Shown here: positions 1-64,000 of the stretch, one piece after another | Layout: each line of letters opens with the position of its first letter | How positions within the stretch are numbered: position 1 is the stretch's first letter | Assembly: GCF_036373705.1 (NCBI RefSeq) | Contig: NC_089851.1 | Location: 58,111,593-58,175,592 of the forward strand | Length of the DNA stretch: 64,000 bases | Direction of reading: 5' to 3' | Source: Amia ocellicauda | Taxonomy: Eukaryota; Chordata; Actinopteri; Amiiformes; Amiidae | Notes under the pieces: model-generated | What the model saw: only the letters and a program-made list of their open reading frames with translations | Database searches by the model: none | What the model was told of the DNA's origin: nothing | Position numbers and translations under genes: made by a program

Positions 1-19
1 TCAACTCCCGGACGAGCCC
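1..19 (+). tRNA. tRNA-Pro, 3' end only (cut by window)
   Basis: The last 19 nt of a tRNA-Pro with the canonical CCCGG T-stem strand. It is followed by the flank typical of class B units, so this unit is a class hybrid. Confidence 0.7.
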
Positions 20-534
20 GCTTGGCCCCACTTTGCAGTCACCGAAGTGTTTGTTCGTTTGCTCTTGAAGGCTGGCTTCTGGGCTCCTCTGCACAAGGGA
101 GGGCTATCGACCTCAGATACTGTTGCCTGTAAAGCTGATGGGAAATCAGACTGTCATCTGTGTGTTTTGTTTTCTTTAAAGAAAATGTGTTTTTTACAAG
201 TTCGTTGTTGTTGTTGTTGTTGAGGAGGAGGAGGAGGACATGTAGTGTGTTGTTGAGGAGGAGGAGGACGAAATGTGGTTTGCCGGCTTGTTATGGAGAC
301 CTTTGCTGAACGTGTACTCCTGAGCTGCACCAAAGGAGAGGCATTCTTTTCAGTTGTTTGCGGGCCTGCTGAACCATGCTCTCAGTGCTGTCTCACTGGG
401 GATGGCGTTACCATTCTGGAAAGACACGTCAGCACTACAGTCCATGCTATCAGTCAGTGAGCGTAGGTCTCCCGGTATGCCCCAAAGCAGTTACGCGCTT
501 GCCCAGCAGAAACTGCGACACGCTCCGTTAACTT

Positions 535-606
535 GGCTCGTTGGTCTAGGGGTATGATTCTCGCTTAGGGTGCGGGAGGTCCCGGGTTCAACTCCCGGAC
601 GAGCCC
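535..606 (+). tRNA. tRNA-Pro (AGG), class A
   Basis: Acceptor GGCTCGT/ACGAGCC pairs fully; the anticodon loop TTAGGGT gives AGG with U33. The 3' anticodon strand GCGGG makes one T-G wobble. A box (TGGTCTAGGGGT) and B box (GGTTCAACTCC) are present. No CCA is encoded and there is no intron. Confidence 0.85.
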
Positions 607-751
607 GCTTGGCACTGCTTTGCGTTCTCTGAAGCATTCGTTTGTTCTCTCTCGATGCTTGGCTTCTGGGCTCCTCTGCACCAGGGAGGTCTTTCAACCT
701 CAGATACTGTTGGCTGTGTAGCTGATGGGAAATCAGACTGTCATCTGTGTG

Positions 752-760
752 TTTTGTTTT
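752..760 (+). terminator. First T-run downstream of a tRNA-Pro (representative)
   Basis: TTTTGTTTT is the first run of four or more T after the tRNA ending at 606, about 145 nt away. The same spacing recurs in every unit (for example 46,517-46,520 after the tRNA ending at 46,371). It is the nearest candidate pol III stop; use as a terminator is inferred. Confidence 0.35.
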
Positions 761-1121
761 CTTTAAAGAAAATGTGTTTTTTACAAGTTCGTTGTTGTTG
801 TTGTTGTTGAGGAGGAGGAGGAGGACATGTAGTGTGTTGTTGAGGAGGAGGAGGACGAAATGTGGTTTGCCGGCTTGTTATGGAGACCTTTGCTGAACGT
901 GTACTCCTGAGCTGCACCAAAGGAGAGGCATTCTTTTCAGTTGTTTGCGGGCCTGCTGAACCATGCTCTCAGTGCTGTCTCACTGGGGATACGGTTACCG
1001 TTCTGGAAAGACACGTCAGCGCTACAGTCCATGCTATCAGTCAGTGAGCGTAGGTCTCCCGGTCTGCCCCAAAGCAGTTACGCGCTTGCCCAGCAGAAAC
1101 TGCGACACCCTCCGTTAACTT

Positions 1122-1193
1122 GGCTCGTTGGTCTAGGGGTATGATTCTTGCTGAGGGTGTGAGAGGCCCTGGGTTCAACTCCAGGACGAGCCC
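1122..1193 (+). pseudogene. tRNA-Pro-like, class B1
   Basis: The anticodon loop is TGAGGGT, so AGG is kept but position 33 is G. The anticodon stem CTTGC/GTGAG pairs through wobbles. The T stem in the normal register has one mismatch; shifted by one base it forms CCTGG/CCAGG around an 8-nt loop. A and B boxes are kept, so pol III transcription remains possible. Confidence 0.75.
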
Positions 1194-1714
1194 ACTTGGC
1201 CCCACTTTGCAGTCACCGAAGTGTTTGTTTGTTTGCTCTTGAAGGCTGGCTTCTGGGCTCCTCTGCACAAGAGAGGGCTATCGACCTCAGATACTGTTGC
1301 CCGTATAGCTGATGGGAAATCAGACTGTCATCTGTGTGTTTTGTTTTCTTTAAAGAAAATGTGTTTTTTACAAGTTCGTTGTTGTTGTTGTTGTTGTTGT
1401 TGAGGAGGAGGTGGAGGACATGTAGTGTGTTGTTGAGGAGGAGGAGGACGAAATGTGGTTTGCCGGCTTGTTATGGAGACCTTTGCTGAACGTGTACTCC
1501 TGAGCTGCACCAAAGGAGAGGCATTCTTTTCAGTTGTTTGCGGGCCTGCTGAACCATGCTCTCAGTGCTGTCTCACTGGGGATGGCGTTACCATTCTGGA
1601 AAGACACGTCAGCGCTACAGTCCATGCTATCAGTCAGTGAGCGTAGGTCTCCCGGTCTGCCCCAAAGCAGTTACGCGCTTGCCCAGCAGAAACTGCGACA
1701 CGCTCCGTTAACTT

Positions 1715-1786
1715 GGCTCGTTGGTCTAGGGGTATGATTCTTGCTGAGGTTGTGAGAGGCCCTGGGTTCAACTCCAGGACGAGCCC
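1715..1786 (+). pseudogene. tRNA-Pro-like, class B2
   Basis: As class B1, but the loop is TGAGGTT: position 37, next to the anticodon, is T and no longer the G expected in tRNA-Pro. Confidence 0.75.
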
Positions 1787-2307
1787 ACTTGGCCCCACTT
1801 TGCAGTCACCGAAGTGTTTGTTCGTTTGCTCTTGAAGGCTGGCTTCTGGGCTCCTCTGCACAAGGGAGGGCTATCGACCTCAGATACTGTTGCCTGTAAA
1901 GCTGATGGGAAATCAGACTGTCATCTGTGTGTTTTGTTTTCTTTAAAGAAAATGTGTTTTTTACAAGTTCGTTGTTGTTGTTGTTGTTGTTGTTGAGGAG
2001 GAGGTGGAGGACATGTAGTGTGTTGTTGAGGAGGAGGAGGACGAAATGTGGTTTGCCGGCTTGTTATGGAGACCTTTGCTGAACGTGTACTCCTGAGCTG
2101 CACCAAAGGAGAGGCATTCTTTTCAGTTGTTTGCGGGCCTGCTGAACCATGCTCTCAGTGCTGTCTCACTGGGGATGGCGTTACCATTCTGGAAAGACAC
2201 GTCAGCGCTACAGTCCATGCTATCAGTCAGTGAGCGTAGGTCTCCCGGTCTGCCCCAAAGCAGTTACGCGCTTGCCCAGCAGAAACTGCGACACGCTCCG
2301 TTAACTT

Positions 2308-2379
2308 GGCTCGTTGGTCTAGGGGTATGATTCTTGCTGAGGTTGTGAGAGGCCCTGGGTTCAACTCCAGGACGAGCCC
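2308..2379 (+). pseudogene. tRNA-Pro-like, class B2
   Basis: Loop TGAGGTT; otherwise as the copy at 1,715. Confidence 0.75.
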
Positions 2380-2894
2380 ACTTGGCCCCACTTTGCAGTC
2401 ACCGAAGTGTTTGTTCGTTTGCTCTTGAAGGCTGGCTTCTGGGCTCCTCTGCACAAGGGAGGGCTATCGACCTCAGATACTGTTGCCAGTAAAGCTGATG
2501 GGAAATCAGACTGTCATCTGTGTGTTTTGTTTTCTTTAAAGAAAATGTGTTTTTTACAAGTTCGTTGTTGTTGTTGTTGTTGAGGAGGTGGAGGAGGACA
2601 TGTAGTGTGTTGTTGAGGAGGAGGAGGACGAAATGTGGTTTGCCGGCTTGTTATGGAGACCTTTGCTGAACGTGTACTCCTGAGCTGCACCAAAGGAGAG
2701 GCATTCTTTTCAGTTGTTTGCGGGCCTGCTGAACCATGCTCTCAGTGCTGTCTCACTGGGGATACGGTTACCGTTCTGGAAAGACACGTCAGCGCTACAG
2801 TCCATGCTATCAGTCAGTGAGCGTAGGTCTCCCGGTCTGCCCCAAAGCAGTTACGCGCTTGCCCAGCAGAAACTGCGACACGCTCCGTTAACTT

Positions 2895-2966
2895 GGCTCG
2901 TTGGTCTAGGGGTATGATTCTTGCTGAGGGTGTGAGAGGCCCTGGGTTCAACTCCAGGACGAGCCC
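2895..2966 (+). pseudogene. tRNA-Pro-like, class B1
   Basis: Loop TGAGGGT with G33. Confidence 0.75.
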
Positions 2967-3487
2967 ACTTGGCCCCACTTTGCAGTCACCGAAGTGTTTG
3001 TTTGTTTGCTCTTGAAGGCTGGCTTCTGGGCTCCTCTGCACAAGGGAGGGCTATCGACCTCAGATACTGTTGCCCGTATAGCTGATGGGAAATCAGACTG
3101 TCATCTGTGTGTTTTGTTTTCTTTAAAGAAAATGTGTTTTTTACAAGTTCGTTGTTGTTGTTGTTGTTGTTGTTGAGGAGGAGGTGGAGGACATGTAGTG
3201 TGTTGTTGAGGAGGAGGAGGACGAAATGTGGTTTGCCGGCTTGTTATGGAGACCTTTGCTGAACGTGTACTCCTGAGCTGCACCAAAGGAGAGGCATTCT
3301 TTTCAGTTGTTTGCGGGCCTGCTGAACCATGCTCTCAGTGCTGTCTCACTGGGGATGGCGTTACCATTCTGGAAAGACACGTCAGCGCTACAGTCCATGC
3401 TATCAGTCAGTGAGCGTAGGTCTCCCGGTCTGCCCCAAAGCAGTTACGCGCTTGCCCAGCAGAAACTGCGACACCCTCCGTTAACTT

Positions 3488-3559
3488 GGCTCGTTGGTCT
3501 AGGGGTATGATTCTTGCTGAGGTTGTGAGAGGCCCTGGGTTCAACTCCAGGACGAGCCC
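3488..3559 (+). pseudogene. tRNA-Pro-like, class B2
   Basis: Loop TGAGGTT. Confidence 0.75.
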
Positions 3560-4080
3560 ACTTGGCCCCACTTTGCAGTCACCGAAGTGTTTGTTCGTTT
3601 GCTCTTGAAGGCTGGCTTCTGGGCTCCTCTGCACAAGGGAGGGCTATCGACCTCAGATACTGTTGCCTGTAAAGCTGATGGGAAATCAGACTGTCATCTG
3701 TGTGTTTTGTTTTCTTTAAAGAAAATGTGTTTTTTACAAGTTCGTTGTTGTTGTTGTTGTTGTTGTTGAGGAGGAGGTGGAGGACATGTAGTGTGTTGTT
3801 GAGGAGGAGGAGGACGAAATGTGGTTTGCCGGCTTGTTATGGAGACCTTTGCTGAACGTGTACTCCTGAGCTGCACCAAAGGAGAGGCATTCTTTTCAGT
3901 TGTTTGCGGGCCTGCTGAACCATGCTCTCAGTGCTGTCTCACTGGGGATGGCGTTACCATTCTGGAAAGACACGTCAGCGCTACAGTCCATGCTATCAGT
4001 CAGTGAGCGTAGGTCTCCCGGTCTGCCCCAAAGCAGTTACGCGCTTGCCCAGCAGAAACTGCGACACCCTCCGTTAACTT

Positions 4081-4152
4081 GGCTCGTTGGTCTAGGGGTA
4101 TGATTCTTGCTGAGGTTGTGAGAGGCCCTGGGTTCAACTCCAGGACGAGCCC
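4081..4152 (+). pseudogene. tRNA-Pro-like, class B2
   Basis: Loop TGAGGTT. Confidence 0.75.
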
Positions 4153-4670
4153 ACTTGGCCCCACTTTGCAGTCACCGAAGTGTTTGTTCGTTTGCTCTTG
4201 AAGGCTGGCTTCTGGGCTCCTCTGCACAAGGGAGGGCTATCGACCTCAGATACTGTTGCCTGTAAAGCTGATGGGAAATCAGACTGTCATCTGTGTGTTT
4301 TGTTTTCTTTAAAGAAAATGTGTTTTTTACAAGTTCGTTGTTGTTGTTGTTGTTGAGGAGGAGGAGGAGGAGGACATGTAGTGTGTTGTTGAGGAGGAGG
4401 AGGACGAAATGTGGTTTGCCGGCTTGTTATGGAGACCTTTGCTGAACGTGTACTCCTGAGCTGCACCAAAGGAGAGGCATTCTTTTCAGTTGTTTGCGGG
4501 CCTGCTGAACAATGCTCTCAGTGCTGTCTCACTGGGGATGGCGTTACCATTCTGGAAAGACACGTCAGCGCTACAGTCCATGCTATCAGTCAGTGAGCGT
4601 AGGTCTCCCGGTCTGCCCCAAAGCAGTTACGCGCTTGCCCAGCAGAAACTGTGACATTGTCAGATAACTT

Positions 4671-4742
4671 GGCTCGTTGGTCTAGGGGTATGATTCTCGC
4701 TTTGGGTGCGAGAGGTCCCGGGTTCAACTCCCGGACGAGCCC
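4671..4742 (+). tRNA. tRNA-Pro (TGG), class T
   Basis: Full cloverleaf pairing, loop TTTGGGT giving anticodon TGG with U33 and G37, and canonical T arm CCGGG/CCCGG. The 5' flank differs from other classes (tgtcagataactt just before the tRNA). Confidence 0.92.
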
Positions 4743-5248
4743 GCTTGGCCCTGCTTTGCATTCTCTGAAGCATTCGTTTGTTCTCTCTCGATGCTTGGCT
4801 TCTGGGCTCCTCTGCACCAGGGAGGTCTTTCAACCTCAGATACTGTTGGCTGTGTAGCTGATGGGAAATCAGACTGTCATCTGTGTGTTTTGTTTTCTTT
4901 AAAGAAAATGTGTATTTTACAAGTTCGTTGTTGTTGTTGAGGAGGAGGAGGACATGTAGTGTGTTGTTGAGGAGGAGGAGGACGAAATGTGGTTTGCCGG
5001 CTTGTTATGGAGACCTTTGCTGAACGTGTACTCCTGAGCTGCACCAAAGGAGAGGCATTCTTTTCAGTTGTTTGCGGGCCTGCTGAACCATGCTCTCAGT
5101 GCTGTCTCACTGGGGATACGGTTACCGTACTGGAAAGACACTTCAGCGCTACAGTCCATGCTATCAGTCAGTGAGCGTAGGTCTCCCGGTCTGCCCCAAA
5201 GCAGTTACGCGCTTGCCCAGCAGAAACTGCGACACCCTCCGTTAACTT

Positions 5249-5320
5249 GGCTCGTTGGTCTAGGGGTATGATTCTTGCTGAGGGTGTGAGAGGCCCTGGG
5301 TTCAACTCCAGGATGAGCCC
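5249..5320 (+). pseudogene. tRNA-Pro-like, class B1
   Basis: Class B1 with an extra acceptor change (ATGAGCC), which leaves a G-T wobble. Confidence 0.72.
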
Positions 5321-5826
5321 ACTTGGCCCCACTTTGCAGTCACCGAAGTGTTTGTTCGTTTGCTCTTGAAGGCTGGCTTCTTGGCTCCTCTGCACAAGGG
5401 AGGGCTATCGACCTCAGATACTGTTGCCTGTAAAGCTGATGGGAAATCAGACTGTCATCTGTGTGTTTTGTTTTCTTTAAAGAAAATGTGTTTTTTACAA
5501 GTTCGTTGTTGTTGTTGAGGAGGAGGAGGACATGTAGTGTGTTGTTGAGGAGGAGGAGGACGAAATGTGGTTTGCCGGCTTGTTATGGAGACCTTTGCTG
5601 AACGTGTACTCCTGAGCTGCACCAAAGGAGAGGCATTCTTTTCAGTTGTTTGCGGGCCTGCTGAACCATGCTCTCAGTGCTGTCTCACTGGGGATACGGT
5701 TACCGTTCTGGAAAGACACTTCAGCGCTACAGTCCATGCTATCAGTCAGTGAGCGTAGGTCTCCCGGTCTGCCCCAAAGCAGTTACGCGCTTGCCCAGCA
5801 GAAACTGCGACACCCTCCGTTAACTT

Positions 5827-5898
5827 GGCTAGTTGGTCTAGGGGTATGATTCTTGTTGAGGGTGTGAGAGGCCCTGGGTTCAACTCCAGGACGAGCCC
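5827..5898 (+). pseudogene. tRNA-Pro-like, class B1, more diverged
   Basis: The acceptor reads GGCTAGT and the anticodon stem CTTGT, both weakening pairing. Confidence 0.72.
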
Positions 5899-6419
5899 AC
5901 TTGGCCCCACTTTGCAGTCACCGAAGTGTTTGTTCGTTTGCTCTTGAAGGCTGGCTTCTGGGCTCCTCTGCACAAGGGAGGGCTATCGACCTCAGATACT
6001 GTTGCCCGTATAGCTGATGGGAAATCAGACTGTCATCTGTGTGTTTTGTTTTCTTTAAAGAAAATGTGTTTTTTACAAGTTCGTTGTTGTTGTTGTTGTT
6101 GTTGTTGAGGAGGAGGAGGAGGACATGTAGTGTGTTGTTGAGGAGGAGGAGGACGAAATGTGGTTTGCCGGCTTGTTATGGAGACCTTTGCTGAACGTGT
6201 ACTCCTGAGCTGCACCAAAGGAGAGGCATTCTTTTCAGTTGTTTGCGGGCCTGCTGAACCATGCTCTCAGTGCTGTCTCACTGGGGATGGCGTTACCATT
6301 CTGGAAAGACACGTCAGCGCTACAGTCCATGCTATCAGTCAGTGAGCGTAGGTCTCCCGGTCTGCCCCAAAGCAGTTACGCGCTTGCCCAGCAGAAACTG
6401 CGACACCCTCCGTTAACTT

Positions 6420-6491
6420 GGCTCGTTGGTCTAGGGGTATGATTCTTGCTGAGGTTGTGAGAGGCCCTGGGTTCAACTCCAGGACGAGCCC
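6420..6491 (+). pseudogene. tRNA-Pro-like, class B2
   Basis: Loop TGAGGTT. Confidence 0.75.
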
Positions 6492-7009
6492 ACTTGGCCC
6501 CACTTTGCAGTCACCGAAGTGTTTGTTCGTTTGCTCTTGAAGGCTGGCTTCTGGGCTCCTCTGCACAAGGGAGGGCTATCGACCTCAGATACTGTTGCCT
6601 GTAAAGCTGATGGGAAATCAGACTGTCATCTGTGTGTTTTGTTTTCTTTAAAGAAAATGTGTTTTTTACAAGTTCGTTGTTGTTGTTGTTGTTGAGGAGG
6701 AGGAGGTGGAGGACATGTAGTGTGTTGTTGAGGAGGAGGAGGACGAAATGTGGTTTGCCGGCTTGTTATGGAGACCTTTGCTGAACGTGTACTCCTGAGC
6801 TGCACCAAAGGAGAGGCATTCTTTTCAGTTGTTTGCGGGCCTGCTGAACCATGCTCTCAGTGCTGTCTCACTGGGGATACGGTTACCGTTCTGGAAAGAC
6901 ACGTCAGCGCTACAGTCCATGCTATCAGTCAGTGAGCGTAGGTCTCCCGGTCTGCCCCAAAGCAGTTACGCGCTTGCCCAGCAGAAACTGCGACACTCTC
7001 CGTTAACTT

Positions 7010-7081
7010 GGCTCGTTGGTCTAGGGGTATGATTCTTGCTGAGGGTGTGAGAGGCCCTGGGTTCAACTCCAGGACGAGCCC
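7010..7081 (+). pseudogene. tRNA-Pro-like, class B1
   Basis: Loop TGAGGGT. Confidence 0.75.
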
Positions 7082-7602
7082 ACTTGGCCCCACTTTGCAG
7101 TCACCGAAGTGTTTGTTCGTTTGCTCTTGAAGGCTGGCTTCTGGGCTCCTCTGCACAAGGGAGGGCTATCGACCTCAGATACTGTTGCCTGTAAAGCTGA
7201 TGGGAAATCAGACTGTCATCTGTGTGTTTTGTTTTCTTTAAAGAAAATGTGTTTTTTACAAGTTCGTTGTTGTTGTTGTTGTTGTTGTTGAGGAGGAGGT
7301 GGAGGACATGTAGTGTGTTGTTGAGGAGGAGGAGGACGAAATGTGGTTTGCCGGCTTGTTATGGAGACCTTTGCTGAACGTGTACTCCTGAGCTGCACCA
7401 AAGGAGAGGCATTCTTTTCAGTTGTTTGCGGGCCTGCTGAACCATGCTCTCAGTGCTGTCTCACTGGGGATGGCGTTACCATTCTGGAAAGACACGTCAG
7501 CGCTACAGTCCATGCTATCAGTCAGTGAGCGTAGGTCTCCCGGTCTGCCCCAAAGCAGTTACGCGCTTGCCCAGCAGAAACTGTGACACTGTCAGATAAC
7601 TT

Positions 7603-7674
7603 GGCTCGTTGGTCTAGGGGTATGATTCTCGCTTTGGGTGCGAGAGGTCCCGGGTTCAACTCCCGGACGAGCCC
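7603..7674 (+). tRNA. tRNA-Pro (TGG), class T
   Basis: Canonical throughout; first member of the first 1,758-bp trimer. Confidence 0.92.
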
Positions 7675-8180
7675 GCTTGGCCCTGCTTTGCATTCTCTGA
7701 AGCATTCGTTTGTTCTCTCTCGATGCTTGGCTTCTGGGCTCCTCTGCACCAGGGAGGTCTTTCAACCTCAGATACTGTTGGCTGTGTAGCTGATGGGAAA
7801 TCAGACTGTCATCTGTGTGTTTTGTTTTCTTTAAAGAAAATGTGTATTTTACAAGTTCGTTGTTGTTGTTGAGGAGGAGGAGGACATGTAGTGTGTTGTT
7901 GAGGAGGAGGAGGACGAAATGTGGTTTGCCGGCTTGTTATGGAGACCTTTGCTGAACGTGTACTCCTGAGCTGCACCAAAGGAGAGGCATTCTTTTCAGT
8001 TGTTTGCGGGCCTGCTGAACCATGCTCTCAGTGCTGTCTCACTGGGGATACGGTTACCGTTCTGGAAAGACACGTCAGCGCTACAGTCCATGCTATCAGT
8101 CAGTGAGCGTAGGTCTCCCGGTCTGCCCCAAAGCAGTTACGCGCTTGCCCAGCAGAAACTGCAACACCCTCCGTTAACTT

Positions 8181-8252
8181 GGCTCGTTGGTCTAGGGGTA
8201 TGATTCTTGCTGAGGGTGTGAGAGGCCCTGGGTTCAACTCCAGGACGAGCCC
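8181..8252 (+). pseudogene. tRNA-Pro-like, class B1
   Basis: Loop TGAGGGT; second member of the trimer. Confidence 0.75.
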
Positions 8253-8773
8253 ACTTGGCCCCACTTTGCAGTCACCGAAGTGTTTGTTCGTTTGCTCTTG
8301 AAGGCTGGCTTCTGGGCTCCTCTGCACAAGAGAGGGCTATCGACCTCAGATACTGTTGCCCGTATAGCTGATGGGAAATCAGACTGTCATCTGTGTGTTT
8401 TGTTTTCTTTAAAGAAAATGTGTTTTTTACAAGTTCGTTGTTGTTGTTGTTGTTGTTGTTGAGGAGGAGGTGGAGGACATGTAGTGTGTTGTTGAGGAGG
8501 AGGAGGACGAAATGTGGTTTGCCGGCTTGTTATGGAGACCTTTGCTGAACGTGTACTCCTGAGCTGCACCAAAGGAGAGGCATTCTTTTCAGTTGTTTGC
8601 GGGCCTGCTGAACCATGCTCTCAGTGCTGTCTCACTGGGGATGGCGTTACCATTCTGGAAAGACACGTCAGCGCTACAGTCCATGCTATCAGTCAGTGAG
8701 CGTAGGTCTCCCGGTCTGCCCCAAAGCAGTTACGCGCTTGCCCAGCAGAAACTGCGACACCCTCCGTTAACTT

Positions 8774-8845
8774 GGCTCGTTGGTCTAGGGGTATGATTCT
8801 TGCTGAGGTTGTGAGAGGCCCTGGGTTCAACTCCAGGACGAGCCA
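8774..8845 (+). pseudogene. tRNA-Pro-like, class B2
   Basis: Loop TGAGGTT; last base (discriminator position) is A, not C. Third member of the trimer. Confidence 0.73.
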
Positions 8846-9360
8846 ACTTGGCCCCACTTTGCAGTCACCGAAGTGTTTGTTCGTTTGCTCTTGAAGGCTG
8901 GCTTCTGGGCTCCTCTGCACAAGGGAGGGCTATCGACCTCAGATACTGTTGCCTGTAAAGCTGATGGGAAATCAGACTGTCATCTGTGTGTTTTGTTTTC
9001 TTTAAAGAAAATGTGTTTTTTACAAGTTCGTTGTTGTTGTTGTTGAGGAGGAGGAGGTGGAGGACATGTAGTGTGTTGTTGAGGAGGAGGAGGACGAAAT
9101 GTGGTTTGCCGGCTTGTTATGGAGACCTTTGCTGAACGTGTACTCCTGAGCTGCACCAAAGGAGAGGCATTATTTTCAGTTGTTTGCGGGCCTGCTGAAC
9201 AATGCTCTCAGTGCTGTCTCACTGGGGATGGCGTTACCATTCTGGAAAGACACGTCAGCGCTACAGTCCATGCTATCAGTCAGTGAGCGTAGGTCTCCCG
9301 GTCTGCCCCAAAGCAGTTACGCGCTTGCCCAGCAGAAACTGTGACACTGTCAGATAACTT

Positions 9361-9432
9361 GGCTCGTTGGTCTAGGGGTATGATTCTCGCTTTGGGTGCG
9401 AGAGGTCCCGGGTTCAACTCCCGGACGAGCCC
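9361..9432 (+). tRNA. tRNA-Pro (TGG), class T
   Basis: Canonical; starts the second trimer. Confidence 0.92.
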
Positions 9433-9938
9433 GCTTGGCCCTGCTTTGCATTCTCTGAAGCATTCGTTTGTTCTCTCTCGATGCTTGGCTTCTGGGCTCC
9501 TCTGCACCAGGGAGGTCTTTCAACCTCAGATACTGTTGGCTGTGTAGCTGATGGGAAATCAGACTGTCATCTGTGTGTTTTGTTTTCTTTAAAGAAAATG
9601 TGTATTTTACAAGTTCGTTGTTGTTGTTGAGGAGGAGGAGGACATGTAGTGTGTTGTTGAGGAGGAGGAGGACGAAATGTGGTTTGCCGGCTTGTTATGG
9701 AGACCTTTGCTGAACGTGTACTCCTGAGCTGCACCAAAGGAGAGGCATTCTTTTCAGTTGTTTGCGGGCCTGCTGAACCATGCTCTCAGTGCTGTCTCAC
9801 TGGGGATACGGTTACCGTTCTGGAAAGACACGTCAGCGCTACAGTCCATGCTATCAGTCAGTGAGCGTAGGTCTCCCGGTCTGCCCCAAAGCAGTTACGC
9901 GCTTGCCCAGCAGAAACTGCGACACCCTCCGTTAACTT

Positions 9939-10010
9939 GGCTCGTTGGTCTAGGGGTATGATTCTTGCTGAGGGTGTGAGAGGCCCTGGGTTCAACTCCA
10001 GGACGAGCCC
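9939..10010 (+). pseudogene. tRNA-Pro-like, class B1
   Basis: Loop TGAGGGT. Confidence 0.75.
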
Positions 10011-10531
10011 ACTTGGCCCCACTTTGCAGTCACCGAAGTGTTTGTTCGTTTGCTCTTGAAGGCTGGCTTCTGGGCTCCTCTGCACAAGAGAGGGCTATCG
10101 ACCTCAGATACTGTTGCCCGTATAGCTGATGGGAAATCAGACTGTCATCTGTGTGTTTTGTTTTCTTTAAAGAAAATGTGTTTTTTACAAGTTCGTTGTT
10201 GTTGTTGTTGTTGTTGTTGAGGAGGAGGTGGAGGACATGTAGTGTGTTGTTGAGGAGGAGGAGGACGAAATGTGGTTTGCCGGCTTGTTATGGAGACCTT
10301 TGCTGAACGTGTACTCCTGAGCTGCACCAAAGGAGAGGCATTCTTTTCAGTTGTTTGCGGGCCTGCTGAACCATGCTCTCAGTGCTGTCTCACTGGGGAT
10401 GGCGTTACCATTCTGGAAAGACACGTCAGCGCTACAGTCCATGCTATCAGTCAGTGAGCGTAGGTCTCCCGGTCTGCCCCAAAGCAGTTACGCGCTTGCC
10501 CAGCAGAAACTGCGACACCCTCCGTTAACTT

Positions 10532-10603
10532 GGCTCGTTGGTCTAGGGGTATGATTCTTGCTGAGGTTGTGAGAGGCCCTGGGTTCAACTCCTGGACGAG
10601 CCC
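10532..10603 (+). pseudogene. tRNA-Pro-like, class B2
   Basis: Loop TGAGGTT; the 3' T-stem strand is CCTGG here, unlike other B copies. Confidence 0.73.
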
Positions 10604-11118
10604 ACTTGGCCCCACTTTGCAGTCACCGAAGTGTTTGTTCGTTTGCTCTTGAAGGCTGGCTTCTGGGCTCCTCTGCACAAGGGAGGGCTATCGACCTCAG
10701 ATACTGTTGCCTGTAAAGCTGATGGGAAATCAGACTGTCATCTGTGTGTTTTGTTTTCTTTAAAGAAAATGTGTTTTTTACAAGTTCGTTGTTGTTGTTG
10801 TTGTTGAGGAGGAGGAGGAGGACATGTAGTGTGTTGTTGAGGAGGAGGAGGACGAAATGTGGTTTGCCGGCTTGTTATGGAGACCTTTGCTGAACGTGTA
10901 CTCCTGAGCTGCACCAAAGGAGAGGCATTATTTTCAGTTGTTTGCGGGCCTGCTGAACAATGCTCTCAGTGCTGTCTCACTGGGGATGGCGTTACCATTC
11001 TGGAAAGACACGTCAGCGCTACAGTCCATGCTATCAGTCAGTGAGCGTAGGTCTCCCGGTCTGCCCCAAAGCAGTTACGCGCTTGCCCAGCAGAAACTGT
11101 GACACTGTCAGATAACTT

Positions 11119-11190
11119 GGCTCGTTGGTCTAGGGGTATGATTCTCGCTTTGGGTGCGAGAGGTCCCGGGTTCAACTCCCGGACGAGCCC
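11119..11190 (+). tRNA. tRNA-Pro (TGG), class T
   Basis: Canonical; starts the third trimer. Confidence 0.92.
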
Positions 11191-11696
11191 GCTTGGCCCT
11201 GCTTTGCATTCTCTGAAGCATTCGTTTGTTCTCTCTCGATGCTTGGCTTCTGGGCTCCTCTGCACCAGGGAGGTCTTTCAACCTCAGATACTGTTGGCTG
11301 TGTAGCTGATGGGAAATCAGACTGTCATCTGTGTGTTTTGTTTTCTTTAAAGAAAATGTGTTTTTTACAAGTTCGTTGTTGTTGTTGAGGAGGAGGAGGA
11401 CATGTAGTGTGTTGTTGAGGAGGAGGAGGACGAAATGTGGTTTGCCGGCTTGTTATGGAGACCTTTGCTGAACGTGTACTCCTGAGCTGCACCAAAGGAG
11501 AGGCATTCTTTTCAGTTGTTTGCGGGCCTGCTGAACCATGCTCTCAGTGCTGTCTCACTGGGGATACGGTTACCGTTCTGGAAAGACACTTCAGCGCTAC
11601 AGTCCATGCTATCAGTCAGTGAGCGTAGGTCTCCCGGTCTGCCCCAAAGCAGTTACGCGCTTGCCCAGCAGAAACTGCGACACCCTCCGTTAACTT

Positions 11697-11768
11697 GGCT
11701 CGTTGGTCTAGGGGTATGATTCTTGCTGAGGGTGTGAGAGGCCCTGGGTTCAACTCCAGGACGAGCCC
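11697..11768 (+). pseudogene. tRNA-Pro-like, class B1
   Basis: Loop TGAGGGT. Confidence 0.75.
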
Positions 11769-12289
11769 ACTTGGCCCCACTTTGCAGTCACCGAAGTGTT
11801 TGTTCGTTTGCTCTTGAAGGCTGGCTTCTGGGCTCCTCTGCACAAGGGAGGGCTATCGACCTCAGATACTGTTGCCCGTATAGCTGATGGGAAATCAGAC
11901 TGTCATCTGTGTGTTTTGTTTTCTTTAAAGAAAATGTGTTTTTTACAAGTTCGTTGTTGTTGTTGTTGTTGTTGTTGAGGAGGAGGAGGAGGACATGTAG
12001 TGTGTTGTTGAGGAGGAGGAGGACGAAATGTGGTTTGCCGGCTTGTTATGGAGACCTTTGCTGAACGTGTACTCCTGAGCTGCACCAAAGGAGAGGCATT
12101 CTTTTCAGTTGTTTGCGGGCCTGCTGAACCATGCTCTCAGTGCTGTCTCACTGGGGATGGCGTTACCATTCTGGAAAGACACGTCAGCGCTACAGTCCAT
12201 GCTATCAGTCAGTGAGCGTAGGTCTCCCGGTCTGCCCCAAAGCAGTTACGCGCTTGCCCAGCAGAGACTGCGACACCCTCCGTTAACTT

Positions 12290-12361
12290 GGCTCGTTGGT
12301 CTAGGGGTATGATTCTTGCTGAGGTTGTGAGAGGCCCTGGGTTCAACTCCAGGACGAGCCC
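12290..12361 (+). pseudogene. tRNA-Pro-like, class B2
   Basis: Loop TGAGGTT. Confidence 0.75.
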
Positions 12362-12876
12362 ACTTGGCCCCACTTTGCAGTCACCGAAGTGTTTGTTCGT
12401 TTGCTCTTGAAGGCTGGCTTCTGGGCTCCTCTGCACAAGGGAGGGCTATCGACCTCAGATACTGTTGCCTGTAAAGCTGATGGGAAATCAGACTGTCATC
12501 TGTGTGTTTTGTTTTCTTTAAAGAAAATGTGTTTTTTACAAGTTCGTTGTTGTTGTTGTTGTTGAGGAGGAGGAGGAGGACATGTAGTGTGTTGTTGAGG
12601 AGGAGGAGGACGAAATGTGGTTTGCCGGCTTGTTATGGAGACCTTTGCTGAACGTGTACTCCTGAGCTGCACCAAAGGAGAGGCATTCTTTTCAGTTGTT
12701 TGCGGGCCTGCTGAACAATGCTCTCAGTGCTGTCTCACTGGGGATGGCGTTACCATTCTGGAAAGACACGTCAGCGCTACAGTCCATGCTATCAGTCAGT
12801 GAGCGTAGGTCTCCCGGTCTGCCCCAAAGCAGTTACGCGCTTGCCCAGCAGAAACTGTGACACTGTCAGATAACTT

Positions 12877-12948
12877 GGCTCGTTGGTCTAGGGGTATGAT
12901 TCTCGCTTTGGGTGCGAGAGGTCCCAGGTTCAACTCCCGGACGAGCCC
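12877..12948 (+). tRNA. tRNA-Pro (TGG), T-stem variant
   Basis: Anticodon TGG with U33. The 5' T-stem strand is CCAGG facing CCCGG, leaving one A-C mismatch and changing the base before the B box, so function is less certain than for other TGG copies. Confidence 0.8.
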
Positions 12949-13455
12949 GCTTGGCCCTGCTTTGCATTCTCTGAAGCATTCGTTTGTTCTCTCTCGATGC
13001 TTGGCTTCTGGGCTCCTCTGCACCAGGGAGGTCTTTCAACCTCAGATACTGTTGGCTGTGTAGCTGATGGGAAATCAGACTGTCATCTGTGTGTTTTGTT
13101 TTCTTTAAAGAAAATGTGTATTTTACAAGTTCGTTGTTGTTGTTGAGGAGGAGGAGGACATGTAGTGTGTTGTTGAGGAGGAGGAGGACGAAATGTGGTT
13201 TGCCGGCTTGTTATGGAGACCTTTGCTGAACGTGTACTCCTGAGCTGCACCAAAGGAGAGGCATTCTTTTCAGTTGTTTGCGGGCCTGCTGAACCATGCT
13301 CTCAGTGCTGTCTCACTGGGGATGGCGTTACCATTCTGGAAAGACACGTCAGCGCTACAGTCCATGCTATCAGTCAGTGAGCGTAGGTCTCCCGGTCTGC
13401 CCCTAAAGCAGTTACGCGCTTGCCCAGCAGAAACTGCGACACCCTCCGTTAACTT

Positions 13456-13527
13456 GGCTCGTTGGTCTAGGGGTATGATTCTTGCTGAGGGTGTGAGAGG
13501 CCCTGGGTTGAACTCCAGGACGAGCCC
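13456..13527 (+). pseudogene. tRNA-Pro-like, class B1, B box changed
   Basis: Loop TGAGGGT. The T loop reads TTGAACT, so the conserved C56 of the B box is lost. Confidence 0.72.
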
Positions 13528-14033
13528 ACTTGGTCCCACTTTGCAGTCACCGAAGTGTTCGTTCGTTTGCTCTTGAAGGCTGGCTTCTGGGCTCCTCTGC
13601 ACAAGGGAGGGCTATCGACCTCAGATACTGTTGCCTGTATAGCTGATGGGAAATCAGACTGTCATCTGTGTGTTTTGTTTTCTTTAAAGAAAATGTGTAT
13701 TTTACAAGTTCGTTGTTGTTGTTGAGGAGGAGGAGGACATGTAGTGTGTTGTTGAGGAGGAGGAGGACGAAATGTGGTTTGCCGGCTTGTTATGGAGACC
13801 TTTGCTGAACGTGTACTCCTGAGCTGCACCAAAGGAGAGGCATTCTTTTCAGTTGTTTGCGGGCCTGCTGAACCATGCTCTCAGTGCTGTCTCACTGGGG
13901 ATGGCGTTACCATTCTGGAAAGACATGTCAGCGCTACAGTCCATGCTATCAGTCAGTGAGCGTAGGTCTCCCGGTCTGCCCCAAAGCAGTTACACGCTTG
14001 CCCAGCAGAAACTGCGACACCCTCCGTTAACTT

Positions 14034-14105
14034 GGCTCGTTGGTCTAGGGGTATGATTCTTGCTTAGGGTGCGATAGGTCCCGGGTTCAACTCCTGGACG
14101 AGCCC
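14034..14105 (+). tRNA. tRNA-Pro (AGG), near canonical
   Basis: Loop TTAGGGT keeps U33 and AGG. Anticodon stem CTTGC/GCGAT has a terminal mismatch, and the T stem CCGGG/CCTGG has a wobble. Intermediate between classes A and B. Confidence 0.65.
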
Positions 14106-14431
14106 CCTTGGCCCCGCTTTGCATTCTCTGAAGCATTCGTTTGTTCTGTCTCGATGCTTGGCTTCTGTGCTCCTCTGCACCAGGGAGGTCTTTCAACCTC
14201 AGATACTGTTGCCTGTATAGCTGATGGGAAATCAGACTGTCATCTGTGTGTTTTGTTTTCTTTAAAGAAAATGTGTATTTTACAAGTTCGTTGTTGTTGT
14301 TGTTGTTGTTGTTGTTGAGGAGGAGGAGGACATGTAGTGTGTTGTTGAGGAGGAGGAGGACGAAATGTGGTTTGCCGGCTTGTTATGGAGACCTTTGCTG
14401 AACGTGTACTCCTGAGCTGCACCAAAGGAGA

Positions 14432-14486
14432 GGTATGATTCTTGCTGAGGGTGTGAGAGGCCCTGGGTTCAACTCCAGGACGAGCC
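14432..14486 (+). pseudogene. Truncated tRNA-Pro-like (5' part missing)
   Basis: Class B1 sequence from about position 17 on, fused to spacer ending aaaggag. The join looks like a deletion at a short shared agg motif, removing about 200 bp of spacer and the A box. Confidence 0.7.
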
Positions 14487-14670
14487 CACTTGGCCCCACT
14501 TTGCAGTCACCGAAGTGTTCGTTCGTTTGCTCTTGAAGGCTGGCTTCTGGGCTCCTCTGCACAAGGGAGGGCTATCGACCTCAGATACTGTTGCCTGTAT
14601 AGCTGATGGGAAATCAGACTGTCATCTGTGTGTTTTGTTTTCTTTAAAGAAAATGTGTTTTTTACAAGTT

Positions 14671-15066
14671 TTTTACCCCTAATAATATAAATCAGATGAA
14701 AGCAAATTTTGACAAAATCGGAAGAGTTTTCATGTTGAAGTTCCCCCTCTTGTGGTCAAATATGTTGAAGTATAAGCCAGTATTAATCTCAAAAAGTCAA
14801 CTACCCTGATTTGATTTCAATATATCATTTTTAATTAAATTAGTTTAATAATATAAATAGCTCTGGTATCATAATAAATGAGTAAACACTTTATTCTACA
14901 AGTCTCATTTGTGTACTTGTATAGCATAGAACTGCTGCAGCTTTTCAATTCGCAGTAATCATCCGAACCTCATTTAGTAGCTTAATTTCTGTTTCATTTG
15001 GTTGTCACATTGATTACCGATGTGCACGTTATATATAATTATGGCTTGTAAATGCAATGTTTTATA
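14671..15066. repeat. Dispersed repeat R1, copy 1
   Basis: AT-rich and non-coding. It matches 32,000-32,400 in the same direction by eye: both share gttccccctcttgtgg, a run around cacattgatt, and a gcttgtaaa-like end. No coding potential seen. Confidence 0.55.
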
Positions 15067-15448
15067 CACTGTAAAAAATTTATCATGGGTCTAATTGTTT
15101 TTACGTAATAATTAAAAATAATGTGTACATTTTATTAATGAAATTGTGGTTTAGTGTTTGATACAAAATATTGAGAAGATTTCACTAATAGAACCAAGAG
15201 ATACATTTTCCTCTTTTATTTAAGGACATTTCTGCAATTTTAAGGCTTAAGAGAATTAGTTCAATTTTAGTTGTCTCATGTCGATGCCTATTCTGACGAG
15301 CTGATGAGTTGAAACAGGTGTCTTAAATTAACAAAATCCAATATTCCACAAAAAGTGTGACAGGTAAAATGTCTTTCTCTCTAGAGATCAGTATGGATTG
15401 AAAGGTTTGTTTGATGTTGGCTTGAGAAAGAATAGCCAAAAGAGAGAG

Positions 15449-15450
<2 letters not shown>

Positions 15451-15483
<33 letters not shown>
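15451..15483. repeat. (GATA)n microsatellite
   Basis: Eight tandem GATA/ATAG units after a short GA run. Confidence 0.9.
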
Positions 15484-15800
15484 ATTAGATAAGTGCTGAT
15501 TGGCTCGCAAATAGAACCTTATAGTACGAAGTTTGAGTTCAACTTTGTAGACAGAACCTTTTTGTTTTCTAATTAAAAAGTCCAAAAATGTACACAACTT
15601 AAAAAAAAGTCACATAATGTAAATAAGTTGTCACAGAATAAGAATATGTGAATAACTCAATTTTGTCAAAAATGTCAGATAGAACCTTATAATTCCAAGG
15701 GGATGAACCTGAACAATACTTTTTTACAATTAAATTGTCTAAAACTACTGTGAAAATATTTAACACAAATAAGACTTTTGTCAGCCACTATATTAAGAAA

Positions 15801-15986
15801 GGTAACACTTTATTTTGGTGGTCCACTTTAGAAATTCTACTGAGTATAAGTAACTTTGCAACTACGTGTTAACGTAATCTATTAACCCAAACCTAACAGT
15901 TTACTTGCAGTCTACTAATACTCTAATGAGAGTAGTTACTTACAGTTAGTAGAATGTCTAAAGTGGACCATCGAAATAGTGTAACC
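15801..15986. mobile_element. MITE with ggtaacact-type ends
   Basis: A 186-bp palindromic element. The left end GGTAACACTTTATTTTGGTG and the inverse of the right end (GGTTACACTATTTCGATGG) match with a few differences; both continue into GTCCACTTTAGA and ATTCTACT. No coding capacity. Ends of this type are common in fish non-autonomous DNA transposons. Confidence 0.7.
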
Positions 15987-16139
15987 AAAAAAAAAATGTA
16001 GGTTATATCTTTCAGTCCTCAAACCCAAAAGGCGTGATGTAAGGCAGAGTGTAATTTCATTTATATGTAACAGAGAGCACCTAGTAAGAGCTGTGTGAGT
16101 AAACCTCACTCCACTTGGCCTCAAGAGGTGCCCCAGTGA

Positions 16140-16340
16140 CTGATGCTAGAGGCTATGATCTTTAGCGTCCTTGTTAGTGCACCCACCTCCAATGCCGGTG
16201 AAGCTGGTTCGAATTCTGCTTGGAGCGGTGCAAGTAGGACCAGTTACATTTACAGATTGGGATCAACATCAGTGTTAAGGTGCAAAGCTTCAGTTGAAGC
16301 AACCCTTCGGATCCCAGTGAATCAGGCACCCCAGTGAGCG
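16140..16340 (+). mobile_element. Possible tRNA-derived SINE fragment
   Basis: Contains a good B-box match (ggttcgaattc) about 45 bp after a weak A-box-like stretch (gttagtgcaccc). The outer parts carry the near-repeat gtgccccagtgac / gcaccccagtgag. Family not recognised. Confidence 0.35.
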
Positions 16341-16995
16341 CTTCCAGTAACAGTTTAGACTCTCAGCAGGAGACAGGCCCGGGAAATAAAGTCACTGACA
16401 CAATGTCAGTTTGTTTATCTTCGTTTATTGAAAGTTTCACACAGCCTTTTATACATCTACAAGCAATATTTCATAGGTGGTTCGGGGCAGTCCCGAACCT
16501 GAATGAAATTTTCTTTGCATATGTCCCAGGGCAGTTCCGAGACACAGGAAGAAATAATTGATAAGGTATTCTTTATAATTGGGAAAACAACTTTACCCCA
16601 ACAATCAGAATAAGTAAACTGAAAATTAGAATTAATGTGGGGGCTGTTTTACATTCTGAATGCACTATATTCCTCATGTAAACATGGTTAATTTGCAGTT
16701 TTCCCCCCTACACTGGTGTCACCAAATGTATTTTTTTTCTTTACCCTGAATACACCCTCTGTCATTGGTGAAACTATATTTGAGCTTGTTATTTTGACAG
16801 TGTGTGCCGTCCACTGAAACATATTTTTTTGTTTTAGTGTTTACAAAGAAATTTAGAATTTTAAGCTGTTATAAGAAAAATGTTTCAAAATGTTTGTTTA
16901 CAACCGTACACAAATAAACTTTATAATTATGGACAGATATATAATGATAGAGAGACAGACAAGATAAAAATACTTATTTAATGGTTGTTTTACAG
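16341..16995. other. No gene seen
   Basis: AT-rich sequence with short open frames only. No domain or clear repeat recognised. It ends in a polypyrimidine-rich stretch and AG at 16,994-16,995, before the exon-like stretch. Confidence 0.5.
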
Positions 16996-17292
16996 TGCAA
17001 CAATACAGATGTACAGCAAGATCTCCTGCCGCAAATAATGAAAATTGCCATCTGCAAGAGGGATGATCAGGAGGACGTCAGCATCATCTTGGAGGGGGTG
17101 CAAGTCATGGCTGGCTTGGAAAATCTGTCTAGAGCCTGTGCTGTTTTTCTTGGACTGACGTATGCACTAAACCTCACCTACTCGAAAGAACTGAGGCACA
17201 CATTTGAGGCCTTTCAGAAGCTCTTCTTAGAACTGGATGTGTGCAAGTTTTCCCCCAAATTACTAACACTTAAAAACAAACTCATGTCTTAG
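16996..17292 (+). pseudogene. Orphan terminal exon-like stretch
   Basis: About 98 open codons follow a splice-acceptor-like site (gttgttttacag ending at 16,995) and end at a stop at 17,292. The predicted peptide is rich in Leu and helical in character (for example IILEGVQVMAGLENLSRAC and ELRHTFEAFQKLFLEL). An AATAAA lies at about 17,574, giving a plausible 280-nt 3' UTR. It resembles C-terminal ends of a multicopy fish protein family I cannot name with confidence. No upstream exons seen, so it is probably a stray duplicated last exon; alternatively a gene extending outside recognisable sequence. Confidence 0.45.
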
Positions 17293-18829
17293 ATTGAGAG
17301 ACAAAGCATTATTATCAAGTTCTGGTGGAAAAAAAACTGCACTGATTGAGCGTTTGATACTGTTCTACATGATTGTTGTTCATACAATCTTTTAGCTAGT
17401 ATAAATGGTTTTATACATTTTGCTACAAGTTGTTATTTGTATGCACATGTTTTTGTGTAACAAAATGATGTTTCTCAATGACATGGGAAATGTAAACTTT
17501 TTTTTTTCATGTCTTAAAACTGCTGCTTACATTTTATATATATTTGTTATTTATGGTTACAGTCCAAAAAGACAATAAAAGCATGTTTGTCAACAAAAAC
17601 TGCATTTTGTATTCATTATTATCTTAACCTGAAAAAGGCAGTACATTTTATAATTAAGTCATTTTAATTAATACAAATGAGTAAATTTTACTTGATTAAT
17701 TTGTGAGAAAACATACAATAAAAAAGATTAAATTAAATTCATTGTGTGCCATAGACTAAATAATTTAGGAAATTTTACTTAATTTATTCGGGTAGATTTC
17801 GCAAAAAAACTAAACCTTAAAAAATATGTGTAATAATGTTACCATAATTTTTTAAAGTAGATTGCATGTAACATTTTTTACAGTGTACAATTCCAGCTTG
17901 TAAAAGCAATGTTTTTCATAAAGCGGGAAATATGTCCAATTACTAATATCAAGCGCCTCAATGAGCAGGTCCATTTATTCGATTGTAGCTCGCACAGTAA
18001 ACGTCTTATGTTCGCCCTTTCAATTATATTGAATAGAGCCAGCGATTCTGCACAGTTCAGTATACAACATGTCACCATAAGTTACGATTTCACTGAGATA
18101 GAAGAGCACAAAATCGCCCCCGTGTTGCATCGTTAACTATTTAACCAGGAACTGATGCATGGATCCAGCCAATCTCAGTTTGAAATGATGTTCAGTTGAA
18201 AGCAATAATCCACCACTACAGATTCAGCAACATCACCGCTCTTGTACCACTGTTGATTTTCATGTATTTATTTTACATAATGTGTATTTATGTTTCATGT
18301 GAATCACATTTAATCCAATTTTTTAGTTTCACATTTGTTTTCTCTTGCTTCTCTTCAAGGTTTCTCTACATCTGAAATAATCCCTAATTTAAACACATCT
18401 CAATTTACACTATTTGTATTTGCAGACAGAAGTGTCTGTGTGTTTAAAATAATAGTTTCCACTCTAATACTGTTGCAAGTGACTGATAGTGTTTTGTTGT
18501 TACGATGTACATGCCCAAGATGACCGCTTCATTTTTTTTTATCTCAGTGCTGTTTGTGGTATATGCTGCTACCAGTGGTGACAGTGTGTTATTGCAGGCT
18601 TAAAATTGAACAAAATGTACAGTAAGTCAAAATATTTTGTTCATTACTGCTATGTTTCTTCATGTAGGAATTGTCTTTTAGGATATGTGTAGAACACAGT
18701 CCAAAGATACTGTATACCAAAGCACACATCAGCCAGTATAAGGGTTTATGAGAAATCGAGGCATAATCCAAGATTGTTGCCACACTGTGTGACTTATCAA
18801 TGCTTGGTAATACACATTTCAAGTACTAA
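17293..18829. other. AT-rich intergenic sequence
   Basis: Holds the possible 3' UTR of the preceding exon-like stretch (AATAAA near 17,574). A second R1 segment (about 17,890-18,140) matches 32,370-32,490, sharing gccagcgatt. The rest up to 18,829 shows no gene or repeat I recognise. Confidence 0.5.
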
Positions 18830-18835
18830 CATCAG
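18830..18835. repeat. Target-site duplication, left (catcag)
   Basis: Six bases directly outside the left inverted repeat; 31,023-31,028 reads cataag, a 5/6 match. Six-bp duplications are usual for Polintons. Confidence 0.65.
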
Positions 18836-19204
18836 AGTAGTAATGATGGTACTTTATGTCAAAGTGACAGGTGGCCCCGCCCCTACCCAGAAGCCCCATC
18901 GGCTGGGAAACCCGCCTTACCCAGAAGCCTCACGGGCCATGAAGCCCCTCCTTACCCAGAAGCCCAATGGGCCAGGAAGCTCCTCCTTACCCTGTACCCT
19001 TTGATCCTCTCCAGTCAGCCATCTTGTAAGAATACAGGTTTTACCCTTTGACCCTCTCCTGTCAGCCATCTTGTTTGGATGACCGTGATCTTGTTAGGAT
19101 GGCAGCCATCTTGTTTGGATGACCTCCATCTTGTTAGGATGACAGGCATTTTGGAAAGGGCACAGGTCATCTTGACAAGTGTTCGCCGCCATCTCACCCT
19201 GATG

Positions 19205-19243
<39 letters not shown>

Positions 19244-19452
19244 GTTTAAGAGTTTAAACTTATTATTATTTGTGTTAGGTTATGTTTTATGATTAGGTTT
19301 GGTACGATAAGTTGTTACCAAAATAAAATACATTAAAATAAGAAGAGAACAACAACATAAAGTTTTAATAAAAAAGTATTTTAAACTGTGTTTAGTGATG
19401 TGCATGTGATGATTTTAGGTTATATATTTTATGATTGTTTTTGGGGTGGTAT
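18836..19452 (+). repeat. Polinton left terminal inverted repeat
   Basis: Matches the inverse of 30,425-31,022. Contains three diverged 35-bp tandem repeats built on ttacccagaagcc (about 18,885-18,995), several copies of ccatcttgttaggatgac-type sequence (19,015-19,150), a (TG)n run at 19,207-19,240, and an AT-rich inner part ending near ggggtggta. Confidence 0.9.
19207..19240. repeat. (TG)n microsatellite
   Basis: About 17 TG units inside the left inverted repeat; the matching tract in the right repeat (about 30,635-30,650) is shorter. Confidence 0.9.
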
Positions 19453-19513
19453 AAAATAAAATAAATTAAATTAGAAAAAGAGAACAAAATAAAGTTTTGA
19501 TCAAAAAAGTACT

Positions 19514-19596
19514 TACCCAGAGTGGAATTCCAACCCACACAGACATACATCTATTAGATCTTAAGTCCAATGCCTTAACCACTCAGCCACCTGGGT
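19514..19596 (-). tRNA. tRNA-Leu (TAA)-like, likely decayed
   Basis: On the minus strand, acceptor ACCCAGG pairs with TCTGGGT plus A73. The D arm has GGCTGAGTGGTTAAGGC, the anticodon loop CTTAAGA gives TAA, and a long variable arm typical of tRNA-Leu follows. The T stem GTGGG/TCCAC pairs with one wobble, but the T loop reads TTGGAAT, so the conserved C56 of the B box is lost. It sits between the left inverted repeat and the integrase. Probably a captured tRNA-Leu gene or its relic. Confidence 0.7.
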
Positions 19597-19622
19597 GTTA
19601 CTATTTGGTATAAGTTACTAAG

Positions 19623-20715
19623 TTGAAGGGTGTATTCATTAATCACGAGAAAATGAACCATGAAGAGAGATTAAAAGAGATCTATTATACGCCTAAAGAA
19701 GCCGGTCGTTTTGGAGGACTCGATACACTGCTGAGAAGTGCCAGAGCAAAGGGTGACCGTATAAAAAGAGAACATGTTTCACAATGGTTATCGGATCAAT
19801 ATACATACACAGTGCACAGACCAGCGCGGGTGAGGTTTAAGAGGAACTTGACACTGGTACAAGACATTGACTGGCAATGGCAGGCAGACCTGGTGGAAAT
19901 GGGTCAGTTCTCAAAGTTCAACAACGGTATGAAATACATTCTAACCTGTATAGATGTGTTGTCCAAATACGCCTGGGCAGTACCATTAAAAAACAAAACG
20001 GGTCAGCAAGTGTGTGCCGCCTTTAAAAGAATATTCACCCAAGGGCGCGTTCCAAAGAAACTGCAGACAGATCAGGGGAAAGAATTCCTCAACCATGGTT
20101 TTCAAAGTCTTCTCAAGCAATACCAAATTGTACATTTTGTGACAAATAGTAAAGTGAAAGCCAGTGTGGTAGAGAGATTCAATAGGACTATAAAATCGAA
20201 AATGTGGAAGTACTTTAGAGCTGTTTCACAGTTACAATCACACATTCCATAGAACTGTCAAGGAACGACCAGTAGATGTCACCCATGACAATGCCCTGAG
20301 GGTGTGGAGGACTGTGTATGGGTCATTTGTAAAAAGCAAACCTTCAAAATTTAAGTTTAAAGAAGGTGATCATGTGAGGGTGTCGAGAATAAAAGGGAAA
20401 TTTGAAAAGGGGTATGAGCAAACATTCACAGATGAAATATTCATAGTTAAAAAATGTGTGCCTGGATTAAGGCCTATTTACAAACTAAAAGATTATGCTG
20501 GTGACGACATAAAAGGTCAGTTTTACACCGAAGAGTTACAAAAGATAAACCCAAATGGTGACAGAGTCTATCGAATACAGAAAATTTTAGACTCCAGAGG
20601 CCGTGGCCGGGGTAAACAAGTTTTAGTCAAATGGCTGAGTTGGGGAGTTAAATTTAATAGTTGGATCAAAGCTTCAGAGGTGAAAGACATAGCCCCGGGG
20701 GTTGTGAGAGGATAA
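19623..20715 (+). pseudogene. Polinton integrase (fossil)
   Basis: Retroviral-type DDE integrase. N-terminal part with IYYTPKEAGRFGG and a helical stretch; core with DWQWQADLV, then KLQTDQGKEF and VERFNRTIK, which carry the D, D and E of the catalytic triad. The C-terminal part ends in a chromodomain-like segment (YRIQKILDSRGRGRGKQVLV, then WLSW). In living relatives it joins element ends to target DNA. First gene inside the left inverted repeat, read inward, as usual. The copy is broken. Confidence 0.9.
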
Positions 20716-20718
20716 AAA

Positions 20719-21464
20719 ATGAGTGAAAATGGATTTTACCTGACTTTTACCAGTAATGCCTCGGAGACACTATTTCCTAACAACAAGAGCTCCAACTTCA
20801 CTGACCATCTAGCCAAATCCATCGATCTACCAGGTAAATGGGAGGTAGGGATGGTGGAGATGCACTACCCCATGACCATCAATACGTTTGACAGGAAACA
20901 GAGCTTTGAATTGCATTCTGAGACAACCGATACAAACTGATATTATGAAATATCACAAGGCTACTATAAAAACATTGATGTATTGTTAACAGCCATGAAT
21001 AATGCTGTCAAGGCCGTCCCCACATTGCCCAAGGTATACTTTCAATACAACTATATTAGAAGCGTGAGGCTTTTCAGGGATTCGACTTTATTGTTTTTTA
21101 CCACGGGCCAGCTAGCACATGTCTTGGGGTTCATTCCCGAGAAGGGGGGGGGGGGGGGGAATCGCCCCAGCCTGCGGATATTACAGCGGGTTTTAACCAC
21201 ATGTATGTTTATACCGATATAATTGAACACCAACTAGTGGGTGACATGTATGCCCCGCTTCTGCGCTGTATACCTAAAAAAGGGGAAGAAGGCAAGTTTG
21301 TTACGCTGTTATATGATAAGCTCCACTATGTCCCCCTGAGCATGGATGAATTCGACACCATCAGCACTGAAATAAAGACTGACCAGAACGGACATGTGAC
21401 ATTCGCATACGGCAAGGTGATAGTGAAGTTGCATTTCCAACCTGTTAGATACAACCACTTTTAA
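20719..21464 (+). pseudogene. Polinton structural-type protein (fossil)
   Basis: Begins MSENGFYLTFTSNAS and continues with a segment ending KWEVGMVEMHYP. This opening is shared by a conserved Polinton protein next to the integrase; by position and pattern it may be the minor capsid (penton-like) protein, which is inference. A poly-G run at 21,146-21,161 lies inside. The copy is broken. Confidence 0.6.
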
Positions 21465-21467
21465 ATC

Positions 21468-21880
21468 ATGGTGATTGTTAAAAACTATGGAGACCCGCAC
21501 ATGTATAGGAACTACTACAAGTATCAGGCGGGTAACGGCCTCCCCGGTTTCGCCGGGATGCCAGTACAATACGGTGCGGGGGTAGCTGGTAGCTATGCCT
21601 TTTCTGAGACGCGGATTAGAAATTGTCAAACCACACGTCAAATTGGCTGCCAGAAACATAGCTAAAGATGTGGTCGGGCAGGTTACAAGTGCGGTGGCCA
21701 GTAGAATTCATGCTCCGAAAGGTCAGGAGAGGCATTAAAAGGAAAAGAACGACACCACTGGGGCTCACAGGACCGCCGGCCCCTGTTAAAAGGACTATAC
21801 AGAAGAAACACAATCATAAGAGAAACGGGGCTGGTAAGAAAAGGAGCTCCAGGCAACAACATCGCGGGGATATATTTTAA
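21468..21880 (+). pseudogene. Polinton small basic protein (fossil)
   Basis: A Gly-rich start (GNGLPGFAGMPVQYGAGVAG) is followed by a strongly Lys/Arg-rich C-terminal part. Polintons and related viruses carry such a small basic or membrane-active protein between capsid genes; the exact role is not known to me. The copy is broken. Confidence 0.5.
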
Positions 21881-21882
21881 AC

Positions 21883-23125
21883 ATGGCTTTCGTTCACTGC
21901 AGTTCTGAGGAGTGCACCAAATCTGAACTGGACCTTTTTCAGCTGGTGCCCACACAGACCAGCATTGAGAAGAGTTTCTATGTGTAGGTGCCCCCCCTCA
22001 CAGCGCTCTCTGACAATGCCCCACTGGAATTCTACATCACTGGAAACGGAGAGGACTATCTAGATCTGAACAACACGATCATCTACCTGACTTGTAAAAT
22101 TACTAAGCATGATGGCACTGATCTGGCCCAGGATGATCGGGTGGGCCTGGTAAATTACCCCGTGGCCTCCCTTTTCAGCCAGGTCGACATCACAATCGGT
22201 GACAGACTTATTAGCCAGAGCAACAACTGTTATCCATACAGGGCTATAATAGAATCCATTCTCAACTACAGTGAAAGCACTTTGAACACACAGTACTCAG
22301 CAGGCCTTTTTGTCAAGGACACAGCCGGCCAGCATGAAGTAACCGCACTGAACGGGACAAACCTGGGGTTCAGAAATAGAGCGGCCTATACAGCAGGAAG
22401 CCGAAAACTAGAATTGTTGGGTTGTATTCATGCAGACATGTTTTTTCAAGACAAATTAGTGCTGAACGGCGTTGATATAAAAATTCAACTCACCCGTAAC
22501 AGAGAAGCGTTCTGTCTCATGAGCAACGCTGAGGATTTCAAACTGTCGGTTCTCTCAGCAGCTGTGTTTGTGAAGAGGGTCCGGGTGGCCCCCGCTGTCA
22601 GGCTGGGTCATGCCGATGTGCTGCAGGTGGCTAATGCAAAATACCCTGTAGATCGGGTTCATATGAAAGTGTTCAGTCTGGCCAGAGGAAGCAGGGTCTG
22701 CAACCAGGAAAATGTGTTTCTGGGACAATTGGCTAAAATAATAGCAATTGGTTTTGTGGATAAACCCCTTCTACTTTAAACATTGTGATATTAATTTCCT
22801 GGCCCTGTAAGTAGATGGGGAGCAGATCCCTACTAAACCGCTACAACCGGATTTCGCAAATGATAACTTTAACCTGGTGGAAACAGCCGGAAAGCACCTC
22901 AAAGACAAGCCTCTGGTAGTGGACTGTAAGGAGTTTGCCAGAGGTTACACACTGTTTGCATTTAACCTCAGCCCGGATCAAGAGTGCACTGGGCACTATT
23001 CGCTCATAAAAACAGGGAACCTGAGAGCAGAAATTAGTTTTGCCCAGCCATTACCAACCACCGTGAACATGATAGTGTATGCTGTTTTTGACAACATTGT
23101 TGAAATTAACATTAATCATTATTAA
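21883..23125 (+). pseudogene. Polinton major capsid-type protein (fossil)
   Basis: Has the characteristic N-terminal segment ELDLFQLVPTQTSIE, then YITGNGEDYLDLNNT and VASLFSQVDITIGDRLI, matching the double-jelly-roll capsid protein family of Polintons as I recall it. About 410 codons in total, close to the family's usual size. It lies between the small basic gene and the protease, the standard place. The copy is broken. Confidence 0.75.
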
Positions 23126-23186
23126 GATAAGTCCTTTACGACTACAGTTGAAAAACGATTGCCTTGTGGCTTTCAATACTCTGGTC

Positions 23187-23564
23187 ATGAATACGCAACA
23201 GATTGGGGCCATCATGACTAAGGACAGTTACACAACAGACTATTTTCTGGGTGTGTTTCCATCTGACAAGCTCCCCAAACGGTCAGGAGTCCACAGGCCG
23301 GCCTGTTTCGTCATCAACACACATCCGCATGACCGACCCGGGGAGCACTGGCTTGCTATCTATCTAGGAGGAGATGGGAAGGCCGAATTCTTTGATTCTT
23401 ACGGATTCCCCCCCAATGCTCCTTATTTCCCTAAATCAATCATGTGTTTTTTAAACACAAACTCAGTGTTAACAGTGTTAACTCCAGACAGTTGCAGGAT
23501 GCTTTATCCACAACATGTGGAAACCACTGTGTGTATTTTTTACAACAGCGTTGTAAGGGGCTAG
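23187..23564 (+). pseudogene. Polinton adenain-type cysteine protease (fossil)
   Basis: About 125 codons, starting MNTQQIGAIM. The segments PGEHWLAIYL and AEFFDSYGFPPN match the His and Asp regions of adenovirus-type (C5, Ulp1-fold) maturation proteases. In relatives it trims capsid precursors. It directly follows the capsid gene. Confidence 0.8.
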
Positions 23565-24055
23565 CTTAAAATCAGATATTGGATTTGTATTCTGAAGATT
23601 TAATTAGTAATGCAGTTTGTGAAAATTTATAACAGGAGAACGAGACCTATGTATCTGTTTAAGCTTCATGTAAATGAGAATTGTCAGATGTGTAACCGAA
23701 TGCATGATTTTAGGATCTGTCATAATTGCTAAATCAGTCATGAACAGAAATAAACAATGTTAGAACAGTGTATGAATAACACTATAGACACTATAGAATG
23801 ATAGAATAATGCTTGTGTGTATGTTTGTGTGTGTGCGTTTAAGCTTAATGACGTGGCATTCTCATATATGTAACGCCTGCTAACCTGATAATAAAATATT
23901 ATATACACATGAATTATGTTTATATGTAGTTAATAAATCCATACATACAAACACCATAGTTTATCACGCGTTACATTTTTTATTCAGCACACACAAAAAC
24001 CAAATAAACTAAAACAGTGAAACACCACTGATAATGTTCTTTGACATACAAACAC

Positions 24056-24102
<47 letters not shown>

Positions 24103-24235
24103 ATTTTTTATTATCAGAATCACACAAGGATTTAACATTTTACAGATAACATCAATGTATGTATTTCTATAGCCTATATATAAACAAACAACAACCAAAA
24201 TAATAATACAAAAAATAAAACCATGAGGACCCGCT
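23565..24235. other. Gene-free Polinton interior
   Basis: AT-rich gap between the convergent + strand (protease) and - strand genes. It holds a triplet microsatellite at 24,056-24,100. No coding segment recognised. Confidence 0.6.
24056..24100. repeat. (AAT)n microsatellite
   Basis: About 15 tandem AAT/TAA units inside the Polinton. Confidence 0.95.
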
Positions 24236-24979
24236 TTACAGAGACAGCCATGGTAATTTCCCAAACAGCCGATGCTTTTTAGCTGGCTGGTCTCTTTGTG
24301 GTGTTTCGGGTGGGGCAGCCGCCCCCTCCATCGAAATATCAAAGTCTGGTTCAGGAGAAATAGGATTTCTCTGTATAGACATAGAACTGTTTCTAGTAGG
24401 TGTTGTTTTCAGTTTCTCCAACACCTCCCTGTTTATTCTGTTAGACAGTACCGAACCGGGGATGTTAATCTCCGCCATCGCCATCATAAAACTGCCCCAG
24501 CCTTTGGGGGCTCTTCCTGTGGCCAGCGTGTGCGGCTGTGTGACAGCCCTAACCAGATCAATCACATGAGACCCACGAACAGGGCCCCCCTTGTACACAA
24601 ATTCCCCATTCTCATTCCAGCTAGCTATAGAATTGTTGGACACCATTTCGGCATTTTTATTTTGCCTTTGTGGGATAGCGTCTAAAATATAATCGAAAAC
24701 AGGCTCTGTGTGCGGTTTTTCGGCCGGGGTATCGGTGTCAGGCATCTGCAAAGTCAAAGTGGCTTTTTCAGATTCTGCCTGCCACGTCAGGGCCAAGTAC
24801 CTCTGCAGCGCTTTGTCATATTCACCCAATTGAGAGCTTTGCAGAATATCTTTCATTTCACCATCCAATTTATATGTGGCTATTTTTCTGATGTCGTGTT
24901 CAACTGGAAAGTCCTCTTTAATTTGGCCCATCTGTTTCTGAGGTACTAGATACATTTTCTCAGTGAATTGCATTTTCAT
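24236..24979 (-). pseudogene. Polinton conserved protein of unknown function (looks open)
   Basis: An open frame of 247 codons. Middle segment GRAPKGWGSFMMAMAEINIP is typical of a conserved Polinton protein; the C-terminal end is Pro-rich, then basic (AKKHRLFGKLP). No catalytic motif seen. It is the least damaged gene of the element. Part of the minus-strand block with the two small genes and polymerase B. Confidence 0.65.
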
Positions 24980-25310
24980 CTGGTCAGTAAGCCGGTAATG
25001 AGGGGAATGGCAATACTTAGCAAATTACTGATAAACCCCCCAGACTGATTCAATAGATTTCTCTTTCTCTTAACAGACACTGTCTTTTTACTAAGTGTTT
25101 TTATAATGTGGCCACTTTTCTTGAGTTTCTGAAATTGTTTAGCGCTCAAGCGGATGTTTCCTTTCAGTGTATTTAGAGCGATTTCTGACACGGCCTGTAC
25201 CAGGTCGCTTCCAGCGGCGCACAGAATGGCCTTGTTGCGGCTTGGCTTTAACCAGCAGCTGCAGGAGAGCCAGTTTTCTCTTCATACGCAGTGACATACT
25301 GACAGCCAGA
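24976..25310 (-). pseudogene. Polinton small basic/hydrophobic protein (fossil)
   Basis: Basic N-terminal helix-rich part (MKRKLALLQLLVKAKPQQ), Lys-rich centre (KKTVSVKRKRN) and a C-terminal hydrophobic stretch (LLSIAIPLITGLL). This layout recurs in small Polinton proteins next to the unknown 247-codon gene. Broken. Confidence 0.5.
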
Positions 25311-25354
25311 GTCACAGACAGCAAATGTGCTCAACGCTGGAAAACCAGCGGCTT

Positions 25355-25553
25355 TTACTTTCTTTGTTTTTTAAACACATAAACCACCGGGATGTCAGGG
25401 GGGAAAAGACCCGTCCTTAAACGGTATTCATCAGGGGTCTTTGACATGACATCGACAAATAAGTATCCGAAATACTTCTTGGTGGCATCTTCAAAAGCTT
25501 CCAAAAAATATTGAGATTTGCCTGGATACATCTGTCGAGCTAACGTTGTAATC
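25355..25553 (-). pseudogene. Polinton small ORF fragment (fossil)
   Basis: Open stretch ending in TPDEYRLRTGLFPPDIPVVY and a short basic tail. The pattern is familiar from a small Polinton gene between polymerase B and the basic protein. Function unknown. Confidence 0.45.
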
Positions 25554-25559
25554 TGTCAT

Positions 25560-28500
25560 TTATCTCTCGGTCTTTTGCAGTGTTCTCATCTCAAAGTGCC
25601 AGTCACGTTTAACACGTACTATCCCCGGTTGCCGCAGTGCAATGTCTTTTATTTCACCATTTGCACCAGCCTACTTATCCGCATAGTCAAGTATCAAATC
25701 TTTTAGGCTATCGAAATTAATTTTCTCACTATTAGCCACGTTTAATGTGATACCCTTTACCTTGATACAGGCTTTCCCTCCTGAGAGCTTATATCCATAG
25801 GATTTAGGTGCTGTTGCAACAAACTCTGTAATGTGCTGATCCGGAGGCAGCTCACTTGTCAATTGACCCAGATAATCTCCTAACTTGGGGTCCCACTGTC
25901 CTGGCCTGCTTACATAAATGATTGAATCAGTGTCATAATACAAACAACGACCTTGTAATGAATCCAGAAGAGAGTACAGTTCTAACCTAGCATAGGCGGT
26001 GGTGAAACTGGCAATACAAATATTTACATTTGAAAGCTGTGTGTAGTGCTCTTTTCCCCGTTTCCAGGTGACACAGGCACATAAAATCATCGTCATCATC
26101 AATAAAATCACAAGACGGGACCTCGTGGTATGGGGCAAACACGTATTTAAATAATTCGTTGGGGTCTCTCACAATACTGGTGTTTTGTAAATCTGGTCGT
26201 TGTCCAAATTTTCCCCATAAAGAATTCAAAAACAGTTTTGAAATCTGTCTTTTGGCCGGATTCTTAGTAATGTTGTAATGGTCCAAGTGTACCCCCTCTC
26301 TGTCATGATACTCTCTGATGTAGTGTTCACGGTCTGTGTCATTTTTGCACCACTGGGGGTAGCCTGAAGCTTCTTGTTTGCCTTTTAAATGCGTTTTAAT
26401 ATATTCACTAAACAACGTGTTGGTCGAGTGCTTAAAGTGCCAGATCTCGTATATTTCTGCTATTCTGTAACCCTTATCTACAGCAGACAGCAGCTCTGGC
26501 ATGCACCAGACACCGGTAAGCGCTCTCTGCTCGTCGCTGTGTGTGCAGGGGGGCCCTGCTGGGTGTCAGCGCACGTCCGACAGAGTGTAAAGAACAGTTT
26601 TTTACCAACTCTGGTCGGTAGCACAGGGAAAAACAACCTTCTAGGAGGGTAAACTTTGACTTTTGCGAGCCCAAAGTAATTTTGTAAATCTTCAAAGCCC
26701 TCGCATATTATATCCGGGTGACCAACGGGGTACAATTTGGTTTTATTTACAAACGGGTACAGACTGGTGAAATCATAGTAACGGAGTTCCTAGCCAGGTT
26801 TTGGTTGATAATACAGGGTCACTGCATTCGTCCACCCACCGAATAGAGACTCCCTGGGGTCTAAAGGCGCTGGTAACTGTGATTCGGAAATAAATGCCCT
26901 AACATCCTGGTCTTCATTCAGCATTGTCTTCCATTTGTGTTCCCACATCACTTTAACATCAAACCCTTGTAATTTTAAGAATTCGGTTTTATACATTGTC
27001 TTTTGATATAGCCAGCCGAATGTTGTTTTTGTCACACTGTTAACGTCATTTTCGCTATAACAGGTATCGCAACCATGAAAAAAACATCCATGGTACTCAA
27101 AAGCAGTGTACACACCGTTTATTACTGCAAAACCATCTAGATAGTACGGGCCAAATTTATGCTCACCACCCAGCTTTAGTGCGTGTTGTATACTGATGTT
27201 GTCTGTGTGTTCAGTATACATGAGCCACTGAATAGCGGGGGTCGAGAACCGCTTTTTCTGGTTGTGATAATTGTCATGGACTAATGCTATGGTCTGCGGT
27301 CTGAGAAACATGTACCGGTACATGGTCATACACACAGAGGCTAATGTGATGTACTGAAACGGGTCAAGACTGACTTTAATCAGGTCTGAATCAGGGTCAG
27401 ACGGACACTTCAGACGTATCTGCTCTGTCATACTTAATATCTCGTTTCTAAATGTAGTACAAGCTTGTCTCAGTATGTCCACGTCCTGTCTACAATACCG
27501 CTTCAATTCATCGAGTTTGTGCTCATCGTACCATTCCTGAAACTGTGTTTTATCTGCACCCATCATGTAGTCTACCCCGTAAAATTGTTCAGCGGGTAAG
27601 GGTCCTACATAATTTTGGTTTGCGACCGTGTTAAAGAAGTGTGGGAAATGGCCTTTCTCACCCTCAAACCCCATTGCTTTTGGCATATTGCTCAGTTTCA
27701 GAGGCAAGAAATGTAATGAATCAATGAACCTGATGTTCAGAGCGGTCACTGTCATGCACATAATTTTACCTCCTTGTGTGATGAAGTGTGTAGCAACCTT
27801 TTCACGTATGAGCTCTCTAATGACCAAGTAGTTATCATAGCCTTTACCATTGTGTGAAATAAAAGTGTAGTTTTTAAAACACGTGTCAATGAAACATTTC
27901 ACAAAGTCAGATAAGCAAGAATCCCCATAAAACTCCCATGTGCATTTGTTGTTTATGTGTGAGGCATAAACATAATTTGGGATGTGTGTCCTGTTTCTTG
28001 CATGCATTCAAAATCAAAGAAAATGTATTTTTCCGATTGTTTGGGGATGTTTATTACGCTCATGTAGCATACATGATTGTCAGGTGTCTGGATAACACTT
28101 TTACAGCACGGAAAGAGCTTTTCTTCGCAAGTGTGCATTATTGGGAGAAAAGTCCAGCACTCTGTACAGTAAAAGTGTTGAACACACTGAATCTCTTTGG
28201 TGGCAGCTTTAGCCTTGTGTCTCCTGAGACAGACACCACCTCTACAGAATATTTTACATACATCGCATCTGGTGATGGTCTCTTTAACCTCAAAACAGTG
28301 GGGGTCTAAACACGCTCTGCACAAATTCCGACACGTGTGACAATTTTTATGCCCATATACTGCGTGGCAATAATCACAGAAATAGTTAACACCTATAAAT
28401 GTTCTGATGTTTAAAACCCCGTAGTAATGCTGTTTGTGAAGTAAAACAAACATCTGTGCATTCTTTCCCTTTCCACAGGCGGTACACACTGGCGGCAAAA

Positions 28501-29330
28501 CATAAATTGTTACCTTGGTTTTTGAAATCAGTGAGGCATGCCCTTTTCTTGTCTATTATCTTGCAAAACAAAATACCTTTTATACGTCTCCGTACCCCAC
28601 CTTGCATATTAGGATTTCGGTGTGACTTTGCAGTAAATTAGCTATGCTCTCTAGGAAATCTGTTTCATCCAGCTCCCCCAAATGTTGCCTCCTCTAACAG
28701 AAAGCATTATTTAATGACCCCGAGCTCAGTCTAAGCTGTACAAAATCATTAGGACCCACATTGTGTGATATTTCATTTAACAGCCCTTGCGCAGCACCAG
28801 TACGATTCTACCAGATCCAGATTCACAAACCTGAATTCTTCATAAAACTCCATTCCCCGGAACCTGTTAAGTTCCCGGTCATAGTGACGAATACGCTCCA
28901 AAAACACCCGAGGCGGGTCCCCGCCATCACCACCCTCAACCATTTGTTCAGCATTTTCATTATTCACCTCTAACATTGCTACATCACCACCCCCAATCTG
29001 ATTATCATTATTATTCGCTTCTAATGCTTACCCATCAGACACGTGCAAATCTATATATTCCTGAATTTCCAAGTCTGGTTGGTTATTATTATCAGCTTCT
29101 AATGCTAATTCATCAGACACAATCAAATCAATATATTCCTGAATTTCCAAGTTTGCTGGGTGGTCATCAACCGCCACTGTGCTGTAATGGTGTCTGTGAT
29201 CCTGCTAATTGTGACACATCCATTCTAGATTTAAGCCTACGCAGCATTCTTTTGGCTACATTAATATTCTTTATCAGTACTGCCGTGATACGTGCAGACC
29301 GAGTGTCTTTGTGTCTTACTTGTTTCATTA
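25560..29330 (-). pseudogene. Polinton DNA polymerase B (fossil)
   Basis: Family B, protein-primed type. In order: an acidic N-terminal region with a 26-residue tandem repeat (LEIQEYIDL twice, about 29,017-29,172); a Cys-rich zinc-ribbon-like region (CTACGKGKNAQ and several CxxC pairs); exonuclease motifs (IFFDFEC, SHNGKGYDNYLV); polymerase motif A (DFTSLYPFVN), motif B (KLFLNSLWGKFGQ) and motif C (YYDTDSIIYV). About 1,250 codons, a normal length for Polintons. The upstream limit is uncertain. The copy has several breaks. Confidence 0.9.
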
Positions 29331-29347
29331 TTTGTTAATTGCGGTTT

Positions 29348-29566
29348 TCACTCACAGTGTGACGATTCAGCAAACTCGATGTTATACCCTTTTTGTTTTA
29401 CCACATTTGTCAAAACATGTATTTTTCTATGAGCTGTGTGTAAATCTTCTACCAGTTGCCAACAAATGTGACATATTTTACTAAACAACAGGGCCCTAGA
29501 ATCATCAGAGGTCTGAATGCCTGTACAGGGTATTTGTTCACCTGACCTGTCTATCTCTTTATGCAC
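29348..29566 (-). other. Unrecognised minus-strand open stretch
   Basis: 72 codons with a CxxC (ICHICW) and mixed polar residues, upstream of polymerase B. It could be the far N-terminal end of that gene or a separate small gene; nothing recognised. Confidence 0.25.
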
Positions 29567-29603
29567 ACTCGGAGTGGGGTTAACTGTGCTATTTGTCTGC
29601 TTA

Positions 29604-29773
29604 CCTCTTTTTACAGTAGCGGGCTGTCTTACTGCGTGCTTTTCTCTGAAACATGCACTCTACCTTCAAGATGGTTTAGTGACTTGTTAGAAAGTGTGGA
29701 TGAGAAAATAATGCAAATAGTTGAGAAGGTTATAAAAAACAAGGCTTATCAAGTGTTTTACAAACATAAATAA
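29604..29773 (+). other. Exon-like stretch, unrecognised
   Basis: Open from a splice-acceptor-like site (cttacctctttttacag) to a stop at 29,773. An AATAAA overlaps the stop region. The peptide has a helical Lys/Glu-rich end (DEKIMQIVEKVIKNKAYQVF). Inside the Polinton but on the strand opposite to polymerase B. Function unknown; may be cargo. Confidence 0.3.
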
Positions 29774-29841
29774 AATACTGTTTGTGTCTGCTCTGCTTTT
29801 CTGTGCAATAAGACATTATATTAATTCATATATTTTTTCAG

Positions 29842-30187
29842 AGAAAGAAACCCCCGGGGCCCCTGGAATTACGTTTACGTGTTTGAGGAATCTATGTTTG
29901 AAGATGTCATCCTCACTCTAATAGCTCACAAGTTTGGTGATTTGTATGATACTGGTAATTCTGATGTGAAATCGCTAGTTGCTGATGTTGAAAAAACAGT
30001 GGCGTCCCTCCCCAATGTGCTCAAGAGAATGCTGTATAAAGAGACACATCCTGGTGAATCTGCTTTTACATCTGTCCAAAAAGTTCTGCACAGTTCTTTT
30101 GGAAATACTATCCCTATCATGACCAAACCCAATTTCTACACTGTGCTAGACAGAATAGTGTCACTGCCCTGGCCAATAAACAAGTAG
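29842..30187 (+). other. Exon-like stretch, unrecognised
   Basis: About 115 open codons after an acceptor-like site (tattttttcag ending at 29,841), with an AATAAA at about 30,338. Soluble, helical character (for example DVKSLVADVEKTVASLPNVL). No domain recognised. Lies just inside the right inverted repeat, so it is a candidate accessory gene of the element or a captured host exon. Confidence 0.35.
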
Positions 30188-30424
30188 AGGGAGTAGCTAG
30201 TGCAGTACAGTTCAGTTGTTTCTTCCTGGCTGCTGTAGGTGTTGGGGAAGCGGGATCATTGGTCACCCGAGTCAGTATCTAATCTCACTGTCTACATCTG
30301 ACTTGATGCCTTGTTGTCATTTTTAGAGCTGTCACAATAAAATATTGACATTGAAATATATTTTACTGAGTCTCATATTTTGAATGTCTATACCTTTTCT
30401 TTCTCTTTTATTTTTCCAAAACTG

Positions 30425-31022
30425 TACCACCCCAAAAATAATCATAAAATATATAACCTAAAATCATCACACGCACATCACTAAACACAGTTTAAAATAC
30501 TTTTTTATTAAAACTGTATGTTGTTGTTCTCTTTTTATTTTAATGTATTTTATTTTGCTAACAACTTATCATAACAAACCTAATCATAAAACATAACCTA
30601 ACACAAATAATAATAAGTTTAAACTCTTAAACATTACACACACACACACATACACCATCAGGGTGAGATGGCAGTAAACACTTGTCAAGATGACCTGTGC
30701 CCTTTCCAAAAATGTCATCCTAACAAGATGGAGGTCATCCAAACAAGATGGCTGTCATCCTAACAAGATTACGGTCATCCAAACAAGATGGCTGACAGGA
30801 GAGGGTCAAAGGGTAAAACCTGTATCCTAACAAGTTGGCTGACTGGAGAGGATCAAAGGGTACAGGGTAAGGAGGGGCTTCCTGGCCCGTGGGGCTTCTG
30901 GGTAAGGAGGGGCTTCCTGGCCCGTGGGGCTTCTGGGTAAGGCGGGGCTTCCCAGCCCATGGGGCTTCTGGGTAGGGGTGGGGCCACCTGACACTTTGAC
31001 ATAAAGTGCCATCATTACTACT
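30425..31022 (-). repeat. Polinton right terminal inverted repeat
   Basis: Inverse of 18,836-19,452, with the same subterminal 35-bp repeats, ccatcttg-type repeats and a shorter CA/TG tract. Scattered base and length differences. Confidence 0.9.
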
Positions 31023-31028
31023 CATAAG
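31023..31028. repeat. Target-site duplication, right (cataag)
   Basis: Partner of catcag at 18,830-18,835; 5 of 6 bases match. Confidence 0.65.
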
Positions 31029-31970
31029 CGCAATATGTACAATATCTTTCCCGTTCCTGAGAAAACTATGTTTGAAAACTGTAATTTTTTGCCTGGACTA
31101 CAATCAAGATGGCTACCAAACCATGTGACATTATGCTGCCATTTTGCGATCTAGTGACCATGCCATAGACCCCTACATCCATTCAAAGTCTGGTGACTTT
31201 TTAGACTGCGGTTCAAAAGTTATAGGCATTTGAACATATTCTGGTGGAAGAGAAGAAAAAATAAGTATAATAATAATAATAATGACCAGTGACCACCACA
31301 TTGCTTATGGGATCAATTCTGTCAAGTAACAATCAGTCCAATACATTCTAACATAGTTCCATACTGCACCATATGCATTTATTTGCAACTTGACCATCTC
31401 TGAAATTTGATTGGCTCATGGCGGCCATTTTGTTTTCTCAATCAACTTGCCTTGAACAAATCTGATAGAGGAGCTAGCCAAGGTCACGTGTACAAAATTT
31501 CATATCAATCAGACCAACCATTTCGGAGATGAAGATCTTTGAAGATTCTTGGCCAATCCAATATGGCTGCCAAACAATATGACTTATTGACTTGTTTTGA
31601 ACAAATCTGAATTTAGGCCATAACATAACATCACACACCAAGTTTCACATCTGTCCCGTCTGCGGTTTCGGAGAAGAAGATTTTTGTATATTTTCCAAAA
31701 TGTGTCACTTAAGCCACTATGGCCACCAGACCATGTGACATATGGCCTCCATATTGAATATGGCATAGTACTACATAGCCATCTATCACTGTATGAAGTT
31801 TCATGAGTTTTCATCAAGCGTTGGTTTTTATAGGCTTTTGAAAAGATACTGCGGAAAAATAATAATCCTAACAATAACAATAGGGTTCCAGCAACTTCGT
31901 TGCTTGGCCCCCAACTTTTGAGGCTTCCAGGTGCTTGGAGTCGAGAAATGTATGGCTTCAGACTCATAAA
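31029..31970. repeat. Dispersed repeat with internal diverged copies
   Basis: Three diverged stretches of atggctgccaaaccatgtgac type (about 31,110, 31,562 and 31,720), each followed by similar text ending in a ttataggc-type motif, then short AAT runs. Non-coding. Family not named. Confidence 0.4.
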
Positions 31971-32490
31971 AATATGAATCAGATGAAGACACATGTTGAC
32001 AACAATTGTTGCTTAAAGGTTTTGGTAAGTAGAGTATTCAAGGTCAAGTTCCCCCTCTTGTGGTCTAATATTTTAAGGAACAAGCCATTTCAATCTCAAT
32101 AAACCAACTACACTTATTTGATTGAAATGTATCAATTTAATTACATTAGTAGTACCATCAATACTTCTAATATCATAATATAGTAGTAAACAGTTTATTC
32201 TCTAAGTTTCATTTTGTGTACTTTAAAACACAATCTAACCATTTAAGTAGCTTTAGATTGCTGCTGCTCTCCATTTTTCCATTTACCTTCTCAAGCTTAT
32301 TTAGTTGCATACCTGGTGTTTCATATAGTTATCACGTTGATTTCTGATGTATGCGTTATATATATTTACAGCTGGAAAAGCAAAGTATATCACTAAGGAG
32401 CAAATAGCTCCAATTAGTTTTTACTATTGCGCCTGACCGAGTATGTCCGTATGTCCGTATGTTGTCTTATGTTCAACTCTATAGAGCCAG
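31971..32490. repeat. Dispersed repeat R1, copy 2
   Basis: Direct-orientation match to 14,680-15,063 and, further on, to 17,890-18,140. Here the two parts are contiguous, showing that the left copy is interrupted. Confidence 0.55.
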
Positions 32491-32589
32491 CGATTAAATT
32501 ATCCATTACAGAAATGATCCATTAGGACAAGGCACATCAGGAGGTCTGTGCAATAGGAACAGTCTGGACACCATTTTAAGTTCCGAACG

Positions 32590-32990
32590 GAATTAACGTC
32601 TTTACTATCTACATATTTATTTATTTATTTATACATTGTTGGTTTTTTTTTTTACATTTTGGCACAAATTATCCTCCATACTATCCATGACAAAATTAAA
32701 AATAAATACATGGAGAAAATAATAAATACATGAATTAATGTGGAAATAAATAGATGGATAAATAAACAGATTTTGAATTAAATACAATAATAAATAAATC
32801 TCCATGTATTTATTAGAACATGTATTTATTTATTTCAACATTTATTTATTATTTTCACTGCGAATTTGTTTTAAATTTTAATTACAGTGAAAATAATCAA
32901 TACATTAATACATAAATACATGTTCAAATGGACATTTTTTTATGTCAACACTACTACATTTATTCATTTATTTATGTAATGTGAAGCGAT
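32590..32990. repeat. AT-rich inverted-repeat region
   Basis: Many copies of tatttattta and taaataaata on both strands, with paired stretches around ctccatgtatttatt and its inverse aataaatacatggag. It would fold into hairpins; possibly an old MITE. Confidence 0.45.
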
Positions 32991-33289
32991 TCAAGTAATG
33001 AATAAACAATGTATTTGCTAAAATAAATTTTGCTTAAACTTTAAGGGGAACTGCACCACAATTTTATCTTAATTCTGTTATTTGTATAAATTGTTTTAAA
33101 TATAGCAATGTCACAAATGTCTGAAGTGAAGATATATTTATTAATATGATTTTCTTAAGGAATAGGTGGCCATTTTCTCTCCACCAGACCCTCGGTAACA
33201 GTCTGTACTAGTATGTGTAAGACCTGTAGGCAATACAAAGTAAAAGCATAATAATAATGATGATATTATTTATAACTAGAATGCTAAAG

Positions 33290-33625
33290 TTCCATGAGAA
33301 ACATTGTGGAAGTACAGTAAGCAGTATGTTTCAGTGTACATGTAATATATTAAGTACTATAGTACATCACAAGGTACTACAGTAAACTATAGTATACAAC
33401 AGGGTAGTTCAATATTTGTCTAAGTACCGTAGGAGGCACTATAGTACATTACAAGATACTATAGTATATCACGTAACAAGAGTATACTATAGTATAACAG
33501 TGTACTATCGTATGTCACACATTATTCAGTATACCATAGTATAAAAGTTTAGTGTGGTATACAACAGTGTCCTACAGTATTTGTTGTACTACTGTAGTAA
33601 GTACTATAGTATAATTGTATTGTTT
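33290..33625. repeat. Degenerate gtactatagta tandem repeat
   Basis: About twenty irregular copies of gtactatagta/agtata-like words, each partly self-complementary. Non-coding. Confidence 0.65.
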
Positions 33626-33814
33626 TATTGTCTATCTTAATTGTAGTTTTAATATTTAATTAACTATATTTTCTTGTAAAGAGCTTTGTGATACACTATG
33701 AAATTTCTATGGAATCCGAATGTGTTCAATTTCGTTGGATTTCATGAAATCCGAATGCATGAAATTGCATGATTTAATCAGGTGAATACAGATTAAATCG
33801 TGATGCAATTGCAT

Positions 33815-33850
33815 GCTATATAAAGGGTGTTTAGGAGCGAGACTACATGG
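33815..33850 (+). promoter_or_regulatory. Possible orphan TATA-box core promoter
   Basis: gctatataaagggtg is followed about 30 bp on by aggagcgagac, a layout like a pol II core promoter and start site. No open frame follows, so it may be a transposon-derived promoter or chance. Confidence 0.25.
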
Positions 33851-34283
33851 TGAAGTTTTGAGTTTTGAAAGAGAAAAGCAAGATCAAGAGTGTAAATATG
33901 TATAGGAATATTTAGTTATGGCAGCTTCTGCCATGCTGTACATTGGCAAAAAGAAGATGGCTTCACTCACATCTATGCAAGTGTACACTCAGCATTTGTT
34001 GCAGAAATTAATGAAAGCAATACTAGTTTCAGTACTGTACTTCGCAAAAACATATTTGCATATTTGTTCAAAACTTGTACTTTAATATTTTTGCGATATC
34101 TAACACTGATAGTCCTACATTGTTTCATGTGTGCATGTATTTAAACAAAACAAAAACAAACAAAAAACAACATTGTTCTCTTTTCTTTGCTAAAACTATT
34201 TTTGTTACATTGAATCAGGGGTATGCATACATCTGGAAGGCACACTATATGTAATGGTAAGTTACAACAACATAAATGACACA

Positions 34284-34336
<53 letters not shown>

Positions 34337-35900
34337 CATCACAGTATAGTTCTTAAAAGATCATATATCAAGCAGATTTAAACAAATTAAAAATGTCTAT
34401 TATAATGACTGGCTATTATACAGTACACACTAGAAGCACCGACATTTCAAACTACCTACAAGAGCCAAAACTATAGTATAATAATGATCAAATAAAAAAC
34501 TTTATTTGCGTTTATGCAGCTAAAATGCTGTAGGCATATTTAATACATATATTTAGGAAAAGTCAGGAATTGGTATCCATAGTGTATTCAGGAACACATA
34601 GTAATTCAAATTAAATCAGTCAAACTGACCAGCCGTGCACTTCTAGAGTTAAATTATAAAGGCATATCATGCAAAAGATCACATCACGTGTACAGTATCA
34701 GCACACAAACTACAGGGTCACAAGCCGCTAATGGGAAACTAAACTTTGGATTCAAACTCGATTTGTAAGGAAATATTGAAGACAAGGAAAGGTTTTCTGT
34801 TTCATTTGCATGCAATGCTTTTCTTACAAGAGCAGTGTAGTTTACAGTATAATTTGTGAGCACCCATTTGCTGTAGCAATTATAATTTAGTTTGCTTATT
34901 ATAATGATTTGGTGTTTTTTAAATATATATTCCTATATATATATATTTTACCATTAATGTTACAGCGTTGTTTTTATTTTAATAAGTGCCCGATTAATCA
35001 GCAATTGCCCATTGATTAACCGATCAAATATTTGAATGGACTGACAGCCTTAATATATATGTGTGTGTGTTATTGTAATGAAATGTATGGTTTGTATTAT
35101 TATTAGCAACTGTACGCTATCCAAAACAGAGGTATGGAATATTTTGCTTTTGACAGCTTAAAAAGAAAAATATGTGAACAAAGACCAATCAAGGCTAACT
35201 TACCAGTATACAAAATAACATTTATAAATATAAATGTAAAACTTTTTGAAGAGCCGGTATTAATGTTTTGTATAAACTGTATAATGTTTTATATTAATGA
35301 TTGAAAAACATGTCAACAGAGCCAATTGTATTAATTGTCAAGCAAGCAAATTTTAGCAAGGCTGTTCTGACACTCCCAGCATCTCCTTCAAGATTTCTGT
35401 GGCTAATCTGTGGCTGGAGAGGTCACCTCATCATTATTGATCAACAGTTGCTTTGAGAACTATGAGACCAGACCTCTGCCAGTAGATCAAAGGAAGCCAT
35501 CTTGATATGTTTATTCATTTATTTACAGTAGTTTACAATTAAGATTAAACATAAATTAGTACATTTTGTGCACCCCCAATTCCTAATATGAGGGGCAAAG
35601 CTAACGAACTGAGCTTCCGTCCCTCAGTCCCAACAGCTTTCATATGATATTATTTTAATATAGTGATACAACATTTTGTGACATTCCTGTTTTGGATGCC
35701 CTATTTTTCAAGTTTGATTGTAATACATGAGTGTTATTAAAGTTTTAACTTAGAGTTACAGACTACATTTGCTGGGCACATCTAAAGACTAGCAAAAATT
35801 TATATTTGGATTTCGTTTTGTGAAAATTACTTCACGCTGGGGAATGATTTATTGCAGGATTTACATATGGTAAGAACAGTATAATTATTAATACTATGTA
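33851..35900. other. AT-rich sequence, no gene seen
   Basis: Apart from the (TA)n tract and short AT-rich repeats, nothing recognised on either strand. Confidence 0.5.
34285..34334. repeat. (TA)n microsatellite
   Basis: 25 TA units. Confidence 0.95.
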
Positions 35901-36174
35901 TGTGTAACAACGGATATAAAGTGCTCAGTTTAATTTATTTAAAAATGTGTTATGCTAATTTAGGTAAGGTAGCTGGGGTTTATTAGGGTGTGTGCAGGGG
36001 TTTTAGAGTTGGTGACCACGTGTGTGGAGCAACACCTGGAACTGTGTGAACTTCTTCTGGGCAAGAGGCGCTTAGTTTTTTCTTAGTTTTTTTAGTTTTT
36101 TTCTTCAATAAATCTAGCAGCAAGTAAGCAAACGATTTGTGGGCTACTTGTTTTCCCCCGCTGAAAATACTACA
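35901..36174 (+). mobile_element. 5' LTR of a Gypsy-like element, with primer-binding site
   Basis: Starts near TGTGTAACAACGG and ends in TACA. It carries a TATAAA near 35,914 and an AATAAA at 36,107. Directly after it, TTGGCATCAGAAATGAGG (36,175 on) looks like a primer-binding site plus leader. Only the LTR and a short leader remain. The exact left edge is uncertain. Fossil. Confidence 0.5.
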
Positions 36175-37145
36175 TTGGCATCAGAAATGAGGATGGACAC
36201 TTACGGCTCCTGGCCAGCAGACAGGGGAGGAGGGGGCGCAGGCCAGAGACTCCAGCTCTTCAGGCAGCCAAGCGTGAGCGGCAGAAAAACCGGCAGTGTG
36301 TACAGTGTCGGTCTGCTGTGTATCGCTGTTTCAATAATTAAATTATTATTATTATTTATCTCTTGGCAGACACCCTTATCCTTACAAAACAAAATAATAA
36401 ATAATAATTCATAATAACCAATAAAATGCCCCCCCAATGCTACAGTATGTAAGTTACTATAAGTACATGTAAGTTATTGTTAACAGTAGTAAGCTACTAG
36501 TAGTAGTTTTTGAAAATAATCGAAACGTTAAACGATTTGAAAAAGGTGTTTAAGGAAAATAAGCTAAGGCTATTAGATAAGGATAATATAGGGAATTAAT
36601 TGGCTGGTATGTATACTATGTTTCTACCAAAGTTGTAACAGGAGTTGGAATTTTGGGGGTAGAAGAAAAGCTGTAAAAATCCTCAGATTAAACTTAATGG
36701 ATAATTATTTACTGAATATTGGCATATATCATTTGTTTGTACATTTTCTTATCTTGAAAATTATCAAAAAGAAATATAACAAACATTAGAATTAGAGTTA
36801 CCCTGTGTTAGACTTGTGTCCTTAATTAGAGATAATTAGAGTTGCCTTGTGATAGACTGGTGTTGCTGCAGGGTTGGGCTTCGGAACACTTTAATTTTGT
36901 TAAAAAGTAAACAAAATTGGAAACATATATATACACACACATTTAATTGCATGTAATTAACTTAATTAAAAAAAAGTAAATTAAAAACTAAAACAGTAAA
37001 ATACGTGTATACAAAAAAACAAATCAGTCTGTTACTATTTTTATATTATACATACTTATTTAAAATAACACATCATCCAATAGGCTTCTGGTTTGGAGCC
37101 AAACAATAGCACTAAATGCTACTCCTCATTGCTAATTGCAATAGA
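36175..37145. other. LTR leader remnant and AT-rich sequence
   Basis: GC-richer leader to about 36,330, then tctcttggcagacacccttatcc (36,358-36,380 region), a motif I recall from fish repeats, then AT-rich sequence with no gene. Confidence 0.4.
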
Positions 37146-37149
37146 TTGA

Positions 37150-37345
37150 TTGCATTTTTTTTTTACTTTGGATAGTTATGTCTGCTACTACAGGGAGAAG
37201 CTGTTCGATCTCCTCCACAGTCTTCAATCCCATCTGCCGTAGAAGGTCCTCCACTGGGGCAAGCAATTGCTCCCCTTTCTCTGTGAACAGTAGGAAACCT
37301 TCTTCGGTGTCACAGAACCTCAGGATGGTTTTCTGTTTCTTTTCT
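37150..37345 (-). pseudogene. Orphan exon-like stretch
   Basis: About 60 open codons on the minus strand with sensible composition (RFCDTEEGFLLFTEKGEQLL, then VEDLLRQMGLKTVEEIEQLL). No start codon near the beginning, so it may be an exon piece. No domain recognised. It adjoins the LINE fragment. Confidence 0.35.
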
Positions 37346-37375
37346 GTTTTTTATGTTGACTCCTGAATGAGAATT

Positions 37376-37884
37376 AATTAGATGCTTTTCTGGTTTTACC
37401 CAATTTATCCTGATTTCTAAAGGAATTAACGGAATGTAAAAAAGATTTGGAGAGGTTGAGCTTGAGGTGGTGTGAGTGCATCCAGGCAGAGATAGCAGAC
37501 AAGCAGGAAGAGATGCAAGAGGGGATGAGAATGTCGGAGGAGGGAAAAGACAGGAAGATCTGGGCATCATCTGTGTAAAAATGGTAAGAGAAACCATGGG
37601 ATGCAATGAGGGGGCCCAGGGAGTGAGTGTAGAGAGAGGACAAGAGGGGACCCAGAATGGAGCCTTGGGTTACACCTGTGAGGAGAGGTTGGGGCGTGGA
37701 TGAGGAACCTCGCCATGTCACTTGGTAGGTCCCGTCGCTGAGGTAGGAGTAGAACCAGGTGAGAGCAGTTCAGAGATTCCAAGGTCAGCGAGGCAGGAGA
37801 GGAGGATGGAGTGATCGACAGTGTCAAATTCTGCAGAGAGATTGAGGAGGATGAGGACTGAGGAGAAGAAGGCCACCCAAGCAC
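37376..37884 (-). mobile_element. LINE reverse-transcriptase fragment (CR1/L2-like)
   Basis: On the minus strand, in order: NLSAEFDTVDHSILLSC (RT motif with first catalytic Asp), then TWRGSSSTPQPLLTGVTQGS, SILGPLLSSLYTHSLGPL and FYTDDAQIFLSFPSSD. The last is the usual YADD box with Thr in place of Ala. The parts lie in more than one frame, with a frameshift near 37,720. Endonuclease, N-terminal RT and 3' end are missing. A 5'- and 3'-truncated dead copy. Confidence 0.8.
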
Positions 37885-38059
37885 AGCTGAGGGAGTCAGT
37901 GACTGTAATTACATAAAATCCATTACCAGTAAAAACATGGAATATGCATACCTTACAAAGGTTACAGATTTTTTTTTTATCATTCTTGCCTCACAGAATT
38001 ACAGACCAGTTGCAGCAGTGAAGTTGAAACTCAAGAACCTTCTTGTTTGTTTAGATTTG

Positions 38060-38222
38060 CACTCTTCTCACAGAACTGGTAACTGAAGTGCCCATAGGAA
38101 ACCCACACAGACAGAGGTAGATCATGTGAACTCCACACAGACAAGCCCCCAAGCCAGGACTCAAACCCCAGACCCCTGTACCGGTGAGGCAGCAGTGCTA
38201 ACCACCATGCCACCACACTGCC
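38060..38222 (-). mobile_element. tRNA-derived SINE (head part)
   Basis: The minus strand begins ggtggcatggtggttagcac (A-box region), has the B box gggtttgagtcc, then tctgtgtggagttcacatg. This is the head of a common fish tRNA-derived SINE; the 3' body is missing. It abuts a Tc1 remnant. Confidence 0.7.
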
Positions 38223-38786
38223 AGGTCAATCAAGGTGTGGATGGAGGACCACCAGATCAAGACCCTGTTATGGCCAGCCCAATCTCCAGACCTGAACCCC
38301 ATTGAAAACCTCTGGAATGTGATGGATGGAAGATGGATGGTCACAAGCCATCAATCAAAGCCGAGTTGCTTGAATTTGTGCGCCAGGAGTGGCATAAAGT
38401 CACCCAACAGCGATGTGAAAGACTGGTGGAGAGCATGCCAAGACGCATGAATGCTTTGATTGAAAATCACCAAATATTAATTTCTGAACACTTTGTAAGT
38501 TAAAACATTAGTATTATGTTGTTTAAAAATTAATATGAACTTATTTTCTTTGCATTATTTGAGGTCTGACAACACTGCATCTTTTTTGTAATTTTGTCCA
38601 GTTGTACATTTCTGCAAATAAATGCTCTAAATGACAATATTTTTATTTGGAATTTGGGAAAAATGTTTTCAGCAGTTTATAGAATAAAACAAAAATGTTC
38701 ATTTTACCAAAACATATACCTATAAATAGTAAAACCAGAGAAACTGATAATTGTGCACTGGTCTCTTAATTTTTTCCAGAGCTGTA
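38222..38786 (+). mobile_element. Tc1-like transposon, 3' part
   Basis: Encodes the C-terminal transposase end: PAQSPDLNPIENLWNVM holds the last catalytic acid of the DD34E triad, then SMPRRMNALIENHQ in a shifted frame, so it is broken. The right terminal repeat reads, inverted, TACAGCTCTGGAAAAAATTA (end at 38,786). The 5' half, including DNA-binding domain and first two catalytic residues, is missing. Confidence 0.8.
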
Positions 38787-38925
38787 TACACCTTTATATG
38801 TGCTGCCATATCAAACATTTAACACTAAAGCATGTTGTGAATAAATGTTATGCTTTGGAATTTTAATATTGACATGAATAGACAATCCATGCAAGTAAAC
38901 TCAAACACACAATAACAAGTGGTAT

Positions 38926-39389
38926 TGTCACTGTTGTATCCCACACATCCCGCAATTCACAAGCTCCCCTGCAGAGGTCAGCATCACCGGAATTCTAAAC
39001 CCTCACATTCCCCAGCAATCAGCCACTTAACATTCCTCGGCACCATGTGCACTTGTTCTATCATCCTCGAACTCCCATTGGACCAGCACCCTCCTTCACC
39101 GTCCTCTGCTCCTCTCTGCTACACATATAAACCCCTCTGTGACTTTAATTCACTGCTAAGTCTTGTATCCTTTTGTTATTGATTGTTTACAACCTCCACG
39201 TGTTCCTCCACCAATTCCCGTATTCTCCCTACCAGCCTGTTTGCCTGATCATTGACCCCCTGCTTGTCTTATCGACCAGGACTTGTGGATTTCCCTGGAC
39301 ATTACGGTTTGCCGGCATTGACCACAGCCTGTTTCTGACCACCTCTCACTCCGCACCTGGGTTCCCCGCCATGGCAGTCCTTCGTTACA
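38926..39389. mobile_element. Solo LTR (LTR retrotransposon fossil)
   Basis: 464 bp, begins TGTCACTG and ends TTACA, flanked by the 5-bp duplication GGTAT (38,921-38,925 and 39,390-39,394). A TATAAA lies near 39,126. No internal region left, as expected after LTR-LTR recombination. Probably Gypsy-like. The right duplication abuts the end of a Tc1 element. Confidence 0.75.
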
Positions 39390-39392
39390 GGT

Positions 39393-40885
39393 ATACAATC
39401 CGGTCCATAAATATTTGGACAGACCCAATTGTCAATTTGGCTCTGTACACCATCACAATGGATTGGAAAGGAAACAATCAAGATGTGCTTTAAGTGTAGA
39501 CTTTCATCTTTAATTGGAGGGTAGTTACATCCAAATCGGGTGAATGGTGTAGGAATTAAACCAATTTTTATGTGGTCCCCCCAATTTTAGGGGCTCAAAA
39601 GTATTTGGACAAACTAACATAATCATTAATTAAATTGTGAGTTTCAATACTTGGTTGTGATGCGGGACAGTGGCCTGTCCGAATGCCAAATATATTTGCA
39701 CCATTGTTGCAGTAAGATTGTGTAACCCATGTATGAATTTAAGCTTTGTGTATTGCTCCGCAGAGGACAGGTGCAGTAGTTCTGTGTAGCTGATTTTTAG
39801 AAAAACATTTTCATCCAAGGCTATAGAGAAAACAGAAGACAAAGGAGAAGTCTGTGATCAAGTTTGGGGTACATCATTGACGTCATCCAGTTGCCCAGCA
39901 ACCAAAGGGAGTCATCTTGTATATGATAGCATGTTCTTTAGAAAAACCTTAGATGTGTCTTGCTGACTGACCATCTCCAGAGCACTTAGTTGTAGCTGAA
40001 TAAACTATTTTGGTATTATTTCAGTTAAATCGGGTCCTGAGTATTCCTTGTCCGCCTGTTTATTGAGGGAGTAAAATTTCTCCCTATCAGTTGCAAATCC
40101 TTTGCAGTCAATGACTGCCTGAAGTCTGGAACCCATAGACATCACCAGATGCTGGGTTTCTTCCCTGGTGATGCTATGCCAGGCCTGCACTACAGCTGTC
40201 TTTAGATCCTGCTTGTTCTTGGGGTGTTTTGCCTTAGATATCAAAACAAACCAATCAGAGAGCAAAAACATTAGGTGTGGCCAAATCCACTAATAAGAAC
40301 GTACTGGTGAGCGCAGGAACACCAAAAGGCCAGGAACACCACGGAAAACAACTGTGGTGGATGACAGAATTTTTTCCCTGGTGAGGAAAACCCCTTCACA
40401 ACAGTTGGCTAGATCAAGAATACCCTCCAGGAGGTAGGCGTATCTGTGTCAATGTCAACAATCAAGAGAACACTTCACCAGAGTACATCTTGTGGTAAAC
40501 CCTCTGTATTTAAACAGGAAATGGGAAGACCATATTAGAGTTTGGCAAAAAACATCTAAAGAACCCTGTACAGTTCTGGAACAACATCTTATGTACAGAT
40601 GAGACAAAGATCAACTTGTACCAGAATGATGGGAAGAGAAGAGTATGGAGAAGGGAAGGAACTGCTCATGATCTGAAGCATACCACCTCATCTGTGAAAC
40701 ATGGTGAAGGTAGTGTTATGGTAAGGGCATGTATGGCTGTCAAGAGAACTGGTTGACTTTTGACAAAAGCAGCAGGATGAATTCTGAAATGTTTAGGGCT
40801 ATGTTATCTGCTCAGATTCAGCCAAATGATTCAAAACTCATTTAACAGCACTTCACAGTGCAGATCAACAATAATGCGAAAGCAG
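39393..40885. mobile_element. Tc1-like transposon with internal inversion
   Basis: The left terminal repeat starts TACAATCCGGTCCATAAATA. From 40,271 down to about 40,065, on the minus strand, lies the transposase C-terminal part (QAWHSITREETQHLVMSMGS). From about 40,255 to 40,885, on the + strand, lie the N-terminal and central parts of the same family (PGTPRKTTVVDDRIFSLV; CTDETKINLYQNDGKRRVWR, with a catalytic Asp). The halves meet head to head near 40,250, so part of the element was inverted. About 400 bp of unrelated sequence (39,650-40,060) also interrupts the C-terminal side. Dead copy. Confidence 0.7.
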
Positions 40886-40951
40886 GTAGAGGAAAGCAAC
40901 CCCAAGAAGACTACCGTCACCAGCCACGAAACCAGACGGCTTCATGCCCTA

Positions 40952-41023
40952 GGGCTCGTTCAGGAGTTGAACACAGGACCTCTCGCACACTAAGTGAGAA
41001 TCATACTCCTAGACCAACGGGCC
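40952..41023 (-). pseudogene. Isolated inverted tRNA-Pro pseudogene
   Basis: 72 nt on the minus strand, alignable throughout to the array tRNA. The loop TTAGTGT would give anticodon AGT, the anticodon stem has a mismatch, and T arm and acceptor are altered. Clearly decayed. Confidence 0.8.
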
Positions 41024-41255
41024 AACTGAACAAGTGGCTTCACAAAGTTCTCCTCCTCAACAACACACTACATGTCGTCCTCCTCCTCCTCCTCCTCCTC
41101 AACAACCACAACAAACTTGCATAATACACATTTGTTTTATAGAAAAACACACAGATGACAGTCTGATTTCCCTTCAGCTGCACAGGCAACAGCATCTGAG
41201 GTCAAAAGCCCTCTTGTGCAGAGGAGCCCAAAAGCTGGCTTTTGACAGAGAGCAC
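41024..41255 (-). repeat. Array-unit flank remnant, upstream of the isolated tRNA
   Basis: On the minus strand: the downstream flank of a previous unit (gggctcctctgcacaagagg, then gaaatcagactgtcatctgt), GTT-like and GAG tracts around acatgtagtgtgttgttg, then only about 30 bp before the tRNA. The 280-bp spacer of array units is absent. Confidence 0.8.
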
Positions 41256-42008
41256 ACTGTTCAGTGACCACTTAATAAGTAGGACTAATCATTTCTTATT
41301 TTTTACAGAATAGGACACAGAAATAACTTATGATTACTTATTTGTTATCTACATTTTACTTTTCATAGTATTTCCAAACGTTTTTTATCGATGTATGAAC
41401 AAACACAACCATTGAGACACACACTATTAGAGATTTTTCGTTTTATTTTCTTTATGAATGTAATGCAAAACAATATAGAGTAACAGTGACAAAAAGTGCC
41501 AGGGGTTTATGACAATACAGAAAGCACATTATAGAAAAGACCTGAAAAACACACAAGCACTACATCAGAGATACCACGCATTAAGTCCCTTCCCTGCGCT
41601 GTAGGCTCCATAGCGCTGCATCACTGCTGCCTCTCGCTAATCTCAAGATGGAGCTGGGGGTAGGTGTTCCATGGCCAGGCTGTCGTTCCCTCTGCCAAGT
41701 GTGTACAGGCCAAGATACCTCCATTACTTCAATCACTACATCTTCCGCTGACTTCTATAGGGGGCTGCGTGAACTACTGAAGTAATGCTGTAGAGATAAG
41801 TGTCCTTAAACTGGGAAATGGAAATAAAGATTAAGTAAGCATCACTCATTGAAGAAATGCATCACAGTGTCTCTGTCAGCCTGTACAGCAGCGCATGTTT
41901 GCTGTAGCCAACATTTATTCAGTGCCAAATTTCCTTGCACAAAGCCATAGCAGATTCTCAAGCCCTCCCATGTTGTTGATTATCTTGTATCCATGTATTA
42001 AGAATAAT
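41256..42008. other. Mostly unassigned sequence
   Basis: Contains one weak minus-strand exon-like stretch (41,581-41,754). Nothing else recognised. Confidence 0.4.
41581..41754 (-). other. Weak exon-like stretch
   Basis: 57 open codons on the minus strand after an acceptor-like ccccctatag, including AEDVVIEVMEVSWPVHTWQ. An AATAAA lies about 135 nt past the stop (41,442-41,447). No domain; could be chance. Confidence 0.22.
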
Positions 42009-42237
42009 GGTAATGCTTTATTTTAAGTGTCCATTATAAACAATCTATTAACATGTTATGTTATTATTATATGATTAATTTTACAAATTATAAATATATT
42101 AGACATTTTTAAACTTTTTTGCTATAATATGTTTTAAGGTATTTAATAACATATTTAATAAAGGGTATAATAACATGACATTTGCACATCGATATCAATC
42201 TATTATCATTAACTGCCATGCCAGTTAATTGCTGCTA

Positions 42238-42490
42238 TTATCCATCCATTTTTGAAACCAGTTATCCTGGCGAAGGTCGCCGAGCACTGATCCCGGCAGG
42301 CAAAGGGCACAAGGCAGGAATACACCCAGGACGGGACCCCAGTCCATCGCTGGGCAACACACACACACACACACACACACGCAGACACACCCACATACAG
42401 GGCAATTTAGAGAAGCCAATTAACCTAACCCACATGTCTTTGGACGGTGGGAGGAAACCCACGTGGACACGGGGAGAACATGCAAACTAC
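42238..42490 (-). mobile_element. SINE body and tail inserted in the MITE
   Basis: On the minus strand: catgttctccccgtgtcc, gtccaaagacatgtgggtta, a (TG)n run, then a tail ending in aatggatggata. This is the body and tail of a common fish SINE type; the tRNA-derived head is missing. Confidence 0.75.
42356..42380. repeat. (CA)n microsatellite
   Basis: About 12 CA units inside the SINE body. Confidence 0.9.
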
Positions 42491-42615
42491 ATAGTATAGC
42501 AAAAATGTTTAAATAAAAATGTCTAATATATTTATAATTTGTAATAATCATATAACAATAACATAATCAATAATTTGTTAATAGATTGTTTATAATGGAC
42601 ACTTGTTACCATAAT

Positions 42616-43011
42616 AACTAATGTATGTTATCTATCTGTATGTAATGCTGTTGTCCTATAAGTCCTTACATTTGTAAACAGGGATTTTTGAAATAACCAT
42701 TACTTATTTTGTGAAAAAACAGGGAAACAGAAATAAGGAATGAGTAACTATTACTTATTTCTTCATACTACTAGAATCAGAATTCACAGAAAAAGTAATA
42801 AACAATAAAGATAAAAATAAATAACCATTACTTATTTAAAAAAAAAAAAAACAGGAACCAGAAATAAATAAGTAAACTTTACTTATTTTGCAGAAAAAAA
42901 TAAAACAGTTTATTATTAATATATTGAGGAAACAATGAAAAAAATAACCATTACTTATTTTTTGAAAAATAAGGAATCTACTTCATAGAGGTTCTGAAAT
43001 CAGCATACTTC
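42616..43011. repeat. AT-rich repeats of aataaccattacttattt
   Basis: At least four diverged copies of ccattacttatttt followed by A-rich runs (42,697, 42,750, 42,823 and 42,947 regions). Non-coding. Confidence 0.5.
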
Positions 43012-43190
43012 TCATGGCAGGAAAGGAAACTGGAAGCCTTTTGACACATTTCTTGACTTTGATTGAAGATTTTCCAGTATTTTAATCAGACCTCCTGCCA
43101 GAATATATTCTGCAGTGGGTTTCAGAATGGGCTGCCAAAACTGCATAATCTCCTCCACCAACCTTTCCTGGTTTTCCTTTGTTTGGTAAA
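43012..43190 (-). pseudogene. Orphan exon-like stretch
   Basis: About 60 open codons after an acceptor-like cttccataaatgcag. Sensible protein-like composition (QERLVEEIMQFWQPILKPT, GGLIKILENLQSK). It ends at a stop at 43,012. No domain recognised; no neighbouring exons seen. Confidence 0.35.
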
Positions 43191-43199
43191 ACTGCATTT

Positions 43200-43720
43200 A
43201 TGGAAGATACCCTTACAAAAATAAAATATTTAAAAATATATATTATTCTGAAATATGAAATGTATTTTAATGTATTAATATGTTTTATAAATGTGCATAC
43301 CATTTTATAATATATGGTGAAAATATTCTTTTAAATATCAATTGCACTGTCACTTGATACAGAAATATGGTCAAATACACTATATTATACAATACAAATA
43401 TTGCTTAATATAACTTAAGTATATTCAGAATTATATGTAAACTTGTTTTTAATATATCTATAATTATATGCAAATATACTGTAACATCTACACATGTATT
43501 TTATACTAAATATATAAAAATGCATACATATATGTCCCCTTATAATATACATTTAGTATACTGCTAAATACACAACAATCTCATATTGCATGTATTGTAT
43601 ACTGTGAATATATTAGACTGCAAAAATGTTGCATTCTAAATATACTGGTAGAATATATTTGGATAAACTTCCAAACACATGTATACATGAAGTGTAACTT
43701 AAAACATTGGGATACTTCAA
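43200..43720. other. AT-rich sequence, no gene seen
   Basis: Simple AT-rich words with frequent tatat; nothing recognised. Confidence 0.5.
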
Positions 43721-43724
43721 TACT

Positions 43725-44265
43725 TTAATAGATTTCACTTGGTGTTTGACCCCCTTTTGCCTTCAGAACTGCCTTAATTCTACGTGGCATTGATTCAACA
43801 AGGTGCTGAAAGCATTCTTTAGAAATGTTGGCCCATATTGATAGGATAGCATCTTGCAATTGATGGAGATTTGTGGGATGCACATCCAGGGCACGAAGCT
43901 CCCGTTCCACCACATCCCAAAGATGCTCTATTGGGTTGAGATCTGGAGACTGTGGGGGCCAGTTTAGTACAGTGAACTCATTGTCATGTTCAAGAAACCA
44001 ATTTGAAATGATTCGACCTTTGTGACATGGTGCATTATCCTGCTGGAAGTAGCCATCAGAGGATGGGTACATGGTGGTCATAAAGGGATGGACATGGTCA
44101 GAAACAATGCTCAGGTAGGCCGTGGCATTTAAACGATGCCCAATTGGCACTAAGGGGCATAAAGTGTGCCAAGAAAACATCCCCCACACCATTACACCAC
44201 CACCACCAGCCTGCACAGTGGTAACAAGGCATGATGGATCCATGTTCTCATTCTGTTTAGGGCAT
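43725..44265 (-). mobile_element. Tc1-like transposase, C-terminal half
   Basis: 172 open codons containing YFQQDNAPCHKGRIISNWF (second catalytic Asp), PPQSPDLNPIEHLWDVVERE (final Glu of DD34E) and HLVESMPRRIKAVLKAKGG (family C-terminal end). The N-terminal DNA-binding domain and first catalytic Asp are absent, so it cannot be active. The open frame of this half suggests a fairly recent copy. A different Tc1 family from those at 38,222 and 39,393. Confidence 0.85.
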
Positions 44266-44769
44266 GTATTACAGATTCATTCAAAAAGGTCTCACTTTAG
44301 ATTTGAGGAAACACTATTTACTTGTATCAGCGGTCATTCATTTGTCATTAATAGTTCTTCCAATTTCCGACCTTTTAGTTCCAGAGACCAATGTTTTGGT
44401 ACCAGCTAAAAAACAAAAAAAACAAATGTACATTAATTGGACAAATATGAAATATATAGTTACATGTAAAATATGGCCCAATATACAACGCTACAATTAT
44501 TACAATTTACTTGCACTGTAATTACACGGTAACAAGAGTGAATTGACCAAGTAGTTTGTGTATAGTTAATTCAATTATTAAATACTAGTATGGATGATGT
44601 ATGATTACAGAACGAGCTTACATACACTAAACAAGTAGTATGGCTTATTTACATGTAGTGTGTGTTTTTAACTTTACATATTCATGTAAAATGCTGCCAA
44701 CCTTTGTGATGTTACCGATGACCTTAAACTCACCCCTTCTTAAAGTGTAACCACATGTGGTGATCAGGT
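44266..44769. other. AT-rich sequence, no gene seen
   Basis: No repeat or coding segment recognised. Confidence 0.5.
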
Positions 44770-44852
44770 GAGGGTCTGCCTCAAGCAGTTATGTGCTTGC
44801 CCAGGAGAACATGCAATATTGCCTATTAGCTTGGCTCGTTGGTCTAGGGGTA
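44770..44852 (+). pseudogene. Diverged array edge: 5' flank and tRNA-Pro 5' part
   Basis: 44,770-44,832 is a diverged copy of the array's tRNA 5' flank (ctcaagcagttatgtgcttg against the array's caaagcagttacgcgcttg). 44,833-44,852 is the first 20 nt of tRNA-Pro. It then jumps to gataggaggaggacg, into near-perfect array sequence. Confidence 0.8.
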
Positions 44853-45131
44853 GATAGGAGGAGGACGAAATGTGGTTTGCCGGCTTGTTATGGAGACCTT
44901 TGCTGAACGTGTACTCCTGAGCTGCACCAAAGGAGAGGCATTCTTTTCAGTTGTTTGCGGGCCTGCTGAACCATGCTCTCAGTGCTGTCTCACTGGGGAT
45001 ACGGTTACCGTTCTGGAAAGACACTTCAGCGCTACAGTCCATGCTATCAGTCAGTGAGCGTAGGTCTCCCGGTCTGCCCCAAAGCAGTTACGCGCTTGCC
45101 CAGCAGAAACTGCGACACCCTCCGTTAACTT

Positions 45132-45203
45132 GGCTCGTTGGTCTAGGGGAATGATTCTCGCTTAGGGTGCGAGAGGTCCCGGGTTCAACTCCCGGACGAG
45201 CCC
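45132..45203 (+). tRNA. tRNA-Pro (AGG), class A
   Basis: Canonical except for A in place of T in the D loop (aggggaatg), within or beside the A box. Confidence 0.85.
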
Positions 45204-45709
45204 GCTTGGCCCCGCTTTGCATTCTCTGAAGCATTCGTTTGTTCTCTCTCGATGCTTGGCTTCTGGGCTCCTCTGCACCAGGGAGGTCTTTCAACCTCAG
45301 ATACTGTTGGCTGTGTAGCTGATGGGAAATCAGACTGTCATCTGTGTGTTTTGTTTTCTTTAAAGAAAATGTGTATTTTACAAGTTCGTTGTTGTTGTTG
45401 AGGAGGAGGAGGACATGTAGTGTGTTGTTGAGGAGGAGGAGGACGAAATGTGGTTTGCCGGCTTGTTATGGAGACCTTTGCTGAACGTGTACTCCTGAGC
45501 TGCACCAAAGGAGAGGCATTCTTTTCAGTTGTTTGCGGGCCTGCTGAACCATGCTCTCAGTGCTGTCTCACTGGGGATACGGTTACCGTTCTGGAAAGAC
45601 ACTTCAGCGCTACAGTCCATGCTATCAGTCAGTGTGCGTAGGTCTCCCGGTCTGCCCCAAAGCAGTTACGCGCTTGCCCAGCAGAAACTGCGACACCCTC
45701 CGTTAACTT

Positions 45710-45781
45710 GGCTCGTTGGTCTAGGGGTATGATTCTTGCTGAGGGTGTGAGAGGCCCTGGGTTCAACTCCAGGACGAGCCC
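45710..45781 (+). pseudogene. tRNA-Pro-like, class B1
   Basis: Loop TGAGGGT with G33. Confidence 0.75.
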
Positions 45782-46299
45782 ACTTGGCCCCACTTTGTAG
45801 TCACCGAAGTGTTCGTTCGTTTGCTCTTGAAGGCTGGCTTCTGGGCTCCTCTGCACAAGGGAGGGCTATCGACCTCAGATACTGTTGGCTGTATAGCTGA
45901 TGGGAAATCAGACTGTCATCTGTGTGTTTTGTTTTCTTTAAAGAAAATGTGTTTTTTACAAGTTCGTTGTTGTTGTTGTTGTTGTTGAGGAGGAGGAGGA
46001 GGACATGTAGTGTGTTGTTGAGGAGGAGGAGGACGAAATGTGGTTTGCCGGCTTGTTATGGAGACCTTTTCTGAACGTGTACTCCTGAGCTGCACCAAAG
46101 GAGAGGCATTCTTTTCAGTTGTTTGCGGGCCTGCTGAACCATGCTCTCAGTGCTGTCTCACTGGGGATACGGTTACCGTTCTGGAAAGACACTTCAGCGC
46201 TACAGTCCATGCTATCAGTCAGTGAGCGTAGGTCTCCCGGTCTGCCCCAAAGCAGTTACGCGCTTGCCCAGCAGAAACTGCGACACCCTCCGTTAACTT

Positions 46300-46371
46300 G
46301 GCTCGTTGGTCTAGGGGTATGATTCTCGCTTAGGGTGCGAGAGGTCCCGGGTTCAACTCCCGGACGAGCCC
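46300..46371 (+). tRNA. tRNA-Pro (AGG), class A
   Basis: Fully canonical: CTCGC/GCGAG anticodon stem, loop TTAGGGT, T arm CCGGG/CCCGG, both internal promoter boxes. Confidence 0.93.
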
Positions 46372-46877
46372 GCTTGGCCCCGCTTTGCATTCTCTGAAGC
46401 ATTCGTTTGTTCTCTCTCGATGCTTGGCTTCTGGGCTCCTCTGCACCAGGGAGGTCTTTCAACCTCAGATACTGTTGGCTGTGTAGCTGATGGGAAATCA
46501 GACTGTCATCTGTGTGTTTTGTTTTCTTTAAAGAAAATGTGTATTTTACAAGTTCGTTGTTGTTGTTGAGGAGGAGGAGGACATGTAGTGTGTTGTTGAG
46601 GAGGAGGAGGACGAAATGTGGTTTGCCGGCTTGTTATGGAGACCTTTGCTGAACGTGTACTCCTGAGCTGCACCAAAGGAGAGGCATTCTTTTCAGTTGT
46701 TTGCGGGCCTGCTGAACCATGCTCTCAGTGCTGTCTCACTGGGGATACGGTTACCGTTCTGGAAAGACACTTCAGCGCTACAGTCCATGCTATCAGTCAG
46801 TGAGCGTAGGTCTCCCGGTCTGCCCCAAAGCAGTTACGCGCTTGCCCAGCAGAAACTGCGACACCCTCCGTTAACTT

Positions 46878-46949
46878 GGCTCGTTGGTCTAGGGGTATGA
46901 TTCTCGCTTAGGGTGCGAGAGGTCCCGGGTTCAACTCCCGGACGAGCCC
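46878..46949 (+). tRNA. tRNA-Pro (AGG), class A
   Basis: Identical to the copy at 46,300. Confidence 0.93.
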
Positions 46950-47455
46950 GCTTGGCCCCGCTTTGCATTCTCTGAAGCATTCGTTTGTTCTCTCTTGATG
47001 CTTGGCTTCTGGGCTCCTCTGCACCAGGGAGGTCTTTCAACCTCAGATACTGTTGGCTGTGTAGCTGATGGGAAATCAGACTGTCATCTGTGTGTTTTGT
47101 TTTCTTTAAAGAAAATGTGTATTTTACAAGTTCGTTGTTGTTGTTGAGGAGGAGGAGGACATGTAGTGTGTTGTTGAGGAGGAGGAGGACGAAATGTGGT
47201 TTGCCGGCTTGTTATGGAGACCTTTGCTGAACGTGTACTCCTGAGCTGCACCAAAGGAGAGGCATTCTTTTCAGTTGTTTGCGGGCCTGCTGAACCATGC
47301 TCTCAGTGCTGTCTCACTGGGGATACGGTTACCGTTCTGGAAAGACACTTCAGCGCTACAGTCCATGCTATCAGTCAGTGAGCGTAGGTCTCCCGGTCTG
47401 CCCCAAAGCAGTTACGCGCTTGCCCAGCAGAAACTGCGACACCCTCCGTTAACTT

Positions 47456-47527
47456 GGCTCGTTGGTCTAGGGGTATGATTCTCGCTTAGGGTGCGAGAGG
47501 TCCCGGGTTCAACTCCCGGACGAGCCC
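47456..47527 (+). tRNA. tRNA-Pro (AGG), class A
   Basis: Identical to the copy at 46,300. Confidence 0.93.
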
Positions 47528-48033
47528 GCTTGGCCCCGCTTTGCATTCTCTGAAGCATTCGTTTGTTCTCTCTCGATGCTTGGCTTCTGGGCTCCTCTGC
47601 ACCAGGGAGGTCTTTCAACCTCAGATACTGTTGGCTGTGTAGCTGATGGGAAATCAGACTGTCATCTGTGTGTTTTGTTTTCTTTAAAGAAAATGTGTAT
47701 TTTACAAGTTCGTTGTTGTTGTTGAGGAGGAGGAGGACATGTAGTGTGTTGTTGAGGAGGAGGAGGACGAAATGTGGTTTGCCGGCTTGTTATGGAGACC
47801 TTTGCTGAACGTGTACTCCTGAGCTGCACCAAAGGAGAGGCATTCTTTTCAGTTGTTTGCGGGCCTGCTGAACCATGCTCTCAGTGCTGTCTCACTGGGG
47901 ATACGGTTACCGTTCTGGAAAGACACTTCAGCGCTACAGTCCATGCTATCAGTCAGTGAGCGTAGGTCTCCCGGTCTGCCCCAAAGCAGTTACGCGCTTG
48001 CCCAGCAGAAACTGCGACACCCTCCGTTAACTT

Positions 48034-48105
48034 GGCTCGTTGGTCTAGGGGTATGATTCTCGCTTAGGGTGCGAGAGGTCCCGGGTTCAACTCCCGGACG
48101 AGCCC
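48034..48105 (+). tRNA. tRNA-Pro (AGG), class A
   Basis: Identical to the copy at 46,300; fourth of four consecutive class A units. Confidence 0.93.
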
Positions 48106-48611
48106 GCTTGGCCCCGCTTTGCATTCTCTGAAGCATTCGTTTGTTCTCTCTTGATGCTTGGCTTCTGGGCTCCTCTGCACCAGGGAGGTCTTTCAACCTC
48201 AGATACTGTTGGCTGTGTAGCTGATGGGAAATCAGACTGTCATCTGTGTGTTTTGTTTTCTTTAAAGAAAATGTGTATTTTACAAGTTCGTTGTTGTTGT
48301 TGAGGAGGAGGAGGACATGTAGTGTGTTGTTGAGGAGGAGGAGGACGAAATGTGGTTTGCCGGCTTGTTATGGAGACCTTTGCTGAACGTGTACTCCTGA
48401 GCTGCACCAAAGGAGAGGCATTCTTTTCAGTTGTTTGCGGGCCTGCTGAACCATGCTCTCAGTGCTGTCTCACTGGGGATACGGTTACCGTTCTGGAAAG
48501 ACACTTCAGCGCTACAGTCCATGCTATCAGTCAGTGTGCGTAGGTCTCCCGGTCTGCCCCAAAGCAGTTACGCGCTTGCCCAGCAGAAACTGCGACACCC
48601 TCCGTTAACTT

Positions 48612-48683
48612 GGCTCGTTGGTCTAGGGGTATGATTCTTGCTGAGGGTGTGAGAGGCCCTGGGTTCAACTCCAGGACGAGCCC
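48612..48683 (+). pseudogene. tRNA-Pro-like, class B1
   Basis: Loop TGAGGGT. Confidence 0.75.
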
Positions 48684-49201
48684 ACTTGGCCCCACTTTGT
48701 AGTCACCGAAGTGTTCGTTCGTTTGCTCTTGAAGGCTGGCTTCTGGGCTCCTCTGCACAAGGGAGGGCTATCGACCTCAGATACTGTTGGCTGTATAGCT
48801 GATGGGAAATCAGACTGTCATCTGTGTGTTTTGTTTTCTTTAAAGGAAATGTGTTTTTTACAAGTTCGTTGTTGTTGTTGTTGTTGTTGAGGAGGAGGAG
48901 GAGGACATGTAGTGTGTTGTTGAGGAGGAGGAGGACGAAATGTGGTTTGCCGGCTTGTTATGGAGACCTTTGCTGAACGTGTACTCCTGAGCTGCACCAA
49001 AGGAGAGGCATTCTTTTCAGTTGTTTGCGGGCCTGCTGAACCATGCTCTCAGTGCTGTCTCACTGGGGATACGGTTACCGTTCTGGAAAGACACTTCAGC
49101 GCTACAGTCCATGCTATCAGTCAGTGAGCGTAGGTCTCCCGGTCTGCCCCAAAGCAGTTACGCGCTTGCCCAGCAGAAACTGCGACACCCTCCGTTAACT
49201 T

Positions 49202-49273
49202 GGCTCGTTGGTCTAGGGGTATGATTCTCGCTTAGGGTGCGAGAGGTCCCGGGTTCAACTCCCGGACGAGCCC
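49202..49273 (+). tRNA. tRNA-Pro (AGG), class A
   Basis: Canonical. Confidence 0.93.
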
Positions 49274-49779
49274 GCTTGGCCCCGCTTTGCATTCTCTGAA
49301 GCATTCGTTTGTTCTCTCTCGATGCTTGGCTTCTGGGCTCCTCTGCACCAGGGAGGTCTTTCAACCTCAGATACTGTTGGCTGTGTAGCTGATGGGAAAT
49401 CAGACTGTCATCTGTGTGTTTTGTTTTCTTTAAAGAAAATGTGTATTTTACAAGTTCGTTGTTGTTGTTGAGGAGGAGGAGGACATGTAGTGTGTTGTTG
49501 AGGAGGAGGAGGACGAAATGTGGTTTGCCGGCTTGTTATGGAGACCTTTGCTGAACGTGTACTCCTGAGCTGCACCAAAGGAGAGGCATTCTTTTCAGTT
49601 GTTTGCGGGCCTGCTGAACCATGCTCTCAGTGCTGTCTCACTGGGGATACGGTTACCGTTCTGGAAAGACACTTCAGCGCTACAGTCCATGCTATCAGTC
49701 AGTGTGCGTAGGTCTCCCGGTCTGCCCCAAAGCAGTTACGCGCTTGCCCAGCAGAAACTGCGACACCCTCCGTTAACTT

Positions 49780-49851
49780 GGCTCGTTGGTCTAGGGGTAT
49801 GATTCTTGCTGAGGGTGTGAGAGGCCCTGGGTTCAACTCCAGGACGAGCCC
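49780..49851 (+). pseudogene. tRNA-Pro-like, class B1
   Basis: Loop TGAGGGT. Confidence 0.75.
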
Positions 49852-50372
49852 ACTTGGCCCCACTTTGTAGTCACCGAAGTGTTCGTTCGTTTGCTCTTGA
49901 AGGCTGGCTTCTGGGCTCCTCTGCACAAGGGAGGGCTATCGACCTCAGATACTGTTGGCTGTATAGCTGATGGGTAATCAGACTGTCATCTGTGTGTTTT
50001 GTTTTCTTTAAAGAAAATGTGTTTTTTACAAGTTCGTTGTTGTTGTTGTTGTTGTTGTTGAGGAGGAGGAGGAGGACATGTAGTGTGTTGTTGAGGAGGA
50101 GGAGGACGAAATGTGGTTTGCCGGCTTGTTATGGAGACCTTTGCTGAACGTGTACTCCTGAGCTGCACCAAAGGAGAGGCATTCTTTTCAGTTGTTTGCG
50201 GGCCTGCTGAACCATGCTCTCAGTGCTGTCTCACTGGGGATACGGTTACCGTTCTGGAAAGACACTTCAGCGCTACAGTCCATGCTATCAGTCAGTGAGC
50301 GTAGGTCTCCCGGTCTGCCCCAAAGCAGTTACGCGCTTGCCCAGCAGAAACTGCGACACCCTCCGTTAACTT

Positions 50373-50444
50373 GGCTCGTTGGTCTAGGGGTATGATTCTC
50401 GCTTAGGGTGCGAGAGGTCCCGGGTTCAACTCCCGGACGAGCCC
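50373..50444 (+). tRNA. tRNA-Pro (AGG), class A
   Basis: Canonical. Confidence 0.93.
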
Positions 50445-50950
50445 GCTTGGCCCCGCTTTGCATTCTCTGAAGCATTCGTTTGTTCTCTCTCGATGCTTGG
50501 CTTCTGGGCTCCTCTGCACCAGGGAGGTCTTTCAACCTCAGATACTGTTGGCTGTGTAGCTGATGAGAAATCAGACTGTCATCTGTGTGTTTTGTTTTCT
50601 TTAAAGAAAATGTGTATTTTACAAGTTCGTTGTTGTTGTTGAGGAGGAGGAGGACATGTAGTGTGTTGTTGAGGAGGAGGAGGACGAAATGTGGTTTGCC
50701 GGCTTGTTATGGAGACCTTTGCTGAACGTGTACTCCTGAGCTGCACCAAAGGAGAGGCATTCTTTTCAGTTGTTTGCGGGCCTGCTGAACCATGCTCTCA
50801 GTGCTGTCTCACTGGGGATACGGTTACCGTTCTGGAAAGACACTTCAGCGCTACAGTCCATGCTATCAGTCAGTGTGCGTAGGTCTCCCGGTCTGCCCCA
50901 AAGCAGTTACGCGCTTGCCCAGCAGAAACTGCGACACCCTCCGTTAACTT

Positions 50951-51022
50951 GGCTCGTTGGTCTAGGGGTATGATTCTTGCTGAGGGTGTGAGAGGCCCTG
51001 GGTTCAACTCCAGGACGAGCCC
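50951..51022 (+). pseudogene. tRNA-Pro-like, class B1
   Basis: Loop TGAGGGT. Confidence 0.75.
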
Positions 51023-51540
51023 ACTTGGCCCCACTTTGTAGTCACCGAAGTGTTCGTTCGTTTGCTCTTGAAGGCTGGCTTCTGGGCTCCTCTGCACAAG
51101 GGAGGGCTATCGACCTCAGATACTGTTGGCTGTATAGCTGATGGGAAATCAGACTGTCATCTGTGTGTTTTGTTTTCTTTAAAGAAAATGTGTTTTTTAC
51201 AAGTTCGTTGTTGTTGTTGTTGTTGTTGAGGAGGAGGAGGAGGACATGTAGTGTGTTGTTGAGGAGGAGGAGGACGAAATGTGGTTTGCCGGCTTGTTAT
51301 GGAGACCTTTGCTGAACGTGTACTCCTTGGCTGCACCAAAGGAGAGGCATTCTTTTCAGTTGTTTGCGGGCCTGCTGAACCATGCTCTCAGTGCTGTCTC
51401 ACTGGGGATACGGTTACCGTTCTGGAAAGACACTTCAGCGCTACAGTCCATGCTATCAGTCAGTGAGCGTAGGTCTCCCGGTCTGCCCCAAAGCAGTTAC
51501 GCGCTTGCCCAGCAGAAACTGCGACACCCTCCGTTAACTT

Positions 51541-51612
51541 GGCTCGTTGGTCTAGGGGTATGATTCTCGCTTAGGGTGCGAGAGGTCCCGGGTTCAACTC
51601 CCGGACGAGCCC
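51541..51612 (+). tRNA. tRNA-Pro (AGG), class A
   Basis: Canonical. Confidence 0.93.
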
Positions 51613-52118
51613 GCTTGGCCCCGCTTTGCATTCTCTGAAGCATTCGTTTGTTCTCTCTCGATGCTTGGCTTCTGGGCTCCTCTGCACCAGGGAGGTCTTT
51701 CAACCTCAGATACTGTTGGCTGTGTAGCTGATGAGAAATCAGACTGTCATCTGTGTGTTTTGTTTTCTTTAAAGAAAATGTGTATTTTACAAGTTCGTTG
51801 TTGTTGTTGAGGAGGAGGAGGACATGTAGTGTGTTGTTGAGGAGGAGGAGGACGAAATGTGGTTTGCCGGCTTGTTATGGAGACCTTTGCTGAACGTGTA
51901 CTCCTGAGCTGCACCAAAGGAGAGGCATTCTTTTCAGTTGTTTGCGGGCCTGCTGAACCATGCTCTCAGTGCTGTCTCACTGGGGATACGGTTACCGTTC
52001 TGGAAAGACACTTCAGCGCTACAGTCCATGCTATCAGTCAGTGTGCGTAGGTCTCCCGGTCTGCCCCAAAGCAGTTACGCGCTTGCCCAGCAGAAACTGC
52101 GACACCCTCCGTTAACTT

Positions 52119-52190
52119 GGCTCGTTGGTCTAGGGGTATGATTCTTGCTGAGGGTGTGAGAGGCCCTGGGTTCAACTCCAGGACGAGCCC
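52119..52190 (+). pseudogene. tRNA-Pro-like, class B1
   Basis: Loop TGAGGGT. Confidence 0.75.
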
Positions 52191-52708
52191 ACTTGGCCCC
52201 ACTTTGTAGTCACCGAAGTGTTCGTTCGTTTGCTCTTGAAGGCTGGCTTCTGGGCTCCTCTGCACAAGGGAGGGCTATCGACCTCAGATACTGTTGGCTG
52301 TATAGCTGATGGGAAATCAGACTGTCATCTGTGTGTTTTGTTTTCTTTAAAGAAAATGTGTTTTTTACAAGTTCGTTGTTGTTGTTGTTGTTGTTGAGGA
52401 GGAGGAGGAGGACATGTAGTGTGTTGTTGAGGAGGAGGAGGACGAAATGTGGTTTGCCGGCTTGTTATGGAGACCTTTGCTGAACGTGTACTCCTGAGCT
52501 GCACCAAAGGAGAGGCATTCTTTTCAGTTGTTTGCGGGCCTGCTGAACCATGCTCTCAGTGCTGTCTCACTGGGGATACGGTTACCGTTCTGGAAAGACA
52601 CTTCAGCGCTACAGTCCATGCTATCAGTCAGTGAGCGTAGGTCTCCCGGTCTGCCCCAAAGCAGTTACGCGCTTGCCCAGCAGAAACTGCGACACCCTCC
52701 GTTAACTT

Positions 52709-52780
52709 GGCTCGTTGGTCTAGGGGTATGATTCTCGCTTAGGGTGCGAGAGGTCCCGGGTTCAACTCCCGGACGAGCCC
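52709..52780 (+). tRNA. tRNA-Pro (AGG), class A
   Basis: Canonical. Confidence 0.93.
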
Positions 52781-53286
52781 GCTTGGCCCCGCTTTGCATT
52801 CTCTGAAGCATTCGTTTGTTCTCTCTCGATGCTTGGCTTCTGGGCTCCTCTGCACCAGGGAGGTCTTTCAACCTCAGATACTGTTGGCTGTGTAGCTGAT
52901 GAGAAATCAGACTGTCATCTGTGTGTTTTGTTTTCTTTAAAGAAAATGTGTATTTTACAAGTTCGTTGTTGTTGTTGAGGAGGAGGAGGACATGTAGTGT
53001 GTTGTTGAGGAGGAGGAGGACGAAATGTGGTTTGCCGGCTTGTTATGGAGACCTTTGCTGAACGTGTACTCCTGAGCTGCACCAAAGGAGAGGCATTCTT
53101 TTCAGTTGTTTGCGGGCCTGCTGAACCATGCTCTCAGTGCTGTCTCACTGGGGATACGGTTACCGTTCTGGAAAGACACTTCAGCGCTACAGTCCATGCT
53201 ATCAGTCAGTGTGCGTAGGTCTCCCGGTCTGCCCCAAAGCAGTTACGCGCTTGCCCAGCAGAAACTGCGACACCCTCCGTTAACTT

Positions 53287-53358
53287 GGCTCGTTGGTCTA
53301 GGGGTATGATTCTTGCTGAGGGTGTGAGAGGCCCTGGGTTCAACTCCAGGACGAGCCC
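53287..53358 (+). pseudogene. tRNA-Pro-like, class B1
   Basis: Loop TGAGGGT; its unit has the short GTT tract usual for class A units. Confidence 0.75.
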
Positions 53359-53864
53359 ACTTGGCCCCACTTTGTAGTCACCGAAGTGTTCGTTCGTTTG
53401 CTCTTGAAGGCTGGCTTCTGGGCTCCTCTGCACAAGGGAGGGCTATCGACCTCAGATACTGTTGGCTGTATAGCTGATGGGAAATCAGACTGTCATCTGT
53501 GTGTTTTGTTTTCTTTAAAGAAAATGTGTATTTTACAAGTTCGTTGTTGTTGTTGAGGAGGAGGAGGACATGTAGTGTGTTGTTGAGGAGGAGGAGGACG
53601 AAATGTGGTTTGCCGGCTTGTTATGGAGACCTTTGCTGAACGTGTACTCCTGAGCTGCACCAAAGGAGAGGCATTCTTTTCAGTTGTTTGCGGGCCTGCT
53701 GAACCATGCTCTCAGTGCTGTCTCACTGGGGATACGGTTACCGTTCTGGAAAGACACTTCAGCGCTACAGTCCATGCTATCAGTCAGTGAGCGTAGGTCT
53801 CCCGGTCTGCCCCAAAGCAGTTACGCGCTTGCCCAGCAGAAACTGCGACACCCTCCGTTAACTT

Positions 53865-53936
53865 GGCTCGTTGGTCTAGGGGTATGATTCTCGCTTAGGG
53901 TGCGAGAGGTCCCGGGTTCAACTCCCGGACGAGCCC
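53865..53936 (+). tRNA. tRNA-Pro (AGG), class A
   Basis: Canonical. Confidence 0.93.
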
Positions 53937-54442
53937 GCTTGGCCCCGCTTTGCATTCTCTGAAGCATTCGTTTGTTCTCTCTCGATGCTTGGCTTCTGGG
54001 CTCCTCTGCACCAGGGAGGTCTTTCAACCTCAGATACTGTTGGCTGTGTAGCTGATGAGAAATCAGACTGTCATCTGTGTGTTTTGTTTTCTTTAAAGAA
54101 AATGTGTATTTTACAAGTTCGTTGTTGTTGTTGAGGAGGAGGAGGACATGTAGTGTGTTGTTGAGGAGGAGGAGGACGAAATGTGGTTTGCCGGCTTGTT
54201 ATGGAGACCTTTGCTGAACGTGTACTCCTGAGCTGCACCAAAGGAGAGGCATTCTTTTCAGTTGTTTGCGGGCCTGCTGAACCATGCTCTCAGTGCTGTC
54301 TCACTGGGGATACGGTTACCGTTCTGGAAAGACACTTCAGCGCTACAGTCCATGCTATCAGTCAGTGTGCGTAGGTCTCCCGGTCTGCCCCAAAGCAGTT
54401 ACGCGCTTGCCCAGCAGAAACTGCGACACCCTCCGTTAACTT

Positions 54443-54514
54443 GGCTCGTTGGTCTAGGGGTATGATTCTTGCTGAGGGTGTGAGAGGCCCTGGGTTCAAC
54501 TCCAGGACGAGCCC
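54443..54514 (+). pseudogene. tRNA-Pro-like, class B1
   Basis: Loop TGAGGGT; short-GTT unit. Confidence 0.75.
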
Positions 54515-55020
54515 ACTTGGCCCCACTTTGTAGTCACCGAAGTGTTCGTTCGTTTGCTCTTGAAGGCTGGCTTCTGGGCTCCTCTGCACAAGGGAGGGCT
54601 ATCGACCTCAGATACTGTTGGCTGTATAGCTGATGGGAAATCAGACTGTCATCTGTGTGTTTTGTTTTCTTTAAAGAAAATGTGTATTTTACAAGTTCGT
54701 TGTTGTTGTTGAGGAGGAGGAGGACATGTAGTGTGTTGTTGAGGAGGAGGAGGACGAAATGTGGTTTGCCGGCTTGTTATGGAGACCTTTGCTGAACGTG
54801 TACTCCTGAGCTGCACCAAAGGAGAGGCATTCTTTTCAGTTGTTTGCGGGCCTGCTGAACCATGCTCTCAGTGCTGTCTCACTGGGGATACGGTTACCGT
54901 TCTGGAAAGACACTTCAGCGCTACAGTCCATGCTATCAGTCAGTGAGCGTAGGTCTCCCGGTCTGCCCCAAAGCAGTTACGCGCTTGCCCAGCAGAAACT
55001 GCGACACCCTCCGTTAACTT

Positions 55021-55092
55021 GGCTCGTTGGTCTAGGGGTATGATTCTCGCTTAGGGTGCGAGAGGTCCCGGGTTCAACTCCCGGACGAGCCC
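55021..55092 (+). tRNA. tRNA-Pro (AGG), class A
   Basis: Canonical. Confidence 0.93.
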
Positions 55093-55598
55093 GCTTGGCC
55101 CCGCTTTGCATTCTCTGAAGCATTCGTTTGTTCTCTCTCGATGCTTGGCTTCTGGGCTCCTCTGCACCAGGGAGGTCTTTCAACCTCAGATACTGTTGGC
55201 TGTGTAGCTGATGAGAAATCAGACTGTCATCTGTGTGTTTTGTTTTCTTTAAAGAAAATGTGTATTTTACAAGTTCGTTGTTGTTGTTGAGGAGGAGGAG
55301 GACATGTAGTGTGTTGTTGAGGAGGAGGAGGACGAAATGTGGTTTGCCGGCTTGTTATGGAGACCTTTGCTGAACGTGTACTCCTGAGCTGCACCAAAGG
55401 AGAGGCATTCTTTTCAGTTGTTTGCGGGCCTGCTGAACCATGCTCTCAGTGCTGTCTCACTGGGGATACGGTTACCGTTCTGGAAAGACACTTCAGCGCT
55501 ACAGTCCATGCTATCAGTCAGTGTGCGTAGGTCTCCCGGTCTGCCCCAAAGCAGTTACGCGCTTGCCCAGCAGAAACTGCGACACCCTCCGTTAACTT

Positions 55599-55670
55599 GG
55601 CTCGTTGGTCTAGGGGTATGATTCTTGCTGAGGGTGTGAGAGGCCCTAGGTTCAACTCCAGGACGAGCCC
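55599..55670 (+). pseudogene. tRNA-Pro-like, class B1, T-arm variant
   Basis: Loop TGAGGGT; the T arm reads CCCTAGGTTCAACTCCAGG, adding a mismatch even in the shifted register. Confidence 0.75.
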
Positions 55671-56188
55671 ACTTGGCCCCACTTTGTAGTCACCGAAGTG
55701 TTCGTTCGTTTGCTCTTGAAGGCTGGCTTCTGGGCTCCTCTGCACAAGGGAGGGCTATCGACCTCAGATACTGTTGGCTGTATAGCTGATGGGAAATCAG
55801 ACTGTCATCTGTGTGTTTTGTTTTCTTTAAAGAAAATGTGTTTTTTACAAGTTCGTTGTTGTTGTTGTTGTTGTTGAGGAGGAGGAGGAGGACATTAAGT
55901 GTGTTGTTGAGGAGGAGGAGGACGAAATGTGGTTTGCCGGCTTGTTATGGAGTCCTTTGCTGAACGTGTACTCCTGAGCTGCACCAAAGGAGAGGCATTC
56001 TTTTCAGTTGTTTGCGGGCCTGCTGAACCATGCTCTCAGTGCTGTCTCACTGGGGATACGGTTACCGTTCTGGAAAGACACTTCAGCGCTACAGTCCATG
56101 CTATCAGTCAGTGAGCGTAGGTCTCCCGGTCTGCCCCAAAGCAGTTACGCGCTTGCCCAGCAGAAACTGCGACACCCTCCGTTAACTT

Positions 56189-56260
56189 GGCTCGTTGGTC
56201 TAGGGGTATGATTCTTGCTGAGGGTGTGAGAGGCCCTAGGTTCAACTCCAGGACGAGCCC
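56189..56260 (+). pseudogene. tRNA-Pro-like, class B1, T-arm variant
   Basis: Same T-arm change as the preceding copy, so these two adjacent units share recent ancestry. Confidence 0.75.
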
Positions 56261-56766
56261 ACTTGGCCCCACTTTGTAGTCACCGAAGTGTTCGTTCGTT
56301 TGCTCTTGAAGGCTGGCTTCTGGGCTCCTCTGCACAAGGGAGGGCTATCGACCTCAGATACTGTTGGCTGTATAGCTGATGGGAAATCAGACTGTCATCT
56401 GTGTGTTTTGTTTTCTTTAAAGAAAATGTGTATTTTACAAGTTCGTTGTTGTTGTTGAGGAGGAGGAGGACATGTAGTGTGTTGTTGAGGAGGAGGAGGA
56501 CGAAATGTGGTTTGCCGGCTTGTTATGGAGACCTTTGCTGAACGTGTACTCCTGAGCTGCACCAAAGGAGAGGCATTCTTTTCAGTTGTTTGCGGGCCTG
56601 CTGAACCATGCTCTCAGTGCTGTCTCACTGGGGATACGGTTACCGTTCTGGAAAGACACTTCAGCGCTACAGTCCATGCTATCAGTCAGTGAGCGTAGGT
56701 CTCCCGGTCTGCCCCAAAGCAGTTACGCGCTTGCCCAGCAGAAACTGCGACACCCTCCGTTAACTT

Positions 56767-56838
56767 GGCTTGTTGGTCTAGGGGTATGATTCTCGCTTAG
56801 GGTGCGAGAGGTCCCGGGTTCAACTCCCGGACGAGCCC
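56767..56838 (+). tRNA. tRNA-Pro (AGG), class A
   Basis: The acceptor reads GGCTTGT, leaving one wobble pair; otherwise canonical. Confidence 0.88.
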
Positions 56839-57344
56839 GCTTGGCCCCGCTTTGCATTCTCTGAAGCATTCGTTTGTTCTCTCTCGATGCTTGGCTTCTG
56901 GGCTCCTCTGCACCAGGGAGGTCTTTCAACCTCAGATACTGTTGGCTGTGTAGCTGATGAGAAATCAGACTGTCATCTGTGTGTTTTGTTTTCTTTAAAG
57001 AAAATGTGTATTTTACAAGTTCGTTGTTGTTGTTGAGGAGGAGGAGGACATGTAGTGTGTTGTTGAGGAGGAGGAGGACGAAATGTGGTTTGCCGGCTTG
57101 TTATGGAGACCTTTGCTGAACGTGTACTCCTGAGCTGCACCAAAGGAGAGGCATTCTTTTCAGTTGTTTGCGGGCCTGCTGAACCATGCTCTCAGTGCTG
57201 TCTCACTGGGGATACGGTTACCGTTCTGGAAAGACACTTCAGCGCTACAGTCCATGCTATCAGTCAGTGTGCGTAGGTCTCCCGGTCTGCCCCAAAGCAG
57301 TTACGCGCTTGCCCAGCAGAAACTGCGACACCCTCCGTTAACTT

Positions 57345-57416
57345 GGCTCGTTGGTCTAGGGGTATGATTCTCGCTGAGGGTGTGAGAGGCCCTGGGTTCA
57401 ACTCCAGGACGAGCCC
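57345..57416 (+). pseudogene. tRNA-Pro-like, A/B hybrid
   Basis: The 5' anticodon strand is CTCGC as in class A, but the loop is TGAGGGT and the T arm is class B. Suggests gene conversion inside the tRNA. Confidence 0.75.
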
Positions 57417-57922
57417 ACTTGGCCCCACTTTGTAGTCACCGAAGTGTTTGTTCGTTTGCTCTTGAAGGCTGGCTTCTGGGCTCCTCTGCACAAGGGAGGG
57501 CTATCGACCTCAGATACTGTTGGCTGTGTAGCTGATGGGAAATCAGACTGTCATCTGAGTGTTTTGTTTTCTTTAAAGAAAATGTGTATTTTACTAGTTC
57601 GTTGTTGTTGTTGAGGAGGAGGAGGACATGTAGTGTGTTGTTGAGGAGGAGGAGGACGAAATGTGGTTTGCCGGCTTGTTATGGAGACCTTTGCTGAACG
57701 TGTACTCCTGAGCTGCACCAAAGGAGAGGCATTCTTTTCAGTTGTTTGCGGGCCTGCTGAACCATGCTCTCAGTGCTGTCTCACTGGGGATACGGTTACC
57801 GTTCTGGAAAGACACTTCAGCGCTACAGTCCATGCTATCAGTCAGTGAGCGTAGGTCTCCCGGTCTGCCCCAAAGCAGTTACGCGCTTGCCCAGCAGAAA
57901 CTGCGACACCCTCCGTTAACTT

Positions 57923-57994
57923 GGCTCGTTGGTCTAGGGGTATGATTCTCGCTTAGGGTGCGAGAGGTCCCGGGTTCAACTCCCGGACGAGCCC
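57923..57994 (+). tRNA. tRNA-Pro (AGG), class A
   Basis: Canonical. Confidence 0.93.
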
Positions 57995-58500
57995 GCTTGG
58001 CACTGCTTTGCATTCTCTGAAGCATTCGTTTGTTCTCTCTCGATGCTTGGCTTCTGGGCTCCTCTGCACAAGGGAGGGCTATCGACCTCAGATACTGTTG
58101 GCTGTGTAGCTGATGGGAAATCAGACTGTCATCTGTGTGTTTTGTTTTCTTTAAAGAAAATGTGTATTTTACTAGTTCGTTGTTGTTGTTGAGGAGGAGG
58201 AGGACATGTAGTGTGTTGTTGAGGAGGAGGAGGACGAAATGTGGTTTGCCGGCTTGTTATGGAGACCTTTGCTGAACGTGTACTCCTGAGCTGCACCAAA
58301 GGAGAGGCATTCTTTTCAGTTGTTTGCGGGCCTGCTGAACCATGCTCTCAGTGCTGTCTCACTGGGGATACGGTTACCGTTCTGGAAAGACACTTCAGCG
58401 CTACAGTCCATGCTATCAGTCAGTGAGCGTAGGTCTCCCGGTCTGCCCCAAAGCAGTTACGCGCTTGCCCAGCAGAAACTGCGACACCCTCCGTTAACTT

Positions 58501-58572
58501 GGCTCGTTGGTCTAGGGGTATGATTCTCGCTTAGGGTGCGAGAGGTCCCGGGTTCAACTCCCGGACGAGCCC
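58501..58572 (+). tRNA. tRNA-Pro (AGG), class A
   Basis: Canonical. Confidence 0.93.
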
Positions 58573-59078
58573 GCTTGGCACTGCTTTGCATTCTCTGAAG
58601 CATTCGTTTGTTCTCTCTCGATGCTTGGCTTCTGGGCTCCTCTGCACCAGGGAGGTCTTTCAACCTCAGTTACTGTTGGCTGTATAGCTGATGGGAAATC
58701 AGACTGTCATCTGTGTGTTTTGTTTTCTTTAAAGAAAATGTGTATTTTACAAGTTCGTTGTTGTTGTTGAGGAGGAGGAGGACATGTAGTGTGTTGTTGA
58801 GGAGGAGGAGGACGAAATGTGGTTTGCCGGCTTGTTATGGAGACCTTTGCTGAACGTGTACTCCTGAGCTGCACCAAAGGAGAGGCATTCTTTTCAGTTG
58901 TTTGCGGGCCTGCTGAACCATGCTCTCAGTGCTGTCTCACTGGGGATACGGTTACCGTTCTGGAAAGACACTTCAGCGCTACAGTCCATGCTATCAGTCA
59001 GTGAGCGTAGGTCTCCCGGTCTGCCCCAAAGCAGTTACGCGCTTGCCCAGCAGAAACTGCGACACCCTCCGTTAACTT

Positions 59079-59150
59079 GGCTCGTTGGTCTAGGGGTATG
59101 ATTCTTGCTGAGGGTGTGAGAGGCCCTAGGTTCAACTCCAGGACGAGCCC
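59079..59150 (+). pseudogene. tRNA-Pro-like, class B1, T-arm variant
   Basis: Loop TGAGGGT with the CCCTAGG T-arm change. Confidence 0.75.
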
Positions 59151-59668
59151 ACTTGGCCCCACTTTGTAGTCACCGAAGTGTTCGTTCGTTTGCTCTTGAA
59201 GGCTGGCTTCTGGGCTCCTCTGCACAAGGGAGGGCTATCGACCTCAGATACTGTTGGCTGTATAGCAGATGGGAAATCAGACTGTCATCTGTGTGTTTTG
59301 TTTTCTTTAAAGAAAATGTGTTTTTTACAAGTTCGTTGTTGTTGTTGTTGTTGTTGAGGAGGAGGAGGAGGACATGTAGTGTGTTGTTGAGGAGGAGGAG
59401 GACGAAATGTGGTTTGCCGGCTTGTTATGGAGACCTTTGCTGAACGTGTACTCCTGAGCTGCACCAAAGGAGAGGCATTCTTTTCAGTTGTTTGCGGGCC
59501 TGCTGAACCATGCTCTCAGTGCTGTCTCACTGGGGATACGGTTACCGTTCTGGAAAGACACTTCAGCGCTACAGTCCATGCTATCAGTCAGTGTGCGTAG
59601 GTCTCCCGGTCTGCCCCAAAGCAGTTACGCGCTTGCCCAGCAGAAACTGCGACACCCTCCGTTAACTT

Positions 59669-59740
59669 GGCTCGTTGGTCTAGGGGTATGATTCTCGCTG
59701 AGGGTGTGAGAGGCCCTGGGTTCAACTCCAGGACGAGCCC
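59669..59740 (+). pseudogene. tRNA-Pro-like, A/B hybrid
   Basis: Same hybrid as the copy at 57,345. Confidence 0.75.
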
Positions 59741-60246
59741 ACTTGGCCCCACTTTGTAGTCACCGAAGTGTTTGTTCGTTTGCTCTTGAAGGCTGGCTTC
59801 TGGGCTCCTCTGCACAAGGGAGGGCTATCGACCTCAGATACTGTTGGCTGTGTAGCTGATGGGAAATCAGACTGTCATCTGTGTGTTTTGTTTTCTTTAA
59901 AGAAAATGTGTATTTTACAAGTTCGTTGTTGTTGTTGAGGAGGAGGAGGACATGTAGTGTGTTGTTGAGGAGGAGGAGGACGAAATGTGGTTTGCCGGCT
60001 TGTTATGGAGACCTTTGCTGAACGTGTACTCCTGAGCTGCACCAAAGGAGAGGCATTCTTTTCAGTTGTTTGCGGGCCTGCTGAACCATGCTCTCAGTGC
60101 TGTCTCACTGGGGATACGGTTACCGTTCTGGAAAGACACTTCAGCGCTACAGTCCATGCTATCAGTCAGTGAGCGTAGGTCTCCCGGTCTGCCCCAAAGC
60201 AGTTACGCGCTTGCCCAGCAGAAACTGCGACACCCTCCGTTAACTT

Positions 60247-60318
60247 GGCTCGTTGGTCTAGGGGTATGATTCTCGCTTAGGGTGCGAGAGGTCCCGGGTT
60301 CAACTCCCGGACGAGCCC
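60247..60318 (+). tRNA. tRNA-Pro (AGG), class A
   Basis: Canonical. Confidence 0.93.
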
Positions 60319-60824
60319 GCTTGGCACTGCTTTGCATTCTCTGAAGCATTCGTTTGTTCTCTCTCGATGCTTGGCTTCTGGGCTCCTCTGCACCAGGGAG
60401 GTCTTTCAACCTCAGATACTGTTGGCTGTATAGCTGATGGGAAATCAGACTGTCATCTGTGTGTTTTGTTTTCTTTAAAGAAAATGTGTATTTTACAAGT
60501 TCGTTGTTGTTGTTGAGGAGGAGGAGGACATGTAGTGTGTTGTTGAGGAGGAGGAGGACGAAATGTGGTTTGCCGGCTTGTTATGGAGACCTTTGCTGAA
60601 CGTGTACTCCTGAGCTGCACCAAAGGAGAGGCATTCTTTTCAGTTGTTTGCGGGCCTGCTGAACCATGCTCTCAGTGCTGTCTCACTGGGGATACGGTTA
60701 CCGTTCTGGAAAGACACTTCAGCGCTACAGTCCATGCTATCAGTCAGTGAGCGTAGGTCTCCCGGTCTGCCCCAAAGCAGTTACGCGCTTGCCCAGCAGA
60801 AACTGCGACACCCTCCGTTAACTT

Positions 60825-60896
60825 GGCTCGTTGGTCTAGGGGTATGATTCTTGCTGAGGGTGTGAGAGGCCCTAGGTTCAACTCCAGGACGAGCCC
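60825..60896 (+). pseudogene. tRNA-Pro-like, class B1, T-arm variant
   Basis: Loop TGAGGGT with the CCCTAGG change. Confidence 0.75.
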
Positions 60897-61417
60897 ACTT
60901 GGCCCCACTTTGTAGTCACCGAAGTGTTTGTTCGTTTGCTCTTGAAGGCTGGCTTCTGGGCTCCTCTGCACAAGGGAGGGCTATCGACCTCAGATACTGT
61001 TGGCTGTATAGCTGATGGGAAATCAGACTGTCATCTGTGTGTTTTGTTTTCTTTAAAGAAAATGTGTTTTTTACAAGTTCGTTGTTGTTGTTGTTGTTGT
61101 TGTTGAGGAGGAGGAGGAGGACATGTAGTGTGTTGTTGAGGAGGAGGAGGACGAAATGTGGTTTGCCGGCTTGTTATGGAGACCTTTGCTGAACGTGTAC
61201 TCCTGAGCTGCACCAAAGGAGAGGCATTCTTTTCAGTTGTTTGCGGGCCTGCTGAACCATGCTCTCAGTGCTGTCTCACTGGGGATACGGTTACCGTTCT
61301 GGAAAGACACTTCAGCGCTACAGTCCATGCTATCAGTCAGTGAGCGTAGGTCTCCCGGTCTGCCCCAAAGCAGTTACGCGCTTGCCCAGCAGAAACTGCG
61401 ACACCCTCCGTTAACTT

Positions 61418-61489
61418 GGCTCGTTGGTCTAGGGGTATGATTCTCGCTTAGGGTGCGAGAGGTCCCGGGTTCAACTCCCGGACGAGCCC
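61418..61489 (+). tRNA. tRNA-Pro (AGG), class A
   Basis: Canonical. Confidence 0.93.
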
Positions 61490-61995
61490 GCTTGGCACTG
61501 CTTTGCATTCTCTGAAGCATTCGTTTGTTCTCTCTCGATGCTTGGCTTCTGGGCTCCTCTGCACCAGGGAGGTCTTTCAACCTCAGTTACTGTTGGCTGT
61601 ATAGCTGATGGGAAATCAGACTGTCATCTGTGTGTTTTGTTTTCTTTAAAGAAAATGTGTATTTTACAAGTTCGTTGTTGTTGTTGAGGAGGAGGAGGAC
61701 ATGTAGTGTGTTGTTGAGGAGGAGGAGGACGAAATGTGGTTTGCCGGCTTGTTATGGAGACCTTTGCTGAACGTGTACTCCTGAGCTGCACCAAAGGAGA
61801 GGCATTCTTTTCAGTTGTTTGCGGGCCTGCTGAACCATGCTCTCAGTGCTGTCTCACTGGGGATACGGTTACCGTTCTGGAAAGACACTTCAGCGCTACA
61901 GTCCATGCTATCAGTCAGTGAGCGTAGGTCTCCCGGTCTGCCCCAAAGCAGTTACGCGCTTGCCCAGCAGAAACTGCGACACCCTCCGTTAACTT

Positions 61996-62067
61996 GGCTC
62001 GTTGGTCTAGGGGTATGATTCTTGCTGAGGGTGTGAGAGGCCCTAGGTTCAACTCCAGGACGAGCCC
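61996..62067 (+). pseudogene. tRNA-Pro-like, class B1, T-arm variant
   Basis: Loop TGAGGGT with the CCCTAGG change. Confidence 0.75.
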
Positions 62068-62588
62068 ACTTGGCCCCACTTTGTAGTCACCGAAGTGTTT
62101 GTTCGTTTGCTCTTGAAGGCTGGCTTCTGGGCTCCTCTGCACAAGGGAGGGCTATCGACCTCAGATACTGTTGGCTGTATAGCTGATGGGAAATCAGACT
62201 GTCATCTGTGTGTTTTGTTTTCTTTAAAGAAAATGTGTTTTTTACAAGTTCGTTGTTGTTGTTGTTGTTGTTGTTGAGGAGGAGGAGGAGGACATGTAGT
62301 GTGTTGTTGAGGAGGAGGAGGACGAAATGTGGTTTGCCGGCTTGTTATGGAGACCTTTGCTGAACGTGTACTCCTGAGCTGCACCAAAGGAGAGGCATTC
62401 TTTTCAGTTGTTTGCGGGCCTGCTGAACCATGCTCTCAGTGCGGTCTCACTGGGGATACGGTTACCGTTCTGGAAAGACACTTCAGCGCTACAGTCCATG
62501 CTATCAGTCAGTGAGCGTAGGTCTCCCGGTCTGCCCCAAAGCAGTTACGCGCTTGCCCAGCAGAAACTGCGACACCCTCCGTTAACTT

Positions 62589-62660
62589 GGCTCGTTGGTC
62601 TAGGTGTATGATTCTCGCTTAGGGTGCGAGAGGTCCCGGGTTCAACTCCCGGACGAGCCC
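62589..62660 (+). tRNA. tRNA-Pro (AGG), D-loop variant
   Basis: The D loop reads ctaggtgtatg, changing one of the conserved G residues and the A box; otherwise canonical. Confidence 0.8.
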
Positions 62661-63166
62661 GCTTGGCCCCGCTTTGCATTCTCTGAAGCATTCGTTTGTT
62701 CTCTCTCGATGCTTGGCTTCTGGGCTCCTCTGCACCAGGGAGGTCTTTCAACCTCAGATACTGTTGGCTGTGTAGCTGATGGGAAATCAGACTGTCATCT
62801 GTGTGTTTTGTTTTCTTTAAAGAAAATGTGTATTTTACAAGTTCGTTGTTGTTGTTGAGGAGGAGGAGGACATGTAGTGTGTTGTTGAGGAGGAGGAGGA
62901 CGAAATGTGGTTTGCCGGCTTGTTATGGAGACCTTTGCTGAACGTGTACTCCTGAGCTGCACCAAAGGAGAGGCATTCTTTTCAGTTGTTTGCGGGCCTG
63001 CTGAACCATGCTCTCAGTGCTGTCTCACTGGGGATACGGTTACCGTTCTGGAAAGACACTTCAGCGCTACAGTCCATGCTATCAGTCAGTGAGCGTAGGT
63101 CTCCCGGTCTGCCCCAAAGCAGTTACGCGCTTGCCCAGCAGAAACTGCGACACCCTCCGTTAACTT

Positions 63167-63238
63167 GGCTCGTTGGTCTAGGGGTATGATTCTTGCTGAG
63201 GGTGTGAGAGGCCCTGGGTTCAACTCCAGGACGAGCCC
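63167..63238 (+). pseudogene. tRNA-Pro-like, class B1
   Basis: Loop TGAGGGT. Confidence 0.75.
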
Positions 63239-63756
63239 ACTTGGCCCCACTTTGTAGTCACCGAAGTGTTTGTTCGTTTGCTCTTGAAGGCTGGCTTCTG
63301 GGCTCCTCTGCACAAGGGAGGGCTATCGACCTCAGATACTGTTGGCTGTATAGCTGATGGGAAATCAGACTGTCATCTGTGTGTTTTGTTTTCTTTAAAG
63401 AAAATGTGTTTTTTACAAGTTCGTTGTTGTTGTTGTTGTTGTTGAGGAGGAGGAGGAGGACATGTAGTGTGTTGTTGAGGAGGAGGAGGACGAAATGTGG
63501 TTTGCCGGCTTGTTATGGAGACCTTTGCTGAACGTGTACTCCTGAGCTGCACCAAAGGAGAGGCATTCTTTTCAGTTGTTTGCGGGCCTGCTGAACCATG
63601 CTCTCAGTGCTGTCTCACTGGGGATACGGTTACCGTTCTGGAAAGACACTTCAGCGCTACAGTCCATGATATCAGTCAGTGTGCGTAGGTCTCCCGGTCT
63701 GCCCCAAAGCAGTTACGCGCTTGCCCAGCAGAAACTGCGACACGCTCCGTTAACTT

Positions 63757-63828
63757 GGCTCGTTGGTCTAGGGGTATGATTCTTGCTGAGGGTGTGAGAG
63801 GCCCTGGGTTCAACTCCAGGACGAGCCC
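63757..63828 (+). pseudogene. tRNA-Pro-like, class B1
   Basis: Loop TGAGGGT; last copy in the window. Confidence 0.75.
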
Positions 63829-64000
63829 ACTTGGCCCCACTTTGTAGTCACCGAAGTGTTTGTTCGTTTGCTCTTGAAGGCTGGCTTCTGGGCTCCTCTG
63901 CACAAGGGAGGGCTATCGACCTCAGATACTGTTGGCTGTATAGCTGATGGGAAATCAGACTGTCATCTGTGTGTTTTGTTTTCTTTAAAGAAAATGTGTA

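Follow-up and report, generated by a model that had tools for sequence, protein, structure and literature searches.

Xenopus has oocyte-type tRNA genes in tandem repeats, tied to oocyte supply and placed beside somatic genes; their units are longer than those of the locus described here and their isotypes are other than Pro. In zebrafish, as far as the accessible text of the reports goes, very many tRNA genes are clustered, chiefly on chromosome 4, and a small set is scattered, as we find in Amia ocellicauda (PMC11417395, PMC11574265, PMC11075544). There, the isodecoders of the egg and early embryo come from highly repetitive regions and the late ones from scattered genes (PMC11417395), and CpG methylation of the large clusters is almost complete in early embryos (PMC11574265). 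A survey of teleosts puts the clustered share of tRNA genes and pseudogenes at 65% in zebrafish and 87% in stickleback, with mostly parallel neighbors; its accessible part gives counts only, and no monomer, class order or super-repeat as in Amia (PMC2888827). Parts of other reports describe further tandem arrangements. The SYY and Pro clusters of Arabidopsis resemble Amia in being tandem tRNA repeats, Pro included, with pseudogene copies; they are kept silent in most tissues and become active in special cells. However, SYY has three tRNA genes per unit and far fewer copies, and belongs to a plant (PMC12308677). Human 1q23.3 is likewise a vertebrate case of tandemly repeated tRNA genes with variable copy number, but with a 7.3-kb unit and 9-43 units per allele (PMC4041453). 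Entamoeba shares long tandem tRNA arrays with repeat-rich spacers, but up to five tRNA genes make up a unit and almost all genomic tRNA genes are in arrays (PMC2652664). What sets Amia apart from zebrafish is an array of a single isotype with a monomer of ~0.58 kb, two ordered classes and super-repeats of 87-95 kb. A narrow literature search for higher-order repeats and tRNA genes in satellite DNA of fish returned, by title, only centromere papers, which is no proof of absence.

The window, i.e. the whole 64-kb stretch that was analyzed, had been read from its sequence as ~34 kb of 578-593-bp tRNA-Pro units in one orientation around a 30-kb island, and this description held. ARAGORN gave 59 matches, 57 of which are array units, all on the + strand (24 in the left array, 33 in the right). 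The unit-to-unit distance was 578-593 bp in 55/55 within-array steps, head-to-tail and on a single strand, and the two arrays (~1-14670 and 44783-64000) total 33.9 kb on either side of a 30.1-kb island. Complete units fall into two classes. Class P (24/57) has U33 and a Pro anticodon, either AGG (19 units, A) or TGG (5 units, T), which is exactly the 24 copies counted in the sequence-only reading; class b (33/57) has G33 in an anticodon loop reading TGAGGGT or TGAGGTT. The features are as follows.

1..14670, + strand: left array, 24 complete tRNA units, closed by a truncated b unit
14433..14670, + strand: truncated b unit, last of the left array; tRNA starts within the D arm (read by eye)
14671..44782, no strand assigned: transposon island; further copies at window coordinates -72537..-42276 and 109437..139626
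40952..41235, - strand: relic of a Pro unit within the island, inverted and diverged; its tRNA is Thr AGT according to ARAGORN
44783..64000, + strand: right array, a truncated unit followed by 33 complete tRNA units; extends beyond the window end
44783..44941, + strand: truncated unit, first of the right array; tRNA ends after ~20 nt (44833-44852)
46300..46877, + strand: example P unit, 578 bp; tRNA-Pro(AGG) with C59 at 46300-46371, remainder spacer
46517..46520, + strand: first TTTT after the example P gene (46300-46371), 145 nt downstream; more T-runs at 150 and 172 nt
52119..52708, + strand: example b unit, 590 bp; decayed tRNA-Pro with G33 at 52119-52190

The classes are ordered, as had been noted before: T-b-b in the left array, which contains 2 A (535 and 14034), 5 T (starting at 4671, 7603, 9361, 11119 and 12877) and 17 b units, and A-b in the right array, with 17 A and 16 b units. 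Whole units of the window differ pairwise by 0-8.2%, a likeness far beyond chance. All 24 P units have a full cloverleaf, U33, a Pro anticodon and A and B boxes. Class b lacks U33 and intact stems: G33 is found in 33/33 window copies, and the anticodon and T stems are damaged by two G-U pairs and a G-A opposition, respectively, with a cloverleaf score of -9.9 vs -22.7 kcal/mol for P. In a full-window Rfam scan, 22/24 P units and 0/33 b units were listed; one b copy, scanned alone with laxer filters, reached 30.3 bits vs 52 for P, barely over the cut-off of 29. Judged by its sequence, class b is a decayed relative of tRNA-Pro, and it is the majority in the window. ARAGORN labels b as Leu GAG. 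This label was rejected, as it arises when the loop is displaced by one base, and the tRNA, 72 nt long, lacks the long variable arm by which tRNA-Leu is told.

The surrounding 264 kb (less 19 kb) contain 147 b units and 86 P units, 233 in all. The island is present there in three copies, 98-99.9% identical (up to 99.93%) and spaced 87-95 kb apart, and both other copies also contain the inverted Pro-unit relic. The neighboring blocks outside the window vary in how many units they hold and in their class order. In three blocks, the difference between units was lowest at lag 3 in one (2.10% vs 4.22% at lag 1), at lag 2 in another (2.20% vs 3.94%) and at lag 4 in the third (0.84% vs 3.95%). Homogenization is thus of a higher order: units are ordered as dimers, trimers or tetramers, and array and island repeat again every 87-95 kb. 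That the island simply inserted into a single array is disfavored, since it is part of a block that recurs and the arrays on its two sides have different class orders. More diverged arrays in opposite orientation lie 6-7 Mb from the window array. Exact motifs occur 580 times (P) and 996 times (b) in the whole genome, an array with the CGG anticodon included. Hundreds of predicted tRNA-Pro genes, outnumbered by their decayed copies, thus extend across millions of bases. The window is one portion of a much larger tRNA-Pro system on contig C2, and the view of tRNA-Pro genes amplified as a satellite-like array is supported well outside the stretch for which it was proposed. To that view we add the decayed G33 majority, the 87-95-kb super-repeats on C2, and two differences from dispersed genes, C59 vs A59 and the lack of a near terminator.

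Only six canonical tRNA-Pro genes with A59 exist genome-wide, all outside arrays; five are intact, AGG and TGG anticodons among them, and one is defective. The array isodecoder P has C59 and occurs with AGG, TGG or CGG. Wobble base aside, P equals the canonical dispersed tRNA except at base 59 (71/72 for AGG), and b is identical to it at 65/72 positions. The likeness between array units and dispersed loci stops at most 4 nt outside the gene, where the flanks are unrelated. Putative array-type (C59) and scattered (A59) isodecoders therefore differ, as is expected of a zebrafish-like egg-type cluster. The two sets also end differently. Each of the five intact A59 genes is followed within 4 nt by a T4 terminator, whereas array genes have no T4 for at least 57 nt, mostly 145 nt. 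No Pol III terminator close to the class P gene was found in the 226 units checked; the first T4 lies 145 nt downstream in 223/226 and 143 nt in 3/226, a distance equal to that expected by chance. Multi-copy Lys, Cys and Thr genes of the same genome also have no near T4. A narrow search by titles and abstract starts found nothing on the terminators of clustered zebrafish tRNA genes, which is no proof of absence.

Variation inside the arrays showed no dip over the tRNA and no clear constraint. Variable sites numbered 13/72 in the tRNA vs 38/506 in the spacer for P, and 15/72 vs 82/506 for b; tRNA sites are variable more often than spacer sites in both classes. The pairwise tRNA/spacer ratio (0.53-1.20 in P, 0.63-1.97 in b) overlaps between classes and fails to split P from b, and purifying selection was not seen from within-array variation. 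In the CGG segments, three of 11 complete units match P at every tRNA position apart from the wobble base, with spacers that differ by 4.8-5.5%, and the other eight have 1-8 tRNA changes.

As the most likely reading, we propose that Amia may possess a very large tandem array-type tRNA-Pro family, comparable to the maternal-linked clusters of zebrafish, with decayed passengers. We put this no higher than evenly balanced between true and false, because the tRNA/spacer ratio did not separate P from b. Unequal exchange would amplify blocks of units, carrying b as a passenger, and segmental duplication would copy entire ~90-kb blocks. In the germline or oocyte, with its demand for bulk tRNA, the internal A and B boxes would drive transcription of P copies; the transcripts would end in T-rich sequence 145-175 nt past the gene, and the long trailer would be cut off by RNase Z. 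In the soma the array would be silent and dispersed genes would supply tRNA-Pro. This array-type set is favored by the canonical tRNA that P keeps, bar base 59, amid unrelated flanks while b keeps only 65/72, by the damage to b while P is intact, by the three CGG-segment units that keep the P tRNA despite spacer divergence and, by analogy, by the repetitive origin of zebrafish egg and early isodecoders (PMC11417395, accessible part). It is weakened by a tRNA that varies more than the spacer, with overlapping ratios and changes in 8/11 CGG units, by a first-T4 distance that equals chance, and by the almost full CpG methylation of large zebrafish clusters in early embryos (PMC11574265, accessible part). 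Contig C2 may weaken it too: zebrafish Chr4R carries maternal 5S, U1/U6 and NLR genes on the same arm as its Region-2 type block, whereas none of the top-scored matches in Amia is on C2 (47 scored of 47274 candidates for 5S, 42 of 13294 for U1, and 21 for FISNA).

The missing dip in variation, the chance T4 distance without a near terminator, the excess of b over P (147 vs 86 locally, 996 vs 580 by exact motif) and the existence of intact dispersed AGG and TGG genes fit a silent satellite, which we rank as nearly as likely. The array would then be a selfish tandem repeat that started from a functional tRNA-Pro gene, dispersed genes would provide all tRNA-Pro of the cell, and P would look intact since homogenization keeps spreading a recent master. 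Against it stand the single base by which P differs from the canonical tRNA outside the wobble position while flanks are unrelated, the occurrence of P with all three common Pro anticodons, and the zebrafish precedent, in the accessible reports, for output from repetitive clusters. That class b itself yields a functional product, either a tRNA-like RNA that is transcribed but does not decode or a supply of fragments, appears quite improbable: b is the majority class, is widely kept, and few of 144 copies have altered A or B boxes, but its tRNA part varies as freely as the spacer, three of the substitutions that separate it from P are C-to-T at CpG sites (read by eye), and hitchhiking in dimers explains its abundance. 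Somewhat less doubtful, though still unlikely, is a separate transcription class of array genes without near terminators, in which Pol III would run in the germline from P units through long trailers and part of b would be transcribed as a non-decoding G33 tRNA-like or trailer RNA with its own role; given the Lys, Cys and Thr genes that also lack a near T4, such a split between clustered and scattered tRNA genes may be general. Least probable of all is false duplication of a shorter array during assembly. Such repeats are difficult to assemble and island copies are up to 99.93% identical, but adjacent blocks are unlike in unit number and class order, and the more diverged, opposite-orientation arrays lie 6-7 Mb away.

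Such genomes hold thousands of clustered tRNA copies, and it matters which of them work; here one array has intact and decayed versions of a single tRNA in register. The difference in terminators that separates array from dispersed genes also yields a prediction for zebrafish. The one-base mark, C59 vs A59, separates array from dispersed output in ordinary tRNA sequencing and makes the maternal-array question directly testable: the array would perhaps provide eggs with additional tRNA, a role that has been proposed for zebrafish.

ARAGORN returned 59 tRNA matches in the window, of which 57 are array units on the plus strand. By their anticodon loops, 19 of these carry AGG (TTAGGGT) and 5 carry TGG (TTTGGGT), which together we call class P; the other 33 have G33 (TGAGGGT or TGAGGTT) and form class b. 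All 55 within-array steps measure 578-593 bp. The counts of the sequence-only reading (24 copies with U33 and a Pro anticodon, units of 578-593 bp) are borne out. Across 55 aligned units, 9.6% of tRNA sites and 20% of alignment columns 73-170 separate P (AGG or TGG) from b, against only 0.5-3.2% in later spacer segments; being distinct near the gene and alike elsewhere is the pattern expected from exchange within the spacer. A broader set of 226 units showed b flanks for 140 of 144 b genes and P flanks for 78 of 82 P genes, with mixed flanks in the rest. Of the 51 complete units lying at 51.25-52.39 Mb, flanks of b genes were b in 18 of 23, P in 4 and mixed in 1, and those of P genes were P in 14 of 28 and mixed in 14. 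Since both samples contain mixed or swapped flanks, recombination close to the gene occurs. Just past the first TTTT of the P and b consensus units, ~150-165 nt after each tRNA, comes a palindrome, TTTTCTTTAAAGAAAA.

The 264 kb surrounding the window (G000:C2:58111593-58175592; genome size, 988 Mb), less 19 kb, hold 233 units: 147 b, 76 AGG and 10 TGG. Among 20 probes of 701 bp placed between 57.50 and 58.80 Mb, 19 of which could be compared, seven (57.70 to 58.40 Mb) matched the array or its transposon island at 97-99.6%, nine a tRNA-Thr/Asn repeat region and one another repeat; two had no match. The Thr/Asn repeat is separate: in locus L024 (1-3000; window -90000 to -87000), Thr(CGT) genes are spaced 1.83 kb, with an Asn gene on the opposite strand and a ~142-bp minisatellite. 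Fourteen more probes (49-63 Mb) found the Pro array at 54.0 Mb, an island stretch (97.7%) at 60.0 Mb and short or partial repeats in three cases, and nine had no match. Genome-wide, there are 580 exact P motifs (196 forward, 384 reverse) and 996 b motifs (284 forward, 712 reverse; two alternatives permitted at two places); among the motif matches listed, all lie on the window's contig at 51.25-52.40 Mb, reverse strand. Another 74 units (26 b, 22 AGG, 14 C34, 12 TGG) were counted in segments taken at 51.25-52.39 and at 54.0 Mb. Together with the window, they place Pro arrays between 51.25 and at least 58.30 Mb of this contig, with other DNA interspersed. The Pro array is real, large and well ordered, and it is a new variant among tandem tRNA arrays.

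Units are on average most alike three steps apart in the left array (difference 2.10%, vs 4.22% at lag 1), two steps apart in the right array (2.20% vs 3.94%) and four steps apart in a block at 150-167 kb (0.84% vs 3.95%), as expected if multi-unit blocks exchange unequally. The island copies are nearly identical, which suggests that whole blocks were duplicated recently; the relic tRNA inside the island recurs at spacings of 87.1 and 94.8 kb.

Island copies and island features (window coordinates)
-72537..-42276: island copy, 98.4% over 4.6 kb and 99.86% over 25.7 kb
109437..139626: island copy, 99.93% over 30.2 kb
18835-31023: element with ~0.6-kb inverted terminal repeats; open frames match rve integrase, Chromo and DNA_pol_B_2
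19514-19596, minus strand: tRNA-Leu(TAA)-like gene, Rfam 46.7 bits, TTTT 5 nt downstream
37374-37769, minus strand: reverse transcriptase (RVT_1) fragment
43725-44276, minus strand: transposase (DDE_3) fragment

The element at 18835-31023, which we take to be Polinton/Maverick-like, is found in all three island copies. The Leu-like gene sits just within one of its terminal repeats, also in the other two copies.

Class b probably consists of pseudogenes. Besides G33, b shows two G-U pairs within its anticodon stem, and its T stem has one U-G pair and one G-A opposition. Cloverleaf energies, under one common definition with the D stem counted as a single pair, are -22.7 kcal/mol for P vs -8.9 to -12.7 for four b variants, and b scores 30.3 bits in Rfam (cut-off 29) vs 52 for P. 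What speaks against pseudogenes is the abundance of b, its fair uniformity and the small number of copies with altered A and B box positions.

For class P, the comparison is with canonical dispersed tRNA-Pro genes, which have A59 (the array isodecoder has C59). The A59 3' half occurs at six places, one on contig C7 and five inside 49 kb of C25. Five are complete genes (two TGG, three AGG) with TTTT 1-4 nt past the gene, the three AGG loci being mutually 98.5-100% alike; at the sixth the 5' half is divergent. Array AGG units are identical to the canonical AGG genes at 71 of 72 tRNA sites, and similarity stops at most 4 nt from the gene. Judging from this match between genes with unlike flanks, P looks to be under long-term constraint. 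In the CGG segments (loci L049 and L067-L069; 11 complete units), the tRNA of three units is unchanged apart from the wobble base, their spacers differing by 4.8-5.5%; three other units have one change and five have five to eight. Variable sites within the array gave no sign of constraint on P (tRNA 13/72 vs spacer 38/506; for b, 15/72 vs 82/506). Pairwise tRNA/spacer ratios by divergence bin (P: 1.11, 0.58, 0.53, 0.92, 1.20; b: 1.97, 1.17, 0.63, 0.78, 0.63) overlap and therefore do not separate the classes. Both results argue against strong selection acting on individual copies.

A germline or maternal supply, the reading that we prefer, is only a little more probable than a silent satellite. 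The first TTTT lies 145 nt downstream of the gene in 223 of 226 array units and 143 nt in three; in the 74 units from 51-54 Mb (4 unreadable) the distance is 57-150 nt, in most cases 145. At the array's composition, chance gives a median of 88 nt (5-95%, 6-375), so the array distance is that of chance. Other multi-copy genes have it at 173 nt or not within 170 (Lys, four loci), at 139 (four loci) or 52 nt (Cys) and at 52 or 57 nt (Thr), with none within 417 nt of two Thr loci; the one exception is Asn in the Thr/Asn repeat, at 3 nt. Seemingly single genes in 3-kb loci have it at 12 (Thr), 4 (Lys), and 2 and 6 nt (Cys). A near TTTT thus marks 1 of 6 repeated gene types vs 10 of 10 scattered genes (Fisher p = 0.0014), numbers that are small and partly dependent, with "scattered" and "multi-copy" assigned from short loci and equal match scores. 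Since a yeast study describes functional terminators that can lie far downstream, with extended forms scarce at steady state (PMC4937561), the missing near TTTT makes output from the array less probable, though not impossible. Many Cys(GCA) genes (C27, 4.25-4.55 Mb, loci L002-L005 and L094; also L006 and L007) have T-A at a T-stem position that is C-G in a dispersed copy on C3; clustered and scattered Cys isodecoders may differ too.

Parts of the zebrafish literature describe 8676 high-confidence tRNA genes, mostly in repetitive clusters, with repetitive regions as the source of egg and early-embryo isodecoders and scattered genes as that of late ones (PMC11417395); about 60% of tRNA genes on chromosome 4, and near-complete CpG methylation of large clusters in early embryos (PMC11574265); and a proposal that the Chr4 genes are maternal (PMC11075544). 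The top-scored 5S, U1 and FISNA matches all lie elsewhere than the Pro array contig, so among these matches the complete zebrafish-type block was not seen on that contig. U1 snRNA genes are in tandem on C8 (22.86-23.24 Mb, steps ~6.4 kb) and C11 (25.53-25.57 Mb, steps ~1.03 kb), in two score classes. For the Pro array itself, our first choice is a putative germline or maternal supply of tRNA-Pro with pseudogene passengers.
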